Source: Vitis vinifera
Lineage: Eukaryota; Streptophyta; Magnoliopsida; Vitales; Vitaceae
DNA length: 64,000 bases
Reading direction: 5' to 3'
NCBI RefSeq assembly: GCF_030704535.1
Contig: NC_081809.1
Coordinates: 1,286,501-1,350,500, forward strand
Shown here: piece after piece, positions 1 to 64,000 of the stretch
Layout: the number at the start of each line of letters is the position of its first letter
How positions within the stretch are numbered: position 1 is the first letter of the stretch
Position numbers and translations under genes: made by a program
Notes under the pieces: model-generated
The model's input: the letters and a program-made list of their open reading frames with translations, nothing else
The model's database searches: none
What the model was told of the DNA's origin: nothing

Positions 1-388
1 ACTGGCCCTTCCCCATGACAGGCGTTCTTTCTAGGTTCAAGTCCTTGGCTTACACAGCACACAGTTCTTAGGGGAGTGGTCATATCTGTTGTTTTATCCA
101 GTCTTGCAAAGCAAGGCGATTGGGTTTCTATATTATCTGAAAATTCTCATCATTGGAGATCCATATAAGTATTTCAGGTGGCATAGGGGAAACATAGTCC
201 ATACCATGGTTAATGTGACATCTAATATATTTTTGTCTTTATATCTTGTTCTTTTCCTAGTTTTGATGGGTGTTGTGATTGTAACTTATGGAAATTCTTT
301 TTACTTCATTTCTTGTCATCTTTCTATGTCCATGCTATTTGACTTGGTTTTGCGCCATTTGCATTAACTGATCATGCTGTGGACTCAG
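1..388 (+). other. Probable intron (gene continues off the left edge)
   Basis: Sequence before the first confidently read exon of the membrane-protein gene. It is T-rich and ends in a good acceptor (…ggactcag at 381-388). An open stretch at 89-367 has no ATG start and is hydrophobic only because the sequence is T-rich, so I read it as intron. A short upstream exon near 22-66 cannot be excluded. Confidence 0.5.
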
Positions 389-3300
389 GTTTGAGACTGT
401 TGATCTGACGAAAAGGTTGCTTATACCAATCATAGTCCTTCAGAATCATAATCGATATAATATCTTGGACAAAGGCCAAAATAACAGCATAGACATTGAA
501 GCAATTGAGGCCGAGGTCAGTTGTTTACTCTGGATGATATCTATTACTTGTTTGCTTGCCTTTGGGTGGTGATATGCCTTAATTAATGAGTAGCAGTATC
601 CTGGTTATTGCACTATCTTGCACTCCCTTTTTGCTGAACTATTTTGATAATTTATTATGGTTGGAGTCAATGAAAGCAGCAGAAAAATTAGCATTAACAC
701 TGATCCTATAGTCCTTGTCTAAAAAAACAAAAGAATAGCTATTATCTAAACAAGCAGATGTCAGAATGAGGAATGTACAGTTCTGAGATGTTAAATTATG
801 CCAGCTTTTTCCTCACACTTGGATGGATCAAGTTAGTTATTCAGTCAAAAATGAACTCTAGCTTCTTTTATTTCATTGGCCAAACCCCATTCCTGACCCT
901 ACCATGGGGTGCCTAAGCAGGATGCAAATACACATCCTCCTCTGTTCATGACTGAACAAGAATGAACTCTAGCTCCTCTAATTCCATTGTCCAAATCTCA
1001 TTTCTGCCCCTGCCATAAGGTACTCAAGTGGGATGCGAATATACACTCCCCTGTGCATGACTGAACATGAAATGGGGTAATGAATATGGGAGTTGCTCAG
1101 TCTGATTTACTCTGGGGCCAAGGAAGACACTACTAACATGTAATTATTTGATGATGCACAAAAGGCTTAGTTAGCAAGTAAAGTGTGGATTTGTGAATGT
1201 TAAGGACAATAGGAATTCAGAGGAAAAAATTGGTTTTGACTATTGAAGAATTCGAGGAAGGATATATCAGGGTTGCTTTGAAAATGAAGATATTGGTTGA
1301 AAGCTTATTGGATGGTACTAGAAATTGGTTGAACCCCTACATTTAATTGCTCAGAGTATCTTAGGAAAAGAGTTGTGAATGAACCAATGCCATTTCACTT
1401 GATAAAATTAACATCTATGGTAAATGATCTCCAATCAAATGTCGACGTGAACTAATATTTCTTACAAAATAGTTCATCAGTAGGAGTGACGAAAATGTTT
1501 CTTGGTTTATTGACTGCTCTATCATGGGAAGGTATTTGTTCCTTGTTATCATGGGCCCACAGTTTCTTTGATTGATTATGTTTTTTCAGCTAGATATCTT
1601 TGAATGATTAGATGGAGGGGGTCCTCCAAAGCTTTTACTAACTTTTAGGACATCCAGAATTTGGCCCTCTTGTGCTGGAGCAGTTGATTGAGGGATTTCA
1701 TGGACATTTTTCTTGTCCTGTTCTATTATGTTATTGATTTGTGGAAAGTAAGGATGTTACTTTGAGTAGTAGGGGGTCCTTAAAGTTTTCATGCTTGATG
1801 CTGCACTTGCAATCAGAACTTTGTCTGAATATTTATGTAATCACATAATTGCATTTAATAATCCAGTGTCTTTGTTACTTATTATGTTGTTATTTTCAGG
1901 TTAAAAAGATGGTTCATTATGGTCAGGAAGTAGTAATTGTTGGGGGTTCACATGCACTACATCGCCATGAAAAGTTGACAATTGCCGTTTCAAAGGCAAT
2001 GCGAGGCCATTCCCTGCAAGAAACAAAGAAGGATGGACGTTTCCATGTTCATACAAAGACATATTTGGATGGTGCTATTCTCAAAGAAGTGGGTTCTGCC
2101 TTCATTATTTTTATTTATGTTAAAATATTAAATCCCCTTTTGTTGTGAAGCATTAAGTGATGTATTCATTAATCATCTGCAGTGTGAAAATGTGTATTGT
2201 TAGCAATATAGTTTTCCATGTTAGAGAATCTCCCTGCATCTTTTTATGCTGCAATTTGTTTTTCTTTGACTGGCAATGTTTTTCAACAAGCACTAGCAGT
2301 TCAATTTAGCCACTATTTCTTTATGCCAAACTGTCTTTAAAAACACAGATTGAGCTGCTGTTTTGTTGCCCCTATCATGAATATATCAGCTGGCTTGGTC
2401 CTGTTTGGGTTCTAAAGCTGCTGCATGAGCTCTAACCTACTGGCTCTTTCCTTGTTTCTATTAGTTGCTACTTTCTGCTTCTTACAACTGGCTCTTATTT
2501 ACCCATCAAAATATGTTAGAATAGATGGTTGCATTCCTTTGTAACCTTGTTTTTCTCTTGAAAATGCTTATATCAGGAAATGGAACGATCTGCTGATGTG
2601 CTTGCAGCTGGTTTACTTGAGGTGGCTGACCCATCTCTTTCAAGTAAATTCTATATCCGCCAGGTTAGTCTAAACTTGTTGTACTTATATATTACAGAAT
2701 GTCATTAGAAGGGATTTTTAACTCAACTTTCTATCATATGGTTTCCATATTTTGCAAATCATTTATCTTAAGCAAAATTATTTTTGAGTTTCTCTTTTCT
2801 TCTTCTGTGACTTTTGCCCTAAAATATATATTCTGTATTCCCCAGCATTGGATGGATGAATCTGATGGTTCAGGTGATTCCATACTAAAGCATAAACCTC
2901 TTTGGGCTACTTATGCCTCTAAACGTGGGAAGGAGAAGAAAAAGAAAACAGAAAAGAAACAAAGTGATCTACACCGAACTTATGGAACAAGAGTGATTCC
3001 TGTGTGAGTATGCCACCCTGTTGTGTTCACAAGTAGTTAAATCTTATAGTAATTGATGCATTTTTCATTAAATAAGAAGTAACTAAAGATCAATAGAAAT
3101 TGATTCCCTTCATTGCCTTTCATAAAAAACTAAAAAATAAAAGAAAGGATACTCACCTGGGTTTTAAGTATTGACTTTGGTTGATACAGCTCTGACTCAG
3201 AATTCATCAATATGGTCTTGTGGTAGACAGAACACTGAAATACAAATTCAAATCAGACCTTTTTTTGGTACTTTGATTAGTGTCTAATGGATGGATTCCA

Positions 3301-6300
3301 AAAAATGTTGTAAACATACCAACCCCAAGCCAAGAATCCTACTAACCCCACAGCAAGGCAGGGCTTGGTGGATATGATCTTCAATGCAATACTTCCAGTG
3401 ATCACATCAATTACTTGTATTTGTTTTTTTATTGAAGAATCCAACTAATATCATGCTCAGTGTTTGGAAGTTCATGTGATATAGAAATTATGGTGTTCAG
3501 TACAAAAAGTAGTACTGTTCTAGCTTTGTCAGGCAACAAAACTAATCTTCACTGATTTCCTTCTCCATTTGATTTTTGAAAATGCTGCTCTCATGGAATT
3601 CCTATGAGTTACTGATGTGGGGGGGCACTTTTGAAATTATCAAGATGATGAACATTAATTTTCATTTGAAATGAAAGCCCCAAGCGACGCCCATGTAATC
3701 CCATCTGGGATTTCTATTTGTATGTCCCTGTTTTTTCCTTCTCAGTATTTCCAAGTCAATCAAACAATGCAAATATTTACTGTAGAAAATCGTTCACAAT
3801 TTTGTCCTGATGATTATCATAAGGTGTTTATCTGCACTGCTCTATTATGTTGCGTCAGCTGTGAAGTGTATGGTTTTATTCATTAAAATGAATATTCAAA
3901 TGCCACAAGGTCTCTTTTGCAGCTTTGTTCTATCATTGGCTGATGTCGATCCACACCTTATGATGGAAGATGAAAGTCTTGTATGGACAAGTAATGATGT
4001 TGTCATTGTGCTTCAGCATCAAAATGAAAAAATACCTCTAAGGTGAGTCATACAGATTTGCCTTTTTAGACATGCAGATATGTTTCCAGCTTCTCAGAAA
4101 TTATTTCTTGTTTACATTATGGTTGCAGTAATTTGTTCACATTGAAACCATATTATATGTGCCCTCAGACCCCATTGCTCCTCCCAAAAAGAAAACAGAT
4201 TTTTTAAAAGAAATGAAAAATGAAAAACTTAATGTCCGTTTGTATACACTTCTTGTTTCCAATTTTTTGAAAATAGAAAATAATAGCAACTTATATATAA
4301 AATATAAAAATGCTTATAGATTTATATTAAAAATGTAATGGTTTTTAAAAATTGATTAAAATTGAAATTTTAAAATTAGGTATTCAAAAAATTTTAATAC
4401 TGCATATCTTAAATTTTTTGAAGTAATTTTTAAGGATACAAAGTAAGTCTATACTTTTTGTATTATTATTTCTACTTTTTAAATAAAAGGTTTTATTTTA
4501 AAAAATAAAAATCAGAAAATGTATTCAAACAAAGCCTTAGGTGTCGTTTGGATATGCTTCTTGTTTTCTATTTTAAAAACTGAAGGTGAAGGGAGCGAGG
4601 GGAGCGGCGAGTGCCAGATGGGCATGAGGGCGACGAAGAAGGTGAAGGCTTCGTGGGGGTTAGGAGCAGGGCCAAGAAATGAGGCTTTGGAGTGGAATCG
4701 AAATGGTTCGATGTGGAGGTACGGGAGCAGAAAGGTAAGGAACAAGTGTTAATTGTAGAAAGGAAAGGGGGAATCTCCTCGTGGGTCAGGTTGGGTCCAA
4801 AAAGCATCGGAAGCTTCATTGATGGGTTGGAGGCTTGTATTGGGAATGCAGGAACCGGAATTTGGGAAAAGCAGTGGAAGGATAGTGGGAGGTCCTTTCT
4901 TATGGTGCGTAGCCAAAACAAGGGGGGGTTGTTTATCAGGTTAGGGGTTACAGATATGGGAAATAAAAGGTTTAGTATCTTTATCCCGAAGGGAAATGGC
5001 TCTAAAAATGGTTGGGTGTTAATGGCGGGGTTGCTACGCCGGTTGGGGTGTTACGACAGGGAAACGAGGCTACAAGCAAAAGGTGTGACGCCCCTGAGGT
5101 CATCGATGGGGAAATCCTACGCGGAAGCAGTGGTGTATTCTGAGGAGAAAGCGATAGCAGTGGCGAGGGTGGAGCTAGGTAAGAGGGATCTGAGTCGGAG
5201 TATGGGGAAGATGGCTCATTGTTTGGTGGGGAGCTGGGACACCAGCTTTGAGGTAGGGGAAGATCTGAGAGACTGGGGGACAAAATTGGCGAAACTTTGG
5301 TGTTTGAAGGGCAACTTAGGAATTGCGAAAATGGAAAGGGGCAAAGCCCTTTTAGAATTTGGGATTTTGGCCGAAGCAGAGAAAGCCCTAAAAATTGGGG
5401 GTTTCTCGTGCCTGGGGTCTCCTCTCAATTTGCAGAAATGGAGGCCCGAGTGTGGGTGTCTGCAGGAAGGTAACAAGAGGAGCGAGGCTTGGGTGCGGGT
5501 TCTGGGTTTGCCTGTCTCGATGTGGGAGCGGGATACCCTTAAGAGAATAGGGGATGCTTGCGGGGGCTTCATCGATGTCGATCACCAGACGGAGATGTTG
5601 GAAGACCTGCAGTGGGCGAGGATCTTGGTGAAGATTAAGCAGGAGAGGCTCCCCAATGAAATGGAAATTCGAACCGAGGACCACCGTTATGTGCTTTCCC
5701 TATGGTGGGAACTTAGACCGACTGTGAGAAAGGTAAGGGAGGAAAAGGGCAAAGGCATTCTGGTCTCAGATGGCGAGGACGGGGGTGAAGGCTATGCACG
5801 CGCGGGGGGGCGAGTGAGGGGGTTGGTAGGAGGCTCAAGCCTCGAGGTCCGGTTGCAGACTGATGATGGGACGAGGGGCCAGTCTTCGGGGATGGGTCTG
5901 ACTGCGGGTACGGACTCGGATCTGGTGTCGGATGGGCCCCATGAGTTGTGTGGGTTGGCGAAGCAGTGGGCCGTTGGGCCTCATGAAGTCTTTGATTCGG
6001 CTCTTCCTTGCGATTCTGGGCTGATCCATATTGGGCTGCCTTCTGACGCTGGGCGGGCTGCGAAGAAGAAGTCGATAGGAGGGGATGGGTTGGGGAGTCA
6101 AGGCCGGGGCTCGCCTCAGGTCTGTAATAAGGATGAGGCCCATGTGAGGGGGGCTCGGTTCAGTAATGGGGTAGGCCAAAGCTCTGAGGGGGGCCTTGAA
6201 CAGCCTTGGTCGTGTCTAACGGTGAAGAATGGGCTGTGGAGGCCTTCGAATGAGGAGCAAAGGGTGGTGAAGAACTCGATGACAGATGACGCCTTAATGG

Positions 6301-9300
6301 AGGAAGCCTTGAGGTATGGGACTGCCCCTAATTACTATGGTCCGTTGGTGTGTGTTCCTCCTTCTCCCCCTTCTTATTCTTATTTTTCTGGTCGGACTCC
6401 ACTGGGGGAGTGTTACGACCGTTCTGGGGTGGGTCTGGATGCTTCCCAGAGGGTAATTTTGGACCGGAGAATGGGTGAAAGGACGTTTGCAGCAATGAAA
6501 CCCATGGATCGCTGGGAGATGGGGGAAGACAATAATGGTGCGTTGGGAGCTTGTGGACAGGACCTTTGCCTTGTTGGAGAGACGGTTCCAGAAATTAGGG
6601 ACTGGAGGGAGGCTAGTTGGGAAGAGAGTGAGCTGGCAAGGTTCAGCCAGTTCTTGGGGTTCCCTACAGCGGGCTTAGAAAAGGAAATATTGGATTTTAT
6701 GGTCAAAATTAGAGAAAGAAGGGAAAAAGTGCACCGCAAGTCTCTATTAGAAAATTCGAAATTTGAGAGGGAGCTGAAGAGGCTTGAGTGTACCATTAAC
6801 TATGATGGGGGAAGGAAGCAGAAAGGCATTGTTCAAGGAAGAGGGGGCCAGTCTCCAGATGATTTATGAAGTTAAAGCTGGTGAGTTGGAACGTGCGGGG
6901 AGCTAACGATAGCTCTAAAAGGAAAGTGATCAAGGCTATGATTAGGAGTCAAAGGGCGGATTTAGTTTGCATTCAGGAGACGAAAATTCAGAATATGACT
7001 GAGGGGGTGGTGAGGAGCATCGGATCTGGAAGGTTCCTTGATTGGGGGGCCATGGGAGCCCAAGGCTCAGCGGGTGGTATATTGGTTTGCTGGGATAAGA
7101 GATCTCTGGAGCTTTTGGAGTTGGAGGTGGGTATTTATTCTATATCGTGTAAGTTGAAGACTGTTGAAAATGATGTGGTCTGGGTTTTTACTGGTGTTTA
7201 TGGGCCGTGTAATAGAAAGGAGAGGGAGTTGTTATGGGAGGAATTAGGTGCAATAAGGGGTATTTGGGATGAGCCTTGGTGCATAGGGGGGGACTTCAAT
7301 GTTACTCTATCCCAAAGGGATCGGAGCAGGCAGGGTAGCTTTAGTGGAGCAATGCGTAGGTTTGCTCAAGTTGTGGATGACCTTGTCCTCATCGATCTCC
7401 CCTTGCAGGGGGGTGTGTATTCTTGGAGTGGAGGAAGGAATAATCAGACTTGGGCGAGATTGGATCGATTCCTGGTATCCCAGGGATGGTTAGATATCTT
7501 CAGGGGGGCTGTTCAGTGTAGGCTCCCTAGGCCTACCTCTGATCACTTCCCTATCTTGTTGAAGGGGGGAGGGATGAGCCGGGGGCCCTCTCCATTCAGG
7601 TTCGAAAATATGTGGCTCAAGGTGGAGGGGTTTAAGGAGCTCCTTCGGGAATGGTGGCAAGGTGGGGAAAGAGTAGGCAGGGCTAGTTTTAGACTGGCTG
7701 CTAAAATGAAGGTGATGAAGGAGAAAATTAAAGTCTGGAACAGGGATGTTTTTGGTAGAGTGGAAGTGAATAAAGGTTTAGCCCTTCGGCAAATTGAGTT
7801 TTGGGACAGGGTGGAAAGTGGCAGGGACCTGTCAGAAAGGGAAGTGGATATGAAAAACGAGGCCAAGGAGAACTTCAAGAAGTGGGTTCTTTTAGAAGAA
7901 GCCCATTGGAGACAAATGTCTCGGGAGCTGTGGCTTAGAGAAGGGGATAAGAACACTGGGTTTTTCCACAAGATGGCTAGTGCCCATTGGAGAAATAATT
8001 TTTTGGATAGAATTATAATAAATGGGGAGGAATTGGTGGAGGAGCAGGAGGTGAGGGAGGGGATTGTCAAGGCTTTTCAGCAGCAACTAAGGGAAGAACC
8101 AGGGTGGAGAGCTGACCTAGGGGGGTTGCATCTTAAAAGTCTTGATCACAGTGAAGCTGAAGCTTTGGAGGTCCCCTTTACTGAAGAAGAAATTTTCGCT
8201 GCTCTGATGGAGATGAATGGCGATAAGGCCCCAGGCCCGGACGGGTTCACTGTGGCCTTTTGGCAAGCTTGTTGGGATTTTGCTAAGGAAGAGATACTTG
8301 AGCTGTTCAAGGAATTATATGATCAGAAGTCTTTCGCAAAAAGCCTGAACGCCACCTTCTTGGTCATCATCCCAAAAAAAGGTGGGGCTGAGGATTTAGG
8401 GGAGTTTCGGCCTATCAGCCTGTTAGGGGGGCTGTACAAGCTTATGGCTAAAGTGTTGGCCAATAGGCTGAAATTGGTGTTAGATAAGGTGGTCTCGGTT
8501 GATCAGAATGCGTTTGTAAGGGGGAGACAAATTATAGATGCCTCTCTTATAGCTAATGAGGTGGTTGATTATTGGCAAAAGAGGAAAGAAAAGGGGCTGG
8601 TGTGTAAGCTGGATATTGAGAAAGCCTATGACAGCATCAGTTGGAGCTTCCTTATGAAGGTCTTGAGTAAGATGGGCTTTGGATCACGTTGGATGGATTG
8701 GATGTGGTGGTGTTTTTCAACGGCAAAATTTTCCGTCCTTATTAACGGGGCTCCAGCAGGTTTCTTTCCCAGCTCTAAGGGTTTGCGTCAAGGAGACCCA
8801 ATTTCTCCTTATCTTTTCATCTTGGGCATGGAAGTGCTGAGTGCACTCATCAGGCGGGCAGTGCAGGGGAACTACATCTCTGGCTGTAGGCTTAGAGGCA
8901 GAGGGGGGGAAGAGATAATGGTGTCTCATTTGCTCTTTGCAGACGACACTATTATCTTCTGCGAGGCCAGCAAGGACCAATTAACACATCTTGGATGGAT
9001 CTTGGCATGGTTCGAAGCGGCTTCTGGGTTAAGGATTAATCTGGCCAAGAGTGAGCTGATACCAGTAGGGGAGATTGATAATGTTGAGGAAATGGCGGTG
9101 GAGTTAGGCTGCAGAATTGGAAGCTTCCCGGTTAAATATTTGGGGCTGCCTCTTGGGGCTCGGCACAAGGCCTTGCCCATGTGGGATGGGGTGGAGGAAA
9201 GATTGAGGAGAAGACTCGCCCGCTGGAAAAGACAATACTTGTCAAAGGGCGGGAGAATCACCCTGATAAGAAGTACCCTAGCTAGCATTCCTATCTATCA

Positions 9301-12300
9301 AATGTCCATCTTTAGAATGCCCAAGTCTGTGGTTAAAAGGCTGGAGAAACTTCAAAGAGATTTTCTTTGGGGAGGGGGTAACACGGGTAGGAAAATCCAT
9401 TTAGTCAATTGGAAGGTGGTGTGTACGCAAAAGGATAAGGGGGGCCTTGGTATAAGGAGGATGGGGCTGTTGAACAAGGCCTTATTGGGCAAGTGGATTT
9501 GGCGTTTTGCTGTAGAGAAGGATGTCTTGTGGAAGAAGGTCATTGGGGTGAAGTATGGGTTGGAGGGTGGGGGCTGGAAATCAAAGGAAGCCCGGGGGCC
9601 TTTTGGTGCGGGAGTTTGGAAGGAAATTTTAAAGGAAATGGGCTGGTGCTGGAACAATATGAAGTTCAAGGTGGGGAGGGGGAATAAGGTTAGGTTTTGG
9701 ACTGATCATTGGTGTGGTAATGAAGCGCTGTCCCAAGTGTTTCCTCAGATTTTCGCCTTGGCTGCATGCAGAAATGCAGTGGTGGATGAGGTGTGGGACC
9801 CAAGGCTTGGCCAAGGAGGGTGGAATCTCAGGTTGGGTAGAGACTCTAATGACTGGGAGCTGGGTCTGATTGAGGAGCTGCTGTTTCTGCTAAGGGACAT
9901 CAGAGTAACCCCTGAGGAGGACTCAGTGCTTTGGAAAGGGGGAGGTTCTGATTGTTTTCGGATCCGGGGGGCTTATAATCTGGTGGCAGCCCCTAATACT
10001 CTTGCTTTTCCCGGAAAAAATATTTGGGTGGATATGGTCCCTTCAAAAGTGGCTTTCTTTGCGTGGGAGGCTACTTGGGAAAAAATTCTCACATTGGATA
10101 GGCTGCAAGTGCGTGGGTGGCAGCTTTCAAATTGTTGCTTTTTGTGTGGTTGTGAGGAGGAAAATGTAAATCACATTCTTTTACACTGTACAGTGGTTAG
10201 GAGCCTTTGGGAAATCGCCTTTGCCTTATTCGGGGTCCAGTGGGTGTTTCCAGAGAGGGTCAAAGAGGCATTGTTTTGTTGGCAGGGTTCTTTTGTGGGT
10301 AAAAAAAGGAAGAAAATATGGAAGTCCATTCCGCTTTGTATTTTTTGGACGGTGTGGAAGGAAAGAAATAGGTTAGCTTTTAGAGGGGGTTTTTTGGCTA
10401 TTCAGGTTCTAAAGAACTCTTTTGTATGTAATTTGTGGAGTTGGGCTAAGCTGTATAGGGGAGAGGAGTCCTCTTCACTTCTAGGCTTCTTGGAGTGGAT
10501 AGCGGTCCCTTAAGGGTTGGTGAGGGGTTTCTTTTTGTTGTTCCTGTGGCCTTGGGGCTGCTTAGTATACCTTTTGTATGCGGTGCGGCCTTTTGGCCTT
10601 CTTTAATATAGCTTCTGCTTTTGCCTATCAAAAAAAAAAAAAAATTTAGATTATAAAAAACATTTTGTTACTTCAAATTTAAAAAATTTTGGAAGTAGTA
10701 TTTATGGACATAAGGTAAGTCGATACTTTTTATATAAGAGTTACTATATTTTATATTAAACTTACTATTATTTTTTATTTTTAAAATTAGAAAACAGGAA
10801 GTTTATCAAAATTAGCACTTAATGAATCTGAATTTTTTTTTTTAATAAATATTAATAAAGCCTTATTTGAAGATATTACACATAGTTTCTTGGTGAATGC
10901 AATAATTTCTAATTCTAGCCTTTCTTGATTTATCATTTGTCCATCTCAACATCCTTTATTTAATTATGCTTATCATGATTTTTTTTGTTGCTTAGCTGCT
11001 CTACCTCTTGATCATAATTCATGCTGAGCTTATAGCCATCTTTGATGCATATCTCTTTGTTAGAGACATTCTGGGCTATTATCCAGGATTGCATTTATCT
11101 AGAAGTAAAAGGACTGCTCTCTGCCAGTATAATGAATAGGACTAACATATTGAGTTCTAATGTGACTCTTTAGGACTTCATGTCACCCTATTTTACTAGC
11201 AACTGAAGCTTTCATTTCTCTTGCAATATAGTCATTTTATTAGGCCTCACACGATGGTCTCAGCTTCATTATGCTAATGTGTGCATGTGGCTTAATAGTT
11301 TATTAGGCCTTATAAGATAGTGTCAGATTGAAATTATTGGAAAAGCCAGGGACTGTAACAAATCCTTAGCCTTGCAGCAAGTGGAATTCTGGGATAGGAA
11401 GGAAAGTGAGAGAATTCTGACTGTGGAGGAAACAGAGCTTAAAAAAGAGGCAAAAGAAAATTATAGAAAATGGGTGCTTATGGAGGAAATTCATTGGAGA
11501 CGGCTCTCAAGGGAAATATGGTTGAAGGAGGGGGATAGAAACACGGGTTTTTTCCATCGCATGGCAAGCGCCCACCATAGAAATAATTCATTGGATAGAA
11601 TTAAGATCAATGGGGAATGGCTGTCAGAGGAGCAGGAAATTAGGGAAGGAATTGCTAATGCATTTCATAATCTGCACTCAGAAGATATGGGGTGGAAGGC
11701 GGACATTGGGAGACTTCAGTTTGATTAGATCAGCCAGCAAGAAGCTGAGAACCTGGAGAGGTTCTTTACAGAGGATGAAATTCATGCGACTTTGATGGAG
11801 ATGAATGGGTATAAAGCCCCTGGTCTGGATGGCTTTACTATGGCCTTTTGGCAAAGCTGTTGGAATTTTGTTAAAAGGGAGATTCTAGAAATGTTCAAGG
11901 ATTTTTACGAGCATAGCTCTTTCCTCAAGAGCCTCAACAATACTTTCTTGGTTTTGATTCCCAAGAAAAGCGGGGCTGAGGACCTTGGAGATTTTAGACC
12001 TATTAGTCTCCTGGGAGGGCTTTACAAGTTATTGGCTAAAGTGCTAGCTAACAGACTGAAGAAAGTAGTTGGAAAGGTGGTTTCTACTTCTCAGAATGCC
12101 TTTGTGAGGAGAAGACAAATTCTTGACGGTTCATTAATTGCAAATGAAGTGATAGACTCGTGGCAGAAACGAAAAGAAAAGGGCCTTATTTGCAAATTGG
12201 ATATAGAAAAAGCTTATGACAGTATCAATTGGAAGTTTTTGCTGAAGGTTTTGCAAAAGATGGGTTTTGGGTCTAAGTGGGTGGGGTGGATGTGGAGCTG

Positions 12301-15300
12301 CCTATCCTCAGCTAAATTTTCAGTGTTGGTTAATGGGGTGCCTGCTAGTTTATTCCCTAGCACTAAAGGCCTTAGACAAGGAGATCCCTTATCTCCTTAC
12401 CTCTTTGTTATGGGAATGGAAGTGCTAGATGTTCTTATTAGGAGAGCTGTGGAGGGGGGATTTTTATCAGGGTGTAACATAAGGGGTGGCAGTAGACCCC
12501 CTTTGAACATCTCTCATTTGTTTTTTGCTAACGACACAATTATATTTTGTGAGGCTAGTAAGGATCATCTAACTCACTTAAGTTGGATTTTACTCTGGTT
12601 TGAAGCGGCTTCGGGCCTAAGGATTAACTTAGCCAAGAGTGAAATCATTCCAGTTGGAGAGGTGATGGAGATGGAGGAGTTGGCTGTTGAGCTAGGCTGC
12701 AGGGTGGGGTCCTTACCATCTCAGTACTTGGGTCTTCCTTTAGGGGCTCCCAATAGAGCGCCCTATATGTGGGATGGGGTGGAAGAGAGAGTAAGGGGAA
12801 GACTCGCGCTTTGGAAACAGCAATATATCTCTAAAAAGGGAAGAGTCACTTTAATAAAAAGTACTTTGGCTAGCATGTCAATCTATCAAATGTCTATTTT
12901 CAGAATGCCCAAGGTCGTTGCAAAAAGGCTTGAGAAAGTGCAAAGGGACTTTCTGTGGGGAGGGGGAAATATGAAGGGGAAAATTCATCTTGTTAACTGG
13001 GAGGTGGTTTGTACAGACAAGGATAAAGGTGGGCTAGGCCTTAGGAAGCTAGCCATGTTGAACAAAGCTTTACTTGGCAAGTGGATATGGAGGTATGCTT
13101 GTGACAAAGATAACCTTTGGAAACAAGTGATTAAGGTGAAGTATGGGTAGGAAGCTCTTGGTTGGAGGCCAAAGAAGGCTAATGGGGCGGTTGGAGTAGG
13201 GATTTGGAAGGAGATTTGGAAAGAATCAGAGTGGTGTTGGGATAACATGATGTTCCAAGTAGGGAAGAGCAACACGATCAGATTTTGGACAGATGTGTGG
13301 TGTTCTGATTCAGCATTGTCCCAATGTTTTCCTCATCTCTTTGGCATGGCTGTTCAAAAGATCTCAACGGTTGAGGAAATGTGGGATCAAAGTTCGGGTC
13401 AAGGAAATTGGAATCTAAATTTTTTTAGGGATTTCAATGATTGGGAGTTGGATACGGTTGGGGAATTTCTCCATATGCTGAGGGGTCATAAGCCCTCTTT
13501 GGAGGAAGACTCAGTCCTGTGGAGGCAAGGAAGAAGTGGTCAGTTCAGGGTTAAGGAAGCTTATAGTTTGTTAACCAAGTCTAATGACATAGGTTTTCCT
13601 TCAAGAAGCATTTAGGTGGCTAGGGTGCCAACTAAAGTTGCATTCTTCGCGTGGGAGGCGACGTGGAGGAAGGTGCTTACTTTGGATAGACTTCAAAGAA
13701 GAGGGGTGTAACTTCCAAATTGTTACTTCTTGTGTGGATGTGAAGAAGAAAATGTAAATCACATCCTTATACATTGTACAGTGGTTAGAGTTTTGTGGGA
13801 TATGCGGGGAAGAAAAGGAAAAAGATTTGGGACGTCATTCCGTTGTGTATTTTTTGGACGGTGTGGAAGGAGAGGAATAGATTAGCTTTTAGGGGGGGTG
13901 TGTTGAATATTCAGAAGTTAAAGAATTTTTTTGTCTGTAATTTGTGGAGTTGGGCCAAATTGTATGTAGGTGAGGAGGCGTTCTCCCTTTTAGGCTTTCT
14001 GGAGTGGATAGCATCCACCTAAAGGGAGGTGATTCTTTTTGTCTTTGTTTTTTGAAGTCCTAACCACCTTGTATGCTCCCTGTATGCTTTGTGGCGTTCT
14101 GCCTTTTTTTATGCATATCCTTTACTTATAAAAAAATATATATATATATATTGGAAAAGCCAGGGTTTCATGATCTCATTTTTCTCCTAAAATATCTTGC
14201 ATTTGTTGGACAGTTATGTTTCAGAAACAGAGAGAAGGCATGCTATTCCATCACAAGCACAACGTCACATATTGGCAGGTCTTGCTTCTGCCGTGGGTGG
14301 TTTGAGTGCACCGTACGAAAAGGCTTCTCATGTGCATGAAAGACCGATCGTGAATTGGCTCTGGTCAGCTGGTTGTCATCCGTTTGGACCATTCTCCAAT
14401 ACTTCCCAGATCAGTCAAATGCTCCAGGATGTTGCCTTGGTAATTCCAATGATGTTCTTTGCTTAATTCTGCATAAAAATATTAAAAATGATAATCAAGG
14501 TTAGCTTCATTAAGGTAGCAAAAGTCACAACTTAAAAGCTAAAGAAGGGATTTATTTACATTAAGCCATTGAGAAAAATATGGTTTTCTGAGTGTCTGTC
14601 ACTCTCTGGTCTGGATATCTGATAACGCTTTACAATAAGTTGATTCTAGTTGACGAAGAATATCTGAAAGAAATTCTTTGTATTGTTGGCAGAGGAACAC
14701 AATATACGCTCGTGTAGATTCTGCACTACACAGAATTCGGGATACATCAGAGGTAACTTGATTATTTATTTATTTCATAAATATAAATTAGTTTGTCTTC
14801 AATTTGGCCATTTTATCATTCATTTATATGCTTACAAGATTCTATTCTCTTTGTAGTATGTACAAACTTTTGCTGCTGAATATCTGAAAACCCCACTTGG
14901 TGAACCAGTCAAGGGCAAGAAAAATAAGTCGAGCACTGAGCTATGGTTGGAAAAGTTCTACAAGAAGAAAACTAACTTGCCTGAACCTTTACCTCACGAA
15001 TTAGTTGAAAGACTAGAGAAATTCTTGGATGTAAGTTATTCTTATTCTCAATGACCATCTTGATCTAGACAAACATATTTCCAACATTAACACATCGATC
15101 TTTTCATAATTGAACAACAGAACCTTGAGGAAGAACTTGTAGATCTATCATCCCTGTTATACGATCATCGGTTACAAGATGCACATCTGAACAGCTCAGA
15201 AATTTTACAAAGCACTATCTACACCCAACAGTAAGTTGCCCTGCACATGGAAAAAGCTTCTTGGTGATTATGAAATTGAAATTTCTGATTAGGGTTTTAT

Positions 15301-15502
15301 GATCCTTGTAATAATCATCTGTCTATGATATAACAGGTACGTAGATTATGTTTTGGTGAGTGAGAAGGAGAAAATGAAATGCTGTGACATCGAATATAGA
15401 TTCCCGGTGGAGTCTTCTCAAACGTTCATCTACGGTGGAATTCTTCTTGCTGGATTCTTTGTATATTTCCTGGTCATTTTCTTTTCATCTCCTGTGCGTT
15501 AA
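389..15502 (+). CDS. Large single-pass membrane protein, 3' part (At5g58100/At3g28720-like)
   Basis: Ten coding exons can be joined with GT-AG borders and continuous phase: 389-515, 1900-2088, 2577-2663, 2846-3003, 3923-4042, 14214-14439, 14693-14752, 14857-15030, 15121-15230 and 15337-15502 (TAA). The 5' part lies outside the window. The visible protein is soluble-looking over most of its length, has a Lys-rich patch (GKEKKKKTEKKQ, exon at 2846), and ends in one hydrophobic helix (FIYGGILLAGFFVYFLVIFF) with a short tail SSPVR, so it is probably a type I or tail-anchored membrane protein. From memory the C-terminal half matches the plant family of Arabidopsis At5g58100, reported to affect pollen exine; I hold the family firmly and the role loosely. 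No catalytic motif is visible. The intron 4043-14213 is swollen to 10.2 kb by two L1 elements lying in the sense direction; all ten exons remain open. Confidence 0.85.
516..1899 (+). other. Intron of the membrane-protein gene
   Basis: A 1.4-kb intron between exons 389-515 and 1900-2088. Two imperfect direct repeats are visible at about 846-965 and 967-1075 (both contain 'tgaactctagct', 'ccaa.cc.catt.ctg' and 'cctctgtncatgactgaac'), a small local duplication. Nothing else is recognised in it. Confidence 0.6.
4233..4538. mobile_element. MITE-like AT-rich element
   Basis: About 300 bp of AT-rich sequence whose ends form imperfect inverted repeats: left GTCCGTTTGTATAC, right end read in reverse GGCTTTGTTTGAATAC. 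TTA triplets flank both sides. A second copy of the same family follows directly and is split by the L1 (left piece about 4541-4577, right piece about 10645-10830), which helps define the family. No coding capacity. Confidence 0.45.
4692..6869 (+). CDS. L1 ORF1 protein (RNA-binding, DUF4283-like N-terminus)
   Basis: A 725-codon open frame. The N-terminal 100 residues (KGGISSWVRLGPKSIGSFID) and the stretch near residues 255-320 (RSEAWVRVLGLPVSMWERDTL…ILVKIK) resemble the DUF4283-type region of plant L1 ORF1, which binds the element RNA. I see no clear CCHC zinc knuckle, which many plant L1 ORF1 proteins carry. The middle third is Gly/Asp/Ser-rich, and the C-terminus is charged and probably helical (MVKIRERREKVHRKSLLEN). 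The open frame begins with GTG; a TGA at 4680-4682 closes it upstream and no in-frame ATG precedes. A different frame with ATG at 4619 runs into this region, so the native start may have been lost by a small indel near 4690. The stop overlaps the ORF2 start. Confidence 0.8.
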   Translation: MESKWFDVEVREQKGKEQVLIVERKGGISSWVRLGPKSIGSFIDGLEACIGNAGTGIWEKQWKDSGRSFLMVRSQNKGGLFIRLGVTDMGNKRFSIFIPKGNGSKNGWVLMAGLLRRLGCYDRETRLQAKGVTPLRSSMGKSYAEAVVYSEEKAIAVARVELGKRDLSRSMGKMAHCLVGSWDTSFEVGEDLRDWGTKLAKLWCLKGNLGIAKMERGKALLEFGILAEAEKALKIGGFSCLGSPLNLQKWRPECGCLQEGNKRSEAWVRVLGLPVSMWERDTLKRIGDACGGFIDVDHQTEMLEDLQWARILVKIKQERLPNEMEIRTEDHRYVLSLWWELRPTVRKVREEKGKGILVSDGEDGGEGYARAGGRVRGLVGGSSLEVRLQTDDGTRGQSSGMGLTAGTDSDLVSDGPHELCGLAKQWAVGPHEVFDSALPCDSGLIHIGLPSDAGRAAKKKSIGGDGLGSQGRGSPQVCNKDEAHVRGARFSNGVGQSSEGGLEQPWSCLTVKNGLWRPSNEEQRVVKNSMTDDALMEEALRYGTAPNYYGPLVCVPPSPPSYSYFSGRTPLGECYDRSGVGLDASQRVILDRRMGERTFAAMKPMDRWEMGEDNNGALGACGQDLCLVGETVPEIRDWREASWEESELARFSQFLGFPTAGLEKEILDFMVKIRERREKVHRKSLLENSKFERELKRLECTINYDGGRKQKGIVQGRGGQSPDDL
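6866..10513 (+). CDS. L1 ORF2: endonuclease / reverse transcriptase / zf-RVT
   Basis: An intact 1215-residue ORF2. Residues 1-230 are the AP-type endonuclease: SWNVRGAND, the catalytic glutamate in CIQETKI (about 33-39), GGDFNVTL and a SDHFPIL end. Residues about 430-740 are the reverse transcriptase: GDKAPGPDGFT, FRPISLLGGLYK, KLDIEKAYDSISW, GLRQGDPISPYLF and the active-site FADD at about 691-694. The C-terminus has the plant zf-RVT domain (LSNCCFLCGCEEENVNHILLHC core at about residues 1090-1110). The start overlaps the ORF1 stop (ATGA), which fits termination-reinitiation translation. No internal stop is seen, so this copy keeps all known ORF2 domains. Confidence 0.93.
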   Translation: MKLKLVSWNVRGANDSSKRKVIKAMIRSQRADLVCIQETKIQNMTEGVVRSIGSGRFLDWGAMGAQGSAGGILVCWDKRSLELLELEVGIYSISCKLKTVENDVVWVFTGVYGPCNRKERELLWEELGAIRGIWDEPWCIGGDFNVTLSQRDRSRQGSFSGAMRRFAQVVDDLVLIDLPLQGGVYSWSGGRNNQTWARLDRFLVSQGWLDIFRGAVQCRLPRPTSDHFPILLKGGGMSRGPSPFRFENMWLKVEGFKELLREWWQGGERVGRASFRLAAKMKVMKEKIKVWNRDVFGRVEVNKGLALRQIEFWDRVESGRDLSEREVDMKNEAKENFKKWVLLEEAHWRQMSRELWLREGDKNTGFFHKMASAHWRNNFLDRIIINGEELVEEQEVREGIVKAFQQQLREEPGWRADLGGLHLKSLDHSEAEALEVPFTEEEIFAALMEMNGDKAPGPDGFTVAFWQACWDFAKEEILELFKELYDQKSFAKSLNATFLVIIPKKGGAEDLGEFRPISLLGGLYKLMAKVLANRLKLVLDKVVSVDQNAFVRGRQIIDASLIANEVVDYWQKRKEKGLVCKLDIEKAYDSISWSFLMKVLSKMGFGSRWMDWMWWCFSTAKFSVLINGAPAGFFPSSKGLRQGDPISPYLFILGMEVLSALIRRAVQGNYISGCRLRGRGGEEIMVSHLLFADDTIIFCEASKDQLTHLGWILAWFEAASGLRINLAKSELIPVGEIDNVEEMAVELGCRIGSFPVKYLGLPLGARHKALPMWDGVEERLRRRLARWKRQYLSKGGRITLIRSTLASIPIYQMSIFRMPKSVVKRLEKLQRDFLWGGGNTGRKIHLVNWKVVCTQKDKGGLGIRRMGLLNKALLGKWIWRFAVEKDVLWKKVIGVKYGLEGGGWKSKEARGPFGAGVWKEILKEMGWCWNNMKFKVGRGNKVRFWTDHWCGNEALSQVFPQIFALAACRNAVVDEVWDPRLGQGGWNLRLGRDSNDWELGLIEELLFLLRDIRVTPEEDSVLWKGGGSDCFRIRGAYNLVAAPNTLAFPGKNIWVDMVPSKVAFFAWEATWEKILTLDRLQVRGWQLSNCCFLCGCEEENVNHILLHCTVVRSLWEIAFALFGVQWVFPERVKEALFCWQGSFVGKKRKKIWKSIPLCIFWTVWKERNRLAFRGGFLAIQVLKNSFVCNLWSWAKLYRGEESSSLLGFLEWIAVP
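10645..11335 (+). other. Intron sequence between two L1 elements, with half of a split MITE
   Basis: The first ~190 bp (to about 10830) are the right half of the MITE broken by the L1; they share 'aggtaagtc.atactttt' and 'ttttaaaattagaaaa' blocks with the MITE at 4233-4538. The rest is ordinary host intron with no recognised feature. Confidence 0.5.
11335..14165 (+). mobile_element. 5'-truncated L1-type LINE with 17-bp target-site duplication
   Basis: The element spans about 11352-14148 and is flanked by a perfect duplication TATTGGAAAAGCCAGGG at 11335-11351 and 14149-14165. It begins inside ORF2, just upstream of the reverse transcriptase, and ends in a 3' UTR and short A/T tail like the L1 upstream. 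Translated pieces keep the RT (FRPISLLGGLYK, KLDIEKAYDSINW) and zf-RVT (NCYFLCGCEEENVNHILIHC), but the reading frame is interrupted at least four times (open pieces 11372-11728, 11792-13150, 13247-13615, 13795-14022), and the active site reads FAND instead of FADD. A perfect duplication beside so many coding changes suggests the copy was transposed from an already damaged source or has decayed mostly by indels. Confidence 0.92.
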
Positions 15503-15860
15503 GTCAGAATCACAACGGCTGCCGGCCGGAAATCGTGTCAAAATTTCAAAGCCTGGCAGTATGGAGGAGAAATGTGTATCCCCAGAAAATATATAATTTT
15601 GAGGAGAAAAAATTTTGATTTATAAGAAAAAATTGTGTAAAAACGTTGGATGGGTAATGGTGTAGGTTAGTATGATAATGCCCATTTGAGGACGAGGATA
15701 CAAAAGGATGAAAAGTTTCTTCTTTTTGGGTTTCTTTCTTTCTCTTTGAGAAAAGTTGGCTCTCCTGTGCTGGAAGTGAGGAGATTGAAGGGGTTGAGGG
15801 ATTAAAAGATAATATGGACGGATTGACTGGATTGAACATCAAATATAATGAAGACTAATC
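15503..15860 (+). other. 3' UTR and downstream of the membrane-protein gene
   Basis: Sequence after the TAA at 15500-15502. It is unstructured and AT-moderate, with possible poly(A) signals (aatataatg at 15842). An ORF on the other strand here has no support. Confidence 0.4.
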
Positions 15861-17570
15861 TCCCTTCAAATGCCATTGTATAAATTATTGTATTTTTTTA
15901 AAGTGGCATTTTATTTGAAATATTTGCTGGACAAGATTTAAAAAACAATCCCTATTTAATGAAAAGTATAAATATATCATTTTTTTTCATTTGGTCCAAG
16001 AAATATTTATAATTCCTTTTAATGTATTTAATTGTAAGTAAAAGGTTTGTTTTTATATAAAGATAAAAAAAAACCATTAAGTAAGAATTTAATTTTATAA
16101 AATATAAGTTTTAAACTGTTATTTAAAAATAATTAATATTTTATACATTTTTTATTAAATTAAAGGTTTATCTATAATCATTTCCGTACTACTTTTTTTT
16201 AGAGGGATTTTATTTTATGATTACTTTTGTGTAAAAATAAATTTTTTGGTAATTGTAAAATTAGATTAAAATTTGATGAAGGATACTTTTATATGGAAGG
16301 AATATAATTGATTTATTTTGTTAAACTAATCCATCTCAAATTTTTTTATACTTATAATCATATTGAATGGGATACAATTTTTTTTTTGGTAATTCATAAA
16401 CTTTTTAATATAAGAAATAAACTTAACTTTTATTGTTTTCCCAAATTCGTCCCATTCATTCAATTAGCTAAACAGGTTATTCTTCTTATTAGTCTCACTT
16501 GTTTTAAGAAATGCACCGGGTGCCGTAGAGGGACTAGATCTTGCTCGTGAGGGTAATGAAATTATCCGTGCTGGAGTCCTGAACTAGCTACTGCTTATAA
16601 AGAATGAAAGAAAATCAAATTTGAATTCCCAACATGGATGCTTTGTAATCCAATAATTATTGTTCGTTTCCTAAATGATTCTTGCATATAAAAATTAAAT
16701 AATTTAAAAATATATCAATTTTTAATTAATTTAAAAAAATATTTAATTAAAAGGTTATTGAAAACCCTATTTTAAAATTTTAACTCATTCTTTTTTTTTT
16801 AACATCATTTCAATTATTTTTTAAATATAAAAAAATATTAGATTTATAAATTTAAAGATTGCATTTGAATAACCATTTTTCTTAATTATTTTTTTAACGT
16901 GAAAAAAATTGAAGAAAAAAATACAAAGAAAAGAAAATAAAAAATAGTAAATAAAATAAATTGAAAATCCGTAAACTATTTTTATATATTCATTCCCACT
17001 CATTTCACTTATTTTTCTATTTGACAAAAAGATAAGAAAAAACACTTCCAAACCCTCTGATAAACCCCCGAAGCAAACACAATCTAAGTGAATATTATGA
17101 TTACAACCCACATTTATTTTTATTTTGTGATTACTTTCGCAAAAATTTATGATTTTCCATTCATCACGTTATCATCTCTAAACAAGTAAAGAAAATCAGA
17201 CAAAAACAAAAGGGGGAAAAAGAATTAAAAGTGAAATTCAAGAGATCAGATATAGCTTTCTAGGCTGCATTTCCATCACTGTTCAGAGCCCAGTGCACAT
17301 TTCATCATATCAACATTTCCAAACCCTCTCATAAACCCTTAAATCAAACCCTAAACACCCAAAAAGAAAGAGATCATTTTATTTTATCAAAGGGGTCCTC
17401 AGCAAAAATGCTTGTAATTGTCATCAGATTAGATGATCAGGTCTCAAAGATTACATACCATCACAGGAACCCACAGAATTACACTAATAACAGCAGAAAA
17501 AATTTAGTAAAATATTTATTGGGAAAAAGAAAAACCCAATGAAAACATATTAAAATGAAGAGCAGAAGAG
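15861..17570. other. AT-rich spacer
   Basis: Long A/T runs and no open frame with a recognisable product. 17170-17520 is less AT-rich and could be the 3' flank of the small minus-strand unit that follows; I see no gene in it. Confidence 0.4.
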
Positions 17571-17592
17571 AGATTTAGCAAGATTTTATTAG

Positions 17593-17622
17593 TTTCGCCT
17601 TGACAAGAATGAGGGCGAAACG
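17593..17622 (-). other. Perfect 8-bp stem-loop in the 3' part of a small transcription unit
   Basis: GTTTCGCC at 17593-17600 pairs with GGCGAAAC at 17615-17622, with a 14-nt loop. On the minus strand it lies about 90 nt after the stop of the 49-codon ORF and is followed by TAATAAAAT, a plausible poly(A) signal. It could be an RNA structure of the 3' UTR or part of a non-coding RNA. Confidence 0.45.
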
Positions 17623-17710
17623 ACTCAACTCTCCTGCATTAAATCTTTGCCTCTTGCTCTTATCATAGAAACCCTAAAAATCCATCGTTATCAGAGATTT
17701 GGGATCCTAC

Positions 17711-17860
17711 TTAGAGGCATTCATCTTTGACAAAATCAGTAAAAGCAGACTCCAGATCAGCGAAGGAAAAAGAAAAAACGTAGGAAGAGTCGAGATCATC
17801 CAAGGAAAAAGAACACGTACAAAGAAGGGACAGTGAGAATCGATGAGACGAAAGAGCCAT
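17711..17860 (-). CDS. Candidate 49-residue small protein
   Basis: An ATG-started frame on the minus strand encodes MALSSHRFSLSLLCTCSFSL… and ends …SAFTDFVKDECL. It is Ser/Phe/Leu-rich with an acidic C-terminal third and no recognised domain. Support comes from context: a TATA box (TATATAAAC, 17893-17901), a telo-box (AAACCCTAA, about 17920-17928) and several site II motifs (TGGGCC/AGCCCA, 17978-17999 and 18100-18116) lie upstream, the promoter set typical of plant translation and snoRNA genes. The TATA box is so close that the 5' leader would be under about 10-15 nt, which is odd for an mRNA. The unit may therefore make a non-coding RNA instead; I saw CTGA boxes but no convincing C box. Confidence 0.35.
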   Translation of the reverse strand: MALSSHRFSLSLLCTCSFSLDDLDSSYVFSFSFADLESAFTDFVKDECL

Positions 17861-17892
17861 GTAGCAGATAAATAATGCCTCGGCTGCGTAAG

Positions 17893-18120
17893 GTTTATAT
17901 ACTGGAAATTGGGAATTAGGGTTTTAAGAACTAAATTACCAAAAACTCCTTCGTCGTTGTGTAATATGGCCAAGTTCAAGCCCAAGTTGTAATGGGCCAA
18001 GACCCACGGAAGCAAGATCTCTGTTACATCAGCATGGAGGTTACTACTTACTCCGTGTAATTTTAGTGGCCCTAGTGGGATTATTACAGAACAACTCGAG
18101 CCCAAGTTTTAATGGGCCTT
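17893..18120 (-). promoter_or_regulatory. TATA + telo-box + site II promoter
   Basis: Read on the minus strand: site II elements (TGGGCC / AAGCCCA) repeated at about 18100-18116 and 17978-17999, then AAACCCTAA, then TATATAAAC at 17893-17901. In plants this combination drives growth-linked genes such as ribosomal-protein and snoRNA genes. A near-copy of the block 'gcccaag.t.taatgggcc…gaccca' occurs twice (17970-18005 and 18097-18126), so the promoter itself contains a small duplication. Confidence 0.5.
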
Positions 18121-18129
18121 GACCCACCC

Positions 18130-19700
18130 AAGATCTCTGTGAACGGGCCCTCCCTCGTTAACAACTTAACCAGCAGTATGGTGGTTTCAAGGATGGAAAC
18201 ATCACTAAATATCGGAGATATTTCGTGGAAATTTTGAGTTTTGGACCTTTTGGTCCAAGCAACAAATGGAGGCAAAACATCAACCGACCAATCTTAGCTG
18301 ATTTTTCGCTGATATTTGTGGTCAATGCTCACGCGGGCTCGGTCAACGTGCGCAGCTTCTCTTGCTTGTACAGTCAATGCCCATTTTTGCTTGATCAAAG
18401 CCTTAAAATTTAGATTATTTGATTAAAAGCATGATATCATCCTCATTTTATAAATTTAGTCCTAAAAAATATCCGATTTGGATAAAAATACTCTTATTCT
18501 TTTCTTTCTTTTTTTTTTTTTTTGAGATCGATGAAAATTCATAGGGTTTTAGTGATTATGACATAATATTTAATTAAAATGTTTGATTCAAGCATGCCAG
18601 TTCATGGGCCTCCCCTGTTTGAATTTTATGGTTTAGGTGGTGCCACATAAATGATTGCGACTTTGGTTGAACAATAACAAGTATACATCGCTTTCTACCT
18701 TTGCAAAAGCAAATGAAATTTCTTCTCAAAACACTTGCACAAGAAGTTAAAAGACCTTCAATTTATTATTAAAAAATCAGCCTCTTTTAAGAACAAAATG
18801 ATCGGAAAACAGTTTCCTATTCTAAAGGAACCAAACAAGCCTTATTCTCTTACCTCTTCTATGATCGAGAACCAACATTAGGGCATTACTGGTCCCAGAG
18901 ACCATGAGGCATACGCCACTGGTCACATGTTGGATTTTGCAATCATATTGTATTTGGGAATCAATTGATGGGCATCAAGACAAACACCCACTCCTCTGCC
19001 CCACATGTGACCCCAACAAATTTATCAATAAAAACAAAAAAAGGGAAATTTTAAGCATTTCCCTTGGAAAGTTACTTGAAATCTTGCTGGAGCATAATTT
19101 TGTGACTACACAACCTGGAACCTTGTTCTATGCGGAGTTTCATTTTCCGAGTGAAGATGTCCACACAATTGTTTATGTTTTGGGTTTTTTTTTTTCCTCA
19201 ATACAAGGCTGTTATTTAATAAAAAAGAATATTTATTAAAATTTATTTTATATAAATTTAATATTCTTTCTAACTTGTTCTTACACAAAAGTTATTTTCT
19301 TAGAAGCGCAAACTTACGTTATTTTCAAAAGCATGTATGCTGGCTCTGCTAGTGGAATCCAATATTCGTGGACCAATATGCTCCGGAGAGCATTTGACCT
19401 TAAAAACGGGGATGGCGTGTCTTAAAAATGTGAAAAAAAGATGCAATAAATAATTATAACACACATACTTTAATCTTTGGTTTTATACTCAAATTCCATT
19501 TTATTACTTCGTTCTTGATTCCTTATTTTATATACCCAATTTTATTTTTTTTATCATCGTCTCACAAACTAAATTCTATCGCTAACACCTGTTTATTTCC
19601 AAACCGTAAGGTAGTAGGGAGGCCATAATTAACAAACCACCACCGCCTATTCAAGACTGCTGGCGTCACCACATACGTACCACCGCATGCCACGTTTGAA
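18130..19700. other. Intergenic spacer
   Basis: Mixed AT-rich sequence between the small minus-strand unit and the EF-hand gene. A poly-pyrimidine run lies at 18500-18523. No gene, RNA or repeat end is recognised; the short open frames here lack codon-like structure or homology that I can see. Confidence 0.4.
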
Positions 19701-19810
19701 TGTAGGTCACTAGGTCTGGAACCTTGCCACCCAAGTCAGGTCATGTCGCGTCCAGTGACCCAAATACTGGGGCGCGTGGACTCGGCACCTCCAGCTATCT
19801 CTCGCCCTCT

Positions 19811-19820
19811 CTATATAGAT
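19811..19820 (+). promoter_or_regulatory. TATA box of the EF-hand gene
   Basis: CTATATAGAT lies about 90 bp before the ATG at 19909, leaving a 5' UTR of about 60 nt. It sits in a relatively GC-rich stretch with a CCACGTTTG motif at 19689-19697. Confidence 0.6.
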
Positions 19821-19908
19821 GTGCCACCTCCCTCATTCTCGTACTTACATTTCGTGTCTATTGTTCTTCAAAACGCGTCGGTTCGATCTCATTTACGAAG
19901 CAGCTGCA

Positions 19909-20400
19909 ATGTGTCCCACCGGCAGTTCCCTACCTCAGGCGACTGCGGTGAGGTCTGAGTTCCGCCCGGCATTCGACGTCCTTGACGCCGACCGCGACGG
20001 CAAGATCAGCCGCGAAGATCTCCGCAGCTTTTACGCGGGATTCCCAGGCGGCGTCTCCGGAGATGAGGAGGCGATCGGGTCCATGATGTCGGTGGCGGAT
20101 TCGAATAAGGATGGGTTCGTGGAGTACGATGAGTTTGAACGCGTGTTGGGCTGCCGGAGAAGTCCGAGGAACAAGGGCCACGGCGTCGCTGGGGTGATGG
20201 AGGATGTGTTTAAGGTTATGGACAGGGACGGCGACGGCAAAGTAGGGCTCGAGGATTTGAAGAGCTATATGAATTGGGCCGGGTTTTCTGCAACTGAGGA
20301 AGATATCAAGGCCATGATCAAATTGGGCGGCGGTGATGAAGATAGTGGTGTATCCTATGATGGTCTGCTCAAGATCCTGGCCGTTGATTATATTAACTAA
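19909..20400 (+). CDS. EF-hand calcium-binding protein (CP1 / calmodulin-like)
   Basis: An intron-less 163-residue protein starting MCPTGSSLPQ. Three canonical EF-hand loops are visible: D26-A-D28-R-D30-G…D37, D64-S-N66-K-D68-G…E75 and D105-R-D107-G-D109-G…D116. The fourth (about residues 141-152, GGGDEDSGVSYD) is degenerate. The MCP start and the FRPAFDV(L/I)D.DRDGKIS beginning match, from memory, Arabidopsis Ca2+-binding protein CP1 (At5g49480), a salt-responsive calcium sensor; the CML family in general relays cytosolic Ca2+ signals. The ATG at 19909 is chosen over the upstream open codons because of this conserved N-terminus and the TATA spacing. Local GC content is much higher than the flanks, usual for intron-less CML genes. 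Confidence 0.9.
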   Translation: MCPTGSSLPQATAVRSEFRPAFDVLDADRDGKISREDLRSFYAGFPGGVSGDEEAIGSMMSVADSNKDGFVEYDEFERVLGCRRSPRNKGHGVAGVMEDVFKVMDRDGDGKVGLEDLKSYMNWAGFSATEEDIKAMIKLGGGDEDSGVSYDGLLKILAVDYIN

Positions 20401-20902
20401 TTTTGCGCGTATTTTACCTGTAAAAGTAAAATAAAATGTAGAAATTTCTGCATATTTGCCGAACTCATCTTTTTGTCCCATTAACTAAAAAGGCGTTGCG
20501 ATCCAAGTTTCTTGCCAGCCTCCCCTTTAGAGATCAGTCCATTTCCTTTTTTCTTTCAAAATAAAAAATTCAAAAAAGAACAAATTCTCAAAATAAAACA
20601 TGTGATTCAAAAGAATATTGGTTTAGGTTATTAAATTATATTTGTAGCACGTGACTTCCGGGGTTTAATTTCTATTGCATTTATTTGAACTTCCATTTTA
20701 AAATAGCCAGCTGAATCACGATGTTTATAGATAATTTTATATATATTCTCTTAAAAAAAAAAAAAAAAAAAGGTACACAGTCCTCTTCAATATGGTAACA
20801 ATCTGCGGTTGTTTAATCAAACACCCAAAGCATGGATGATGGAATTTTGAATAGCACACTGTAACTACAATTTCTGTCTTGTGCTAAAAGACGCTTAGTG
20901 GC
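20401..20902. other. Convergent 3' flanks of the EF-hand and SLD5 genes
   Basis: The EF-hand gene (+) and SLD5 (-) end towards each other here. A 20-nt A run is at 20752-20771. No other feature is seen. Confidence 0.4.
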
Positions 20903-23900
20903 TTACACCAAATCAATTTGGCCGCTTTCTATGAGTGGCTTTACTGAGTTGTAGCGAAGAATGTATAAATCATCAGCAACCAGGTCCACCACTTCTTTGC
21001 TGCATATGGCAAATTTAATTGGTTAGCACAAATGGGAAATCATCTACTGAGTGTACTTATATATGATGATAAAAGAAACATTTACCTGTCATCAAGCTGG
21101 AAAGCTTCGATAGATCCTTTGCTTTTGCAGAAGACAAAGGTGTCCAACCGTGGCTCCGGAACTAAAAGGCCAAACAGATGGGACATCAATTTTTCAATAT
21201 TCAAAGTTCATACACTGATAGATCATCTGGCACAGTTCATAAGTAGCAGAATGTGCATGTTATACCTGACACTCGGATGTTCAAGAACTTGGTATTGACC
21301 CTGATTGATAATCGGATGTTCAAGAACTTGGTTCTAAGTACATTAAATATGGATACCAGTGGTAAAAGAAAAGGAAATAATACAAGGAATCCTTTCAGGG
21401 TGCTGAGGCTGGATTATGAATTGACGGTTGGGGATGATCTTGGAACCATTCATCTCCCTTTACATCTATCTAGATGATGATATAGACCAATTAACCAACC
21501 CCCACCCCCTAATCTAGATTGCCGGCTAGGTTAAAACATTAGATCCAGATAGATTAGTATCTTCACTTGTGAATTAAAGTTGAGTAAGCAACAGTTCAAA
21601 TGAAAACCAGCAGTGGTGCTTGGAAAAAAGATGGGGAAGAGAGTGGCCAATGAAATCCCAAGCATCAGGATTACAAGTAACATGAACTTGATGGAAATAA
21701 AAAAATAACAGAACCAGAGAGAGAAGATACAGAAGTTGAACATCCCTGTCCATTTAGTTGTCTGATCTAAGGTCATTGATAGTGGCCTATGTGAAAGATA
21801 GAAATAACCAATATCAATAATAGTGTTCAATTTGCCAATTCCATTTCCAAAGAATGAAGAATGGACTCTATCAACAGCTTCTTGATCATAACTTCAACAA
21901 TGTTCACATGATACTTGAACTTGAGGGGAGGGGAAAAATCTCTCAAGCATACAATTTCAAATTCCCAACACAATTTGAGCCTCTTATATTATAATCCCCA
22001 GGGTGCCAAATTTGGAAGCCTGTACTCTAAGCATACAGCTATAACTTCAGACTATAATAGCTACTGTCTAAGAAGCTTTGCAAAATTTTAGATCAATCCT
22101 TAATTCAGTTCAAATTCAAGGATTCCTAATGGAAATTGAATTAAACAAACACTAGAACAGAAATAGGAGAAAATTGGAACCTTGACCCATAAAATAATCC
22201 ACCACATACACAAACAGAGAATGAAAGTAGAAGAAATTGATGACTAGAAAGGACAAAAGAATACCCATGTCATCCTCTTCACTTGCTACAGACTGCTTTA
22301 GAATAGACTGGTAACCATCTGGCAATCTTGAGAGAACAGACTGTTCAAGATGTCTTTCCATGTCATCAGTACACCTGTAAAGTTCATTTCAAACACTGTT
22401 GGACAAAAAACCTCATAAATGTATTTCCACTTAAAAATATGAGAAAAAAACATGAAAATAGCCTTCACCTTTTGGCAAACTTTTGCTCTTGCTCAGAAAG
22501 CCGACTCCAAACATCAGTTTTTAAGATGTGGAACATGTATTTCTCAATCTGCAATCAGAAAGTTACTTAAGAAGCGGTAGAACATGTTTGAACCTGATCA
22601 GGTGTTTGGAGGTCTCGTTGCATAATATTTGAAATGAATGCATTATGTTTTTGCTAGTATCTAAAACAAGTGCTTGTTATTTTATTTTATTTTTGAGACA
22701 AATTTTTTTTAAACATATGAATATTTAACATGATCTTAAATAAAAGACAAAAAGAAGACAACCCTCCTCTTTGACGATTCTAGTTGTCAACATAAAAATA
22801 GAAAATAATGAAAATCAATTTCCATTTTTAATATTAATTAAAAGAAAAAAAATGAAATTAGAATTTATAAACAAAAAATAAAAATTCTATTTGTCGAATT
22901 TCTTTTTCTTTGTAGAGAGCCCAATCTGTGGAGAAGGAATTTGATTTCTTTGATGATTTCATGCTGAAAGGAAATCTTTTGTTCTTAAATGTTATAGAAC
23001 ACTTGTTTACATAAGTCCAAACACACCCTAGAAAAGCCACAAAGAGATCGAGGTTACCTTCTGAAGACGAATTCGAAGATATGATCTCAACAAAAACTGA
23101 GTCCTATCCAAGTCCATCTGATAGAGTGATACAGTTAGTGGATCAGTACCATTTTCTCCAAATTCCTCCACAGTTTCTTCCTGAAAAATATGCATCAAAT
23201 TGGAATGAAAAAATAGAATTTAATAAGTGAAAGAACAAGAAAACTAATATTACTAAAGTGAGGTAGCACCTACACAGAATCCATTATAATTGCAAGGATC
23301 TTACTGGCATATAGACTACGCGTAATTCTGGCATAATTACACAATATTTTGAGTTTCCAAGGTTTTCATGATCAACACCCATGACTGTACACCTATTATT
23401 AAAGGGAAAAAGAATTTTGAAGTTCATCCATCTTTACTTAAAATGGAAAATTTTCTTTTCAAATTCAACTTGATTGGTTAAAAAGTCACACAAACTGATA
23501 CACCAACCAGCTAAATCAACAGAGGGAAGCCTCTAGCCATATCTCACTTTTACATTTCATCACTGTTGCAAAGAAAATTGTTTGACAAGATCAGAATCCA
23601 TAGAATAGAACACTGTCACACTTCTCTTCTCCTTTTCCATCAGCCTTGGCAAGCCAAGTTAGTTTTATGTTTGGATTCACCATATTAATATATGATTTTT
23701 CTTTGTAATGTAAATGCATGGGGGCATGCATGACATTCAACTAAATGTGTAACCAAAAACTACAATTTGCACCAGCTAGAATAGAGCCAGAACATCTACA
23801 ACCTGCTTAGAATTTAGTCCTTCATTTGATCAACCAATCCATTAAACATCAACCTTCTTTCAACACCACAACCACCACATTAATTGACCAATCTATACGA

Positions 23901-26900
23901 ACTTACAGTGCCACTTCCCCCACCATCCCTCCAACTCTCCCCATTGCTGTCAAGCCTGTCATTGCTGCAGCCACTTTCATCATTGGCTCCCACATCCCAA
24001 TCACCAACTCCAATAATAACATGGCAACCACCAGTACCATAATACCACAACTTTTGTCACTATTATCACCTTAACCACCACATTAGTAAGACTACATTCA
24101 TAGCATTCAATCTGTACCAACACCATCACCTTGCCATGCCATGTCAATGCTGCTGCTACCAAGTTCATAACAAACGCCTCAACCCACATGATGTTTTCAC
24201 ACCACCTCTGCATTACTCTGAAAATTTATAGACATGGATGAATAGCTATAACTTTTTTTTTTCGATGGTTAAAATTAATTGTATTAAAAAGAAAAGTATA
24301 CATGATGTATACAAGAAACCAAATACAAAAAGGCACGGACACACAAAAAACAACCACATCCTACGGAACTCCTAACCAATCTACAAAATCAAAAGTCAAC
24401 AAGGAGCCATCCCCAATATACAATCTTACCCAATCCCAAAATAGATACAAAAAATAACTTTTAAAAGAATGATTTGAACATTCACAATTCTCAAAGGCTC
24501 TCCTATTTCTTTCCCTCCAAATGGACCAAAAAAGGCATAACAGAGTAACCTTCCAAGCCTTTTTCCTTTTTCTACCGACAAGAAAGTCTCCCTAACTCAA
24601 GAGTAAACCTCTCACCGAAGAGTGCATTACCCACTATACACCAAATAAAGCAAAAATTAGTTGCCACAAAATACAAGCTTTCAGGCAATGAAGAAGAATA
24701 TGATCACTTGTTTCTTCTTCCTCTTTGCACATGTAGTATCTATTAGGCATCTTTCGCCCCCTCTTTTTGAGCTGATCCAAAGTCAAAATCTTGGCCCAAG
24801 TTTCCCCCCAAGCAAAGAAGTTGACTCTAACAGGGGCCCAAGAGTTCCAAACCATACCTTGAGGGAAAGGATCCACTTCCCTACTAGCCAAGAAGGAGTA
24901 GAAAGACTTAATAGAAAAAATACCACTCTTTGTATCAACCCACTCCACTGAATCCTCAGACTCCATAGAAAGAGAATGATCATGCAGCCTCTCAAAGAAG
25001 TTGTCTATCTCATCCAGCTCCTAATCATTCCACTGTCTAATAAACCTAGGATTCTAGCTACCACCATCCCAAACATCAACCATCCAAGCATCTTTAGAGG
25101 AAGCTATAGAAAAAAGGTTTTGGGAAGCCTCCCTCAACGGCATTCCAACCTTGAAACACATTCTAACTTTGAAATCCTCCCAACCATTTCTGATTGCCTT
25201 CCAAACTCCCACTCCATACCTCTCTCACCCTAAATAGCTATAACTTGAAGCTAACTAACATACTTCACTAATTAGATTCACAATCACAGTTATACTATAA
25301 CTGTAAGTAGGACAATAAATGATCAATATGAGTTATCGATTACCACTATCATAGTTGTTAGCTTGTAAAACTTATCATGTATTGTAATATAATGAAAATT
25401 AAATAGAAAAAATATACACACATGATCATATATATTAAAAGCATGAAGTATAGAACAATATATAACCAATTTGATAAAAGATAATAGGATTTAAAGAGTT
25501 AAACTACATCTTACCATATTAACACATTGAATACTAGAGTTTGAAATATCAATTTAACAAAATATCAATTTAATGTATAGGTTCATCACAAAATGCACAA
25601 AAATAAATCTTTTAAATTTTTTAGATTTGATTTTTAATTACAAATTCCAACTAGACATGTTTCTTTACATGTTCTGCTGATATATTTCTTTTATCATCTC
25701 CTTGATTTCAACTTTACATGCTTATCATTCATTCCCCACCAAAAATAAATTTTTTTTAAAAAAGTAATATATAAGGTAAAAGTTTTTATTCATTGATCAC
25801 CATCATTTTCAATGTCAAAATTCCAACCATTCAAATGAAAATTATCCAATATTTATTATAAGAATAAATTTACTTAACTTATGCTCTAAACTTTGACAAC
25901 AAAAGTGTAACTTTTATATAAGATTATTTCACCTCTTTCTTCCTTTCATGATCAATTTCCAACCTTTATGTACATTTTAAACAATTAATAAAATGATTCT
26001 TTTAAACGGAAAAAAAAAAAAAAAAAAAAAAATTGAATTTGATTTTTCTTAAAAAATATGAAAAATAATTGAAGGTATATGCATCTTTGTATCATGTATC
26101 ATATGTGTGTCTTAAGATACACTAAAGACAAGATACAAGTATGATTTATCTCAATTTCCATAAAAAAATATATCATTGTATCATATCGTGTTTTGTAAGT
26201 TTTTAACAATTGACAAACACTATTTATAATAAAAGATTTCTAGCCAAAAACTAATTCATTGGAAGGAGAATTTGTAATGTGGTCACTAATCCAATAAACA
26301 TTACTGGTTTTTCTACATGCCCATGGAGAAAAAAAATTCATATCAATTCTCACTTCAAGATCCAAAAATATTAGAATTTTAATAACAATCTTGAAATTCC
26401 TATAGATACTCATTGATGTCAAATTAACAAGAACATAATGTTAATTGGAAAGCTTGCCCCTTCTTCTTTCCCTTGACAATTAGGTAGGTCCAAGGCATTG
26501 TCAAGCTTTTCAATTTCACGGAGAATGCATAAAAGCATTATATCCTATAAAGCGTTTACACCCATGATGCAGACAGTATTTCACTGCTCACTGACATTCT
26601 GCTCATTTAGTTTATTTGCTTCAACATGATATATTCAGTTGTTGTCTAAACATGAAGATTACAATCCAGAATCTGATAATGCTAGACTGAGAATTCAAAA
26701 TTTTTGTTATTATCAGAAAGCAAAATTTGCCGTTAAATAACCAGGGATCCTGAAACTGATTGAAGAAACACCTATAAATCATTTTGAAGAAGGAGGATTC
26801 CTATGAGTTTCCAAATCGACAAGGAAAGTTCAGAAGATCATGTCAAACCACCCACACCCTGAATACCAAACTTGAGCTGCAATCATGTCTGACAAAGATG

Positions 26901-28075
26901 ATGTGGTCACAAAAACCTCATGGAAAACAGTTTCATGCGCCAAGTACTCTCCAAAATAATACAGGATCCTCCATAAGAAAGAAAGAAAATTTAGAGTATA
27001 GTACCTATAACAGTGAAGGAAATTTGAGAAGCTATTCTGACTAATTATAGTGGGGGAAGTTTATATCAAAATTCAAATCTTCAATAGAAGAAGCAATGCA
27101 GTATTTTTGTCCCAAATCAGAAACTAGTTAGTAGAAGGCTTTGTTGGGGTGAGTTTCAAATCCAAAACTCCAGCCTATTAGTGCTGATTCAAGTTCAAGG
27201 CACCACATTATCTGAAAAAAAACTATTTTTAGGGAGTTGAAGTCACCTAAAACTAGAAGTACGACATTTTTTTATGAATGAAATACAATGCTCAGTTAGA
27301 TGTAGGTAGACTGGATGGACAATAGATATATAATGCCCATTAATCAAATGCCTGAAGAACAAAACCTTACTAGGTGCCCGAAAATGGTACCTAATGCTGT
27401 CAAATTGCGATCCTTATTGCTCCAAATTTTTAAAAGCTCAAACAAGTTTCGTGCAAAATCATTGATTTCACAATTAAATGGATCATTGAGCTGCTCATGA
27501 ACGATTTTAGAGTGCAATGGAAAATATAAATAATGAAAAAATAAATAAATAACTTTCAAACAAACATGGAGAACATGCAAATCAAATTCTATCAAAAAAA
27601 AAAAGAGAAGAAGAAGAAGAAGAAAATCTTATGCCAAGCTTCACAACAAACCTAGTTAGTAATTGCTCTAGGTTCCGTTAGGTCTCCTATGATAATGTGT
27701 AAGTCAAATTTGGGACCGTATGAAACAAAAAAATAAAAAAGAAGAAAAAGAAAAATCCACTCGAACAACGAATTTCGCTTCATTAAGTCGACTCTCAAAA
27801 TTTTCACCAAAAAAAAGATTTATAATTTTGGTTTTTTTCATTTCCGTCCACTTCTCAGAAACCAAACAGAAGGTTAAGGATTAAAGTTTTAAGCATACCA
27901 TCAACTGGATCTGTTCTCTAGATCTTTGCACCAGCGCAGTTTGAAAATGGAGAATCTCGGGAGCAGCCTTCTCGTTCCTCCACGCCCTCTTCAACAGCTC
28001 CACATCGGTCGTCGCTATCAACGACTCATAATCGTCGGCCGGAAACCCTGATCCCTCCTCCGAACCAGAAGCCAT
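20903..28075 (-). CDS. SLD5: DNA replication complex GINS protein SLD5
   Basis: Six coding exons on the minus strand: 28075-27899, 23180-23058, 22548-22469, 22374-22265, 21161-21086 and 20999-20903, all GT-AG, giving 663 nt and a 220-residue protein, the length of the Arabidopsis protein as I recall it. The N-terminal ADDYESLIATTDVELLKRAW, then LYQMDLDRTQFLLRSYLR, the LSEQEQKFA helix, DDMVPEPRLDTFVFCKSK and the end IESGQIDLV are hallmarks of plant SLD5. With PSF1-3 it forms GINS, which joins MCM2-7 and CDC45 as the replicative helicase in the nucleus. The start is the first ATG that gives MASGSEEGSG. Intron 1 is 4.7 kb and contains an L1 fragment. An E2F-like site lies 80 bp upstream of the ATG. 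The gene appears intact. Confidence 0.94.
21162..22264 (-). other. SLD5 intron with a short direct repeat
   Basis: Intron between the exons at 22265-22374 and 21086-21161. A 23-bp word (cggatgttcaagaacttggt plus flank) is repeated at 21274-21293 and 21311-21330 with a short spacer, a recent local duplication. No other feature is seen. Confidence 0.5.
23181..27898 (-). other. SLD5 intron 1 (4.7 kb)
   Basis: A large first intron holding the L1 fragment at 24241-25246. The rest is AT-rich, with an A run at 26011-26031 and a GAA-rich run at 27600-27625. A stretch at 23640-24230 is Cys/Pro-codon-like on paper but has no conserved product. No further gene is recognised. Confidence 0.6.
24241..25246 (-). 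mobile_element. 5'-truncated L1-type LINE fragment with 14-bp target-site duplication
   Basis: A 1-kb fragment in reverse orientation, bounded by AATAGCTATAACTT at 24241-24254 and 25233-25246; the poly(A) reads as a T run at 24253-24262. Only the end of ORF2 and the 3' UTR are present. The open piece 24634-24966 carries the zf-RVT region (ILTLDQLKKRG, CKEEEETSDHILLHC). Upstream of it the frame has several stops. It is a more distant L1 subfamily than the pair at 4.6-14.1 kb. It lies in the sense direction of the SLD5 gene. Confidence 0.9.
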
Positions 28076-28152
28076 CTGAAAATAATTTCCCAAAATTTCC
28101 CGTCTTTTTTCTCAAACAATCGAGAGGGAAACCAACAGATAATTCACCAAAC

Positions 28153-28162
28153 TGGCGCCAAA
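28153..28162 (-). promoter_or_regulatory. E2F-like site of SLD5
   Basis: TTTGGCGCCA on the minus strand fits the E2F consensus TTTSSCGC and lies about 80 bp upstream of the SLD5 ATG. E2F-DP control in S phase is expected for GINS genes. Binding is inferred, not shown. Confidence 0.55.
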
Positions 28163-28224
28163 AACAAGATTACAAAACTTTCGCCCGATATATAAGCAAA
28201 GAGGAAATCATTAGATGTTTTCAG

Positions 28225-28345
28225 AAGGACAGATCACGAGTTTGTGCGTGAATCTAACGGCGTCGAATCGCCCCGTGATTAGTACCCGAAGATATGGACG
28301 GCTACGATGGGGTTTGATTCACGCACAAACTTGAGATGTGCCCAT
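28225..28345 (-). ncRNA. MIR403: MIR403 precursor, copy 1
   Basis: A hairpin on the minus strand. Positions 28257-28237 read exactly as the 21-nt plant miR403 (begins TTAGATTCACGC, ends AAACTCG) on the 3' arm. The 5' arm at about 28337-28313 contains CAAGTTTGTGCGTGAATCAA and pairs with it along the whole length; the loop side is about 55 nt. miR403 loads into AGO1 and directs cleavage of AGO2 (and AGO3) mRNA, setting the balance between silencing and antiviral effectors. A TATA box (CTATAAA, 28407-28401) lies about 60 nt upstream of the hairpin. The transcript would run towards SLD5 (ATG at 28075), so the two share a short region. Confidence 0.92.
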
Positions 28346-28400
28346 CTCTTGATAAGAGGCTTGCCTGTTTTGGGTGTTAGGCTTTGGGGCTCGACTTCCA

Positions 28401-28407
28401 TTTATAG
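28401..28407 (-). promoter_or_regulatory. TATA box of MIR403 copy 1
   Basis: CTATAAA on the minus strand, placing a start near 28375 and the hairpin at the very 5' end of the transcript. The second MIR403 locus has the same spacing. Confidence 0.5.
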
Positions 28408-28419
28408 ATGGCTGATATA

Positions 28420-30460
28420 AATATTAAGTATTAACCATTGGACCCACTGCCACCGGGAGGATGATGCCTTGGGCTGAACGCGTTTGAGAGGGCTTTTTGG
28501 TCAATTAATGTCTACAAAAATGAATGGTATATGAGCCATCCACGTTTCACGTGAACTTTATATTAAATCAAAATTTAAAGAATATGTTTGATATTTCATT
28601 AAAATATAGTAATAAAAAGATTGTTAAAATCGGATTGAATCTTCTGGATTGATATTGATTTGAGGGTAACAAGTCATATGCTCTTAAATGGAGTGCACTT
28701 GATATTGAAGCCAATTAGGTTTGATGTCAAATTCAAGGCCATTTTGGCTCATGCGAGTTTGATATTCACGAGGAGATATGGTACACAACCTTAACCTTTG
28801 CACTTGGGCTAGAATAAACCATTCCAATTAATTTCTAAAAATATAAAAAAATGTTAGGATTTGATATTATTTTTTAGATTAAAAATCTAAAATTAATGAA
28901 TTAATTATAATAATAAAATATAAATTTCAATCATAAATCCATAAATAATATATGATACCACCAAAAGTGTTGTTTTATAATTTTTTTTTCATCACTAAGA
29001 GACAATTATTATCTTTAACATATTTTTGTTTATTTAATAATTAAATATAATTTAAAAAAAGTTAATTTTATTCACATTAATGGAGGTATTTTATGAAATT
29101 TTAAACTTATAAAAATTATATCCATTTAATCAAATCAGAGATGATTGAAATTAACTTTAATTAAAAATTATAATTACTATCACATTCCCAAAATTATGAT
29201 TAATTATTATATAATAAATTCTAATATTTTTGAATATTTGAAAATATATTATATTTTTTTTTCAAATCATTAAATTGTAAATTAAAATAAGAATGAATAA
29301 AATAATTAGTTTTATAAATATCTTGAACACAAAAATATGACATTTAGATAGTAAAAATAAAATTTAAATTTTAAACTAATTATATAATTAATTATTTAAT
29401 TTTTTTGTTATTATACTGTTTTTGATATTTTGGAATATTATATTATTTTTCTTTAAATGATTCCTTAATGAAGAAGTCCATGATGTAGCTAGATTTTAAA
29501 ACTATTATAATAGATTGGGTCAAATCTCATAAGCTTATAATATTAGCATGGAAAAGTTTTCATAATCCCATGGTAACTATAGGGTGATTATGATATATCA
29601 CCTAGAGTATTTTTGGACAATATCTAGAGACGAGTAAAATCATGTGATAGTTTCAAAATAAATAATGATGATGATAACGATACATTAGTAAACAAATAAG
29701 AGGGTGTCTGGTTTTTTTATTTTTTACTAAAATCAATTCATTTTCAAAATTTAAGTTATTTATTATTTATTTTTATTTTTTCATGATTTATTATAAATTT
29801 GTCGTTGAATGAAAAAAATTAAAATATTTAAATTTTTTAAAATGAAAAAAAACTAACATGTTAATTTTTTTATTTTTTAATGTTTAATTTAAATAAAATA
29901 TTAAAAAATAAATAATATAATACTTAATATTATTAAATATAAAAAATTTATTTAAATTTAAATAAAAAACAAATACCACTTAAGTATTGAGTTGAAACCT
30001 TAAAGTTGTTTTTTTTGTACTATGAGAAATTGCAAAAATGGTTTTATTGGCAATTTCCATTGTTTAAGCTCGAAGTTAGAAAAATAAAAAAGAAAAAATC
30101 AATTAAAAGAGATGAAATGCTCCAAATTTGTACATCCTATCCCTTTTATGTTAAGTTTGAATATAAAACAAAATCAACTGGTTAAAAGAGATGAGATAAT
30201 CTAACTTTTTTTTTTTCGTATTTAAATTATATTATTTTAATCTAATAACCTTTAAAAAAAAAAGTTATTTGATAAAAAATTGGAAATCATCCTTAATTTA
30301 TAAATCTAACTTTTTTTTTTCTTTCAAGATTGAAAAATATCAAAATTTTGACAAAGAAAAAATCTCATTTTTTTTAATTGTAAAAACAACCATCTCAAAT
30401 AATTGAAATATCGAATCAGATTTACAGATTTAGATCTTTTAATTATTTGTTATCAATTAA
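28420..30460. other. AT-rich spacer between the two MIR403 loci
   Basis: About 2 kb with very high A/T content. It contains one MITE-like element (29700-29990) and no recognised gene. Confidence 0.5.
29702..29990. mobile_element. MITE-like element
   Basis: The left end GGGTGTCTGGTTTTTTTATT and the right end read in reverse (GTGGTATTTGTTTTTTATTT) form imperfect inverted repeats; the interior is nearly pure A/T. It belongs to the same broad type as the element at 51694-51970. Confidence 0.45.
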
Positions 30461-30683
30461 TTTTTCAAAAATACCGATAAATTGTACGAATTTCTCTACC
30501 ATCGCAGTCCGAAGCGAAGAACTCGAACTCTGCCACCGTCCGACGTCGTAACGGTGGGATCCGCAACAACAAGCCACATAATGGTAAACTCTCAAACCTG
30601 CCCCTCTCTTTTTTCTCGAAGAATCCAGATGAAAAAAAAGGAGATCGATAAACTGGCGCCGGTAATAAAGCGGATGCTACAGA

Positions 30684-30775
30684 AGAGACAGATCCCGAGT
30701 TTGTGCGTGAATCTAACACCCCTTTGAAAGAAGATCGAGGCGTTGGATTCGCGCACAAACTCGAGGTTTGTATCC
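30684..30775 (-). ncRNA. MIR403: MIR403 precursor, copy 2
   Basis: A second minus-strand hairpin. Positions 30716-30696 are again the exact 21-nt miR403 sequence on the 3' arm. The 5' arm (about 30767-30743) contains CGAGTTTGTGCGCGAATCCA and pairs with two G:U-type or mismatched positions; the loop is only about 27 nt, shorter than in copy 1. A TATA box (TATATAAAG, 30841-30833) lies about 60 nt upstream. Sequence beyond the hairpin also matches copy 1 (cagaag.gacagatc.cgag, and aactggcgcc further downstream), which shows the two loci arose by segmental duplication. Confidence 0.92.
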
Positions 30776-30832
30776 TCTTTTGTCGAAAGACCAAGAAAGC
30801 TTTATACTGAAAAGCCAAATGCCTTTGCTTCA

Positions 30833-30841
30833 CTTTATATA
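30833..30841 (-). promoter_or_regulatory. TATA box of MIR403 copy 2
   Basis: TATATAAAG on the minus strand; start expected near 30808, about 35 nt before the hairpin. Confidence 0.55.
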
Positions 30842-30949
30842 AAAAAAAACAGCAGAGATCCCATTCCTACTATTCCTCCCCCTCCTTCACCGTTCTTTCA
30901 GTAGACCACTTCCAAGTTAAGTAACGCAGTTGCTTGGGCGCTACGCAGG

Positions 30950-33110
30950 ATTATTTTTCCAAAAAGAAAAAAGAAAATTACATTTTTGGACTTGAGATAA
31001 ATTCAAGGGTTATCTCAAGGGAAAAGTGCGTTTTTTTACGCATATTTAATATAAAAAAAATCATAAAATAACAACGGATGCTTGTAAAATTTAAATTTAA
31101 TTTATTTATTTAAAATTTTCTACAATTTATCTTTAAAGATATTAGATTTAACTATTCAAGTACCATCTAATTTTACCATGCATAAAATTTAAATTATTTT
31201 TAAATATTTTTTTTATTTTTATCATTTGTTATAAACTAATTAGGGTTTTATACACTTTATTTTTAAAGATATTATCATTTAAGAAGGTATAAAATTTAAA
31301 TTATTTTTTAGAAAATTTTGTTTATGCTATGTTTTTCTAAGCACGTGTATTTAAATATTCGCCTCTCTTCAATTCAATTTATTTTTTTCATTGAAATTTG
31401 GTAATTATCTGATTTATTTTTATTGTGAGAAAATTGTTCCTTTTTTAAAAATAATTAACAAATAATACCCTTAAAAAAATAAGAAAGGAAAGGTTTTTTT
31501 TTTTGGATTTTTTTGACATTTTTTTGTTAAAAAAGCAAGTGAAAAAATAATTTCCTTTATACCAAAAAAACTTTATTTATTTATTTATTTTATAAACTCA
31601 TCACCCAATTAAAACCCATATTCTCTCTATTATTCACCAACTCACCAATCTACTTGGTTTTTTTCTTACTATCTTTTAATTTTTTTTCTCAAATTGTTAG
31701 AATTATAATTTTCATTAAAAATGAACAACAACATTTTAAAATAAATATAAAATAAATGGATGATACCAATATAAATAAATAATGTAATGATAAAATCCGT
31801 GGATACCAAAAAAAATTATGTACTTTTAAAAAACCTGATAATATTTATTTTAATAAACCTATAAATTGTTATTTTTTATTTAAAAAACGATAAGTATGTT
31901 TATTTTCTTGTAATGCATATGCTCATATTGAATTTTTAATTAATTTAAAATCAAATAAAACTTAATAAATTAAATTCATTAATTAAATACTAGAATTTCT
32001 CAAGTCAAAATTCGTCTAAAATAACTATGCCTATTTTTCTTCCCTCCTGTGCATAATTATAATATTTCAAATTTTCTTATTATGTAAAATGGACTTCAAA
32101 TTTAGTAAGAGTTTATTTGTCAGATTCTTTAACAATTTTATTAATTTTCAAAAATAAAGAAACTAAAAAAATTAAGCTAATTAATATCAGAATTTCTTAG
32201 AACAAAATTAGTCAACAATGACTAAGCTAGTTTCTCCTTATATTAATTTGCTTAATTTTTATATTCCAAATTATTTCAAAAATTACTAGATTTATTAATA
32301 AATTCAACATACTACTTTTACAATTAATACTTATAAAATGTAGTAAAAAATAAAAATAGTAATATGTATGCTTATGAGAATACTTCTTTGGATGTCAATG
32401 AGTTATAACAATTGGGCCACACATCAGCTAGCAGGGTCCATGAAAAGAAACCAGCCCATTTGGTCCGAATGCTCATTATGATTTTGGGCCTCTCTCTAGC
32501 CCAATCGGCCGTTCAACAGAGGCCTCAAAGTACAATCCCCTAGGCCCAGTAGCATTCGAGCGAGTAGGAATAGTGATATTAGAGTCTGTTTAGATGGCTT
32601 TCTTCGTTTAGTTTTGACTAGAAGGAAATAGCTTCTTTATAAGTCCAAATAGCATATATATTATCCAAACAAATTTATAAACTCTTATTGAGTTTAAAAA
32701 AGAGTTATTAATTTCTTAGAAGTTAACCCAAACAGACCCTTAATCTTTTTCCCAAGTTGGTCAACTTTTATTTCTTATATAATATCATAATAAATATTTT
32801 TAATATATCGAGTGTCCAAGAATTGATCTTTATTTACTAATAATCTCGAATCTCGTGCTTCGGGTACTTGAGTTTATAACTTAAGCAGAAAAATGCTAAT
32901 AATTATACCATATGGAATTATGCAAAACTAATCATAATTATATCACATGTGCATTTTCCCCGGCTCACCCCGTGTGATAAAGCTTTAACAAAACTTGCTT
33001 TATTGATTTGATTTGAGAAAAAGATAAACGATCAGTTAAAAACCTTATACTTAGTGAATTATATCATAAGTTAATTGAACTATGATCAATTAACTTATTC
33101 ACTTATTAAG
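30950..33110. other. AT-rich spacer with one MITE
   Basis: Mostly A/T-rich. 32410-32560 is GC-richer with several GGCCCA/TGGGCC words, a possible promoter relic without a gene beside it. One MITE lies at 32582-32739. Nothing else is recognised. Confidence 0.45.
32579..32742. mobile_element. MITE with TTA target-site duplication (PIF/Harbinger-type)
   Basis: The element 32582-32739 is flanked by TTA on each side. Its ends are inverted: left GAGTCTGTTTAGATGG, right end reversed GGGTCTGTTTGGGTTAAC. It is 158 bp and non-coding. TTA plus this end sequence suggests a Tourist/PIF-Harbinger-derived MITE. Confidence 0.6.
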
Positions 33111-33124
33111 GAATTATGATATTT

Positions 33125-33440
33125 GAGTCAAAGACAATAGGAAGGAACAAGGATTTAAAGTCAACTCATGATGAGTAGTACTATGAAGCTTGAAAATGGG
33201 ATTCAAGAGTGCCTGTGGTCAACATTTATATCTTCTTCTTTCCCACTCAAATGCTGGGAATACTGTGGAAATGTCATGGCTTCTTATACTTCTCTTTGCA
33301 CTTAACTTGTTCCCCATGTTCAATCGTACAACTACAGCACGTCAAATGTTTCCCACCATGGTTCCCATAAGTTATGGGCTCAGTACATTATCCCATAGTT
33401 GATTTTCTCTTCCGGATATGAAGTTCATGCATGAAACGGA
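33125..33440. repeat. Module M, copy 1
   Basis: A conserved non-coding block repeated through the peptide array. It has 'tcaactcatgat', then 'cccactcaaatgctgg', 'ctgtggaaatgtcatggcttcttatac' split by a few changes, 'gttccccat' and 'gtttcccac'. No reading frame is kept between copies. This copy has no peptide gene next to it. Confidence 0.65.
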
Positions 33441-33710
33441 TAGAACAGTACTACATAATAGTATGTCTCTCACAATCTAGTGAAAGTCAAACTTGGATTT
33501 TTTTTTTCTTTTTCTTTTTCTAAGCTTACCGAACTATTTTGATTTTAAAAAGAATTTAATATAAATGTGAGAATAATATTTATTTTTATAGAAGTTTTGA
33601 TTCTTAATACAGGTGGAAATTTAATTTTAATAAAACTTTAGTGGTATATATTAAGGTTATTAGTGTGAAATTACAAGTTTTAAGTTTTGAGTTTTAATTT
33701 TAAATTAAGT

Positions 33711-34160
33711 GAGTGTTTGGTAAACGAACTTAATAACTTAAAATGAATTAATAACTTAATTGAGATTATTAAGTATGTTTGGTAAAATAATTTAATAGTA
33801 TGATTTAAAGTAAAAAATAATTTTAAGTAATAAGTAAAAATAATTAAGTACTTATTGTTAAATCTATATTTTTATTTTACTTTTTTACCCACATTTATTT
33901 TAATTACCTCTATGATTTGCTTTGTTATTTCACTATCTCTTTGTTATTCAATTTCATTTACTCTAATTATAATTTATGAAGATCATATGTTAATTTAATA
34001 ATTTAGAATAAATTTTAAATTAATTTTATCGAACAATTTTAATACTTAAAAGTAATAATTAAGTAATAAGTTTTAAATTAATAACTTAAGTATAATTTAA
34101 TTTAAAAGTCAACTTAAGCCATTAAATAATAAATATTAAATTTACCAAACAACCCCTAAG
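33711..34160. mobile_element. MITE-like element (GTTTGGTAAA ends)
   Basis: The ends are inverted: left GAGTGTTTGGTAAACG, right reversed GGGTTGTTTGGTAAATTT. The interior is rich in 'aacttaat' words. A related element lies at about 52620-53170. These resemble hAT-type MITEs; no clear target duplication is seen. Confidence 0.5.
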
Positions 34161-34774
34161 TTTTTAATTAAAGCCAATACCCAAAACTAAAAAGCTAATT
34201 CAAACAGGTGTTTATCACTAATGAACCCATTAGGTTGAGATCGACTTCAAATTAAGTTCTCAGTTAAGTCAAAACAATAGCGTGCTAATAAACAATGCCC
34301 ATTTACGCAATACATCATCAATAACAATGGCAATTGTACGTCATTCCAAGAATTTTTCAACTCAACTCATGATTAGCTTAGTAAATTCGGTAGTGATAAT
34401 TAATAGTGGAAAAAAAGCGATTATAATTATGGACCAGATGCATTTCATTTTTATCGCTAATACTACTTAATATGGAAATGACCAAACGCATCATCTCGTG
34501 AGGCCAATGACAATGAGCTTAATATGGACTGCTCAAACTTCTAATCAAGTGTATATAGATTCTCCAAAGTTAGAAATGCTTCCTGCTATGTGTGTATTTT
34601 TTTTTTCTTAAGAATTAGAACTTAACAAACTTCTAAGAATCGCTTTTAAAAACTCGAAAAATCACTTAAAATGATAAGTGATTTTTAAAAAATCTATTTT
34701 AGAAGACATTATAAATCAACAACCCTGTAATCAAAATCATTCCCAAAAAATACCCAACTAATAATAGCAATTAT

Positions 34775-35110
34775 ATACACTTGGAGGATTTCAAGTCAAC
34801 TCATGATTAGTTTATGTGAAGAAACTTAAAAGTAGAATTCAGATCGAAAGTGCCAGATGTCAACTTGTTTTAGTTTCTTCTTCCTAAAGGTGATCGTCCA
34901 CCCCTCGTGCTGGTACTACTGTCGAAGTGCCCTAGCTTCATGTACTCTTTTTTTGCGCACTTAGTTTGTTCCCCCATCTTGAACCATATGCATGCTATTC
35001 TAAATGTTTCCCACTTACTTTCCAGTAAGCTATGGCTTCAGTGACATATCGTCCAATATTTGACTTATCTTCTAGCTATATATACACAGTTCATGCATGA
35101 AATGGATATG
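34775..35110. repeat. Module M, copy 2
   Basis: A good copy: 'tcaagtcaactcatgattag', 'gtcgaagtgccctagcttcatgtact', 'cacttagtttgttcccccatctt', 'gtttcccactta' and 'gacatatcgtccaatatttga', ending in CTATATATACAC. A partial duplicate of its left end (caactcatgattagctta) also lies at about 34360-34380. The Copia element inserted 80 bp to the right, separating this copy from the first peptide gene. Confidence 0.7.
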
Positions 35111-35192
35111 TAACACTACAGGTAATAATCTATCATGGTTGGTGAAAAATCAATCTTGATCTTTATCCTCCAAGTAATGAGGGTTTGGAAGT

Positions 35193-35447
35193 TGTTGAGA
35201 TATTATGATATATTCTAGGAAAGTATATTAGGAAAGTAGCTGCTATTGTTTAGGATTGTTTCCTAAACTCACGATTGAGATATTATGATATATTCTAGGA
35301 AAGTATTCTAGGAAAGTAGTTGCTATTGTTTAGGATTGTTTCCTAAACTCACGGTTTTCCCTTAATTAGGTTTGCTTGATGTACTATATATTTACGTGGA
35401 TGAATATCAATTAGGGTCAAGCTTTGACCCTTTAATCACACTTTATA
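35193..35447 (+). repeat. Left LTR of the Copia element
   Basis: 255 bp from TGTTGAGATA to CACTTTATA. It contains an internal direct repeat of about 80 bp (GAGATATTATGATATATTCT starts each unit, 35197 and about 35277). The right LTR carries the same duplication, so it predates the insertion. Confidence 0.93.
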
Positions 35448-38400
35448 TGGTATCAGAGCGCTGACATGCACACACAATAAAACAATGGCCGGCGACGATG
35501 AACAACCACCATTGTCGCCACCTAAAAGGGAGATGAATTCACCTTTTTTACCCAAACAATGGAAAGCTCTTGCGGGCTTAATTGGTAATGCTCAAGTTCT
35601 GGATGACAGGTTGAATGGTAAGTTTGACACGAAGTCATGGATCATTGACACCGGGGCAACTCATCACGTGACCGGTGATTTATCTTGGTTATTTGATACT
35701 ATAGCGTTGTTTGAGTGTCCGGTTGGCCTTCCTAATGGTGAATCTGTTGTTGCGACCCAATCTGGTTCCGTTCGTTTGTCGAATAACATCACTCTTCAAA
35801 ACGTTCTTTATGTGCCGAAACTCAATTGCAATTTACTTTCGGTTTCACAATTGACTGATGACTTACATTGTATTGTCCAATTTAACTCTTATATGTGTGC
35901 TATACAGGACCACACCAGGGAGCTGATTGGAACGGGAGTTAGGCGAGATGGACTTTACTACTTCGGTGGAGCTGAAGGTGATTCGGTACAACATGTTTCT
36001 GTCCACAACGCAGCATCCACTTTGGAGTTGTGGCACAAAAGGATGGGACATCCTTCAGAGAAAGTAGTGAAGTTACTTCCTCCAGTTAGCAATCTTAAGG
36101 GTAGTTTAAACAAAGCTTGTGAAATATGTTTTCGTGCTAAGCATCCTAGAGACAAATTTCCTTTAAGTGACAATAAGGCAACTAGAATTTTTGAGAAAAT
36201 ACATTGTGATTTGTGGGGCTCTTATAAACATGTCTCTTCTTGTGGAGCTCGTTATTTTTTAACTATTGTTGATGATTTCTCAAGAGCTGTGTGGATTTAT
36301 TTGTTGGTCGACAAAATAGAAGTTTTTCGGATGTTTATGTCTTTTATTGCAATGGTAGATCGACAATTTTCTCAAACAGTGAAAGTTGTTCAAAGTGATA
36401 ATGGTACGGAATTTAAATGCCTACTTGACTATTTTTCTGCAACTGGTATTTTATTCCAAACTTCTTGTGTGGGAACTCCGCAACAAAATGGGAGGGTTGA
36501 GAGAAAACACAAGCATATTTTAAATGTGGGGAGGGCATTACGCTTTCAAGCAAATTTGCCTATTTATTTTTGGGGCGAAAGTGTTCTTGCCGCTGCTCAC
36601 TTAATAAACCGCACTCCCTCTCCTTTGTTACACAATAAAACACCATTTGAAATCCTATTTGGCACCCCTCCTTCATATGCGGCAATTCACACCTTTGGTT
36701 GTCTTAGTTTTGCTCATGATCAAAAATCCAAAGGTGACAAATTTGCAAGTAGAAGTAGAAAATGTGTGTTTTTGGGTTACCCGTTTGGAAAGAAGGGGTG
36801 GAAGTTGTTTGATTTGGACACCAAGGAATTATTTGTTTCTCGTGATGTCAAGTTTTTTGAGGATGTTTTTCCGTTTGGTAACCCGGGTGCTGTGAATATT
36901 ATTCCGGAAAACATTGTGCCTACGGTAAATGTTGAAATTGATAGTGATTTTGCTGATTTTGTCGATGATGATGCTGATTTGCCTAACCCACAAGCCCAAA
37001 CACAAAATCCCGAGGCTTCTTCAGCGCCTCTTTCACCTGGGCCGGAAGTTGTTCCCACTGTTGGGCTTGATTCACTTGGACTTGACAATTCAAGCAATGG
37101 GCAGTCTGCTCCTATGGGAAAGGGAATGAGGGATAAATTTCCTTCGGTTCTATTACGAGATTTTGTTACTCATACGGTGGTTGCTGAAAGTCCATCTCCC
37201 GCCACTCCGTCTCCACAGCATCCCTCAGGTACTCCTTATCCCATAGCACATTATATAAATTGTGACAATTTTTCTGTACATTATCGAAAGTTTCTTGCAA
37301 CTATTATTTCGAGCAATGATCCTAAGTCATTTAAAGAGGCTATGAAAGATTCGGTTGGCAAAAGTCAATGCATGAGGAGATTCGGGCTTTGGAGGAAAAT
37401 GGTACGTGGACTCTTGAACCTCTTCCAAAGGGTAAGCGTGCTTTGGGAAGTCAGTGGGTTTACAGAACCAAGTACTTCTCAAACGGTGATATTGAAAGGC
37501 TCAAATCCAGATTAGTAGTTTTGGGGAATCATCAAGAAGCTGGTATTGATTATCATGAGACATTTTCTCCAGTTGCCAAAATGACTACGGTGCGTGCTTT
37601 CTTGGCTATTGCGGCTTCGAAAAATTGGGAACTTCATCAGATGGATGTTCACAATGCCTTTTTACATGGAGATCTTGAGGAGGAAGTGTATATGAAGCTA
37701 CCCCCAGGATTTGAGCGTTCCGATCCGAACTTGGTTTGCAGGTTACGGAAATCACTTTATGGGTTGAAACAGGCTCCGAGATGTTGGTTTTCCAAGTTGG
37801 TCACGGCTCTTAAAGGATATGGTTTCTTACAATCCTACTCTGATTATTCTCTTTTTACTTACACTACGGGCAATGTTCAAATAAATATGCTAGTGTATGT
37901 CGACGATCTTATTATCTCTGGGAATGATTCCGCTGCTCTTAAGACCTTTAAAGCCTATCTCAGTGATTGTTTTAAGATGAAAGATCTTGGTGTTTTGAAG
38001 TATTTCCTCGGAATCGAGGTGGCCAGGAGTTCGGCTGGTTTGTTCTTGTGTCAACGCAAGTACACACTTGACATTGTATCGGAGGCCGGATTACTGGGAG
38101 CCAAGCCGTGTGGCTTCCCGATCGAGCAAAATCACAGATTAGGACTCGCAAATGGGGAGCTCTTGTTGAACCCTGAGTCCTATCGCAGATTAGTAGGTCG
38201 ACTCATTTATCTGGCAGTGACCCGTCCAGATTTGGCCTACTCGGTTCATATATTATCTCAATTTATGCATGAGCCTAGAATTGAGCATTGGGAGGCAGCT
38301 TTGAGAGTCGTTCGTTATTTGAAAGGTACTCCGGGTCAGGGTATCTTGTTACGTGCAGATAGTGATCTGTCCCTACAGGGTTGGTGTGATTCTGATTGGG

Positions 38401-38859
38401 CAGCATGTCCAGTCACTAGACGCTCTTTGTCCGGATGGCTTGTGTTTCTTGGGCAATCTCCTATTTCTTGGAAGACAAAGAAGCAACACACAGTTTCCCG
38501 CTCGTCTGCAGAAGCGGAATACCGAGCTATGGCAGCAGTTACTTGTGAGCTCAAATGGTTGAAGGGGTTGCTTCTGAGCCTGGGTGTGCACCACCCAAAG
38601 GCAATCAAGCTCTTTTGTGATAGTCAGTCAGCCCTTCATATGGCCAAAAATCTAGTATTTCATGAACGCACCAAACACATTGAGGTTGATTGTCACTTTG
38701 TCCGGGATGCGATAACAGATGGTTTGATTGCTCCATCATATGTTCCTACTGTTACACAATTGGCAGATATTTTTACAAAGGCTCTTGGAAAGAAACAATT
38801 TGATTATCTTCTTGCCAAGTTGGGCATTTTTGAACCTCATGCTCCAACTTGAGGGAGGG

Positions 38860-39114
38860 TGTTGAGATATTATGATATATTCTAGGAAAGTATATTAGGA
38901 AAGTAGCTGCTATTGTTTAGGATTGTTTCCTAAACTCACGATTGAGATATTATGATATATTCTAGGAAAGTATTCTAGGAAAGTAGTTGCTATTGTTTAG
39001 GATTGTTTCCTAAACTCACGGTTTTCCCTTAATTAGGTTTGCTTGATGTACTATATATTTACGTGGATGAATATCAATTAGGGTCAAGCTTTGACCCTTT
39101 AATCACACTTTATA
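38860..39114 (+). repeat. Right LTR of the Copia element
   Basis: 255 bp, by eye identical to the left LTR, followed by the target duplication GAAGT at 39115-39119. Confidence 0.93.
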
Positions 39115-39541
39115 GAAGTTGATCTTCTTTTCAGACTTCGACTTCAGTCTCTTGTTAACCCGAAGACCCAAAAACAAAAAGGTTATTTCAAGCCATAAGA
39201 TTATTGCTTTTCTATAGATAGAAAAATAATCCCATAAATAGTGAGTTTTTAGTTCTTTTAAGGCTTTATTAAGATCACGTACACGGCATATCCATGGTAA
39301 CCCTGGTTTTTATTTAACATGATAGTCAAAGTAGAGTTGACAAACTAGTCGAAATCTTCTACACCAGAAGGTGAACATATATAGCATAGATGATAGAACT
39401 GATACTTCATGCAACTTTGTGATACCAAACATGTATCATTGCACAGCCTTTAACTTTTTTGGCTATACTTACATGTTGGTTCCACATTATTATAGCTAAT
39501 ACTTCATTTATTCATTTCATAAGCTCCATCCCCTTGTACAC

Positions 39542-39832
39542 TTAACCATGGCGTTCAGGGTCTTTCACCCTTGGGTGAGCAATATCCGGGAAATATCGGT
39601 GAGAGTCATCGGTACCCTGTTGTCCAGTTTCACCGGTGCTCTCACCATCACTGCTGGCTACTTCCATGTTTCCAGCAATACTGCTTTTAGCATCATAAGC
39701 GCCAAAGGTAGCCTTCTTATTGAGATTCGTATCACTTAAGAGCTGTTTGGCTTCATGCCCTTCCTGCATCGGCTTTCCCAGAGTTAGCAAGATCAACCCC
39801 AAGGTAACGCAGAGAACAAGTACAGTTTTCAT
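39542..39832 (-). CDS. Small secreted peptide precursor P1
   Basis: A 96-residue precursor of the array family. Residues 1-20 are a signal peptide (MKTVLVLCVTLGLILLTL), so it should enter the secretory pathway. The mature part has no cysteine. It holds a central block (AYDAKSSIAGNMEVAS, 45-60), an acidic Ser/Gly linker, and the C-terminal block SHRYFPDIAHPR at 77-88 with the tail VKDPERHG. The 5'-UTR intron runs from the donor GTG|GTAAAC (exon 1 ends 39950) to the acceptor TTTCAG|GTCC (exon 2 starts 39851). The TATA-like run is at about 39994-40004, and the AATAAA signal is at 39314-39309 in a conserved 3' UTR. The Copia element lies 430 bp downstream of the stop. I do not recognise the family; the form is that of post-translationally cleaved signalling peptides. 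Confidence 0.8.
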   Translation of the reverse strand: MKTVLVLCVTLGLILLTLGKPMQEGHEAKQLLSDTNLNKKATFGAYDAKSSIAGNMEVASSDGESTGETGQQGTDDSHRYFPDIAHPRVKDPERHG

Positions 39833-40119
39833 GATCAAACTGTTGTTGGACCTGAAAGACGTAACTGCAGTTGTTACAAAATAAGCTAATATAGAGAAAA
39901 AAAAAGGGAAGAAAACTGAAACTAGGGTTTTATTAGTTGATGAGTTTACCACTCTCCTGCTTTCAGAAATTATGGAAGAATGATTTCCAAGGTTGGATAT
40001 ATACATATACATATACATACATACACGCATAACTTATCTATATATATATATATATTTTCATAACTTAATATCATCAGTGTGTTTGGATTAGTGTTGGCCG
40101 GAGTCATGTGCAGTGAAAG

Positions 40120-40290
40120 GGTTTTGGAGCACTGAGTGCACTAGTGGGGAATATCTCAATGTCCGAGCACCAAGGGATGAGGTCGTGGCCACCAAAGAAG
40201 CAATATTTGGGATGGAGACAGATTCAATGCTGATGTTCAATTGTTCGAATATTAAATTTTGGTCACTATTTCCCCTTCTAGCTAGGGTCC
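40120..40290 (-). promoter_or_regulatory. Conserved upstream block of P1
   Basis: About 300 bp upstream of the P1 ATG. It contains gagcactgagtgca.tagtgggg…atctcaatgt…agcaccaagg and gtggccaccaaagaagcaat, words shared with the P2, P3, P4 and P7 promoters. Further up is 'ttcaattgttcgaatattaaa.tttggtc', also shared. Confidence 0.65.
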
Positions 40291-40384
40291 CCCATGAATT
40301 AGTGCCATGCATTAATAAAATTACTTTCGAGTTTAAAACATCTCGATAACGGTAATCCATCACAGCTCGGTGAATATCAATCTT

Positions 40385-40615
40385 TCTATCACAAAACTAA
40401 GGGTGCTTTTGAAATTTTTTTATTTGAAGTATTTTTAAGAAAATCACCCATCATTTGTTTTTTCTTTTATAAAAAATAATATTAAAAGTAACTTTTTAAT
40501 TTTTTTAAAATATTTTTAAATTTTATCAAATGCTTATTTTTCTTTAAAACCATTTTTTATATTATAAATGTTTTTTTTTAAAATATTATCAAACAAACTC
40601 TAAGTATAATAATAT
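40385..40615. mobile_element. MITE-like remnant
   Basis: AT-rich, from 'aagggtgcttttgaaattt' to 'aaacaaactctaag', with weak inverted ends. Low support; no other feature is seen between the P1 promoter and module M copy 3. Confidence 0.3.
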
Positions 40616-41204
40616 TGTTAATTCTCATTAATTAAATTAAACATTTTTTTTTCTCTAAATACCATACATCAAAAAAATTGTTTCATATTTAATAAAAGTC
40701 CTTAAATAATACGAATATTACTCTTTGAGATAATGACTTAATTTCAACTTCAATTTTTAGTCAAAACCAAAGGGAAAAAGGTTATTTCAAACAAGGCCAA
40801 ACTAATACACTTCAGTTCAGTCTTTAGCTAGAACTCTTTGTGTGTGCATTTAAGAGGTCAATTAGTTGTAGATTGGCTCTTATCTCGGTTGAACCATGGT
40901 TGTTCTCAATCACACTTCGTTATAAGCACTTTTTACATCAACTTTTCTTTTAGATTTCCATCTTTTTTTTTTCCAACGCGGAGACAAGCACAGAATAATT
41001 CCCAGGTTTAATTAGAAGTGCTTTGACAAATTTAAGTTGAAGCATGCACAGTCTCATCCTAGTGATACACAGCAAAAGAAATCCAACAATTTTCCAACAG
41101 GAAAAGAAATAATAAACTTCCCTCATTACTTTGTTATAGGAGTAATAATTGCAATCATATTAACATAGTGGACTATCAAAGAAATCATATTAATATAGTC
41201 ACTA

Positions 41205-41485
41205 CCATTAATCCAAGATTTTCAATCCAACCCATGATTGCCATGGACAGTGAATATCCCTTCCCAGTACTTTAAAGATAGAATTCAAACATGATGGCTG
41301 TCAATGTTTTGATTCAGTTTTTCCAAAGGTTACTGTTCCCCACTCATATGCTGGTACCACTGGGGCAGTGTCATGGCTTCTATACTTGCACTTTGTTCCA
41401 CATCTTTATCCATATATGTATATTGAGTACTGTGAATGTCCCCCACTCATTTTCCAACAAGTAATATATGAATATCTTCTAGATA
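41205..41485. repeat. Module M, copy 3
   Basis: Contains 'caacccatgattgccatgga', 'gttccccactcatatgctgg', 'cagtgtcatggcttctatac', 'tgtgaatgtcccccactcat' and 'ccaacaagtaat'. It lies between the promoter of P1 and the 3' end of P2. Confidence 0.7.
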
Positions 41486-42424
41486 TCAAGTTGTGGGTTA
41501 TGAACTACAAGAGGATGAGCCTGCTTGTTGCAAGTATAATTTGTATAAATATCCTATCTTCAGCTTTAATTTGGGATTTTCCTTCTTTATTTCTTTCCTT
41601 TTTTTTTTTTGGGTATTTATCATTGATGCTTTTGGGAAAATAATTAGGAGTTTGGGAGTGATCATTGAAATTGAGATAGACCCTATTAATTAATTTCACC
41701 AAAGGGAAAAAATGATATATATTCTTGATCATTTTGTGGCATTAGACTAGGGTTATGTTTGATTCGAAAATGCGGGAAAAAGTGAAGGAAAATAAAACAA
41801 AATTTAGATTTATTTTAAATCCATTTTACTTATTTAACTCTTTTATATAAAGACTAAATAATTTAAAATTATATAAGTTAGTTATTAATTTTAACTATAT
41901 TAATTTGACTTTTTTTTCTTCTACTTTTTACAATAAAATCAAATATGAGAAAATTATTTTTTAAAATATTTTTTCTTTAATATTTATCGGGAATCAAATA
42001 TAACTAATAGTTCAAACGTAAAAAATGAAGAGACTTTCTTTTAGGGAAAAGAACTTCTTGAATTTTACCATGACTAAAAATTGTGGATTATGCCCAAGAA
42101 CTTCAATTGATTTAGTTGCATCAATATATGGTTTATACCAGTACTGAAGAAGATTCATTAACACATGAAGCATATATCAAAAAAATATATACATAAACAA
42201 GCACACACCATATCCATGGTAGCCATGGTTTTTATTTAAGATGATATTTCATAACACAAAAGCGTAATACTCGACAAGCCGAAACCCGTCATACACCAGA
42301 GCTGATCACCTTATGCAATTTTGTGATACCAAACATGGGCCTTTTCGGCTACTTACATGTCGGTTCCACAACATTATTATTACTATCATAGATGAGCTTC
42401 ATCCTGATTCATCATCTTCTTATC

Positions 42425-42709
42425 TTAGCCTCGGCGGCCTGGGTTAGATTTTTCTGGTTGGTTTCCTCTAGGGTTAGTTAGTTCCGGGAAAACTCGGTGA
42501 CTATCTGCATCTTCAGATCCATTGGAGGACTCACCATCCCCGCTGCTGGCTACTTGATTGTCCATGGTTCCAGCAATGGTTTTAAAATGATCATTAGCGC
42601 CAACACCCACCTTCTTATACGTTTCCTCCAAAGTAACCCTTCCTGCATCAGCTTTCAGGGTTACCAAGAAAAACCCTAAGGCAGCGCAGAGGACAAGTAG
42701 CGTCTTCAT
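42425..42709 (-). CDS. Small secreted peptide precursor P2
   Basis: A 94-residue precursor. The signal peptide is MKTLLVLCAALGFFLVTLKADA, with cleavage likely after ADA. Then GRVTLEETY, the central block VGVGANDHFKTIAGTMDN (34-51), a Ser/Gly/Asp/Glu linker, and the C-terminal block SHRVFPELTNPR (70-81) with the tail GNQPEKSNPGRRG. No cysteine follows the signal peptide. The ATG at 42709 is chosen because upstream codons lie in the 5'-UTR exon and intron: donor CTG|GTAAAC (exon 1 ends 42846), acceptor TTTCAG|GTTCAG (exon 2 starts 42736). The TATA box TATAAATA is at about 42917-42910, and AATAAA at 42236-42231. It differs from P3 by a 12-nt in-frame deletion (the DLNR residues) and several substitutions. 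Family and receptor are unknown. Confidence 0.82.
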   Translation of the reverse strand: MKTLLVLCAALGFFLVTLKADAGRVTLEETYKKVGVGANDHFKTIAGTMDNQVASSGDGESSNGSEDADSHRVFPELTNPRGNQPEKSNPGRRG

Positions 42710-42974
42710 GATCAAGCTGATAATCAATTGCTGAACCTGAAAGAAGCAGCTACAGATGTCACAAAATTTTGTCACATGCAAATGATCTAAAACAAGCAAA
42801 GGAAAAATGGAATGAAACTAGGGTTTTGTTAGTTGAAGAGTTTACCAGTCTCCTGATTTGAGAAACTTGCTTTGAAGAGATATACAAGAGAGATTTTTCA
42901 AGGTTGAGTATTTATAAGGGAGTCTCATAACTATCATCTGGATTGTTAGGGTGGGGGGTAGCATAAAAATGTTT

Positions 42975-43060
42975 GAGCACTAAGTGCAGTAGTGGGTTCG
43001 ATCTCAATGTAATAAGCACCAAGGAAGATGTTGTGGGCACCAAAGAAGCAATTGTGATAA
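42975..43060 (-). promoter_or_regulatory. Conserved upstream block of P2
   Basis: gagcactaagtgcagtagtg, then ctcaatgt.ataagcaccaag, then gtgggcaccaaagaagcaat. It lies 60 bp upstream of the TATA box and is nearly identical in P3. Confidence 0.65.
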
Positions 43061-44067
43061 AGATTGATGATTAAGCTATTATTTACATTTTAGGGTTCAC
43101 TAATGGATGACGAAGCATGGAAGCTATTGTTTTCTAGTACATCTAGCAATCATATTTCTCAAGAGATATATCTTATATATTTATTTATTTATTTCTATTA
43201 ATAATCAATTTTAATCTTGTATTTCCTCAACCTTGGAAATTAAGATTGGCATTTTACCAATCATAAAAAGAAAAATATAAGAACTTAAGACTTGTTTGAA
43301 GGATTAATTTAAGGTTTGTTTGGATTTTTATTTTATATTTTTAAAATAAAAACTAGTAATGACTTTTATATAAGATATAAAAACTCTTAAAAATCTTTTT
43401 TTTTTTATAAAAAAAATTAGAAAATAGCAACGACTTTCAATATTTACTATCCTAAATTATAAATTTTTTTAAAGACAAAGTTATGTTCATTATGGAGCCA
43501 AAAATGTAAGGCACAGAGACAAAATAGAAAAAATTGGTTTTAGGGGTAATGTCATATAAATAAGTAAATTTTTTTCCCTTTAACTTAATAAGAATTTAGT
43601 TTTTTAGGAGGGACACTTGCCTCCTTTGGGCATGTGATAGCTCTGCCATTAGTTATATCATCATGGCTTTAACTTTATTTTTGGTTTTGATTCAACCCTA
43701 GAGTCAAAAGCAAAGAGCTATTTCAAACAAGACGGAATTAAAATTTATGTGCATGCATACAAGAAAGAGGCTTGTTAATTGTAAATAATTGGCTCATTCA
43801 TACGTGAAAGCCATGCATGCATACTTGTCCAAAATAAGCAATAAATACCATACTATTGATGGTCACTCATTAATCCTCATAAAAAGTTCATCATTTTACA
43901 TGTGTTAATATCTCTAGCCGTCATAGCTCATCATAAGCATAATGTTACATTAATTTTTTTTTTTTACTTTTTTTTATCCAGGTATTTTTCTTTCCATTAA
44001 AACATATGTCAAGACATATAAAATTGTATTTTGACAAATTTAATGAAGTTCAATTACTGTCATGCCT

Positions 44068-44232
44068 GTTGGGACGTCATTTTTTCTGAGTATATTTACT
44101 CAGATGGTACCAGGAGGGCAACGTCCTAAGCCTTAAGGCCTAAGGTCTCAAGTTCGAATCCTGGGGAGGCCACTCTGTGATGCCCCTGACTGGCACAGAG
44201 CCAAATATACTAAAAACAAATGACATCCCAAC
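44068..44232. mobile_element. MITE with tRNA-like core, absent from the sister unit
   Basis: 165 bp bounded by inverted ends GTTGGGACGTCATTTTT (left) and, reversed from the right, GTTGGGATGTCATTTG. The interior has a B-box-like GTTCGAATCC and an A-box-like 'tactcagatggtacc', as in tRNA-derived sequences, followed by 'ggggaggccac'. The matching place in unit B (about 47945) runs straight through ('cacacctaagcaacatg'), which proves it is an insertion in one copy. A short ATGCC-type flank may be the target duplication. Confidence 0.65.
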
Positions 44233-44964
44233 AATGCCCAAGCAACATGTAGAAATAACACAAACCTTTCGATTCTCCAAAATGAAAGGAAATAACTTCC
44301 TTTATGTATTTATTTCTTACGGGAGAAGAAGGCATATGCATCCTAGCCAAGAAGCCGGGCTTTTGTAAGTGAATACATCAAATGATGGCAATCATATTAA
44401 TTTTTTTCTTCTTTTCTATGGTGCTTGTTCCCCACTCATATGCAGGTAGTACGGAGGACGTATAACTCCTTATAATTTGCAACTTTTATTGACAAATTTT
44501 TTTATGAGATGTTACATTTTTATATAAAAATTTTAAATTTTAGAAAGAAAAAAAATTGTATCCAAACATGTACTTAATAAAATATTTCTATTTTAATAAT
44601 CATAACTCGAACTTATCACCATCGACTTTGATACTAATTATTAAATTGGGTTTTTGACTGATTTCATCTAAAAATCAATTATTGTTCAATAACGATAAGT
44701 CAGATTAAGTTTGTTTTAAGAATTATCATTTGGTTGACTCATCCTAGAGCTCAAAAACGACATTATTATGCTATAACAATATGTATATATGCATTAATTT
44801 CATGTAATGACAGTTTCATAATAAGCATAATGTTACAATAAATTTTTATTTTTATTTATTTTTATCTAGGCCTTTTTCTTACCATTGATTAAAACAAACA
44901 AAAAGGAAAAAACTTCCCTTATTACTGTAATTAAGGCAATGCATCAAACAGTGGCAATCATATT

Positions 44965-45240
44965 AATATATCTAGTCAGTAATTGCCATCAACATTGAAC
45001 ATCAAGTTTAAAAATAGAATTCAAATATGACGGCTCACATTTTTCTTTAGGTTTTTTTTTTTCCTAACTTTTCTAAGGTTAATGTTCCCCACCCATATGC
45101 TGGTGTATAGTACTGTGGAAGCGTCATGCCTTAATATATTTTGATATTTGTTCCTCGTCTTTTTCCATGTAGTACTGTGAGTGTTTCCCACTATTAATGC
45201 TTCAATAAGTAATGGCTTCAATGCCATATTCTCCGATATT

Positions 45241-45250
<10 letters not shown>
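44965..45250. repeat. Module M, copy 4
   Basis: Has 'gttccccacccatatgctgg', 'tgtggaagcgtcatgcctta', 'tttgttcctcgtctttttcc', 'gagtgtttcccactattaat' and 'gccatattctccgatatttga', ending in a long (TA)n run (45241-45275). Confidence 0.75.
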
Positions 45251-45279
<29 letters not shown>

Positions 45280-46301
45280 GTTGGAGTCCATGTAATGATT
45301 AATGGTGAAAAAAAAATAGAAAAACGAGAAAGAAGAACATGAAGATATAACGTGATTCGACTAATTGCCTACGTCAACGGGAACATGGAAAGAGGATATT
45401 CACTATGTCAAAATTAAGATTACATAAAATAGTATTTATATTAACCCTTAGAATGAAATTCCAAAAAATAACCCTAAACCATACTGTGGGGCGTTGCCCC
45501 CCACAGCCCCCAACCTATCATTTGCCCCACTTCACTATGCTCTCGTTCCACTCTACTTTGCTCCCGCATTTTGCCCATTCTTTTTCATATGTCTTTTCAC
45601 TCAAATAAACCACATACTGCAACATATACACATAAAAAAAAAGTTGTACTTTGATTTTTTTACTCTTGATTCAAGCTAACGAGGCATGAGATTAATGAAG
45701 CTAAAGAGCTGAAATCTTCCTTAACTGGCTATACCTTCTATGAGTTTCATCTGATTTCTCCGTTGATTTGTTTCCTCTTACGATTCATTTCTCCAAGTTG
45801 GAAAAAGCAATGAAGAAACTTTCTTTATAGTGAAAGGAAAAGGTGCCATGGAAACAAGCTAACTTCTAGTTGAAACGGGCAAAAATGAAGAGACTTTCTT
45901 CTAGGGAAAAGAACTTCCTGAATTTTACCATGACTAAAAATTGTGGATTATGCCCAAGAACTTCAATTGATTTGGTTGCATCAATATATGGTTTATACCA
46001 GTACTGAAGAAGATTCATTAACAGATGAAGCATATATAAAAAAAACATATACATAAACAAGCACACACCATATCCATGGTAGCCATGGTTTTTATTTAAG
46101 ATGATATTTCATAACACAAAAGCGTAATACTCGACAAGCCGAAACCCGTCATACACCAGATAGTAAGCATGGGACAGAGCTGATCACCTTATGCAATTTT
46201 GTGATACCAAACATGGCCTTTTCGGCTACTTACATGTCGGTTCCGCAACATTATTATTACTATCATAGATAAGCTTCATCCTGATCCATCATCTTCTTAT
46301 C

Positions 46302-46598
46302 TTAGCCTCGGCGGCCTGGGTTAGATTTTTCTGGTTGGTTTCCGCTAGGGTTAGTTAATTCCGGGAAAACTCGGTGACTAGCTGAATCTTCAGATCCATT
46401 GGAGGAGTCGCTATCCGCGTTGCTGGCTACTTTATTGTCCATGGTTCCAGCAATGGTTTTAAAATGATCATTAGCGCCAACACCCACCTTCCTATTGAGA
46501 TCCTTATACGTTTCCTCCAAAGTAACCCTTCCTGCATCAGCTTTCAGGGTTACCAAGAAAAACCCTAAGGCAGCGCAGAGGACAAGTAGCGTCTTCAT
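46302..46598 (-). CDS. Small secreted peptide precursor P3
   Basis: A 98-residue precursor. The signal peptide is identical to that of P2. The central block VGVGANDHFKTIAGTMDN is at 38-55 and the C-terminal block SHRVFPELTNPS at 74-85, with the tail GNQPEKSNPGRRG. It keeps DLNR at 33-36, as P1 and P7 keep similar LN residues, so the shorter P2 is derived. The 5'-UTR intron is only about 80 nt (exon 1 ends 46709, exon 2 starts 46625) because 26 nt near the acceptor are missing compared with P2; the TTCTTTCAG acceptor is kept. The TATA box is at about 46780-46773 and AATAAA at 46096-46091. Confidence 0.82.
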   Translation of the reverse strand: MKTLLVLCAALGFFLVTLKADAGRVTLEETYKDLNRKVGVGANDHFKTIAGTMDNKVASNADSDSSNGSEDSASHRVFPELTNPSGNQPEKSNPGRRG

Positions 46599-46833
46599 GA
46601 TCAAGCTGTTAATCAATTACTGAACCTGAAAGAAGTACATGCAAATGATCTAAAACAAGCAAAGGAAAAATGGAATGAAACTAGGGTTTTGTTAGTTGAA
46701 GAGTTTACCAGTCTCCTGATTTGAGAAACTTGCTTTGAAGAGATATACAAGAGAGATTTTCCAAGATTGAGTATTTATAAGGGAGTCTCATAACTATCAT
46801 CTGGATTGTTAGGGTGGGGGGTAGCATAAAAAT

Positions 46834-46925
46834 GTTTGAGCACTAAGTGCAGTAGTGGGTTCGATCTCAATGTAATAAGCACCAAGGAAGATGTTGTGGG
46901 CACCAAAGAAGCAATTGTGATAAAG
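46834..46925 (-). promoter_or_regulatory. Conserved upstream block of P3
   Basis: Same words as P2 in the same spacing (gagcactaagtgcagtagtg … gtgggcaccaaagaagcaat). Confidence 0.65.
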
Positions 46926-48614
46926 ATTGATGATTAAGCTATTATTTACATTTTAGGGTTCACTAATGGATGACGAAGCACGGAAGCTAGAGTTTTCTAG
47001 TACATCTAGCAATCATATTTCTCAAGAGATATATCTTATATATTTTATTTATTTATTTCTATTAATAATAAATTTCAATCTTGTATTTCCTCAACCTTGG
47101 AAATTAAGATTGGCATTTTACCAATCATAAAAAGAAAAAAAGGAAAATATAAGAACTTAAACTTGTTTGAAGGATTAATTTAGGGTTTGTTTGGATTTTT
47201 ATTTTATATTTTTAAAATAACAACACTTTTATATAAGATATAAAAACTCTTAAAACTTTTTTTTTTAAATTAGAAAATAGCGATGATTTTCAATTTTTAC
47301 TATCCTAAATTATAAATTTTTTTAAAGACAAAGTTATATCCATTGGCGAAGCCAGAAACGTGAGGCACGGACAAAATAGAAAAAATTGGTTTTAGAGAGA
47401 AATGTCATAAAAAAAGTAAATTTGACTTAATTGTTAAAGTCTTTTTTTCCCCTTTTAAGTTAATAAAAATTAGTTTTTTAGGAGGGACACTTGCCTCCTT
47501 TGAGCATGTACGTGCTACCTCTGCCATTAGTTATATCATCATGGCTTTAACTTTATTTTTGGTTTTGATTCAACCCTAGAGTCAAAAGCAAAGAGCTATT
47601 TCAAACAAGACGGAATTAAAATTTATGTGCATGCATACAAGAAAGAGGCTTGTTAATTGTAAATAATTGGCTCATTCATACGTGAAAACCATGCATGCAT
47701 ACTTGTCCAAATAAGCAACAAATACCTTACTATCGATGGTCACTTATTAATCCTCACAAAAAGTTCATCATTTTACATATGTGTATTAATCTCTAGCGCT
47801 CATAGCTCATCATAAGCATAATATTACATTATTATTTTTTTTTTTACTTTTTTTTATCCAGACATTTTTCTTTCCATTAAAACATATGTCAAGAGATATA
47901 AAATTGTTTTTTTGACAAATTTAATGAAGTTCAGTTACCGTCACACCTAAGCAACATGTAGAAATAACACAAACATATGTATTTATTTCTTACGAGAGAA
48001 GAAGGCATATGCATGCTAGCCAAGAAGATGGGCTTTTGTAAGTGAAGACATCAAATGATGGCAATCATATTAATTTTTTTTCTTCTTTTCTACGGTGCTT
48101 GTTCCCCACTCATATCCAGGTAGTAGGGAGGACGTATAACTCCTTATAATTTGCAACTTTTATAGACAATTTTTTTACAAGATGTTATATTTTTATATAA
48201 AAATTTTAATTTAAAAAAAAAAAATGTATCCAAACATGTACTTAACAAAATATTTCTATTTTAATAATTATAACTCGAACTTATTACCATTGACTTTGAT
48301 ATTAATAATTGAATCGAGTTTTTGACTGATCTCATTTAAAAATCAATTATTGTTCAATGAAGATAAGTCAGATTAAGTTTATTTTAAGAATTATTATTTG
48401 GGTGACTCATCCCGGAGCTCAAAAACGACATTATTATGTTATAACAATATGTATATATGCATTAATCTCATGTAATGACAGTTTCATAATAAGCATAACG
48501 TTACAATAATTTTTTTTTTATATTTTTTTACCATTGATTAAAACAAACAAAAAGGAAAAAACTTCCCTTATTACTATAATTAAGGTAATGCATCAGTGGC
48601 AATCATATTAATAT

Positions 48615-48935
48615 ATCTAGTAGTCAGTACTGTTACTCCAGGAATTAACTTCAAGCCCACCCGTAATTGCCATCAACATTGAACATCAAGTTTAAAAATA
48701 GAATTCAAATATGACGGCTCACATTTTTCTTTAGGTTTTTTTCCCCTAACTTTTCTAAGGTTAATGTTCCCCACCCGTATGCTGGTGTATGGTACTGTGG
48801 AAGCGTCATGCCTTAATATAATTTGACATTTGTTCCTCATCTTTTTCCATGTAGTACTGTGAGTGTTTCCCACCATTAATGCTTCAATAAGTAATGGCTT
48901 CAATGCCATATTCTCCGATATTTGATATATATATA
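48615..48935. repeat. Module M, copy 5
   Basis: The fullest copy: 'caagcccacccgtaattgcc' on the left, 'gttccccacccgtatgctgg', 'tgtggaagcgtcatgcctta', 'gagtgtttcccaccattaat' and 'ccatattctccgatatttga', followed by (TA)n. Reverse-strand ORFs in copies 4 and 5 look alike only because the DNA is duplicated; copies 1-3 do not keep them. Confidence 0.75.
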
Positions 48936-49530
48936 TATATATACGGTTGGAATCTGTACAACAATTAATGACGAAAAAAAATAGAAATATAAGAAAGAAA
49001 ACATAAAGATTTAGTGTGGTTTTGTTAATTGCTTATGTCTATAGAAACAAGGAAAGAGGATATTCACTGTGTTAAAATTAAGATTACATAAAAAGGTATT
49101 TATACTAACCTTTAAAAATGAAATTCCAAAAATTACCTATGAACCGTACCGCAAGGAGCATTGCCCCTCACACCCCCCAACCTATCATTTGCCCCACTTT
49201 GCTACACTCTCGTTCCACTCTGCTTTGCTCCGACATTTTGCCCATTTTTCTTCATATATCTTTTCGTTCAAATATGAGCCACATAATACAACATATACAC
49301 ATAAAAAAAAGTTGTACTTTGATTTTTTTACTCTTGATTCAAGCTAATGAGCCATGAGATTAGTGAAGCTAAAGAGCTAAAATCTTTCTTAACTGGCTAT
49401 ACCTTCTATGAGTTTTGTGTGACTTCTCCGTTGATTTGTTTCCTCTTATGATTCATTTCTCCAAGTAAGAAAAAGCAATGAAGAAACTTTCTTTCTAGTG
49501 AAAGGAAAAGGTGCCATGGAAACAAGCTAA

Positions 49531-50290
49531 TTGCTAACTTGTGATCCATAGTTAATGAATCATACCAGATGTTGATATATGTAAAAATATATATGAAGCT
49601 GCCTCTGGCTTTCCAATTTCAAATGATTATGCATATGTAGACTAATTAACTAATAATGCCATTAGGTATCTATCGGCGTGCAATTTGAATGGATTGATCC
49701 AACCCAACTTGACACCTAATCTGATGATCGAATAGATTTGGATAATCATTTCAACGTCAAATCCGATTTAATATTTTAATAATATCCTATAATGTATATC
49801 ATATATCATACACTTTTTCATTTTTCTAAAAGGGAATATAAATTTATTTTTACTTTTTTTTAATTACTATCTAGGTATAGATTTGTAAAAAACATTATAG
49901 GTGGATTTTGAATCATTCCATCCGATCAATTCGACTAACTCGAGCTTATGAAAATGAGGTTGAATCATGTTTAAACTGAGTAATACAAGTTTGAGATTAG
50001 GTTAGGTTAGATTTAAATTGATTATTCCTTAATTTATGTTAGATTTAGGTTAACCATCAACTTGACCAACTCACCTAAATTTCAATAATACGTGGTTAGA
50101 TTCTTAGCATGATTATGGTTCTCTGCAAAAAGGGTAGACTGAATTTTAATACAATTATAAGTTGTGGATTATGCCAAGAAAGGTCAATTGATTTTCTTGC
50201 ATAGTTGTTTAATTTCAATCTGCAAAATGGAAATTTTGTAAAACAGCTATGAGAACAAATGTAGTCATCCATCCCTTCATAGAGATTAAC
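49531..50290. other. Spacer downstream of P4
   Basis: No gene seen. From about 50105 to 50215 it shares with the other units the 3'-flank words 'gattatg', 'tgtggattatgcc.aaga' and 'tcaattgatt.t.ttgcat'. Confidence 0.45.
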
Positions 50291-50574
50291 AAGCACACAC
50301 CATATCCATGGTAGCCATGGCTTTTATTGAAGATGGTATGATATATAGTCATAACACAAAACACAGTACATAGTTGACAAGCTAGGCCGAAAGCCATAAC
50401 ATAACAACGATACTACACATAACATAGAGCTTATAGTACTCCATGCAACTCTGTGATACCAAACATGCGCCATTACTTTCTTTTTCTTCTTGGCTACTTT
50501 CATGTTTTTTTCCACATTATAATTATAAACTAATTAAGCTTAATTCATTTACATAAAAAGCTTCGTCCCCCTCT

Positions 50575-50865
50575 TTATGGGCTTCCCTTTGGCTTAACTA
50601 TATCAGGAAATAAACGGTGAGTGGCGCCCCCCTTGCTATCGGAACTCTCGCTATCACTCTCGGCTACTTTATTGTCCATGTCTCCAGCAATAGTTTTAAC
50701 ATCATTGACCCCAACGCCAACCTTGCTATTGGGACTTGCACCGCTTAGGAGCTGTTTGGCCTTTTGCACTTCCTCCAAAGTAAGTCTTCCTCCTTCAGCT
50801 TCTAGAGTTAGCAGGAGCAACCCAAAGGCAACGCAGAGCACTAGTGCAGTCTGCTTCATGATCAT
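50575..50865 (-). CDS. Small secreted peptide precursor P4
   Basis: A 96-residue precursor beginning MIMKQTALVL; the second Met (50859) lines up with the other members, but the first ATG is at 50865 because of a GAT duplication. Signal peptide to about residue 23 (LLLLTLEAEG). Then GRLTLEEVQKAKQLLSG, the central block VGVGVNDVKTIAGDMDN (48-64), an acidic linker, and the C-terminal block THRLFPDIVKPKGSP that ends the protein (82-96), without the longer tail of P2/P3. The QKAKQLLS segment matches P1 (EAKQLLSD), so P4 and P1 share an ancestral propeptide. 5'-UTR intron: exon 1 ends 51010, exon 2 starts 50885. The TATA box is at about 51082-51072 and AATAAA at 50328-50323. Confidence 0.82.
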   Translation of the reverse strand: MIMKQTALVLCVAFGLLLLTLEAEGGRLTLEEVQKAKQLLSGASPNSKVGVGVNDVKTIAGDMDNKVAESDSESSDSKGGATHRLFPDIVKPKGSP

Positions 50866-51139
50866 CAAGCTGTCAATTGCTGAACCTGAAAGAAGCAACT
50901 GCAGTTGTTTCAAAATTTTGCTACTTAAAAATCTTAACAAACAAACAAGCAAACGAAGGAAAAATGAACTGAAACTAAAACTAGGGTTTTGTAAGTTAGA
51001 TGAGTTTACCACCCTCCTGTTTTGAGAAACTTTCTTGAAGAGCTATGAAAGAGAGATGTCCAAGTTTGGCCATATATATAAGTGAGTCTCATAACTATTG
51101 CTTGTGTGTGTTTTGACTACTGGCCTGGGGTATACCATA

Positions 51140-51340
51140 TAAAATGGCACTAAGAGCCGTAGTGGGGAATCTCAATATTGTATTAGCACCATGGGAAGAG
51201 GTTTGGGGCCACCAAAGAAGAAATTGGGACGAAGACTCATAATCAGGGCATTTTCAGTGGGGATGTTCAAATACTTAATCATTAAACTTTGGTCCCGTTA
51301 GTTCTGTTTCTAGGGTTTATTCATGGATGACGCTGCATTA
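51140..51340 (-). promoter_or_regulatory. Conserved upstream block of P4
   Basis: ggcactaagagccgtagtgggg, aatctcaat, tagcaccatgg and ggggccaccaaagaagaaat, then further up 'aatcattaaactttggtccc' and 'ctagggtttattcatggatgacgc' in two pieces, all with counterparts at the other members. Confidence 0.6.
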
Positions 51341-51690
51341 AAGCTAATAATTGCTCACCTGAAATAATTGCACTGCATTACCATGCTTGGTGAGCTGGGC
51401 AGTAGCTATCAAAGTTACAATAAGAAGATATCCACGATATCCAGGGTTATATTATTCCAAGATTAATGAAATAAGCAATTGTTTAATAGATAATTAAGTA
51501 TCTGAAATAATTAAGTATATATATATATGCTACAACGATCTATTCATGACATCGTCGGATTTCTTTTGTCAAGCTTTGATAAAACTATATGTTTGTAGTC
51601 ATTAATTATTATCTTTGCCAAGTTGACATTTTCTATGAACATGGTAAGTTATTAACTTATGGCGCAAATTAAGTACAACAATTTCATGAC

Positions 51691-51975
51691 TAAGGCGGTG
51701 TTTGTTTTTTTACTTAATTCTAAATAAAACCTTAATGCTTAATAATGTTAAATATTAAGTTGTTTGTTTTTATAGTATTTTATTTCTATTAAGTATTAAA
51801 AAGTAAAAAAAACCAATACGTTATTTTTTCTATGTAGAAAAAGCTACATATTTTGACTTTTTCTATTTAGTAAAAAGTTTATAATAAGTCATGAAAAAGT
51901 AGAAAAATAAACAACCTAAATTTTAAAACTAAATTGCTTTCAGCAAAAAGCCAAAAAAACAAACACCACCTAAGT
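51691..51975. mobile_element. MITE with GGTGTTTGTTTTTTT ends
   Basis: Inverted ends: left GCGGTGTTTGTTTTTTTAC, right reversed GTGGTGTTTGTTTTTTTGGC, with CTAAG on both sides as a possible target duplication. About 280 bp, AT-rich and non-coding. Confidence 0.6.
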
Positions 51976-52619
51976 TTAATTAATTACAAATGATAGTACA
52001 TAATAAGTAGCTAATATGTGATCATTAGAAAAAATTCTAGATTAGTTCTCCAAAAAAAAAGACTAACGTCAAATCATTTTCAGACATGTGGATTTTCTAA
52101 GCATGCCACGGTTGGTCCTTGCTACACAATACATCAATAGTAATAACGTCATTATAATATTGATTATAGTTAATATTACTCCAAAATTAAATTTCAAGTT
52201 GATTAAGTAATGATTAACGTTGGCCATGAAGCTGAAATATATTTAGTTCAAATTTGCTCCTCTCAATTTTTTTTATTTATTCCCAAAAGTGATTGTTCCC
52301 ACTAATTTGATTTGGTCTAGCACTATGGAAAAATAATGATTGCCAATACCCTTTTTTTTTGCATTAATTTAGTTCATTATCTTTGACCCGTATCCTCTAA
52401 AATCTTGCCCGGTGTTCCAAGGTATCATTTCAAGAGGAAATTAGTTCTAAGATCTGATCTTCAGCTCTAATCAATATGATGAATATGAAAGTTTAAAAAT
52501 GTAATTGCTGTCGCATGCTTTAATTTCTAATTAAATAAATTAGCCTAATGAGAAGTTGACATTGAACCCATGCACATTTTTTTAGTGGGTCCATAACATA
52601 GATGTTAGTGTCACATACA

Positions 52620-53170
52620 TTCCGTAGATACTTGATAAATCAATTTAACAACTTAATATTATTTAATGACTGAATTTAAGTTATTAAATATATTAAGTAT
52701 GTTGGGTAAAATAACTTAATACCATAATTTAAAAGTAAAAAAATAATTTTAAGTATTAAGTCAAAATAATTAACTCATTTTTAATCTCAAAATTCTTTTA
52801 CCTCATTTATCATATTAAGTGAAAATATATTTTACAAGTATGATTTTACAATCATAACTTAATTTTATAATAAATATTTTTAGAGTTAGTTTATGTTTCC
52901 ATAATATTTTGAATATAAATGTTTAACAAATAACACATCAGTTTACTGCTTTAAATTAATAAAAATATAAATATTAGTTAAAATTAATGAGAGTAAGAGT
53001 AAATAGAGCCATTTGATGATTTAAGATAAAATTTAAGTTAATTTTATTAAAAATCTTAATACTTAAAAGTAAAAAATAAATAATAAGTTTTAAGTTAACA
53101 ACTTAAAAATAATTTAACTTAAAGTCAATTTAAGTCATTAATTAATAAATATTAAATTTTACCAAACATC
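52620..53170. mobile_element. MITE-like element related to that at 33711-34160
   Basis: Shares 'aagtat.ttgggtaaaataacttaata', 'aattttaagtattaag', 'aatttaactt' and the right end 'taaatattaaatttaccaaac' in short blocks with the earlier copy. The ends are eroded. Confidence 0.45.
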
Positions 53171-53450
53171 GAAACTTAATTTTGCATTGTAAACTTTTTC
53201 AAATAAGCAAGGTTTTAAATTTCTCTACTGGGTTATTAGATTATTACTTGCAAGTAAAAATCAGAAAAAAAGATTAAGAAGATGATATGGGACAATATGA
53301 TAAGAGCGACAACATGATATTCATCATCTCGGTATTTGGGTGATATGTGACAACATGATAAGAGTGAGAGAGTGGCTTGTCAAGTTGCTGACATGTGGAT
53401 GATTAATTTCCTAATTTAGATTAGTGGGATGTGTTGAAACAAAATAGTGA

Positions 53451-53650
53451 GAGCACTAGGAAAGGGCCCTCGGAAATAAGTCAAATAACGATATGTGTTG
53501 TCACCAAACAAGCATATTTCAAAGGAGCGCATTTTCATTTCCTTCAATAATTCAACCTATCTTGGTGATCAATGTTTCCATATTGGGGTTCAAAATGAGA
53601 GACGCAGCAATAAAAACCAATATGGTTTCTCACCTGAACTAAATATGTAG
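53451..53650 (-). promoter_or_regulatory. Orphan promoter block of a lost peptide gene
   Basis: Matches the upstream block of the peptide genes (gagcactagg…ggaaataagtc…tgtcaccaaacaagca, 'tttccatattggggttcaaaatgagagacgc' in pieces, 'agcaataaa…tctcacctga'), but no peptide-coding sequence, TATA promoter or 3' UTR lies on its left side. It marks a deleted array member. Confidence 0.5.
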
Positions 53651-54123
53651 ACTGCAGTTCTAATCATTAATTATTACATTTATTGGCCTCCATTGACAAA
53701 ATTGCGTCTGGTTACAATTACTAACCATGATTGATCTTTGCCAAGGTTTTATGCAGTTGTAGGGTTATATCAAGCTTCAAAACCAAGTAATTTTATGGGC
53801 AAAGGACATGAAAAGGTTGGCCAACCATTATTTATACATTTCCATAAAATAAATATTATTAAAATCTTACAAAATTAAGAGTCTGTTTAATAATGATTTT
53901 ATTTTTAAAAAAAATGTTTTTAATATTTCAAATGTTAGAAAAACTAAAAATGTATTTTAGAATAACTATCAAATAAGTTCTAATCATAATAAATTATGTC
54001 AAAACATGAACAAGTAACTAGCATATTGCTAAGTCTGAACTACACCAAAGAACAAAAATCTTTAACAAAGAGATGGACGCTTATTTAAAATTCATAAGAT
54101 AATTGAATAAACTTTGGTGAGTA

Positions 54124-54498
54124 CAGTGTGTAGGACATCAGACGCTACCAACTCTCCTAAAAGCAATTGCTTATAGGAAATGCGCATACCCTACCCTTAT
54201 AGTGCATTCACCCAAGTGCCCACGGCGAACACAAGGGGAGTCACAAGGGGAGTTGATGGACGCGGCCAACCCTCCGATCTGCCAACAATCTTCCCCCCAG
54301 CGACACCCCTGGGGTTCGAACCCGTGACCTCGACTCTGATACCACTTGTAGGACCTCAGGCGCTACCAACTCTCCTAAAAACAATTGCTTGTAGAAAATG
54401 CGCATACCCTACCCTTATAATGCATTCATCCAAGCGTCCATGGCGAACACAAGGGGAGTTGATGGACGCGGCCAACCCTCCGATCTGCCAACACAGTG
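54124..54498 (-). mobile_element. TRIM element, complete, with 5-bp target duplication
   Basis: A 365-bp miniature LTR element (54129-54493) flanked by CAGTG (54124-54128 and 54494-54498). Two direct terminal repeats of 159 bp (54129-54287) and 147 bp (54347-54493) begin and end TG…CA. The internal part is only about 59 bp: on the minus strand a primer-binding site TGGTATCAGAG follows the 54347-side LTR, then a GGGTTCGAACCCC stretch, then a purine tract GGGGGGAAGA. No coding capacity, as usual for TRIMs, which are mobilised by other elements. The LTRs differ at several places and by a 12-bp repeat, so it is not recent. Confidence 0.85.
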
Positions 54499-54499
54499 C

Positions 54500-55240
54500 A
54501 ATCAAACAATTAATTTTAGCACTTGAGGCAATAGTGAAGAATGAGTAAGATTGGTTTTAGTTCATTTTAAAATCTTTAGATATAAGACTCCTAATTAAAG
54601 ACTATGAATAATAAAAAATAATTGAATCAATGTTGAGTAAGTACTTTAGCTTTCAAGAAAAATTGAGCTCTATTGAAATGATCACCAAAACAAAATTTGA
54701 ACAACTTCAACATCACCAAATATCACAAACACAACCTCTAAGTGTAATTTTGTGACTTTGATTTATTATAAAGTTAGAGCAAATTGACCATGTTTTGGTT
54801 AGTTAGGTATGATGAATGGTAAAATTTGAATCAATTTTATTGCATGTACTATACCAAAAATACGAGGGGTTGAGCTATGTTAATAGGGTAGGCCTATTTT
54901 TTGAAGTAAGAATTATGTCTTCAAAACATTACAAACAAAAATTTAAACTTGAGCTTGCAAGAAAAACTGAGCTCATTTGAGACTATCACCAAAGCAAAAT
55001 TTGAACAAATTCAATTACCTAACATTACAAATACAACCCCCAAGTGTGATTTTATAATTTTGATATATATGAAGAACCATGCATTCCACAATTATAATAA
55101 AGTTAAAGCAAATTAATGATGCTCCAACTAGTAAGTTTTATTATTGTGTTATGCAAATGATGACGAGAGTTGAGCTATGATAACATGATAGGCATGTTTG
55201 TTGAAGTAAGAATTGTGTCTTCGTGTAATTATGTCAGAGG
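54500..55240. other. Spacer
   Basis: Contains two loosely similar 300-bp tracts (about 54640-54920 and 54945-55225; shared words 'agaaaaa.tgagct', 'atcaccaaa.caaaatttgaac', 'gttgagctat', 'ttgaagtaagaatt'), an old tandem duplication without coding content. Confidence 0.5.
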
Positions 55241-55244
55241 TCAA

Positions 55245-55535
55245 CTCTTGTATTCAACTCACTTTGTCATATGTCAACTCCACTATTCAACTCATCTCAT
55301 GATTCACGCGGGTGAGCAGGCGCAAATCCGCAATCGTAGTTGATTAGTCAAACCCTTTGATTTGCCTCTTCTTGATGTGATTATTTTAGGCTAATTCCCA
55401 CTCATGTGCTGATAGAACTGTGGTGTCCTGGCTCCAAGTACTTATCCTTGCACTTCGTTTCTCGTCCATAACCATTGTGTGAGTTGATGTTTCCCACTAA
55501 TGTTCCAATAAGAGTTACCGTTTCAATAAAGAGAT
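55245..55535. repeat. Module M, copy 6 (degenerate)
   Basis: 'actcatctcatgattcac', 'aattcccactcatgtgctga', 'gtggtgtcctggctcc', 'ttgcacttcgtttctcgtcc', 'tgatgtttcccactaatgtt' and 'ccaataag' keep the order of the better copies. Confidence 0.55.
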
Positions 55536-55834
55536 TTCAAGGCTCATTTGATGCATTTTATGGTATAGTTCTGATTTATGAACAATTTACAGAACACTTC
55601 ATAATTATAATCTCTGCATTCTTTCTGGCCTTAGGAAGGACAAAAAAAATTGATGTTTTCCATGTATAGGGAGCCGTCATTCTGGATTGTAGAAACTAGA
55701 GATAGGCTCTAGTTCGTAGAGGAAAAGAAATATAATCTTAAATTTTCCCCATTCAAACTGGTATGGCATGATATTGAGTGTTCAAGCTAAAAAAACTGAA
55801 GAGACTTTCTTTTAAGTGAAAAGAAAAGGTTCCT

Positions 55835-56130
55835 TGCCTGCCTTGTTATCCAGAAGAGACTGTCCATCGTCCAGGGCCTTCTTTGCCACTTTAAGGGGGG
55901 AGGGGGTGAAGTGGGATTTACCTAAAACCAAGGAAAAGCGGTCCATCATTAATCTCAGCATTCTTATCATTTGGTAGATCCAACTCTCCATGGCCTATTT
56001 CGTGTTCACTCCCAGCTCTAACAAGCACCTGGAAATGTGTGATAAAGGCCTCTGAGGGAATTGCTGTTTCAGTTGGTCCCCTGGTTGGCATGCGGTGACC
56101 TGCTCCCGCCGTAGGAGCAGCTCCAGCGGT
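55835..56130 (-). pseudogene. Unidentified exon-like gene fragment
   Basis: On the minus strand a GC-richer stretch reads openly for about 55 codons (56090 to 55921): TETAIPSEAFITHFQVLV, then RAGSEHEIGHGELDLP, ending LFLGFR before a GTAAAT donor-like site. A second open stretch follows (about 55899-55838: KVAKKALDDGQSLLDNK). No start codon, no flanking exons and no family that I recognise. It could be a captured host exon or the remains of a gene; base composition differs sharply from the AT-rich spacer. Confidence 0.3.
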
Positions 56131-56199
56131 CTACCAACAGTCGACGAGTTTGGGATTGGGCTTCGTGCCTAGGCCTCAATGTCAAATCAGTTTTTTGAG

Positions 56200-57190
56200 A
56201 TTACAAATCCATAATATGAAGAAAAAGGAAGATATATTTAATTTACTTTTACTCAAGTCTTGCTTTGTTATCCCAGGCTGATGCATCGCTGGTGTAGACT
56301 TGCTTTGAACACTCTAATTTCATTGGAGGCACTACCCATCTGATTAAGGCCAAGAGCACATTATTGGTAGAAGGGATGTGGCAACCAGTGATGTGTGCTA
56401 TGAAACAACCCTGTCATGACTCGTATCACGATCTATGTCAAGATACGTGTTGTATATCATGGTCGATCGATGCAAACAAATTTCTAATAATTTTTTTTGA
56501 TAATTTTTTTAATTACGTTATTTTAGAATAGATTTTAAATTTTCTAAGTTATTTTTTAATATAATTTTCTTAGTAATAACTTCTCCTTCCTCTAAATGAT
56601 AATGTTTAGTAGACTTCTTGTAACGTCATAGAAGATGAACCACCCACATCACCGCAAATCTAAACACTTCATCGAACCATTCAATTGGTAAGAGCGGCAG
56701 GAGGTACAACTCACAAGTCAATGCCATGAGCACATAGGTGCTGTGGCACATCAGGATGATGCACTCTGCATTCCACGATCGTGGCGAAGATGTCTCTACA
56801 AGCATAACAACAGCCCAGGCTTAGGCCGCCACCTTAAACTTGTTCACTTAGCTTTGCCATATATGGTATACATTGAAATGGAGCTAATTATTCCCTTGGA
56901 CTAAGTTAATTTGTATGTGTGAATGTAAATGTGTGGTTGAAGCTTTCATAACCATTTCGAATCACGTAGGAATTTTGACCTTCCTGGTCAGCTGAGATTC
57001 TACATTACTTGGATTATCCATTCTAGCTAATTAACAGTACTGTTGTCAGCAAACTGTGATTATGGTTCTTTGGGCAAAAAGTGAACTGGATTTGATCTAC
57101 TATGTATTTTTGGAGTAAAAGTTCATAAACATCACAGATTATTCTGACTTTTAACTGATTTGGTTGCATCAAAACTTTTCACCCATGGAA
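56200..57190. other. Spacer, possibly with further gene fragments
   Basis: 56270-56420 and 56630-56830 are GC-richer than the surroundings. In plus frame 56279-56330 reads LMHRWCRLALNTLISLEALP without support on either side. Nothing identifiable. Confidence 0.3.
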
Positions 57191-57199
57191 TAAAATGCA

Positions 57200-58040
57200 T
57201 TTTTATGATCCGAACCCGTTGTGCCCAACGTTTTTATGTAAGGTAGTAGTGAGAAGCGAGAACATAAAGCATAGTACGTAGCTGAGGTACAAACCAGAAG
57301 ACGGCCGTCAGAAAAGAGAGTAATCACAGCATAGAACTAATACTTCATGTTACTGAGAAGCCAAACTTGTGCCGTAGGTACTCTTCTGTCTACTTACACG
57401 TTGGTTCCACATTATTACAACGGACAGTACTCATGTTTTCAACATATATAAGGATCCATCCTCTTACAAACTTAGCCACGGTGGCATCACTGGTTTCTCC
57501 ATGCATGGTCACGGCCCTTACCATTTGCTTGTCCATATGAACATGGGTTCTCTTCACCATCACTGCTGGATTTTACCGTCCATGTTTACTTGAACATCAT
57601 TACCAGTTCAGCACCGAGTGATCCAACCTTCAGGTTGAGATTTGTATCAGCTACAGGAGTCTATTGATTATTGACTTTACGCCCTTCCACCAAAGGGGTT
57701 TCCTGCATCACTCTTCATCAGAGGTAACAAGATTAGTTGAAGTGTAAAGCCTAAATCAGTTTTATTATGTCAAATAAGGGATGTTGTGGGTCGAGCTCCT
57801 ATAGTACCCCTTATGATTTAGGGTTTCATGGGAGAGAAAAAAGGAAATGTATGCAGTGGTTTGATTAATGGATTCTTGAGTTTTGGTGCTGTTGGACATA
57901 GGAATCACATTGATTGTCAAATCAATGTTAAAGCCTCAGTCTTTCTTTATTTCTGTTGGTTAAGTTAACAAGATCAACCCGAATATAAGGCAGAATACAA
58001 GTGCCGTCTTCATGATCAAACTGTTGCTGAACCTGAAAGA
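57200..58040 (-). pseudogene. Ruined peptide gene (psi-P5)
   Basis: The 5' piece (58040-57960) keeps the acceptor TTTCAG|GTTCAG, the ATG at 58013 and a signal peptide MKTALVFCLIFGLILLT followed directly by a stop (57962-57960). About 190 bp of unrelated sequence (57770-57959) follows, then the rest of the gene body (about 57770-57440) with P1-like words (cctgcatcactc…, 'gagatttgtatcagcta', 'ccatcactgctgg', 'tccatgtttac') broken by stops and shifts, and the conserved 3' UTR ('cttacacgttggttccacattatta' in two words). It most resembles P1. The HR.F block cannot be read. Confidence 0.65.
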
Positions 58041-58089
58041 AGCAACTGAAGTTGTTACAAATAATCAATTTATAAGAGAATTGAGATAA

Positions 58090-58450
58090 CATACTTACAA
58101 GCCAGAAATCCATCACACCAAAGATGGTACACACTGCATACAACTGATACTCCATGCCACTTTGTAAAACCAAACATATGGCTGCCACATACTTCTGCAA
58201 CTTACATGTTGGTTCCACATTACTATACTAGCACTTCATTCACATACTAAACTCCATCCCCTTACAAATTAACTTAGCGCCCATGGCTTGGTCGATTGGG
58301 TTGCCTCAGGAAAAATTCATTGAGTAGCGTGTGCTGATGATCCAGATCCATTGGGGTTTTCAGTGCTGCTATTCAACTATTTCATAATTAATCATTGAGG
58401 GTGTTCATTTCAGGGTTCAGCAAGGACAATACTGCAATCTTTAAAATGAA
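58090..58450 (-). pseudogene. Second ruined peptide gene (psi-P6)
   Basis: It has the 3' UTR ('ttgtaaaaccaaacatatgg', 'ttacatgttggttccacatt') and a C-terminal coding part (58375-58250) reading …NGSGSSAHA then a stop and IFPE, the counterpart of NGSEDADSHRVFPE in P2. The signal peptide and central block are missing; the coding relic joins directly to promoter-type sequence ('ttcataattaatcattgag…tttcagggttc…tactgcaat', 58376-58440). A deletion therefore removed the front half. Confidence 0.6.
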
Positions 58451-58589
58451 TAATATCTAATTGTGACGACTAGATATTTTTTCAAATAACAAATATGAAA
58501 GATTATATTGGGAAACAACAATATCTAACAAAAATGATTAGATTTGGAAAAATTTCTTTAGAATATTTAACAAGAGGTGGTGTGTAACG

Positions 58590-58945
58590 ATTTGCTCTTA
58601 ATCATGTAGATATTGTCCCCTTTGGGTCCAAAGTAGACAATATTTACATAGTTGGGAGCGGGTTGTTATAAATGGTATTAGAGCCGATCTCCGACCTCGG
58701 TGTGGGGGTTTGTTTGGCCCCGTAGTGGTGTTCGTCTATTTGATCCCGCAATCCCATGGAACATAACGACGACGTTGTGTCTGCATGGGGGGTGTTTGTA
58801 ATATCTTACATCGAATAAGGGGAAAAGTTTCTGATGCTATACAAGTATGAACTTTTCTTAATCCTGTAAATGCGTTTTAAAATCGTGAGGGCTCATTTGG
58901 GTCTAAAGTGGATAATATTTACACGATTGGGGACGGGTCGTTACA
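58590..58945 (+). mobile_element. TRIM element with incomplete left end
   Basis: The right LTR is 58797-58945 (TGTAATATC … GTCGTTACA). The left LTR survives only as its last ~85 bp (about 58590-58672, sharing 'tttgggtc.aaagt.gacaat' and 'gggagcgggttgtta'). The primer-binding site TGGTATTAGAGCC follows at about 58674, and a G-run tract (ATGGGGGGTG) precedes the right LTR. The internal part is 120 bp and non-coding. It is a different family from the TRIM at 54.1 kb. Confidence 0.75.
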
Positions 58946-58949
58946 TAGT

Positions 58950-59440
58950 TGTTAGGAAGTGTCCCAAATTCCTAATTAGTATAGATTCCTTTTTTGTAAA
59001 GAATATTATATAGAATATTTCTAGGTTGATATATTATTGTAATATTAGATTTCCTTATAGAATAAGGAAGGTTGTTGGAAATATCTCTATAAATATTCTA
59101 GGTCATGAGGGGAAAAAGTTATGAGATGGAGATGGGCCTATAGAGACTATACGAGGTGGATAGAGATGTGAGGAAGAACGGGAGGTACCTGGTGGAGCGA
59201 GAGGGCTCGTAGTAAGGTATGGATACAAGGAGTGGGGAAACATGGGATGTTTCGGGAACCCAATAGTTGTATCTAGTTTTATCCTCTGTAATATTCTCTA
59301 TTGTATAGTGGAATTATTCTCTCTCATCCGTGGACGTAGGCATGGTTGGCCGAACCACGTTAAAACCTCGTGTACCGTATGTGTGATTGTTTTATCTTTG
59401 TGTTCTTAAACTAACATTGTTGGCATCAAAGCTTTCGTTG
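58950..59440 (+). mobile_element. LTR remnant (Copia-like)
   Basis: A 467-bp LTR at 58950-59416 with perfect short inverted ends TGTTAG/CTAACA. Near its right end is 'ggacgtaggcatggttggccgaaccacgtt' in two overlapping words, typical of plant Copia LTRs. It is followed by TTGGCATCAAAGC, a diverged primer-binding site. No coding region follows, so only one end of the element is left. It abuts the TRIM with 4 bp between them. Confidence 0.75.
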
Positions 59441-60400
59441 GCACTACAATAGTATGCATGCACTTCTCTGTAGTCCCTATGGTCACGCCTTGCTGCGGTC
59501 TCTTTTGGTTGCACCCATATCCTATGGTCGCACTAAATCTTCCTTTTAGCCGAGGTTGGTGGCTGTGACCAAAAACCCCCCTTCTTGTGGTGAATGGAGC
59601 TAATTTAAAGGTTTTGGTTTAGCCATTCAGGCTATTAAGGTCCAACTCAAACTGAATTGGGTTTGATCTTTTTAGTACATGTAGGGTCGATGTACTGACA
59701 TGGAATAATCAATATATATTCCAACAGATTTTGATCCAATTATTTCAATATGTTAAATACAATTTTGAGTCTTCTAATCACCAAGCTACATCCAACATTA
59801 GACACTAAACATATGGGTCTAGTCTCTTAAATTAGCATTAATCAACCTAAAGTTGCTAGGTAGGGAACCAACAATGTATATCAAACTTATTCAGGCTGCA
59901 ACCCTAGCATATACCAATCGACCACAGTTTGCGGTTTGATAAACGTTTGTCTTATCACATTTTTCACAAATAATTTTAATTAGTACTCATCTTGTCTAGC
60001 AAAATTTCCTCACCAATGTTTTTGTTTGGCGATCGAACCTTCTAAAATCATTTCGTAGTCTAAAAATTGCCTGCTCAAGCTCCGAGATCCATCTGACTAG
60101 CTATCCCATATATCATGTCAACTTTCAGCTGGTGAACTGTGATTTTCTTTGTTAAATTAAGACAACTACTTGATTGAACTTACCATCTAGGGTTTAGGTA
60201 TGTATCTTTATTGAACATGTTCTATATTGCCTACAGGAAATTCAATTAGTTTGGTTGCTCCATGTTTTCACCCTCCAAATGAATTAATGCTTCAAATTCT
60301 TGCATGTACGTACAAGCAATAACATGAAAATTCCAACATATTCAGCAATTCACACGCATGCAGTCGATCCCATACACACATACGTATAATGTAAACAAGC
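59441..60400. other. Spacer downstream of P7
   Basis: No gene seen. 60120-60280 shares the array 3'-flank words ('gtgaactgtgattttctttg', 'attcaattagtttggttgc'). The first 200 bp may be internal sequence of the broken LTR element. Confidence 0.4.
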
Positions 60401-60623
60401 ACCCACCAATATATACTAGCCAAAGGTTTTTATTTAAGACATAGAGATAACAAAGCATATATAGCATACTTGATGCTTAAAAACCAGACACCAGGCCATC
60501 AGCAAGACAAGAAACACACAGCATAGGACTAATACTTAAGACCTTACATCATTTTTCTTTTCCTTTTTTTCACCCCCTTTTTGGGGTGACTTACAAGTTG
60601 GTTTCAGTTCTATTGTAGGACAC

Positions 60624-60905
60624 TCAGTGGCTGCCGTCCCCAGGTCGGCCCTTATCTGTAAAGTATCGGTGACTTGTGTCCGTGGATGACCCCTGCCCAT
60701 CCTCTTCACCATCGCCGCCGGCTACCTCATTGTCCATGTTTCCAGTAAGACCAACATCATTAGCACCAACATTAACTTTCCGGCCAAGATTTGAATCACG
60801 TAATACACGACTCACTTTAAGCCCTTCCCCCAACGTGACCGCCTCAGCTTGGAGAGTGAGCAAGATCAACCCAAAGGCAATGCAGAATACAAGTACAGTC
60901 TTCAT
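60624..60905 (-). CDS. Small secreted peptide precursor P7
   Basis: A 93-residue precursor and the most diverged intact member. Signal peptide MKTVLVFCIAFGLILLTLQAEA. Propeptide with LKVSRVLRDSNLGRK (compare P1 KQLLSDTNLNKK), central block VNVGANDVGLTGNMDN (44-59), an acidic Gly/Asp/Glu linker, and the C-terminal block SHRYFTDKGRP (78-88) with the tail GDGSH ending the protein. The Pro after HR.F found in the others is Thr here. 5'-UTR intron: exon 1 ends 61067 (AGTG|GTATTC), exon 2 starts 60930 (ATTCAG|ATTCAAC). TATA TATATATA at about 61143-61133, AATAAA at 60434-60429. Selection on the frame is suggested because the blocks persist although the rest has diverged. Confidence 0.8.
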   Translation of the reverse strand: MKTVLVFCIAFGLILLTLQAEAVTLGEGLKVSRVLRDSNLGRKVNVGANDVGLTGNMDNEVAGGDGEEDGQGSSTDTSHRYFTDKGRPGDGSH

Positions 60906-61184
60906 GATATATATCAAGCTGTTGTTGAATCTGAATAAAAAAGATTAAGCAATTGTACTAGACAGTTACTACAAATTTTTGTTCTCTAAAGCAATACTAA
61001 GAAAGGAACTATATATAAAGAAAGAAAAAAGGGAAAAGAACTGAAACTAGATATTTGAGTGAATACCACTCTCTCCTGCCATGTGAAACTGCTTCAAGAG
61101 CTGTATATGAAAAAAATAATTCCTTAGGTTGGGTATATATAAGGTATTTTTTTTGGCTTAGTGGGTGGCGATAGGGTAAAATTG

Positions 61185-61395
61185 TGGAAGCACTAGGTGC
61201 AGTAGTGCAGAATCACCATGCCTCACCATTGGATGAGGTAGAGTGGCCACCATGGAAGTAATTATGATTTAAGGCATTTTCAATACTGAAATTCAATTCT
61301 TTCATAATTAAAAGTGGATTGTGTTTCCATTTTAGGGTTCCACCATAGATGATACTGCAATAAAGTGAATGATTTCTCACCTGAAATAATTGCCC
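61185..61395 (-). promoter_or_regulatory. Conserved upstream block of P7
   Basis: gaagcactaggtgcagtagtg, 'agtggccaccatggaagtaatta', then 'caattctttcataattaaaa', 'tttccattttagggttccacca', 'gatgatactgcaataaag' and 'tctcacctgaaataattgc', in the order seen at the other genes. Confidence 0.6.
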
Positions 61396-61399
61396 ACCA

Positions 61400-62375
61400 C
61401 ACTGTTTTTATTCATTACATAATTGTGTGTTGACCACTAGCGAAATTACAATGAAAGGTTGGTTTGAAACGATGGCTTTTAACAGATTTTAGTACCATCA
61501 TTAACAACCGACCCCAAATTTTACTATCACTTGATTTGAAGGGTAAAACATTTGGGATAATTGTGTTTTGGCCCAGGCCTAAAAATTAAGGTTTAGTCCG
61601 TATATCTTATATAATTCATGAAAATGATATAAGATATCAAAAGAGTAAAATACCAATTAACCTTTCACATAAGATTTTTTGGTCTTTATTCTACCACTAT
61701 TCATGCAATCATAATAATTCTATTTTAACCATTTGAATTTTTCATTGTTTTTTAAAACTTTTTTTTTATAAATTATTAAAAATCAACATTATTTTCTATT
61801 TTAAATTATAAATAAAGGAAAATTATGTTCAAAAACTATTTTAAAAAATACTTTCTAAAAAAATGGTAATATGATTTATATTTTCTTTTTGAAAAAACAT
61901 TTAACTAAAAAATGAAAACCATTTTTAAAAATAAAAATTGAAAACCTTGTTTAATACTATTTTTTATATGAAAATAATAAAAATAACTAAATTTCAGTTA
62001 TTTATTATCCATTAAATTTTATATGAAAATTTTTTATCTTTAGTTATAATAAGAGTAAAAAGATTCAATATCTTTAAAAAAAGAAAAAAAAAAGTTAGAA
62101 ATGAATAATACTTAATTGAGAATAAAAAATTTACACTCATTATGTACTTATGTACTTATGTAAGGATTAAGGGTATTTTAGAGATTAATAAAAAATAATA
62201 TCCTTCAACTTAATTTTTACATTTTTTTGAATATTGGGCTTAAATGTGTATGATATATGGATTTTTTAATTTTGGTTCAGCCGACCAAAACACAATTCTC
62301 CCTAACATTTGCCCATTAAATTATATATATATCGGATATAAAAGATCCTAAGAAAGTTTGTGGGTAAGCTAAGTA
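61400..62375. other. AT-rich spacer
   Basis: Mostly A/T. 61590-61700 and 62240-62300 hold related words about 'ggcc…aacacaatt' in opposite directions ('aattgtgttttggcccaggc' at 61558 and 'gaccaaaacacaattctcc' at 62282), so a degenerate element with inverted ends may span about 61555-62303. No gene. Confidence 0.4.
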
Positions 62376-62615
62376 CTGTTTGGGCACTGAGAAATGTACA
62401 CGAGAGTAAGCTGTGCATTAATGCACTGATCACAATATTTTGCAGCCACCGGAAGAGGTTGTGGCCACCAAACAAGTCATTATGATTATGATTTGATATC
62501 TTCAGGCCATTTTCAATTTGATGTTCAATTGTTTGACGGTGAAACTTCGGGCCATGGTTTCCATTTATTGATAGTGAAATAGAGCCAATAATTTCTCACC
62601 TGAATTAATTGCACA
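62376..62615 (-). promoter_or_regulatory. Second orphan promoter block
   Basis: gggcactgag…tgcattaatgcactgatc, 'gcagccaccggaagaggttg', 'tggccaccaaacaagtcatt', 'cattttcaatttgatgttca', 'attgtttga.ggtgaaacttcgg', 'tttctcacctgaattaattgc'. No peptide gene, TATA box or 3' UTR adjoins it. It would be the outermost remnant of the array. Confidence 0.55.
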
Positions 62616-62880
62616 CTTGACAATTCTATTTGTTGACCAATTGCATTCAAAAAAATACCGTTGAATAAGTACTTATAATTATGATATCTATTAACTTCTA
62701 AAGCGAAGCAGCATCACATAATAAAAGTTGATGAGGCTGATTCTATTGAGTTTATAACGGTTGTTGACAAAGAATTACCTGTATGCATGACTTCAATTCT
62801 CCAATCTAGGTATCTTTAGGTGATTTTTTGAATCCTTTTTCTTGGTTTCGGAAGTTATTTTGCTCTTAAATAAGTTATTT

Positions 62881-63000
62881 TAAAGTGTTTGATAGTGATT
62901 TTAGAAAATATTTTTAATCTTTTTAATATTTGAAAAATAAAAATTTTCAAATATTAAAAATGATAAAAACATTTTCTAAAATGATAATCAAACACATTAT
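62881..63000. mobile_element. Foldback MITE
   Basis: A near-perfect inverted repeat: the left arm starts AAGTGTTTGATAGTGATTTT, and the right arm reversed starts AATGTGTTTGATTATCATTT; the arms are about 55 nt and meet around 'tgaaaaataaaaattttca'. RNA of either strand would form a long hairpin. Confidence 0.7.
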
Positions 63001-63125
63001 AAGAGTGAGTTTAGTAATGATTTTAAAAAATGTTTCTACCATTTCTAATACTTAAAAATTTTTGTTAGAAAAATTATAAACACTTTTTAGTTTTTAGAAT
63101 TACTAACAAACACATTTTAAATGCA
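63001..63125. mobile_element. Degenerate foldback element, same family
   Basis: Directly follows the previous foldback. The arms 'gagtttagtaatgattttaa' and, reversed, 'gtgtttgttagtaattctaa' pair imperfectly. Another solo relic of the family is at about 53878-53990. Confidence 0.45.
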
Positions 63126-63900
63126 TTTTAAATATTGTCGTTGTACTCTGAAGCTTGAATCAATTCTTATTATACTATATTGGGGATTATGAAGTCTAAA
63201 ACTTTTTTGATTTATTGAATGATGAATTTGCCCTTGCAATGACGGTATCCAATCATTTTGTGATTCAAAGTTTAATTAGTGAGTGAAAAAAAATGTACAA
63301 TGACAATTGAAAGGGAAATGAGAGCTTTTATCATTATAACATTTTTATTTTTATTTGATTAGTGCATTCTTAAGTATTGGTATGCTTTATAAACATAGAA
63401 ATTGTATTAATCATAAAATCACATTTATATCTTTTTTTTAAATCTATGTATATTTTTATGTGATTGTATTTAATAATATATAGTTGGATTAGAAATTCTA
63501 AAAAATGAAAATTAATTTTAATTTAGAGTATGTTTGATAGTAATTTCAGGAAGTATTTATAATCTTTTTGATGCATGAAAATTTTTATCTTTTAAATATT
63601 AAAAAAACTAAAAAAAATCAGTAAACATTCATATTTATATATGAGCGGTTCAACTTGTTAGATTTTTTGCAACGTAAAACATTTACCACATGGAATCGGT
63701 GGGAGCAACGACTAGGGGACGAGATACGTATGGAACGCGAGGAGGCATTAGTGGCACTAGGTAGATTGTGCTTCGAACTGCCTTTGGCCAAACACACTCT
63801 ATAAGCGCATTGAATAATTTTTCAATAATATTACATACAAAGAAAAAGAAAGGAAGAAAGTGGACCAAAACCAAGTGACGTTTTGCAAACTATAAATAAA
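63126..63900. other. Spacer before the last gene
   Basis: AT-rich, with no recognised feature until about 63690, where GC rises (promoter region of the gene at 63946). Confidence 0.4.
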
Positions 63901-63945
63901 TTGAATTTTGAAATTCTCCCGCCAGGGACGCGGTAGAGAAGAGAA

Positions 63946-64000
63946 ATGAAGGAGGTTCAAGCTTCGGAGAAGGAACACAAGCGATCTTCGGTGCTCGCAA
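63946..64000 (+). CDS. Start of an unidentified gene (cut by window edge)
   Basis: ATG at 63946 opens MKEVQASEKEHKRSSVLA and runs off the window. A TTCTCCCGCC word at 63913-63922 resembles an E2F-type site, and GC rises as at other plant gene starts. Too short to name; the ATG may also be chance. Confidence 0.4.
   Translation, partial: MKEVQASEKEHKRSSVLA

Follow-up and report, generated by a model that had tools for sequence, protein, structure and literature searches.

Five intact genes in tandem on grape chromosome 5 (C5) and a sixth member of their family on C14 probably encode precursors of an unnamed secreted signalling peptide, cysteine-free and derived from the C-terminus. We give this reading a probability of roughly 0.6. 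At the level of kind, the proteins have what a plant secreted signalling peptide should have: a signal-type N-terminus, a small precursor and a short constrained C-terminal part. The N-terminal signal peptide would bring the precursor to the secretory pathway, and the acidic, serine-rich middle would be a disordered pro-part. Apoplastic proteases may then release a peptide from the C-terminal end, beginning near [ST]-H-[RH]-x-[FY]-[PT]-[DE] and with prolines after that, and a cell-surface receptor would read the freed peptide.

The array on C5

Positions refer to the window, the whole 64,000-nucleotide stretch of Vitis vinifera DNA that was analysed. A sequence-only reading of this DNA had listed five intact minus-strand copies and at least two ruined ones, and both were confirmed, the intact copies at the coordinates given for them. 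The features are as follows, with the intact genes named P1, P2, P3, P4 and P7.

39542..39832, (-): P1 coding exon, 96 aa; signal-cleavage site the poorest among the five
39852..39949, (-): P1 5'-UTR intron, 98 nt, inferred from splice sites; 3' end 19 nt upstream of the ATG
40187..40204, (-): promoter block as present in P1, ATTGCTTCTTTGGTGGCC
42425..42709, (-): P2 coding exon, 94 aa
42737..42845, (-): P2 5'-UTR intron, 109 nt
46302..46598, (-): P3 coding exon, 98 aa; recent duplicate of P2
46626..46708, (-): P3 5'-UTR intron, 83 nt
50575..50865, (-): P4 coding exon, 96 aa; of the array copies, the nearest to the C14 gene
50886..51009, (-): P4 5'-UTR intron, 124 nt
57223..58061, (-): ruined copy 1; intron end and signal-peptide start at 57963-58061, early stop
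58089..58458, (-): ruined copy 2; promoter piece 58357-58458, 3'-UTR piece 58089-58263, coding part nearly lost
60624..60905, (-): P7 coding exon, 93 aa
60931..61066, (-): P7 5'-UTR intron, 136 nt
61245..61267, (-): P7 promoter stretch, TCATAATTACTTCCATGGTGGCC; 21 of 23 bases identical upstream of the C14 gene (L013:1197-1219)
62380..62630, (-): orphan promoter, matched by blast at 62429-62616

As the sequence-only reading had described, all five array proteins are precursors of 93-98 residues with a signal-type, hydrophobic N-terminus and a mature part free of cysteine, which is absent beyond residue 25. The secretion signal was judged by hydropathy and a check of the -3/-1 positions rather than by SignalP; four of the five have a site of the AxA/AxG type, and P1 has TLG only. 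Each gene carries a TATA-like box, a GT..AG intron in the 5'-UTR and an AATAAA 3' of the frame, and a promoter block is common to all five. The predicted UTR introns, called from splice-site sequence, are 83-136 nt long, with the 3' end 19-27 nt upstream of the ATG.

The array has both gained and lost copies. P2 and P3 differ by 8 nonsynonymous and 2 synonymous changes, and the duplicated unit, which contains P3, spans about 3.9 kb. In ruined copy 1, the early stop is followed by unrelated sequence and then by decayed remains of the mature part and fragments of the 3'-UTR (57391-57481 and 57223-57345). The earlier description of actively duplicating tandem genes, mostly intact and encoding secreted-type precursors, is supported. 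The orphan promoter copy at 62.4-62.6 kb was absent from the earlier list; no coding part was found adjoining it.

The C14 gene and the age of the family

The sixth family member, at C14:852447, encodes 103 residues on the plan of the array genes, and its 99-nt 5'-UTR intron lies just upstream of the ATG, as in the five array copies. Genome searches used P1, P3, P4 and P7 as queries. P4 listed the C14 gene at E 0.022 (E 0.034 in the reverse search), and P1, P3 and P7 listed the five C5 array genes only, up to E 10. For each of the five array copies, full-length alignment to the C14 gene scored above 2000 of 2000 shuffles, and the mature part of P4 alone did the same. When promoter similarity was compared with 394 random C14 stretches, P7 was the sole copy standing out, its score being reached by one stretch; the scores of P3, P2, P1 and P4 were reached by 8, 76, 148 and 272. 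Frames of the window matched 200 kb of C14, at E 1e-4, in transposon- or repeat-like stretches only.

The C14 gene and two other gene pairs lie in an inverted block that is collinear between C14 and C5, and one of these pairs is found on C7 too. Two of five neighbour genes support the block as synteny anchors and three do not. A DUF538-like neighbour, labelled by eye, has no C5 or C7 match, a calmodulin-like neighbour has no C14 match, and a PPR neighbour has many paralogues and is not informative. One anchor gene was called bHLH-like by eye only, and its protein has no Pfam match. No third copy of the peptide gene was found on C7.

This arrangement is consistent with the core-eudicot gamma triplication. 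With a sixth member on C14 in a block collinear with C5, the array alone would be local and the peptide family looks old. The cluster had been taken as lineage-specific, which appears to hold for the array and not for the family.

Constraint on the coding part

Several measures point to selection on the frame. In pairwise comparisons of array copies, in which indel runs are not independent, runs were a multiple of three in 40 of 58 coding cases, but in 26 of 105 cases in the upstream and 26 of 109 in the downstream region. In neutral simulations, 479 of 20000 trials retained the frame at per-site rates of 0.25 substitutions and 0.01 indels, and the five settings tried ranged from 280 to 4310 of 20000; frame survival in the array exceeds this, though its intact copies were themselves chosen for being intact. 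Under a codon model, omega for the whole coding part is 0.587 (2dlnL 8.9 against omega = 1). For the C-terminal part, one of six codon subsets tested without multiple-test correction, a grid gave omega of about 0.3 (0.1-0.6 within 1.92 lnL; 2dlnL 8.1, with kappa also chosen from a grid). The supplied tree served as starting tree only, and the topology comparison is hence no independent check.

The earlier claim of two conserved blocks stands in part. Block 2 is constrained in the codon model and extends to the C14 protein; block 1 shows no measurable constraint there and is not recognisable in the C14 protein. A dN/dS near 1 across the blocks, which the sequence-only reading had named as evidence against its interpretation, is seen in block 1 and not in block 2. 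The constrained C-terminal part carries [ST]-H-[RH]-x-[FY]-[PT]-[DE], and the length of the tail varies widely among copies, a point against the signalling-peptide reading.

Other measures are less favourable. By simple counting, pN/pS hardly differs from region to region, at 0.60-0.72 (block 1 0.72, block 2 0.60), pairwise bootstrap gives omega below 1 in just 4 of 10 array pairs, and the P2-P3 pair has an omega of 1.24 with a wide interval. In the nine pairs without P2-P3, identity is 61-73% in the coding part, 60-75% in 330 bp upstream and 48-69% in 300 bp downstream. Coding identity is not above upstream identity and is somewhat above downstream identity, which counts against strong constraint. 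Purifying selection is weak, and the codon model places most of it in the C-terminal part.

A mostly decaying array, with only the C14 gene or a copy or two still of importance, would account for the flat pN/pS, the P2-P3 omega with its wide interval, the three wrecked or promoter-only copies and the poorer signal-cleavage site of P1. We consider this very unlikely, given that splice sites and TATA-like boxes are conserved in all five genes with intact frames, that indels preserve the frame, and that omega is below 1 over the whole coding part.

Candidate signalling role and known peptide systems

We scanned the mature parts of the six proteins with patterns written for CEP, PIP, IDA, PSY, PSK, CLE and RGF. 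None of the six matched the CEP patterns (conserved prolines, SPGxGH-type end), the SGPS..GxGH-type motif of PIP/PIPL, the SGPS.RHN-type end of IDA/IDL, the PSK, PSY or RGF patterns, or the Rx[VL]PxGPxPxH-type 12-mer of CLE. The six have no Asp-Tyr sulfation site in the mature part and no dibasic site conserved ahead of block 2, and therefore no known processing or sulfation mark, which weighs against the signalling-peptide reading. The five array proteins had weak Pfam matches that all fell short of the cut-offs (the best, to Qn_am_d_aIII in P7, had E 0.02), and the C14 protein had none up to E 1; no family modelled in Pfam (PSK, RALF, GASA and others) matched any of the six credibly. The statement that no known end motif fits is thus borne out for the patterns tested. 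Searches of PDB by phmmer and profile returned nothing credible, and one match, to a sulfhydrylase at E 1.6, was dismissed as chance. In the part of the literature covered, exact or guessed motif strings found only papers on an EGFR peptide, the TSH receptor and PTH, by title or abstract, and nothing useful on the family appeared among papers on grape or secreted peptides. An AlphaFold model of P2 has an N-terminal helix and a mostly unstructured remainder (mean pLDDT 54.3, pTM 0.18); built from five sequences only, it is weak evidence.

Genes for defence peptides usually come and go in tandem arrays and change fast, as in this array, and the N-terminus is of the secretion type. The product could act directly, as an antimicrobial or cell-wall peptide, rather than as a receptor ligand. 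Most plant antimicrobial peptides are cationic, however; here the mature part has no cysteine and acidic residues outnumber basic ones in five of six proteins (10 of each in P4), and we regard direct action as improbable.

The family might also belong to a named one, such as the CEP/PIP/IDA group, as a branch that has diverged strongly. Its tails are rich in proline and glycine or histidine: the C14 protein ends in HFYPDEPPRHGHQTLIP and P7 in RYFTDKGRPGDGSH, loosely like the CEP tail AFRPTAPGHSPGVGH, one of those tabulated, with IDA examples from nematodes, in PMC8618561. PMC9739355 describes CEP and PIP motifs together in one precursor, and gives SGPSSGG as a PIP-type motif; features of the CEP C-terminal domain appear in both sources. 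The failure of all seven patterns in all six proteins makes such a branch unlikely, although short motifs can miss remote kinship.

We favour precursors of an unnamed signalling peptide. In a bolder version, which we hold tentatively and at less than even odds, the genes belong to a peptide-hormone family of core eudicots that has not been described and that dates back to the gamma triplication or earlier. Its ligand would be C-terminal, of the form [ST]-H-[RH]-x-[FY]-P-[DE]...P, and in grape the family would have expanded into a fast-evolving tandem array on chromosome 5, perhaps as an immune phytocytokine. An immune or stress role is compatible with fast evolution and the birth and death of copies, which do not demonstrate it. 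If the C14 gene has core-eudicot orthologues, it would add a peptide-hormone family overlooked by motif searches, and a single-copy, ancestral-type gene would stand in ready contrast to a local expanded array; it would therefore become practical to look for a receptor and for what the peptide does in disease or development of grape. If the genes are confined to grape relatives, they would be one more fast-evolving family of small secreted proteins.

Among known systems, PSK, PSY, RGF/GLV and CIF likewise have small secreted precursors without cysteine, but the mature parts of all six proteins here lack Asp-Tyr. The SCOOPs resemble the family as small secreted precursors with a serine-rich stretch and a conserved C-terminus; as reported in PMC8448819, they are confined to Brassicaceae and carry a C-terminal SxS motif. 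Here, in contrast, SxS occurs in three of six proteins only (P3, P4 and C14), within or bordering the acidic linker. Although the SGPS core of PIP/PIPL and the SPGxGH core of CEP are missing in all six, the likeness to these two systems extends to a small secreted precursor, a variable middle, a lack of cysteine and a short C-terminal motif rich in proline, glycine and histidine.

Array structure and its remnants

The window covers C5:1286501-1350500 of a probable grapevine genome; numerous chalcone/stilbene-synthase-type matches cluster at C16:21.02-21.53 Mb and C10:23.67-23.76 Mb, in keeping with the stilbene synthase clusters of grape. On the minus strand of the window, five intact frames, each 93-98 codons long (the putative precursor genes P1, P2, P3, P4 and P7), lie where the sequence-only reading had placed them in the C5 array. 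Each is predicted from sequence to carry a GT..AG intron (83-136 nt) ending 19-27 nt before the ATG, and each has a TATA-like box, a downstream AATAAA and, ~300-355 bp above the ATG, a promoter block of the type AATTGCTTCTTTGGTGGCC. A second promoter element around CACTACTGCACTTAGTGC, with the inverted repeat GCAC..GTGC, occurs in the upstream regions of P1-P7 (window 39833-61330) and is partially conserved across the five. P2 and P3 sit within a duplicated unit of ~3.9 kb. Similarity between its pieces is 92-99% for the longest repeat families, with one family at 74% and another at 87%. The P2 and P3 coding sequences are separated by 2 synonymous and 8 nonsynonymous substitutions. Among the remaining features, the orphan promoter copy falls beyond the interval previously assigned to the array. 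The calmodulin-like gene has copies, 93-94% similar, at C5:1.748, 1.819 and 1.835 Mb.

Other features of the window
4683-10513 and 11321-13615, plus strand: LINE-like retroelement whose reverse-transcriptase-type frame stays open over 1216 aa, and a second, broken relative (by eye)
19819-20400, plus strand: calmodulin-like EF-hand gene (Pfam EF-hand_7, E 2.9e-24)
35485-38852, plus strand: Copia-like retroelement, two overlapping frames, adjoining P1 (by eye)
57.2-58.5 kb: remains of two ruined copies
62380-62630, minus strand: orphan promoter copy of the peptide family, without adjoining coding part

Constraint on the coding part

Protein constraint in the array is real but weak. Nei-Gojobori omega (dN/dS) ranges from 0.36 to 1.24 over the ten cluster pairs, with a bootstrap interval below 1 for four of them, and the codon model gives 0.587 (2dlnL 8.9 against omega = 1). 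Preservation of the frame is backed by indel lengths, which are multiples of three in 40/58 coding cases versus 26/105 and 26/109 in the flanks; coding identity among the copies is no higher than upstream identity. In the codon model, 2dlnL is 8.1 for the C-terminal part (25 codon columns; best grid omega 0.3), 0.26 for block 1 (24 columns) and 1.0 for the signal part (23 columns). It is the codon model that concentrates this constraint in the C-terminal block 2; a simple count of pooled pN/pS is flat across all regions (signal 0.60, spacer 0.67, block 1 0.72, linker 0.66, block 2, 13 columns, 0.60).

A sister gene on C14 and the age of the family

A search of the genome (496 Mb, 21 contigs; chromosome numbers read from contig numbers) with P4 returned the five array genes and one further place, C14:852447 (E 0.022); the reverse search lists the C14 protein itself and P4 (E 0.034). 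The C14 frame encodes 103 aa, MKTAIITV...STHHFYPDEPPRHGHQTLIP, and its intron (1382-1480 of L013, the stretch carrying the gene) ends 20 nt before the ATG. Full-length C14 alignments score above 2000/2000 shuffles for all five copies; with the mature part only, the shuffles (of 2000) reaching the C14 score number 1 for P1, 21 for P2, 9 for P3, 0 for P4 and 7 for P7. Upstream of the C14 gene, 21 of 23 bases of a P7 promoter stretch are identical, a score equalled by 1/394 random C14 stretches; P1, P2, P3 and P4 singly gave no comparable result.

One anchor gene, at C14:827100 on the minus strand, looks bHLH-like by eye and has no Pfam match; its single further genome match is C5:1359978 (plus), 12.6 kb from P7. 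A second anchor lies at C14:812612, also on the minus strand. Its matches are C5:1434978 (plus), C7:4608269 (plus) and a copy at C2:250828-251175; the C2 copy, at 97%, is well above the other paralogues and is therefore a recent extra copy. With the peptide gene, these anchors make three C14/C5 pairs in inverted order with every strand flipped; three other anchors gave no support for C14/C5 synteny. Chromosomes 5, 7 and 14 form one of the grape gamma triplets. We infer that a single gene, already present before the gamma triplication, gave rise to both the C14 gene and the C5 array.

Candidate mature peptide and family identity

Secretion was predicted from hydropathy and the -3/-1 site in the five array proteins and the C14 protein. 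All six have a hydrophobic N-terminus, no second hydrophobic segment and no Cys after residue 25; in five, the -3/-1 positions fit AxA or AxG, and P1 has TLG only. An AlphaFold model of P2 (five-sequence input; mean pLDDT 54.3, pTM 0.18) contains only an N-terminal helix.

Two elements are common to array and C14 proteins: a stretch directly after the signal peptide (GRLTLEEVQKA in P4, RRLMLEEVKRA in C14) and a C-terminal [ST]-H-[RH]-x-[FY]-[PT]-[DE]. Of the two blocks originally called conserved, block 2 stands, on codon-model constraint and this motif, but block 1 does not, being without measurable constraint in the codon model and unrecognisable in the C14 alignment. Because the shared elements include the C-terminal part and block 1 is not recognisable in C14, the C-terminal part is the likely mature peptide, which would be released by processing. 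An immune role for the array peptides would be a guess. No named family fits by the Pfam and end-motif patterns applied here, for the end motifs as the initial reading held. The grape proteins lack Asp-Tyr in the mature part and in this differ from the wheat 'DYY' family, which is reported to begin with Asp-Tyr (PMC9532867).
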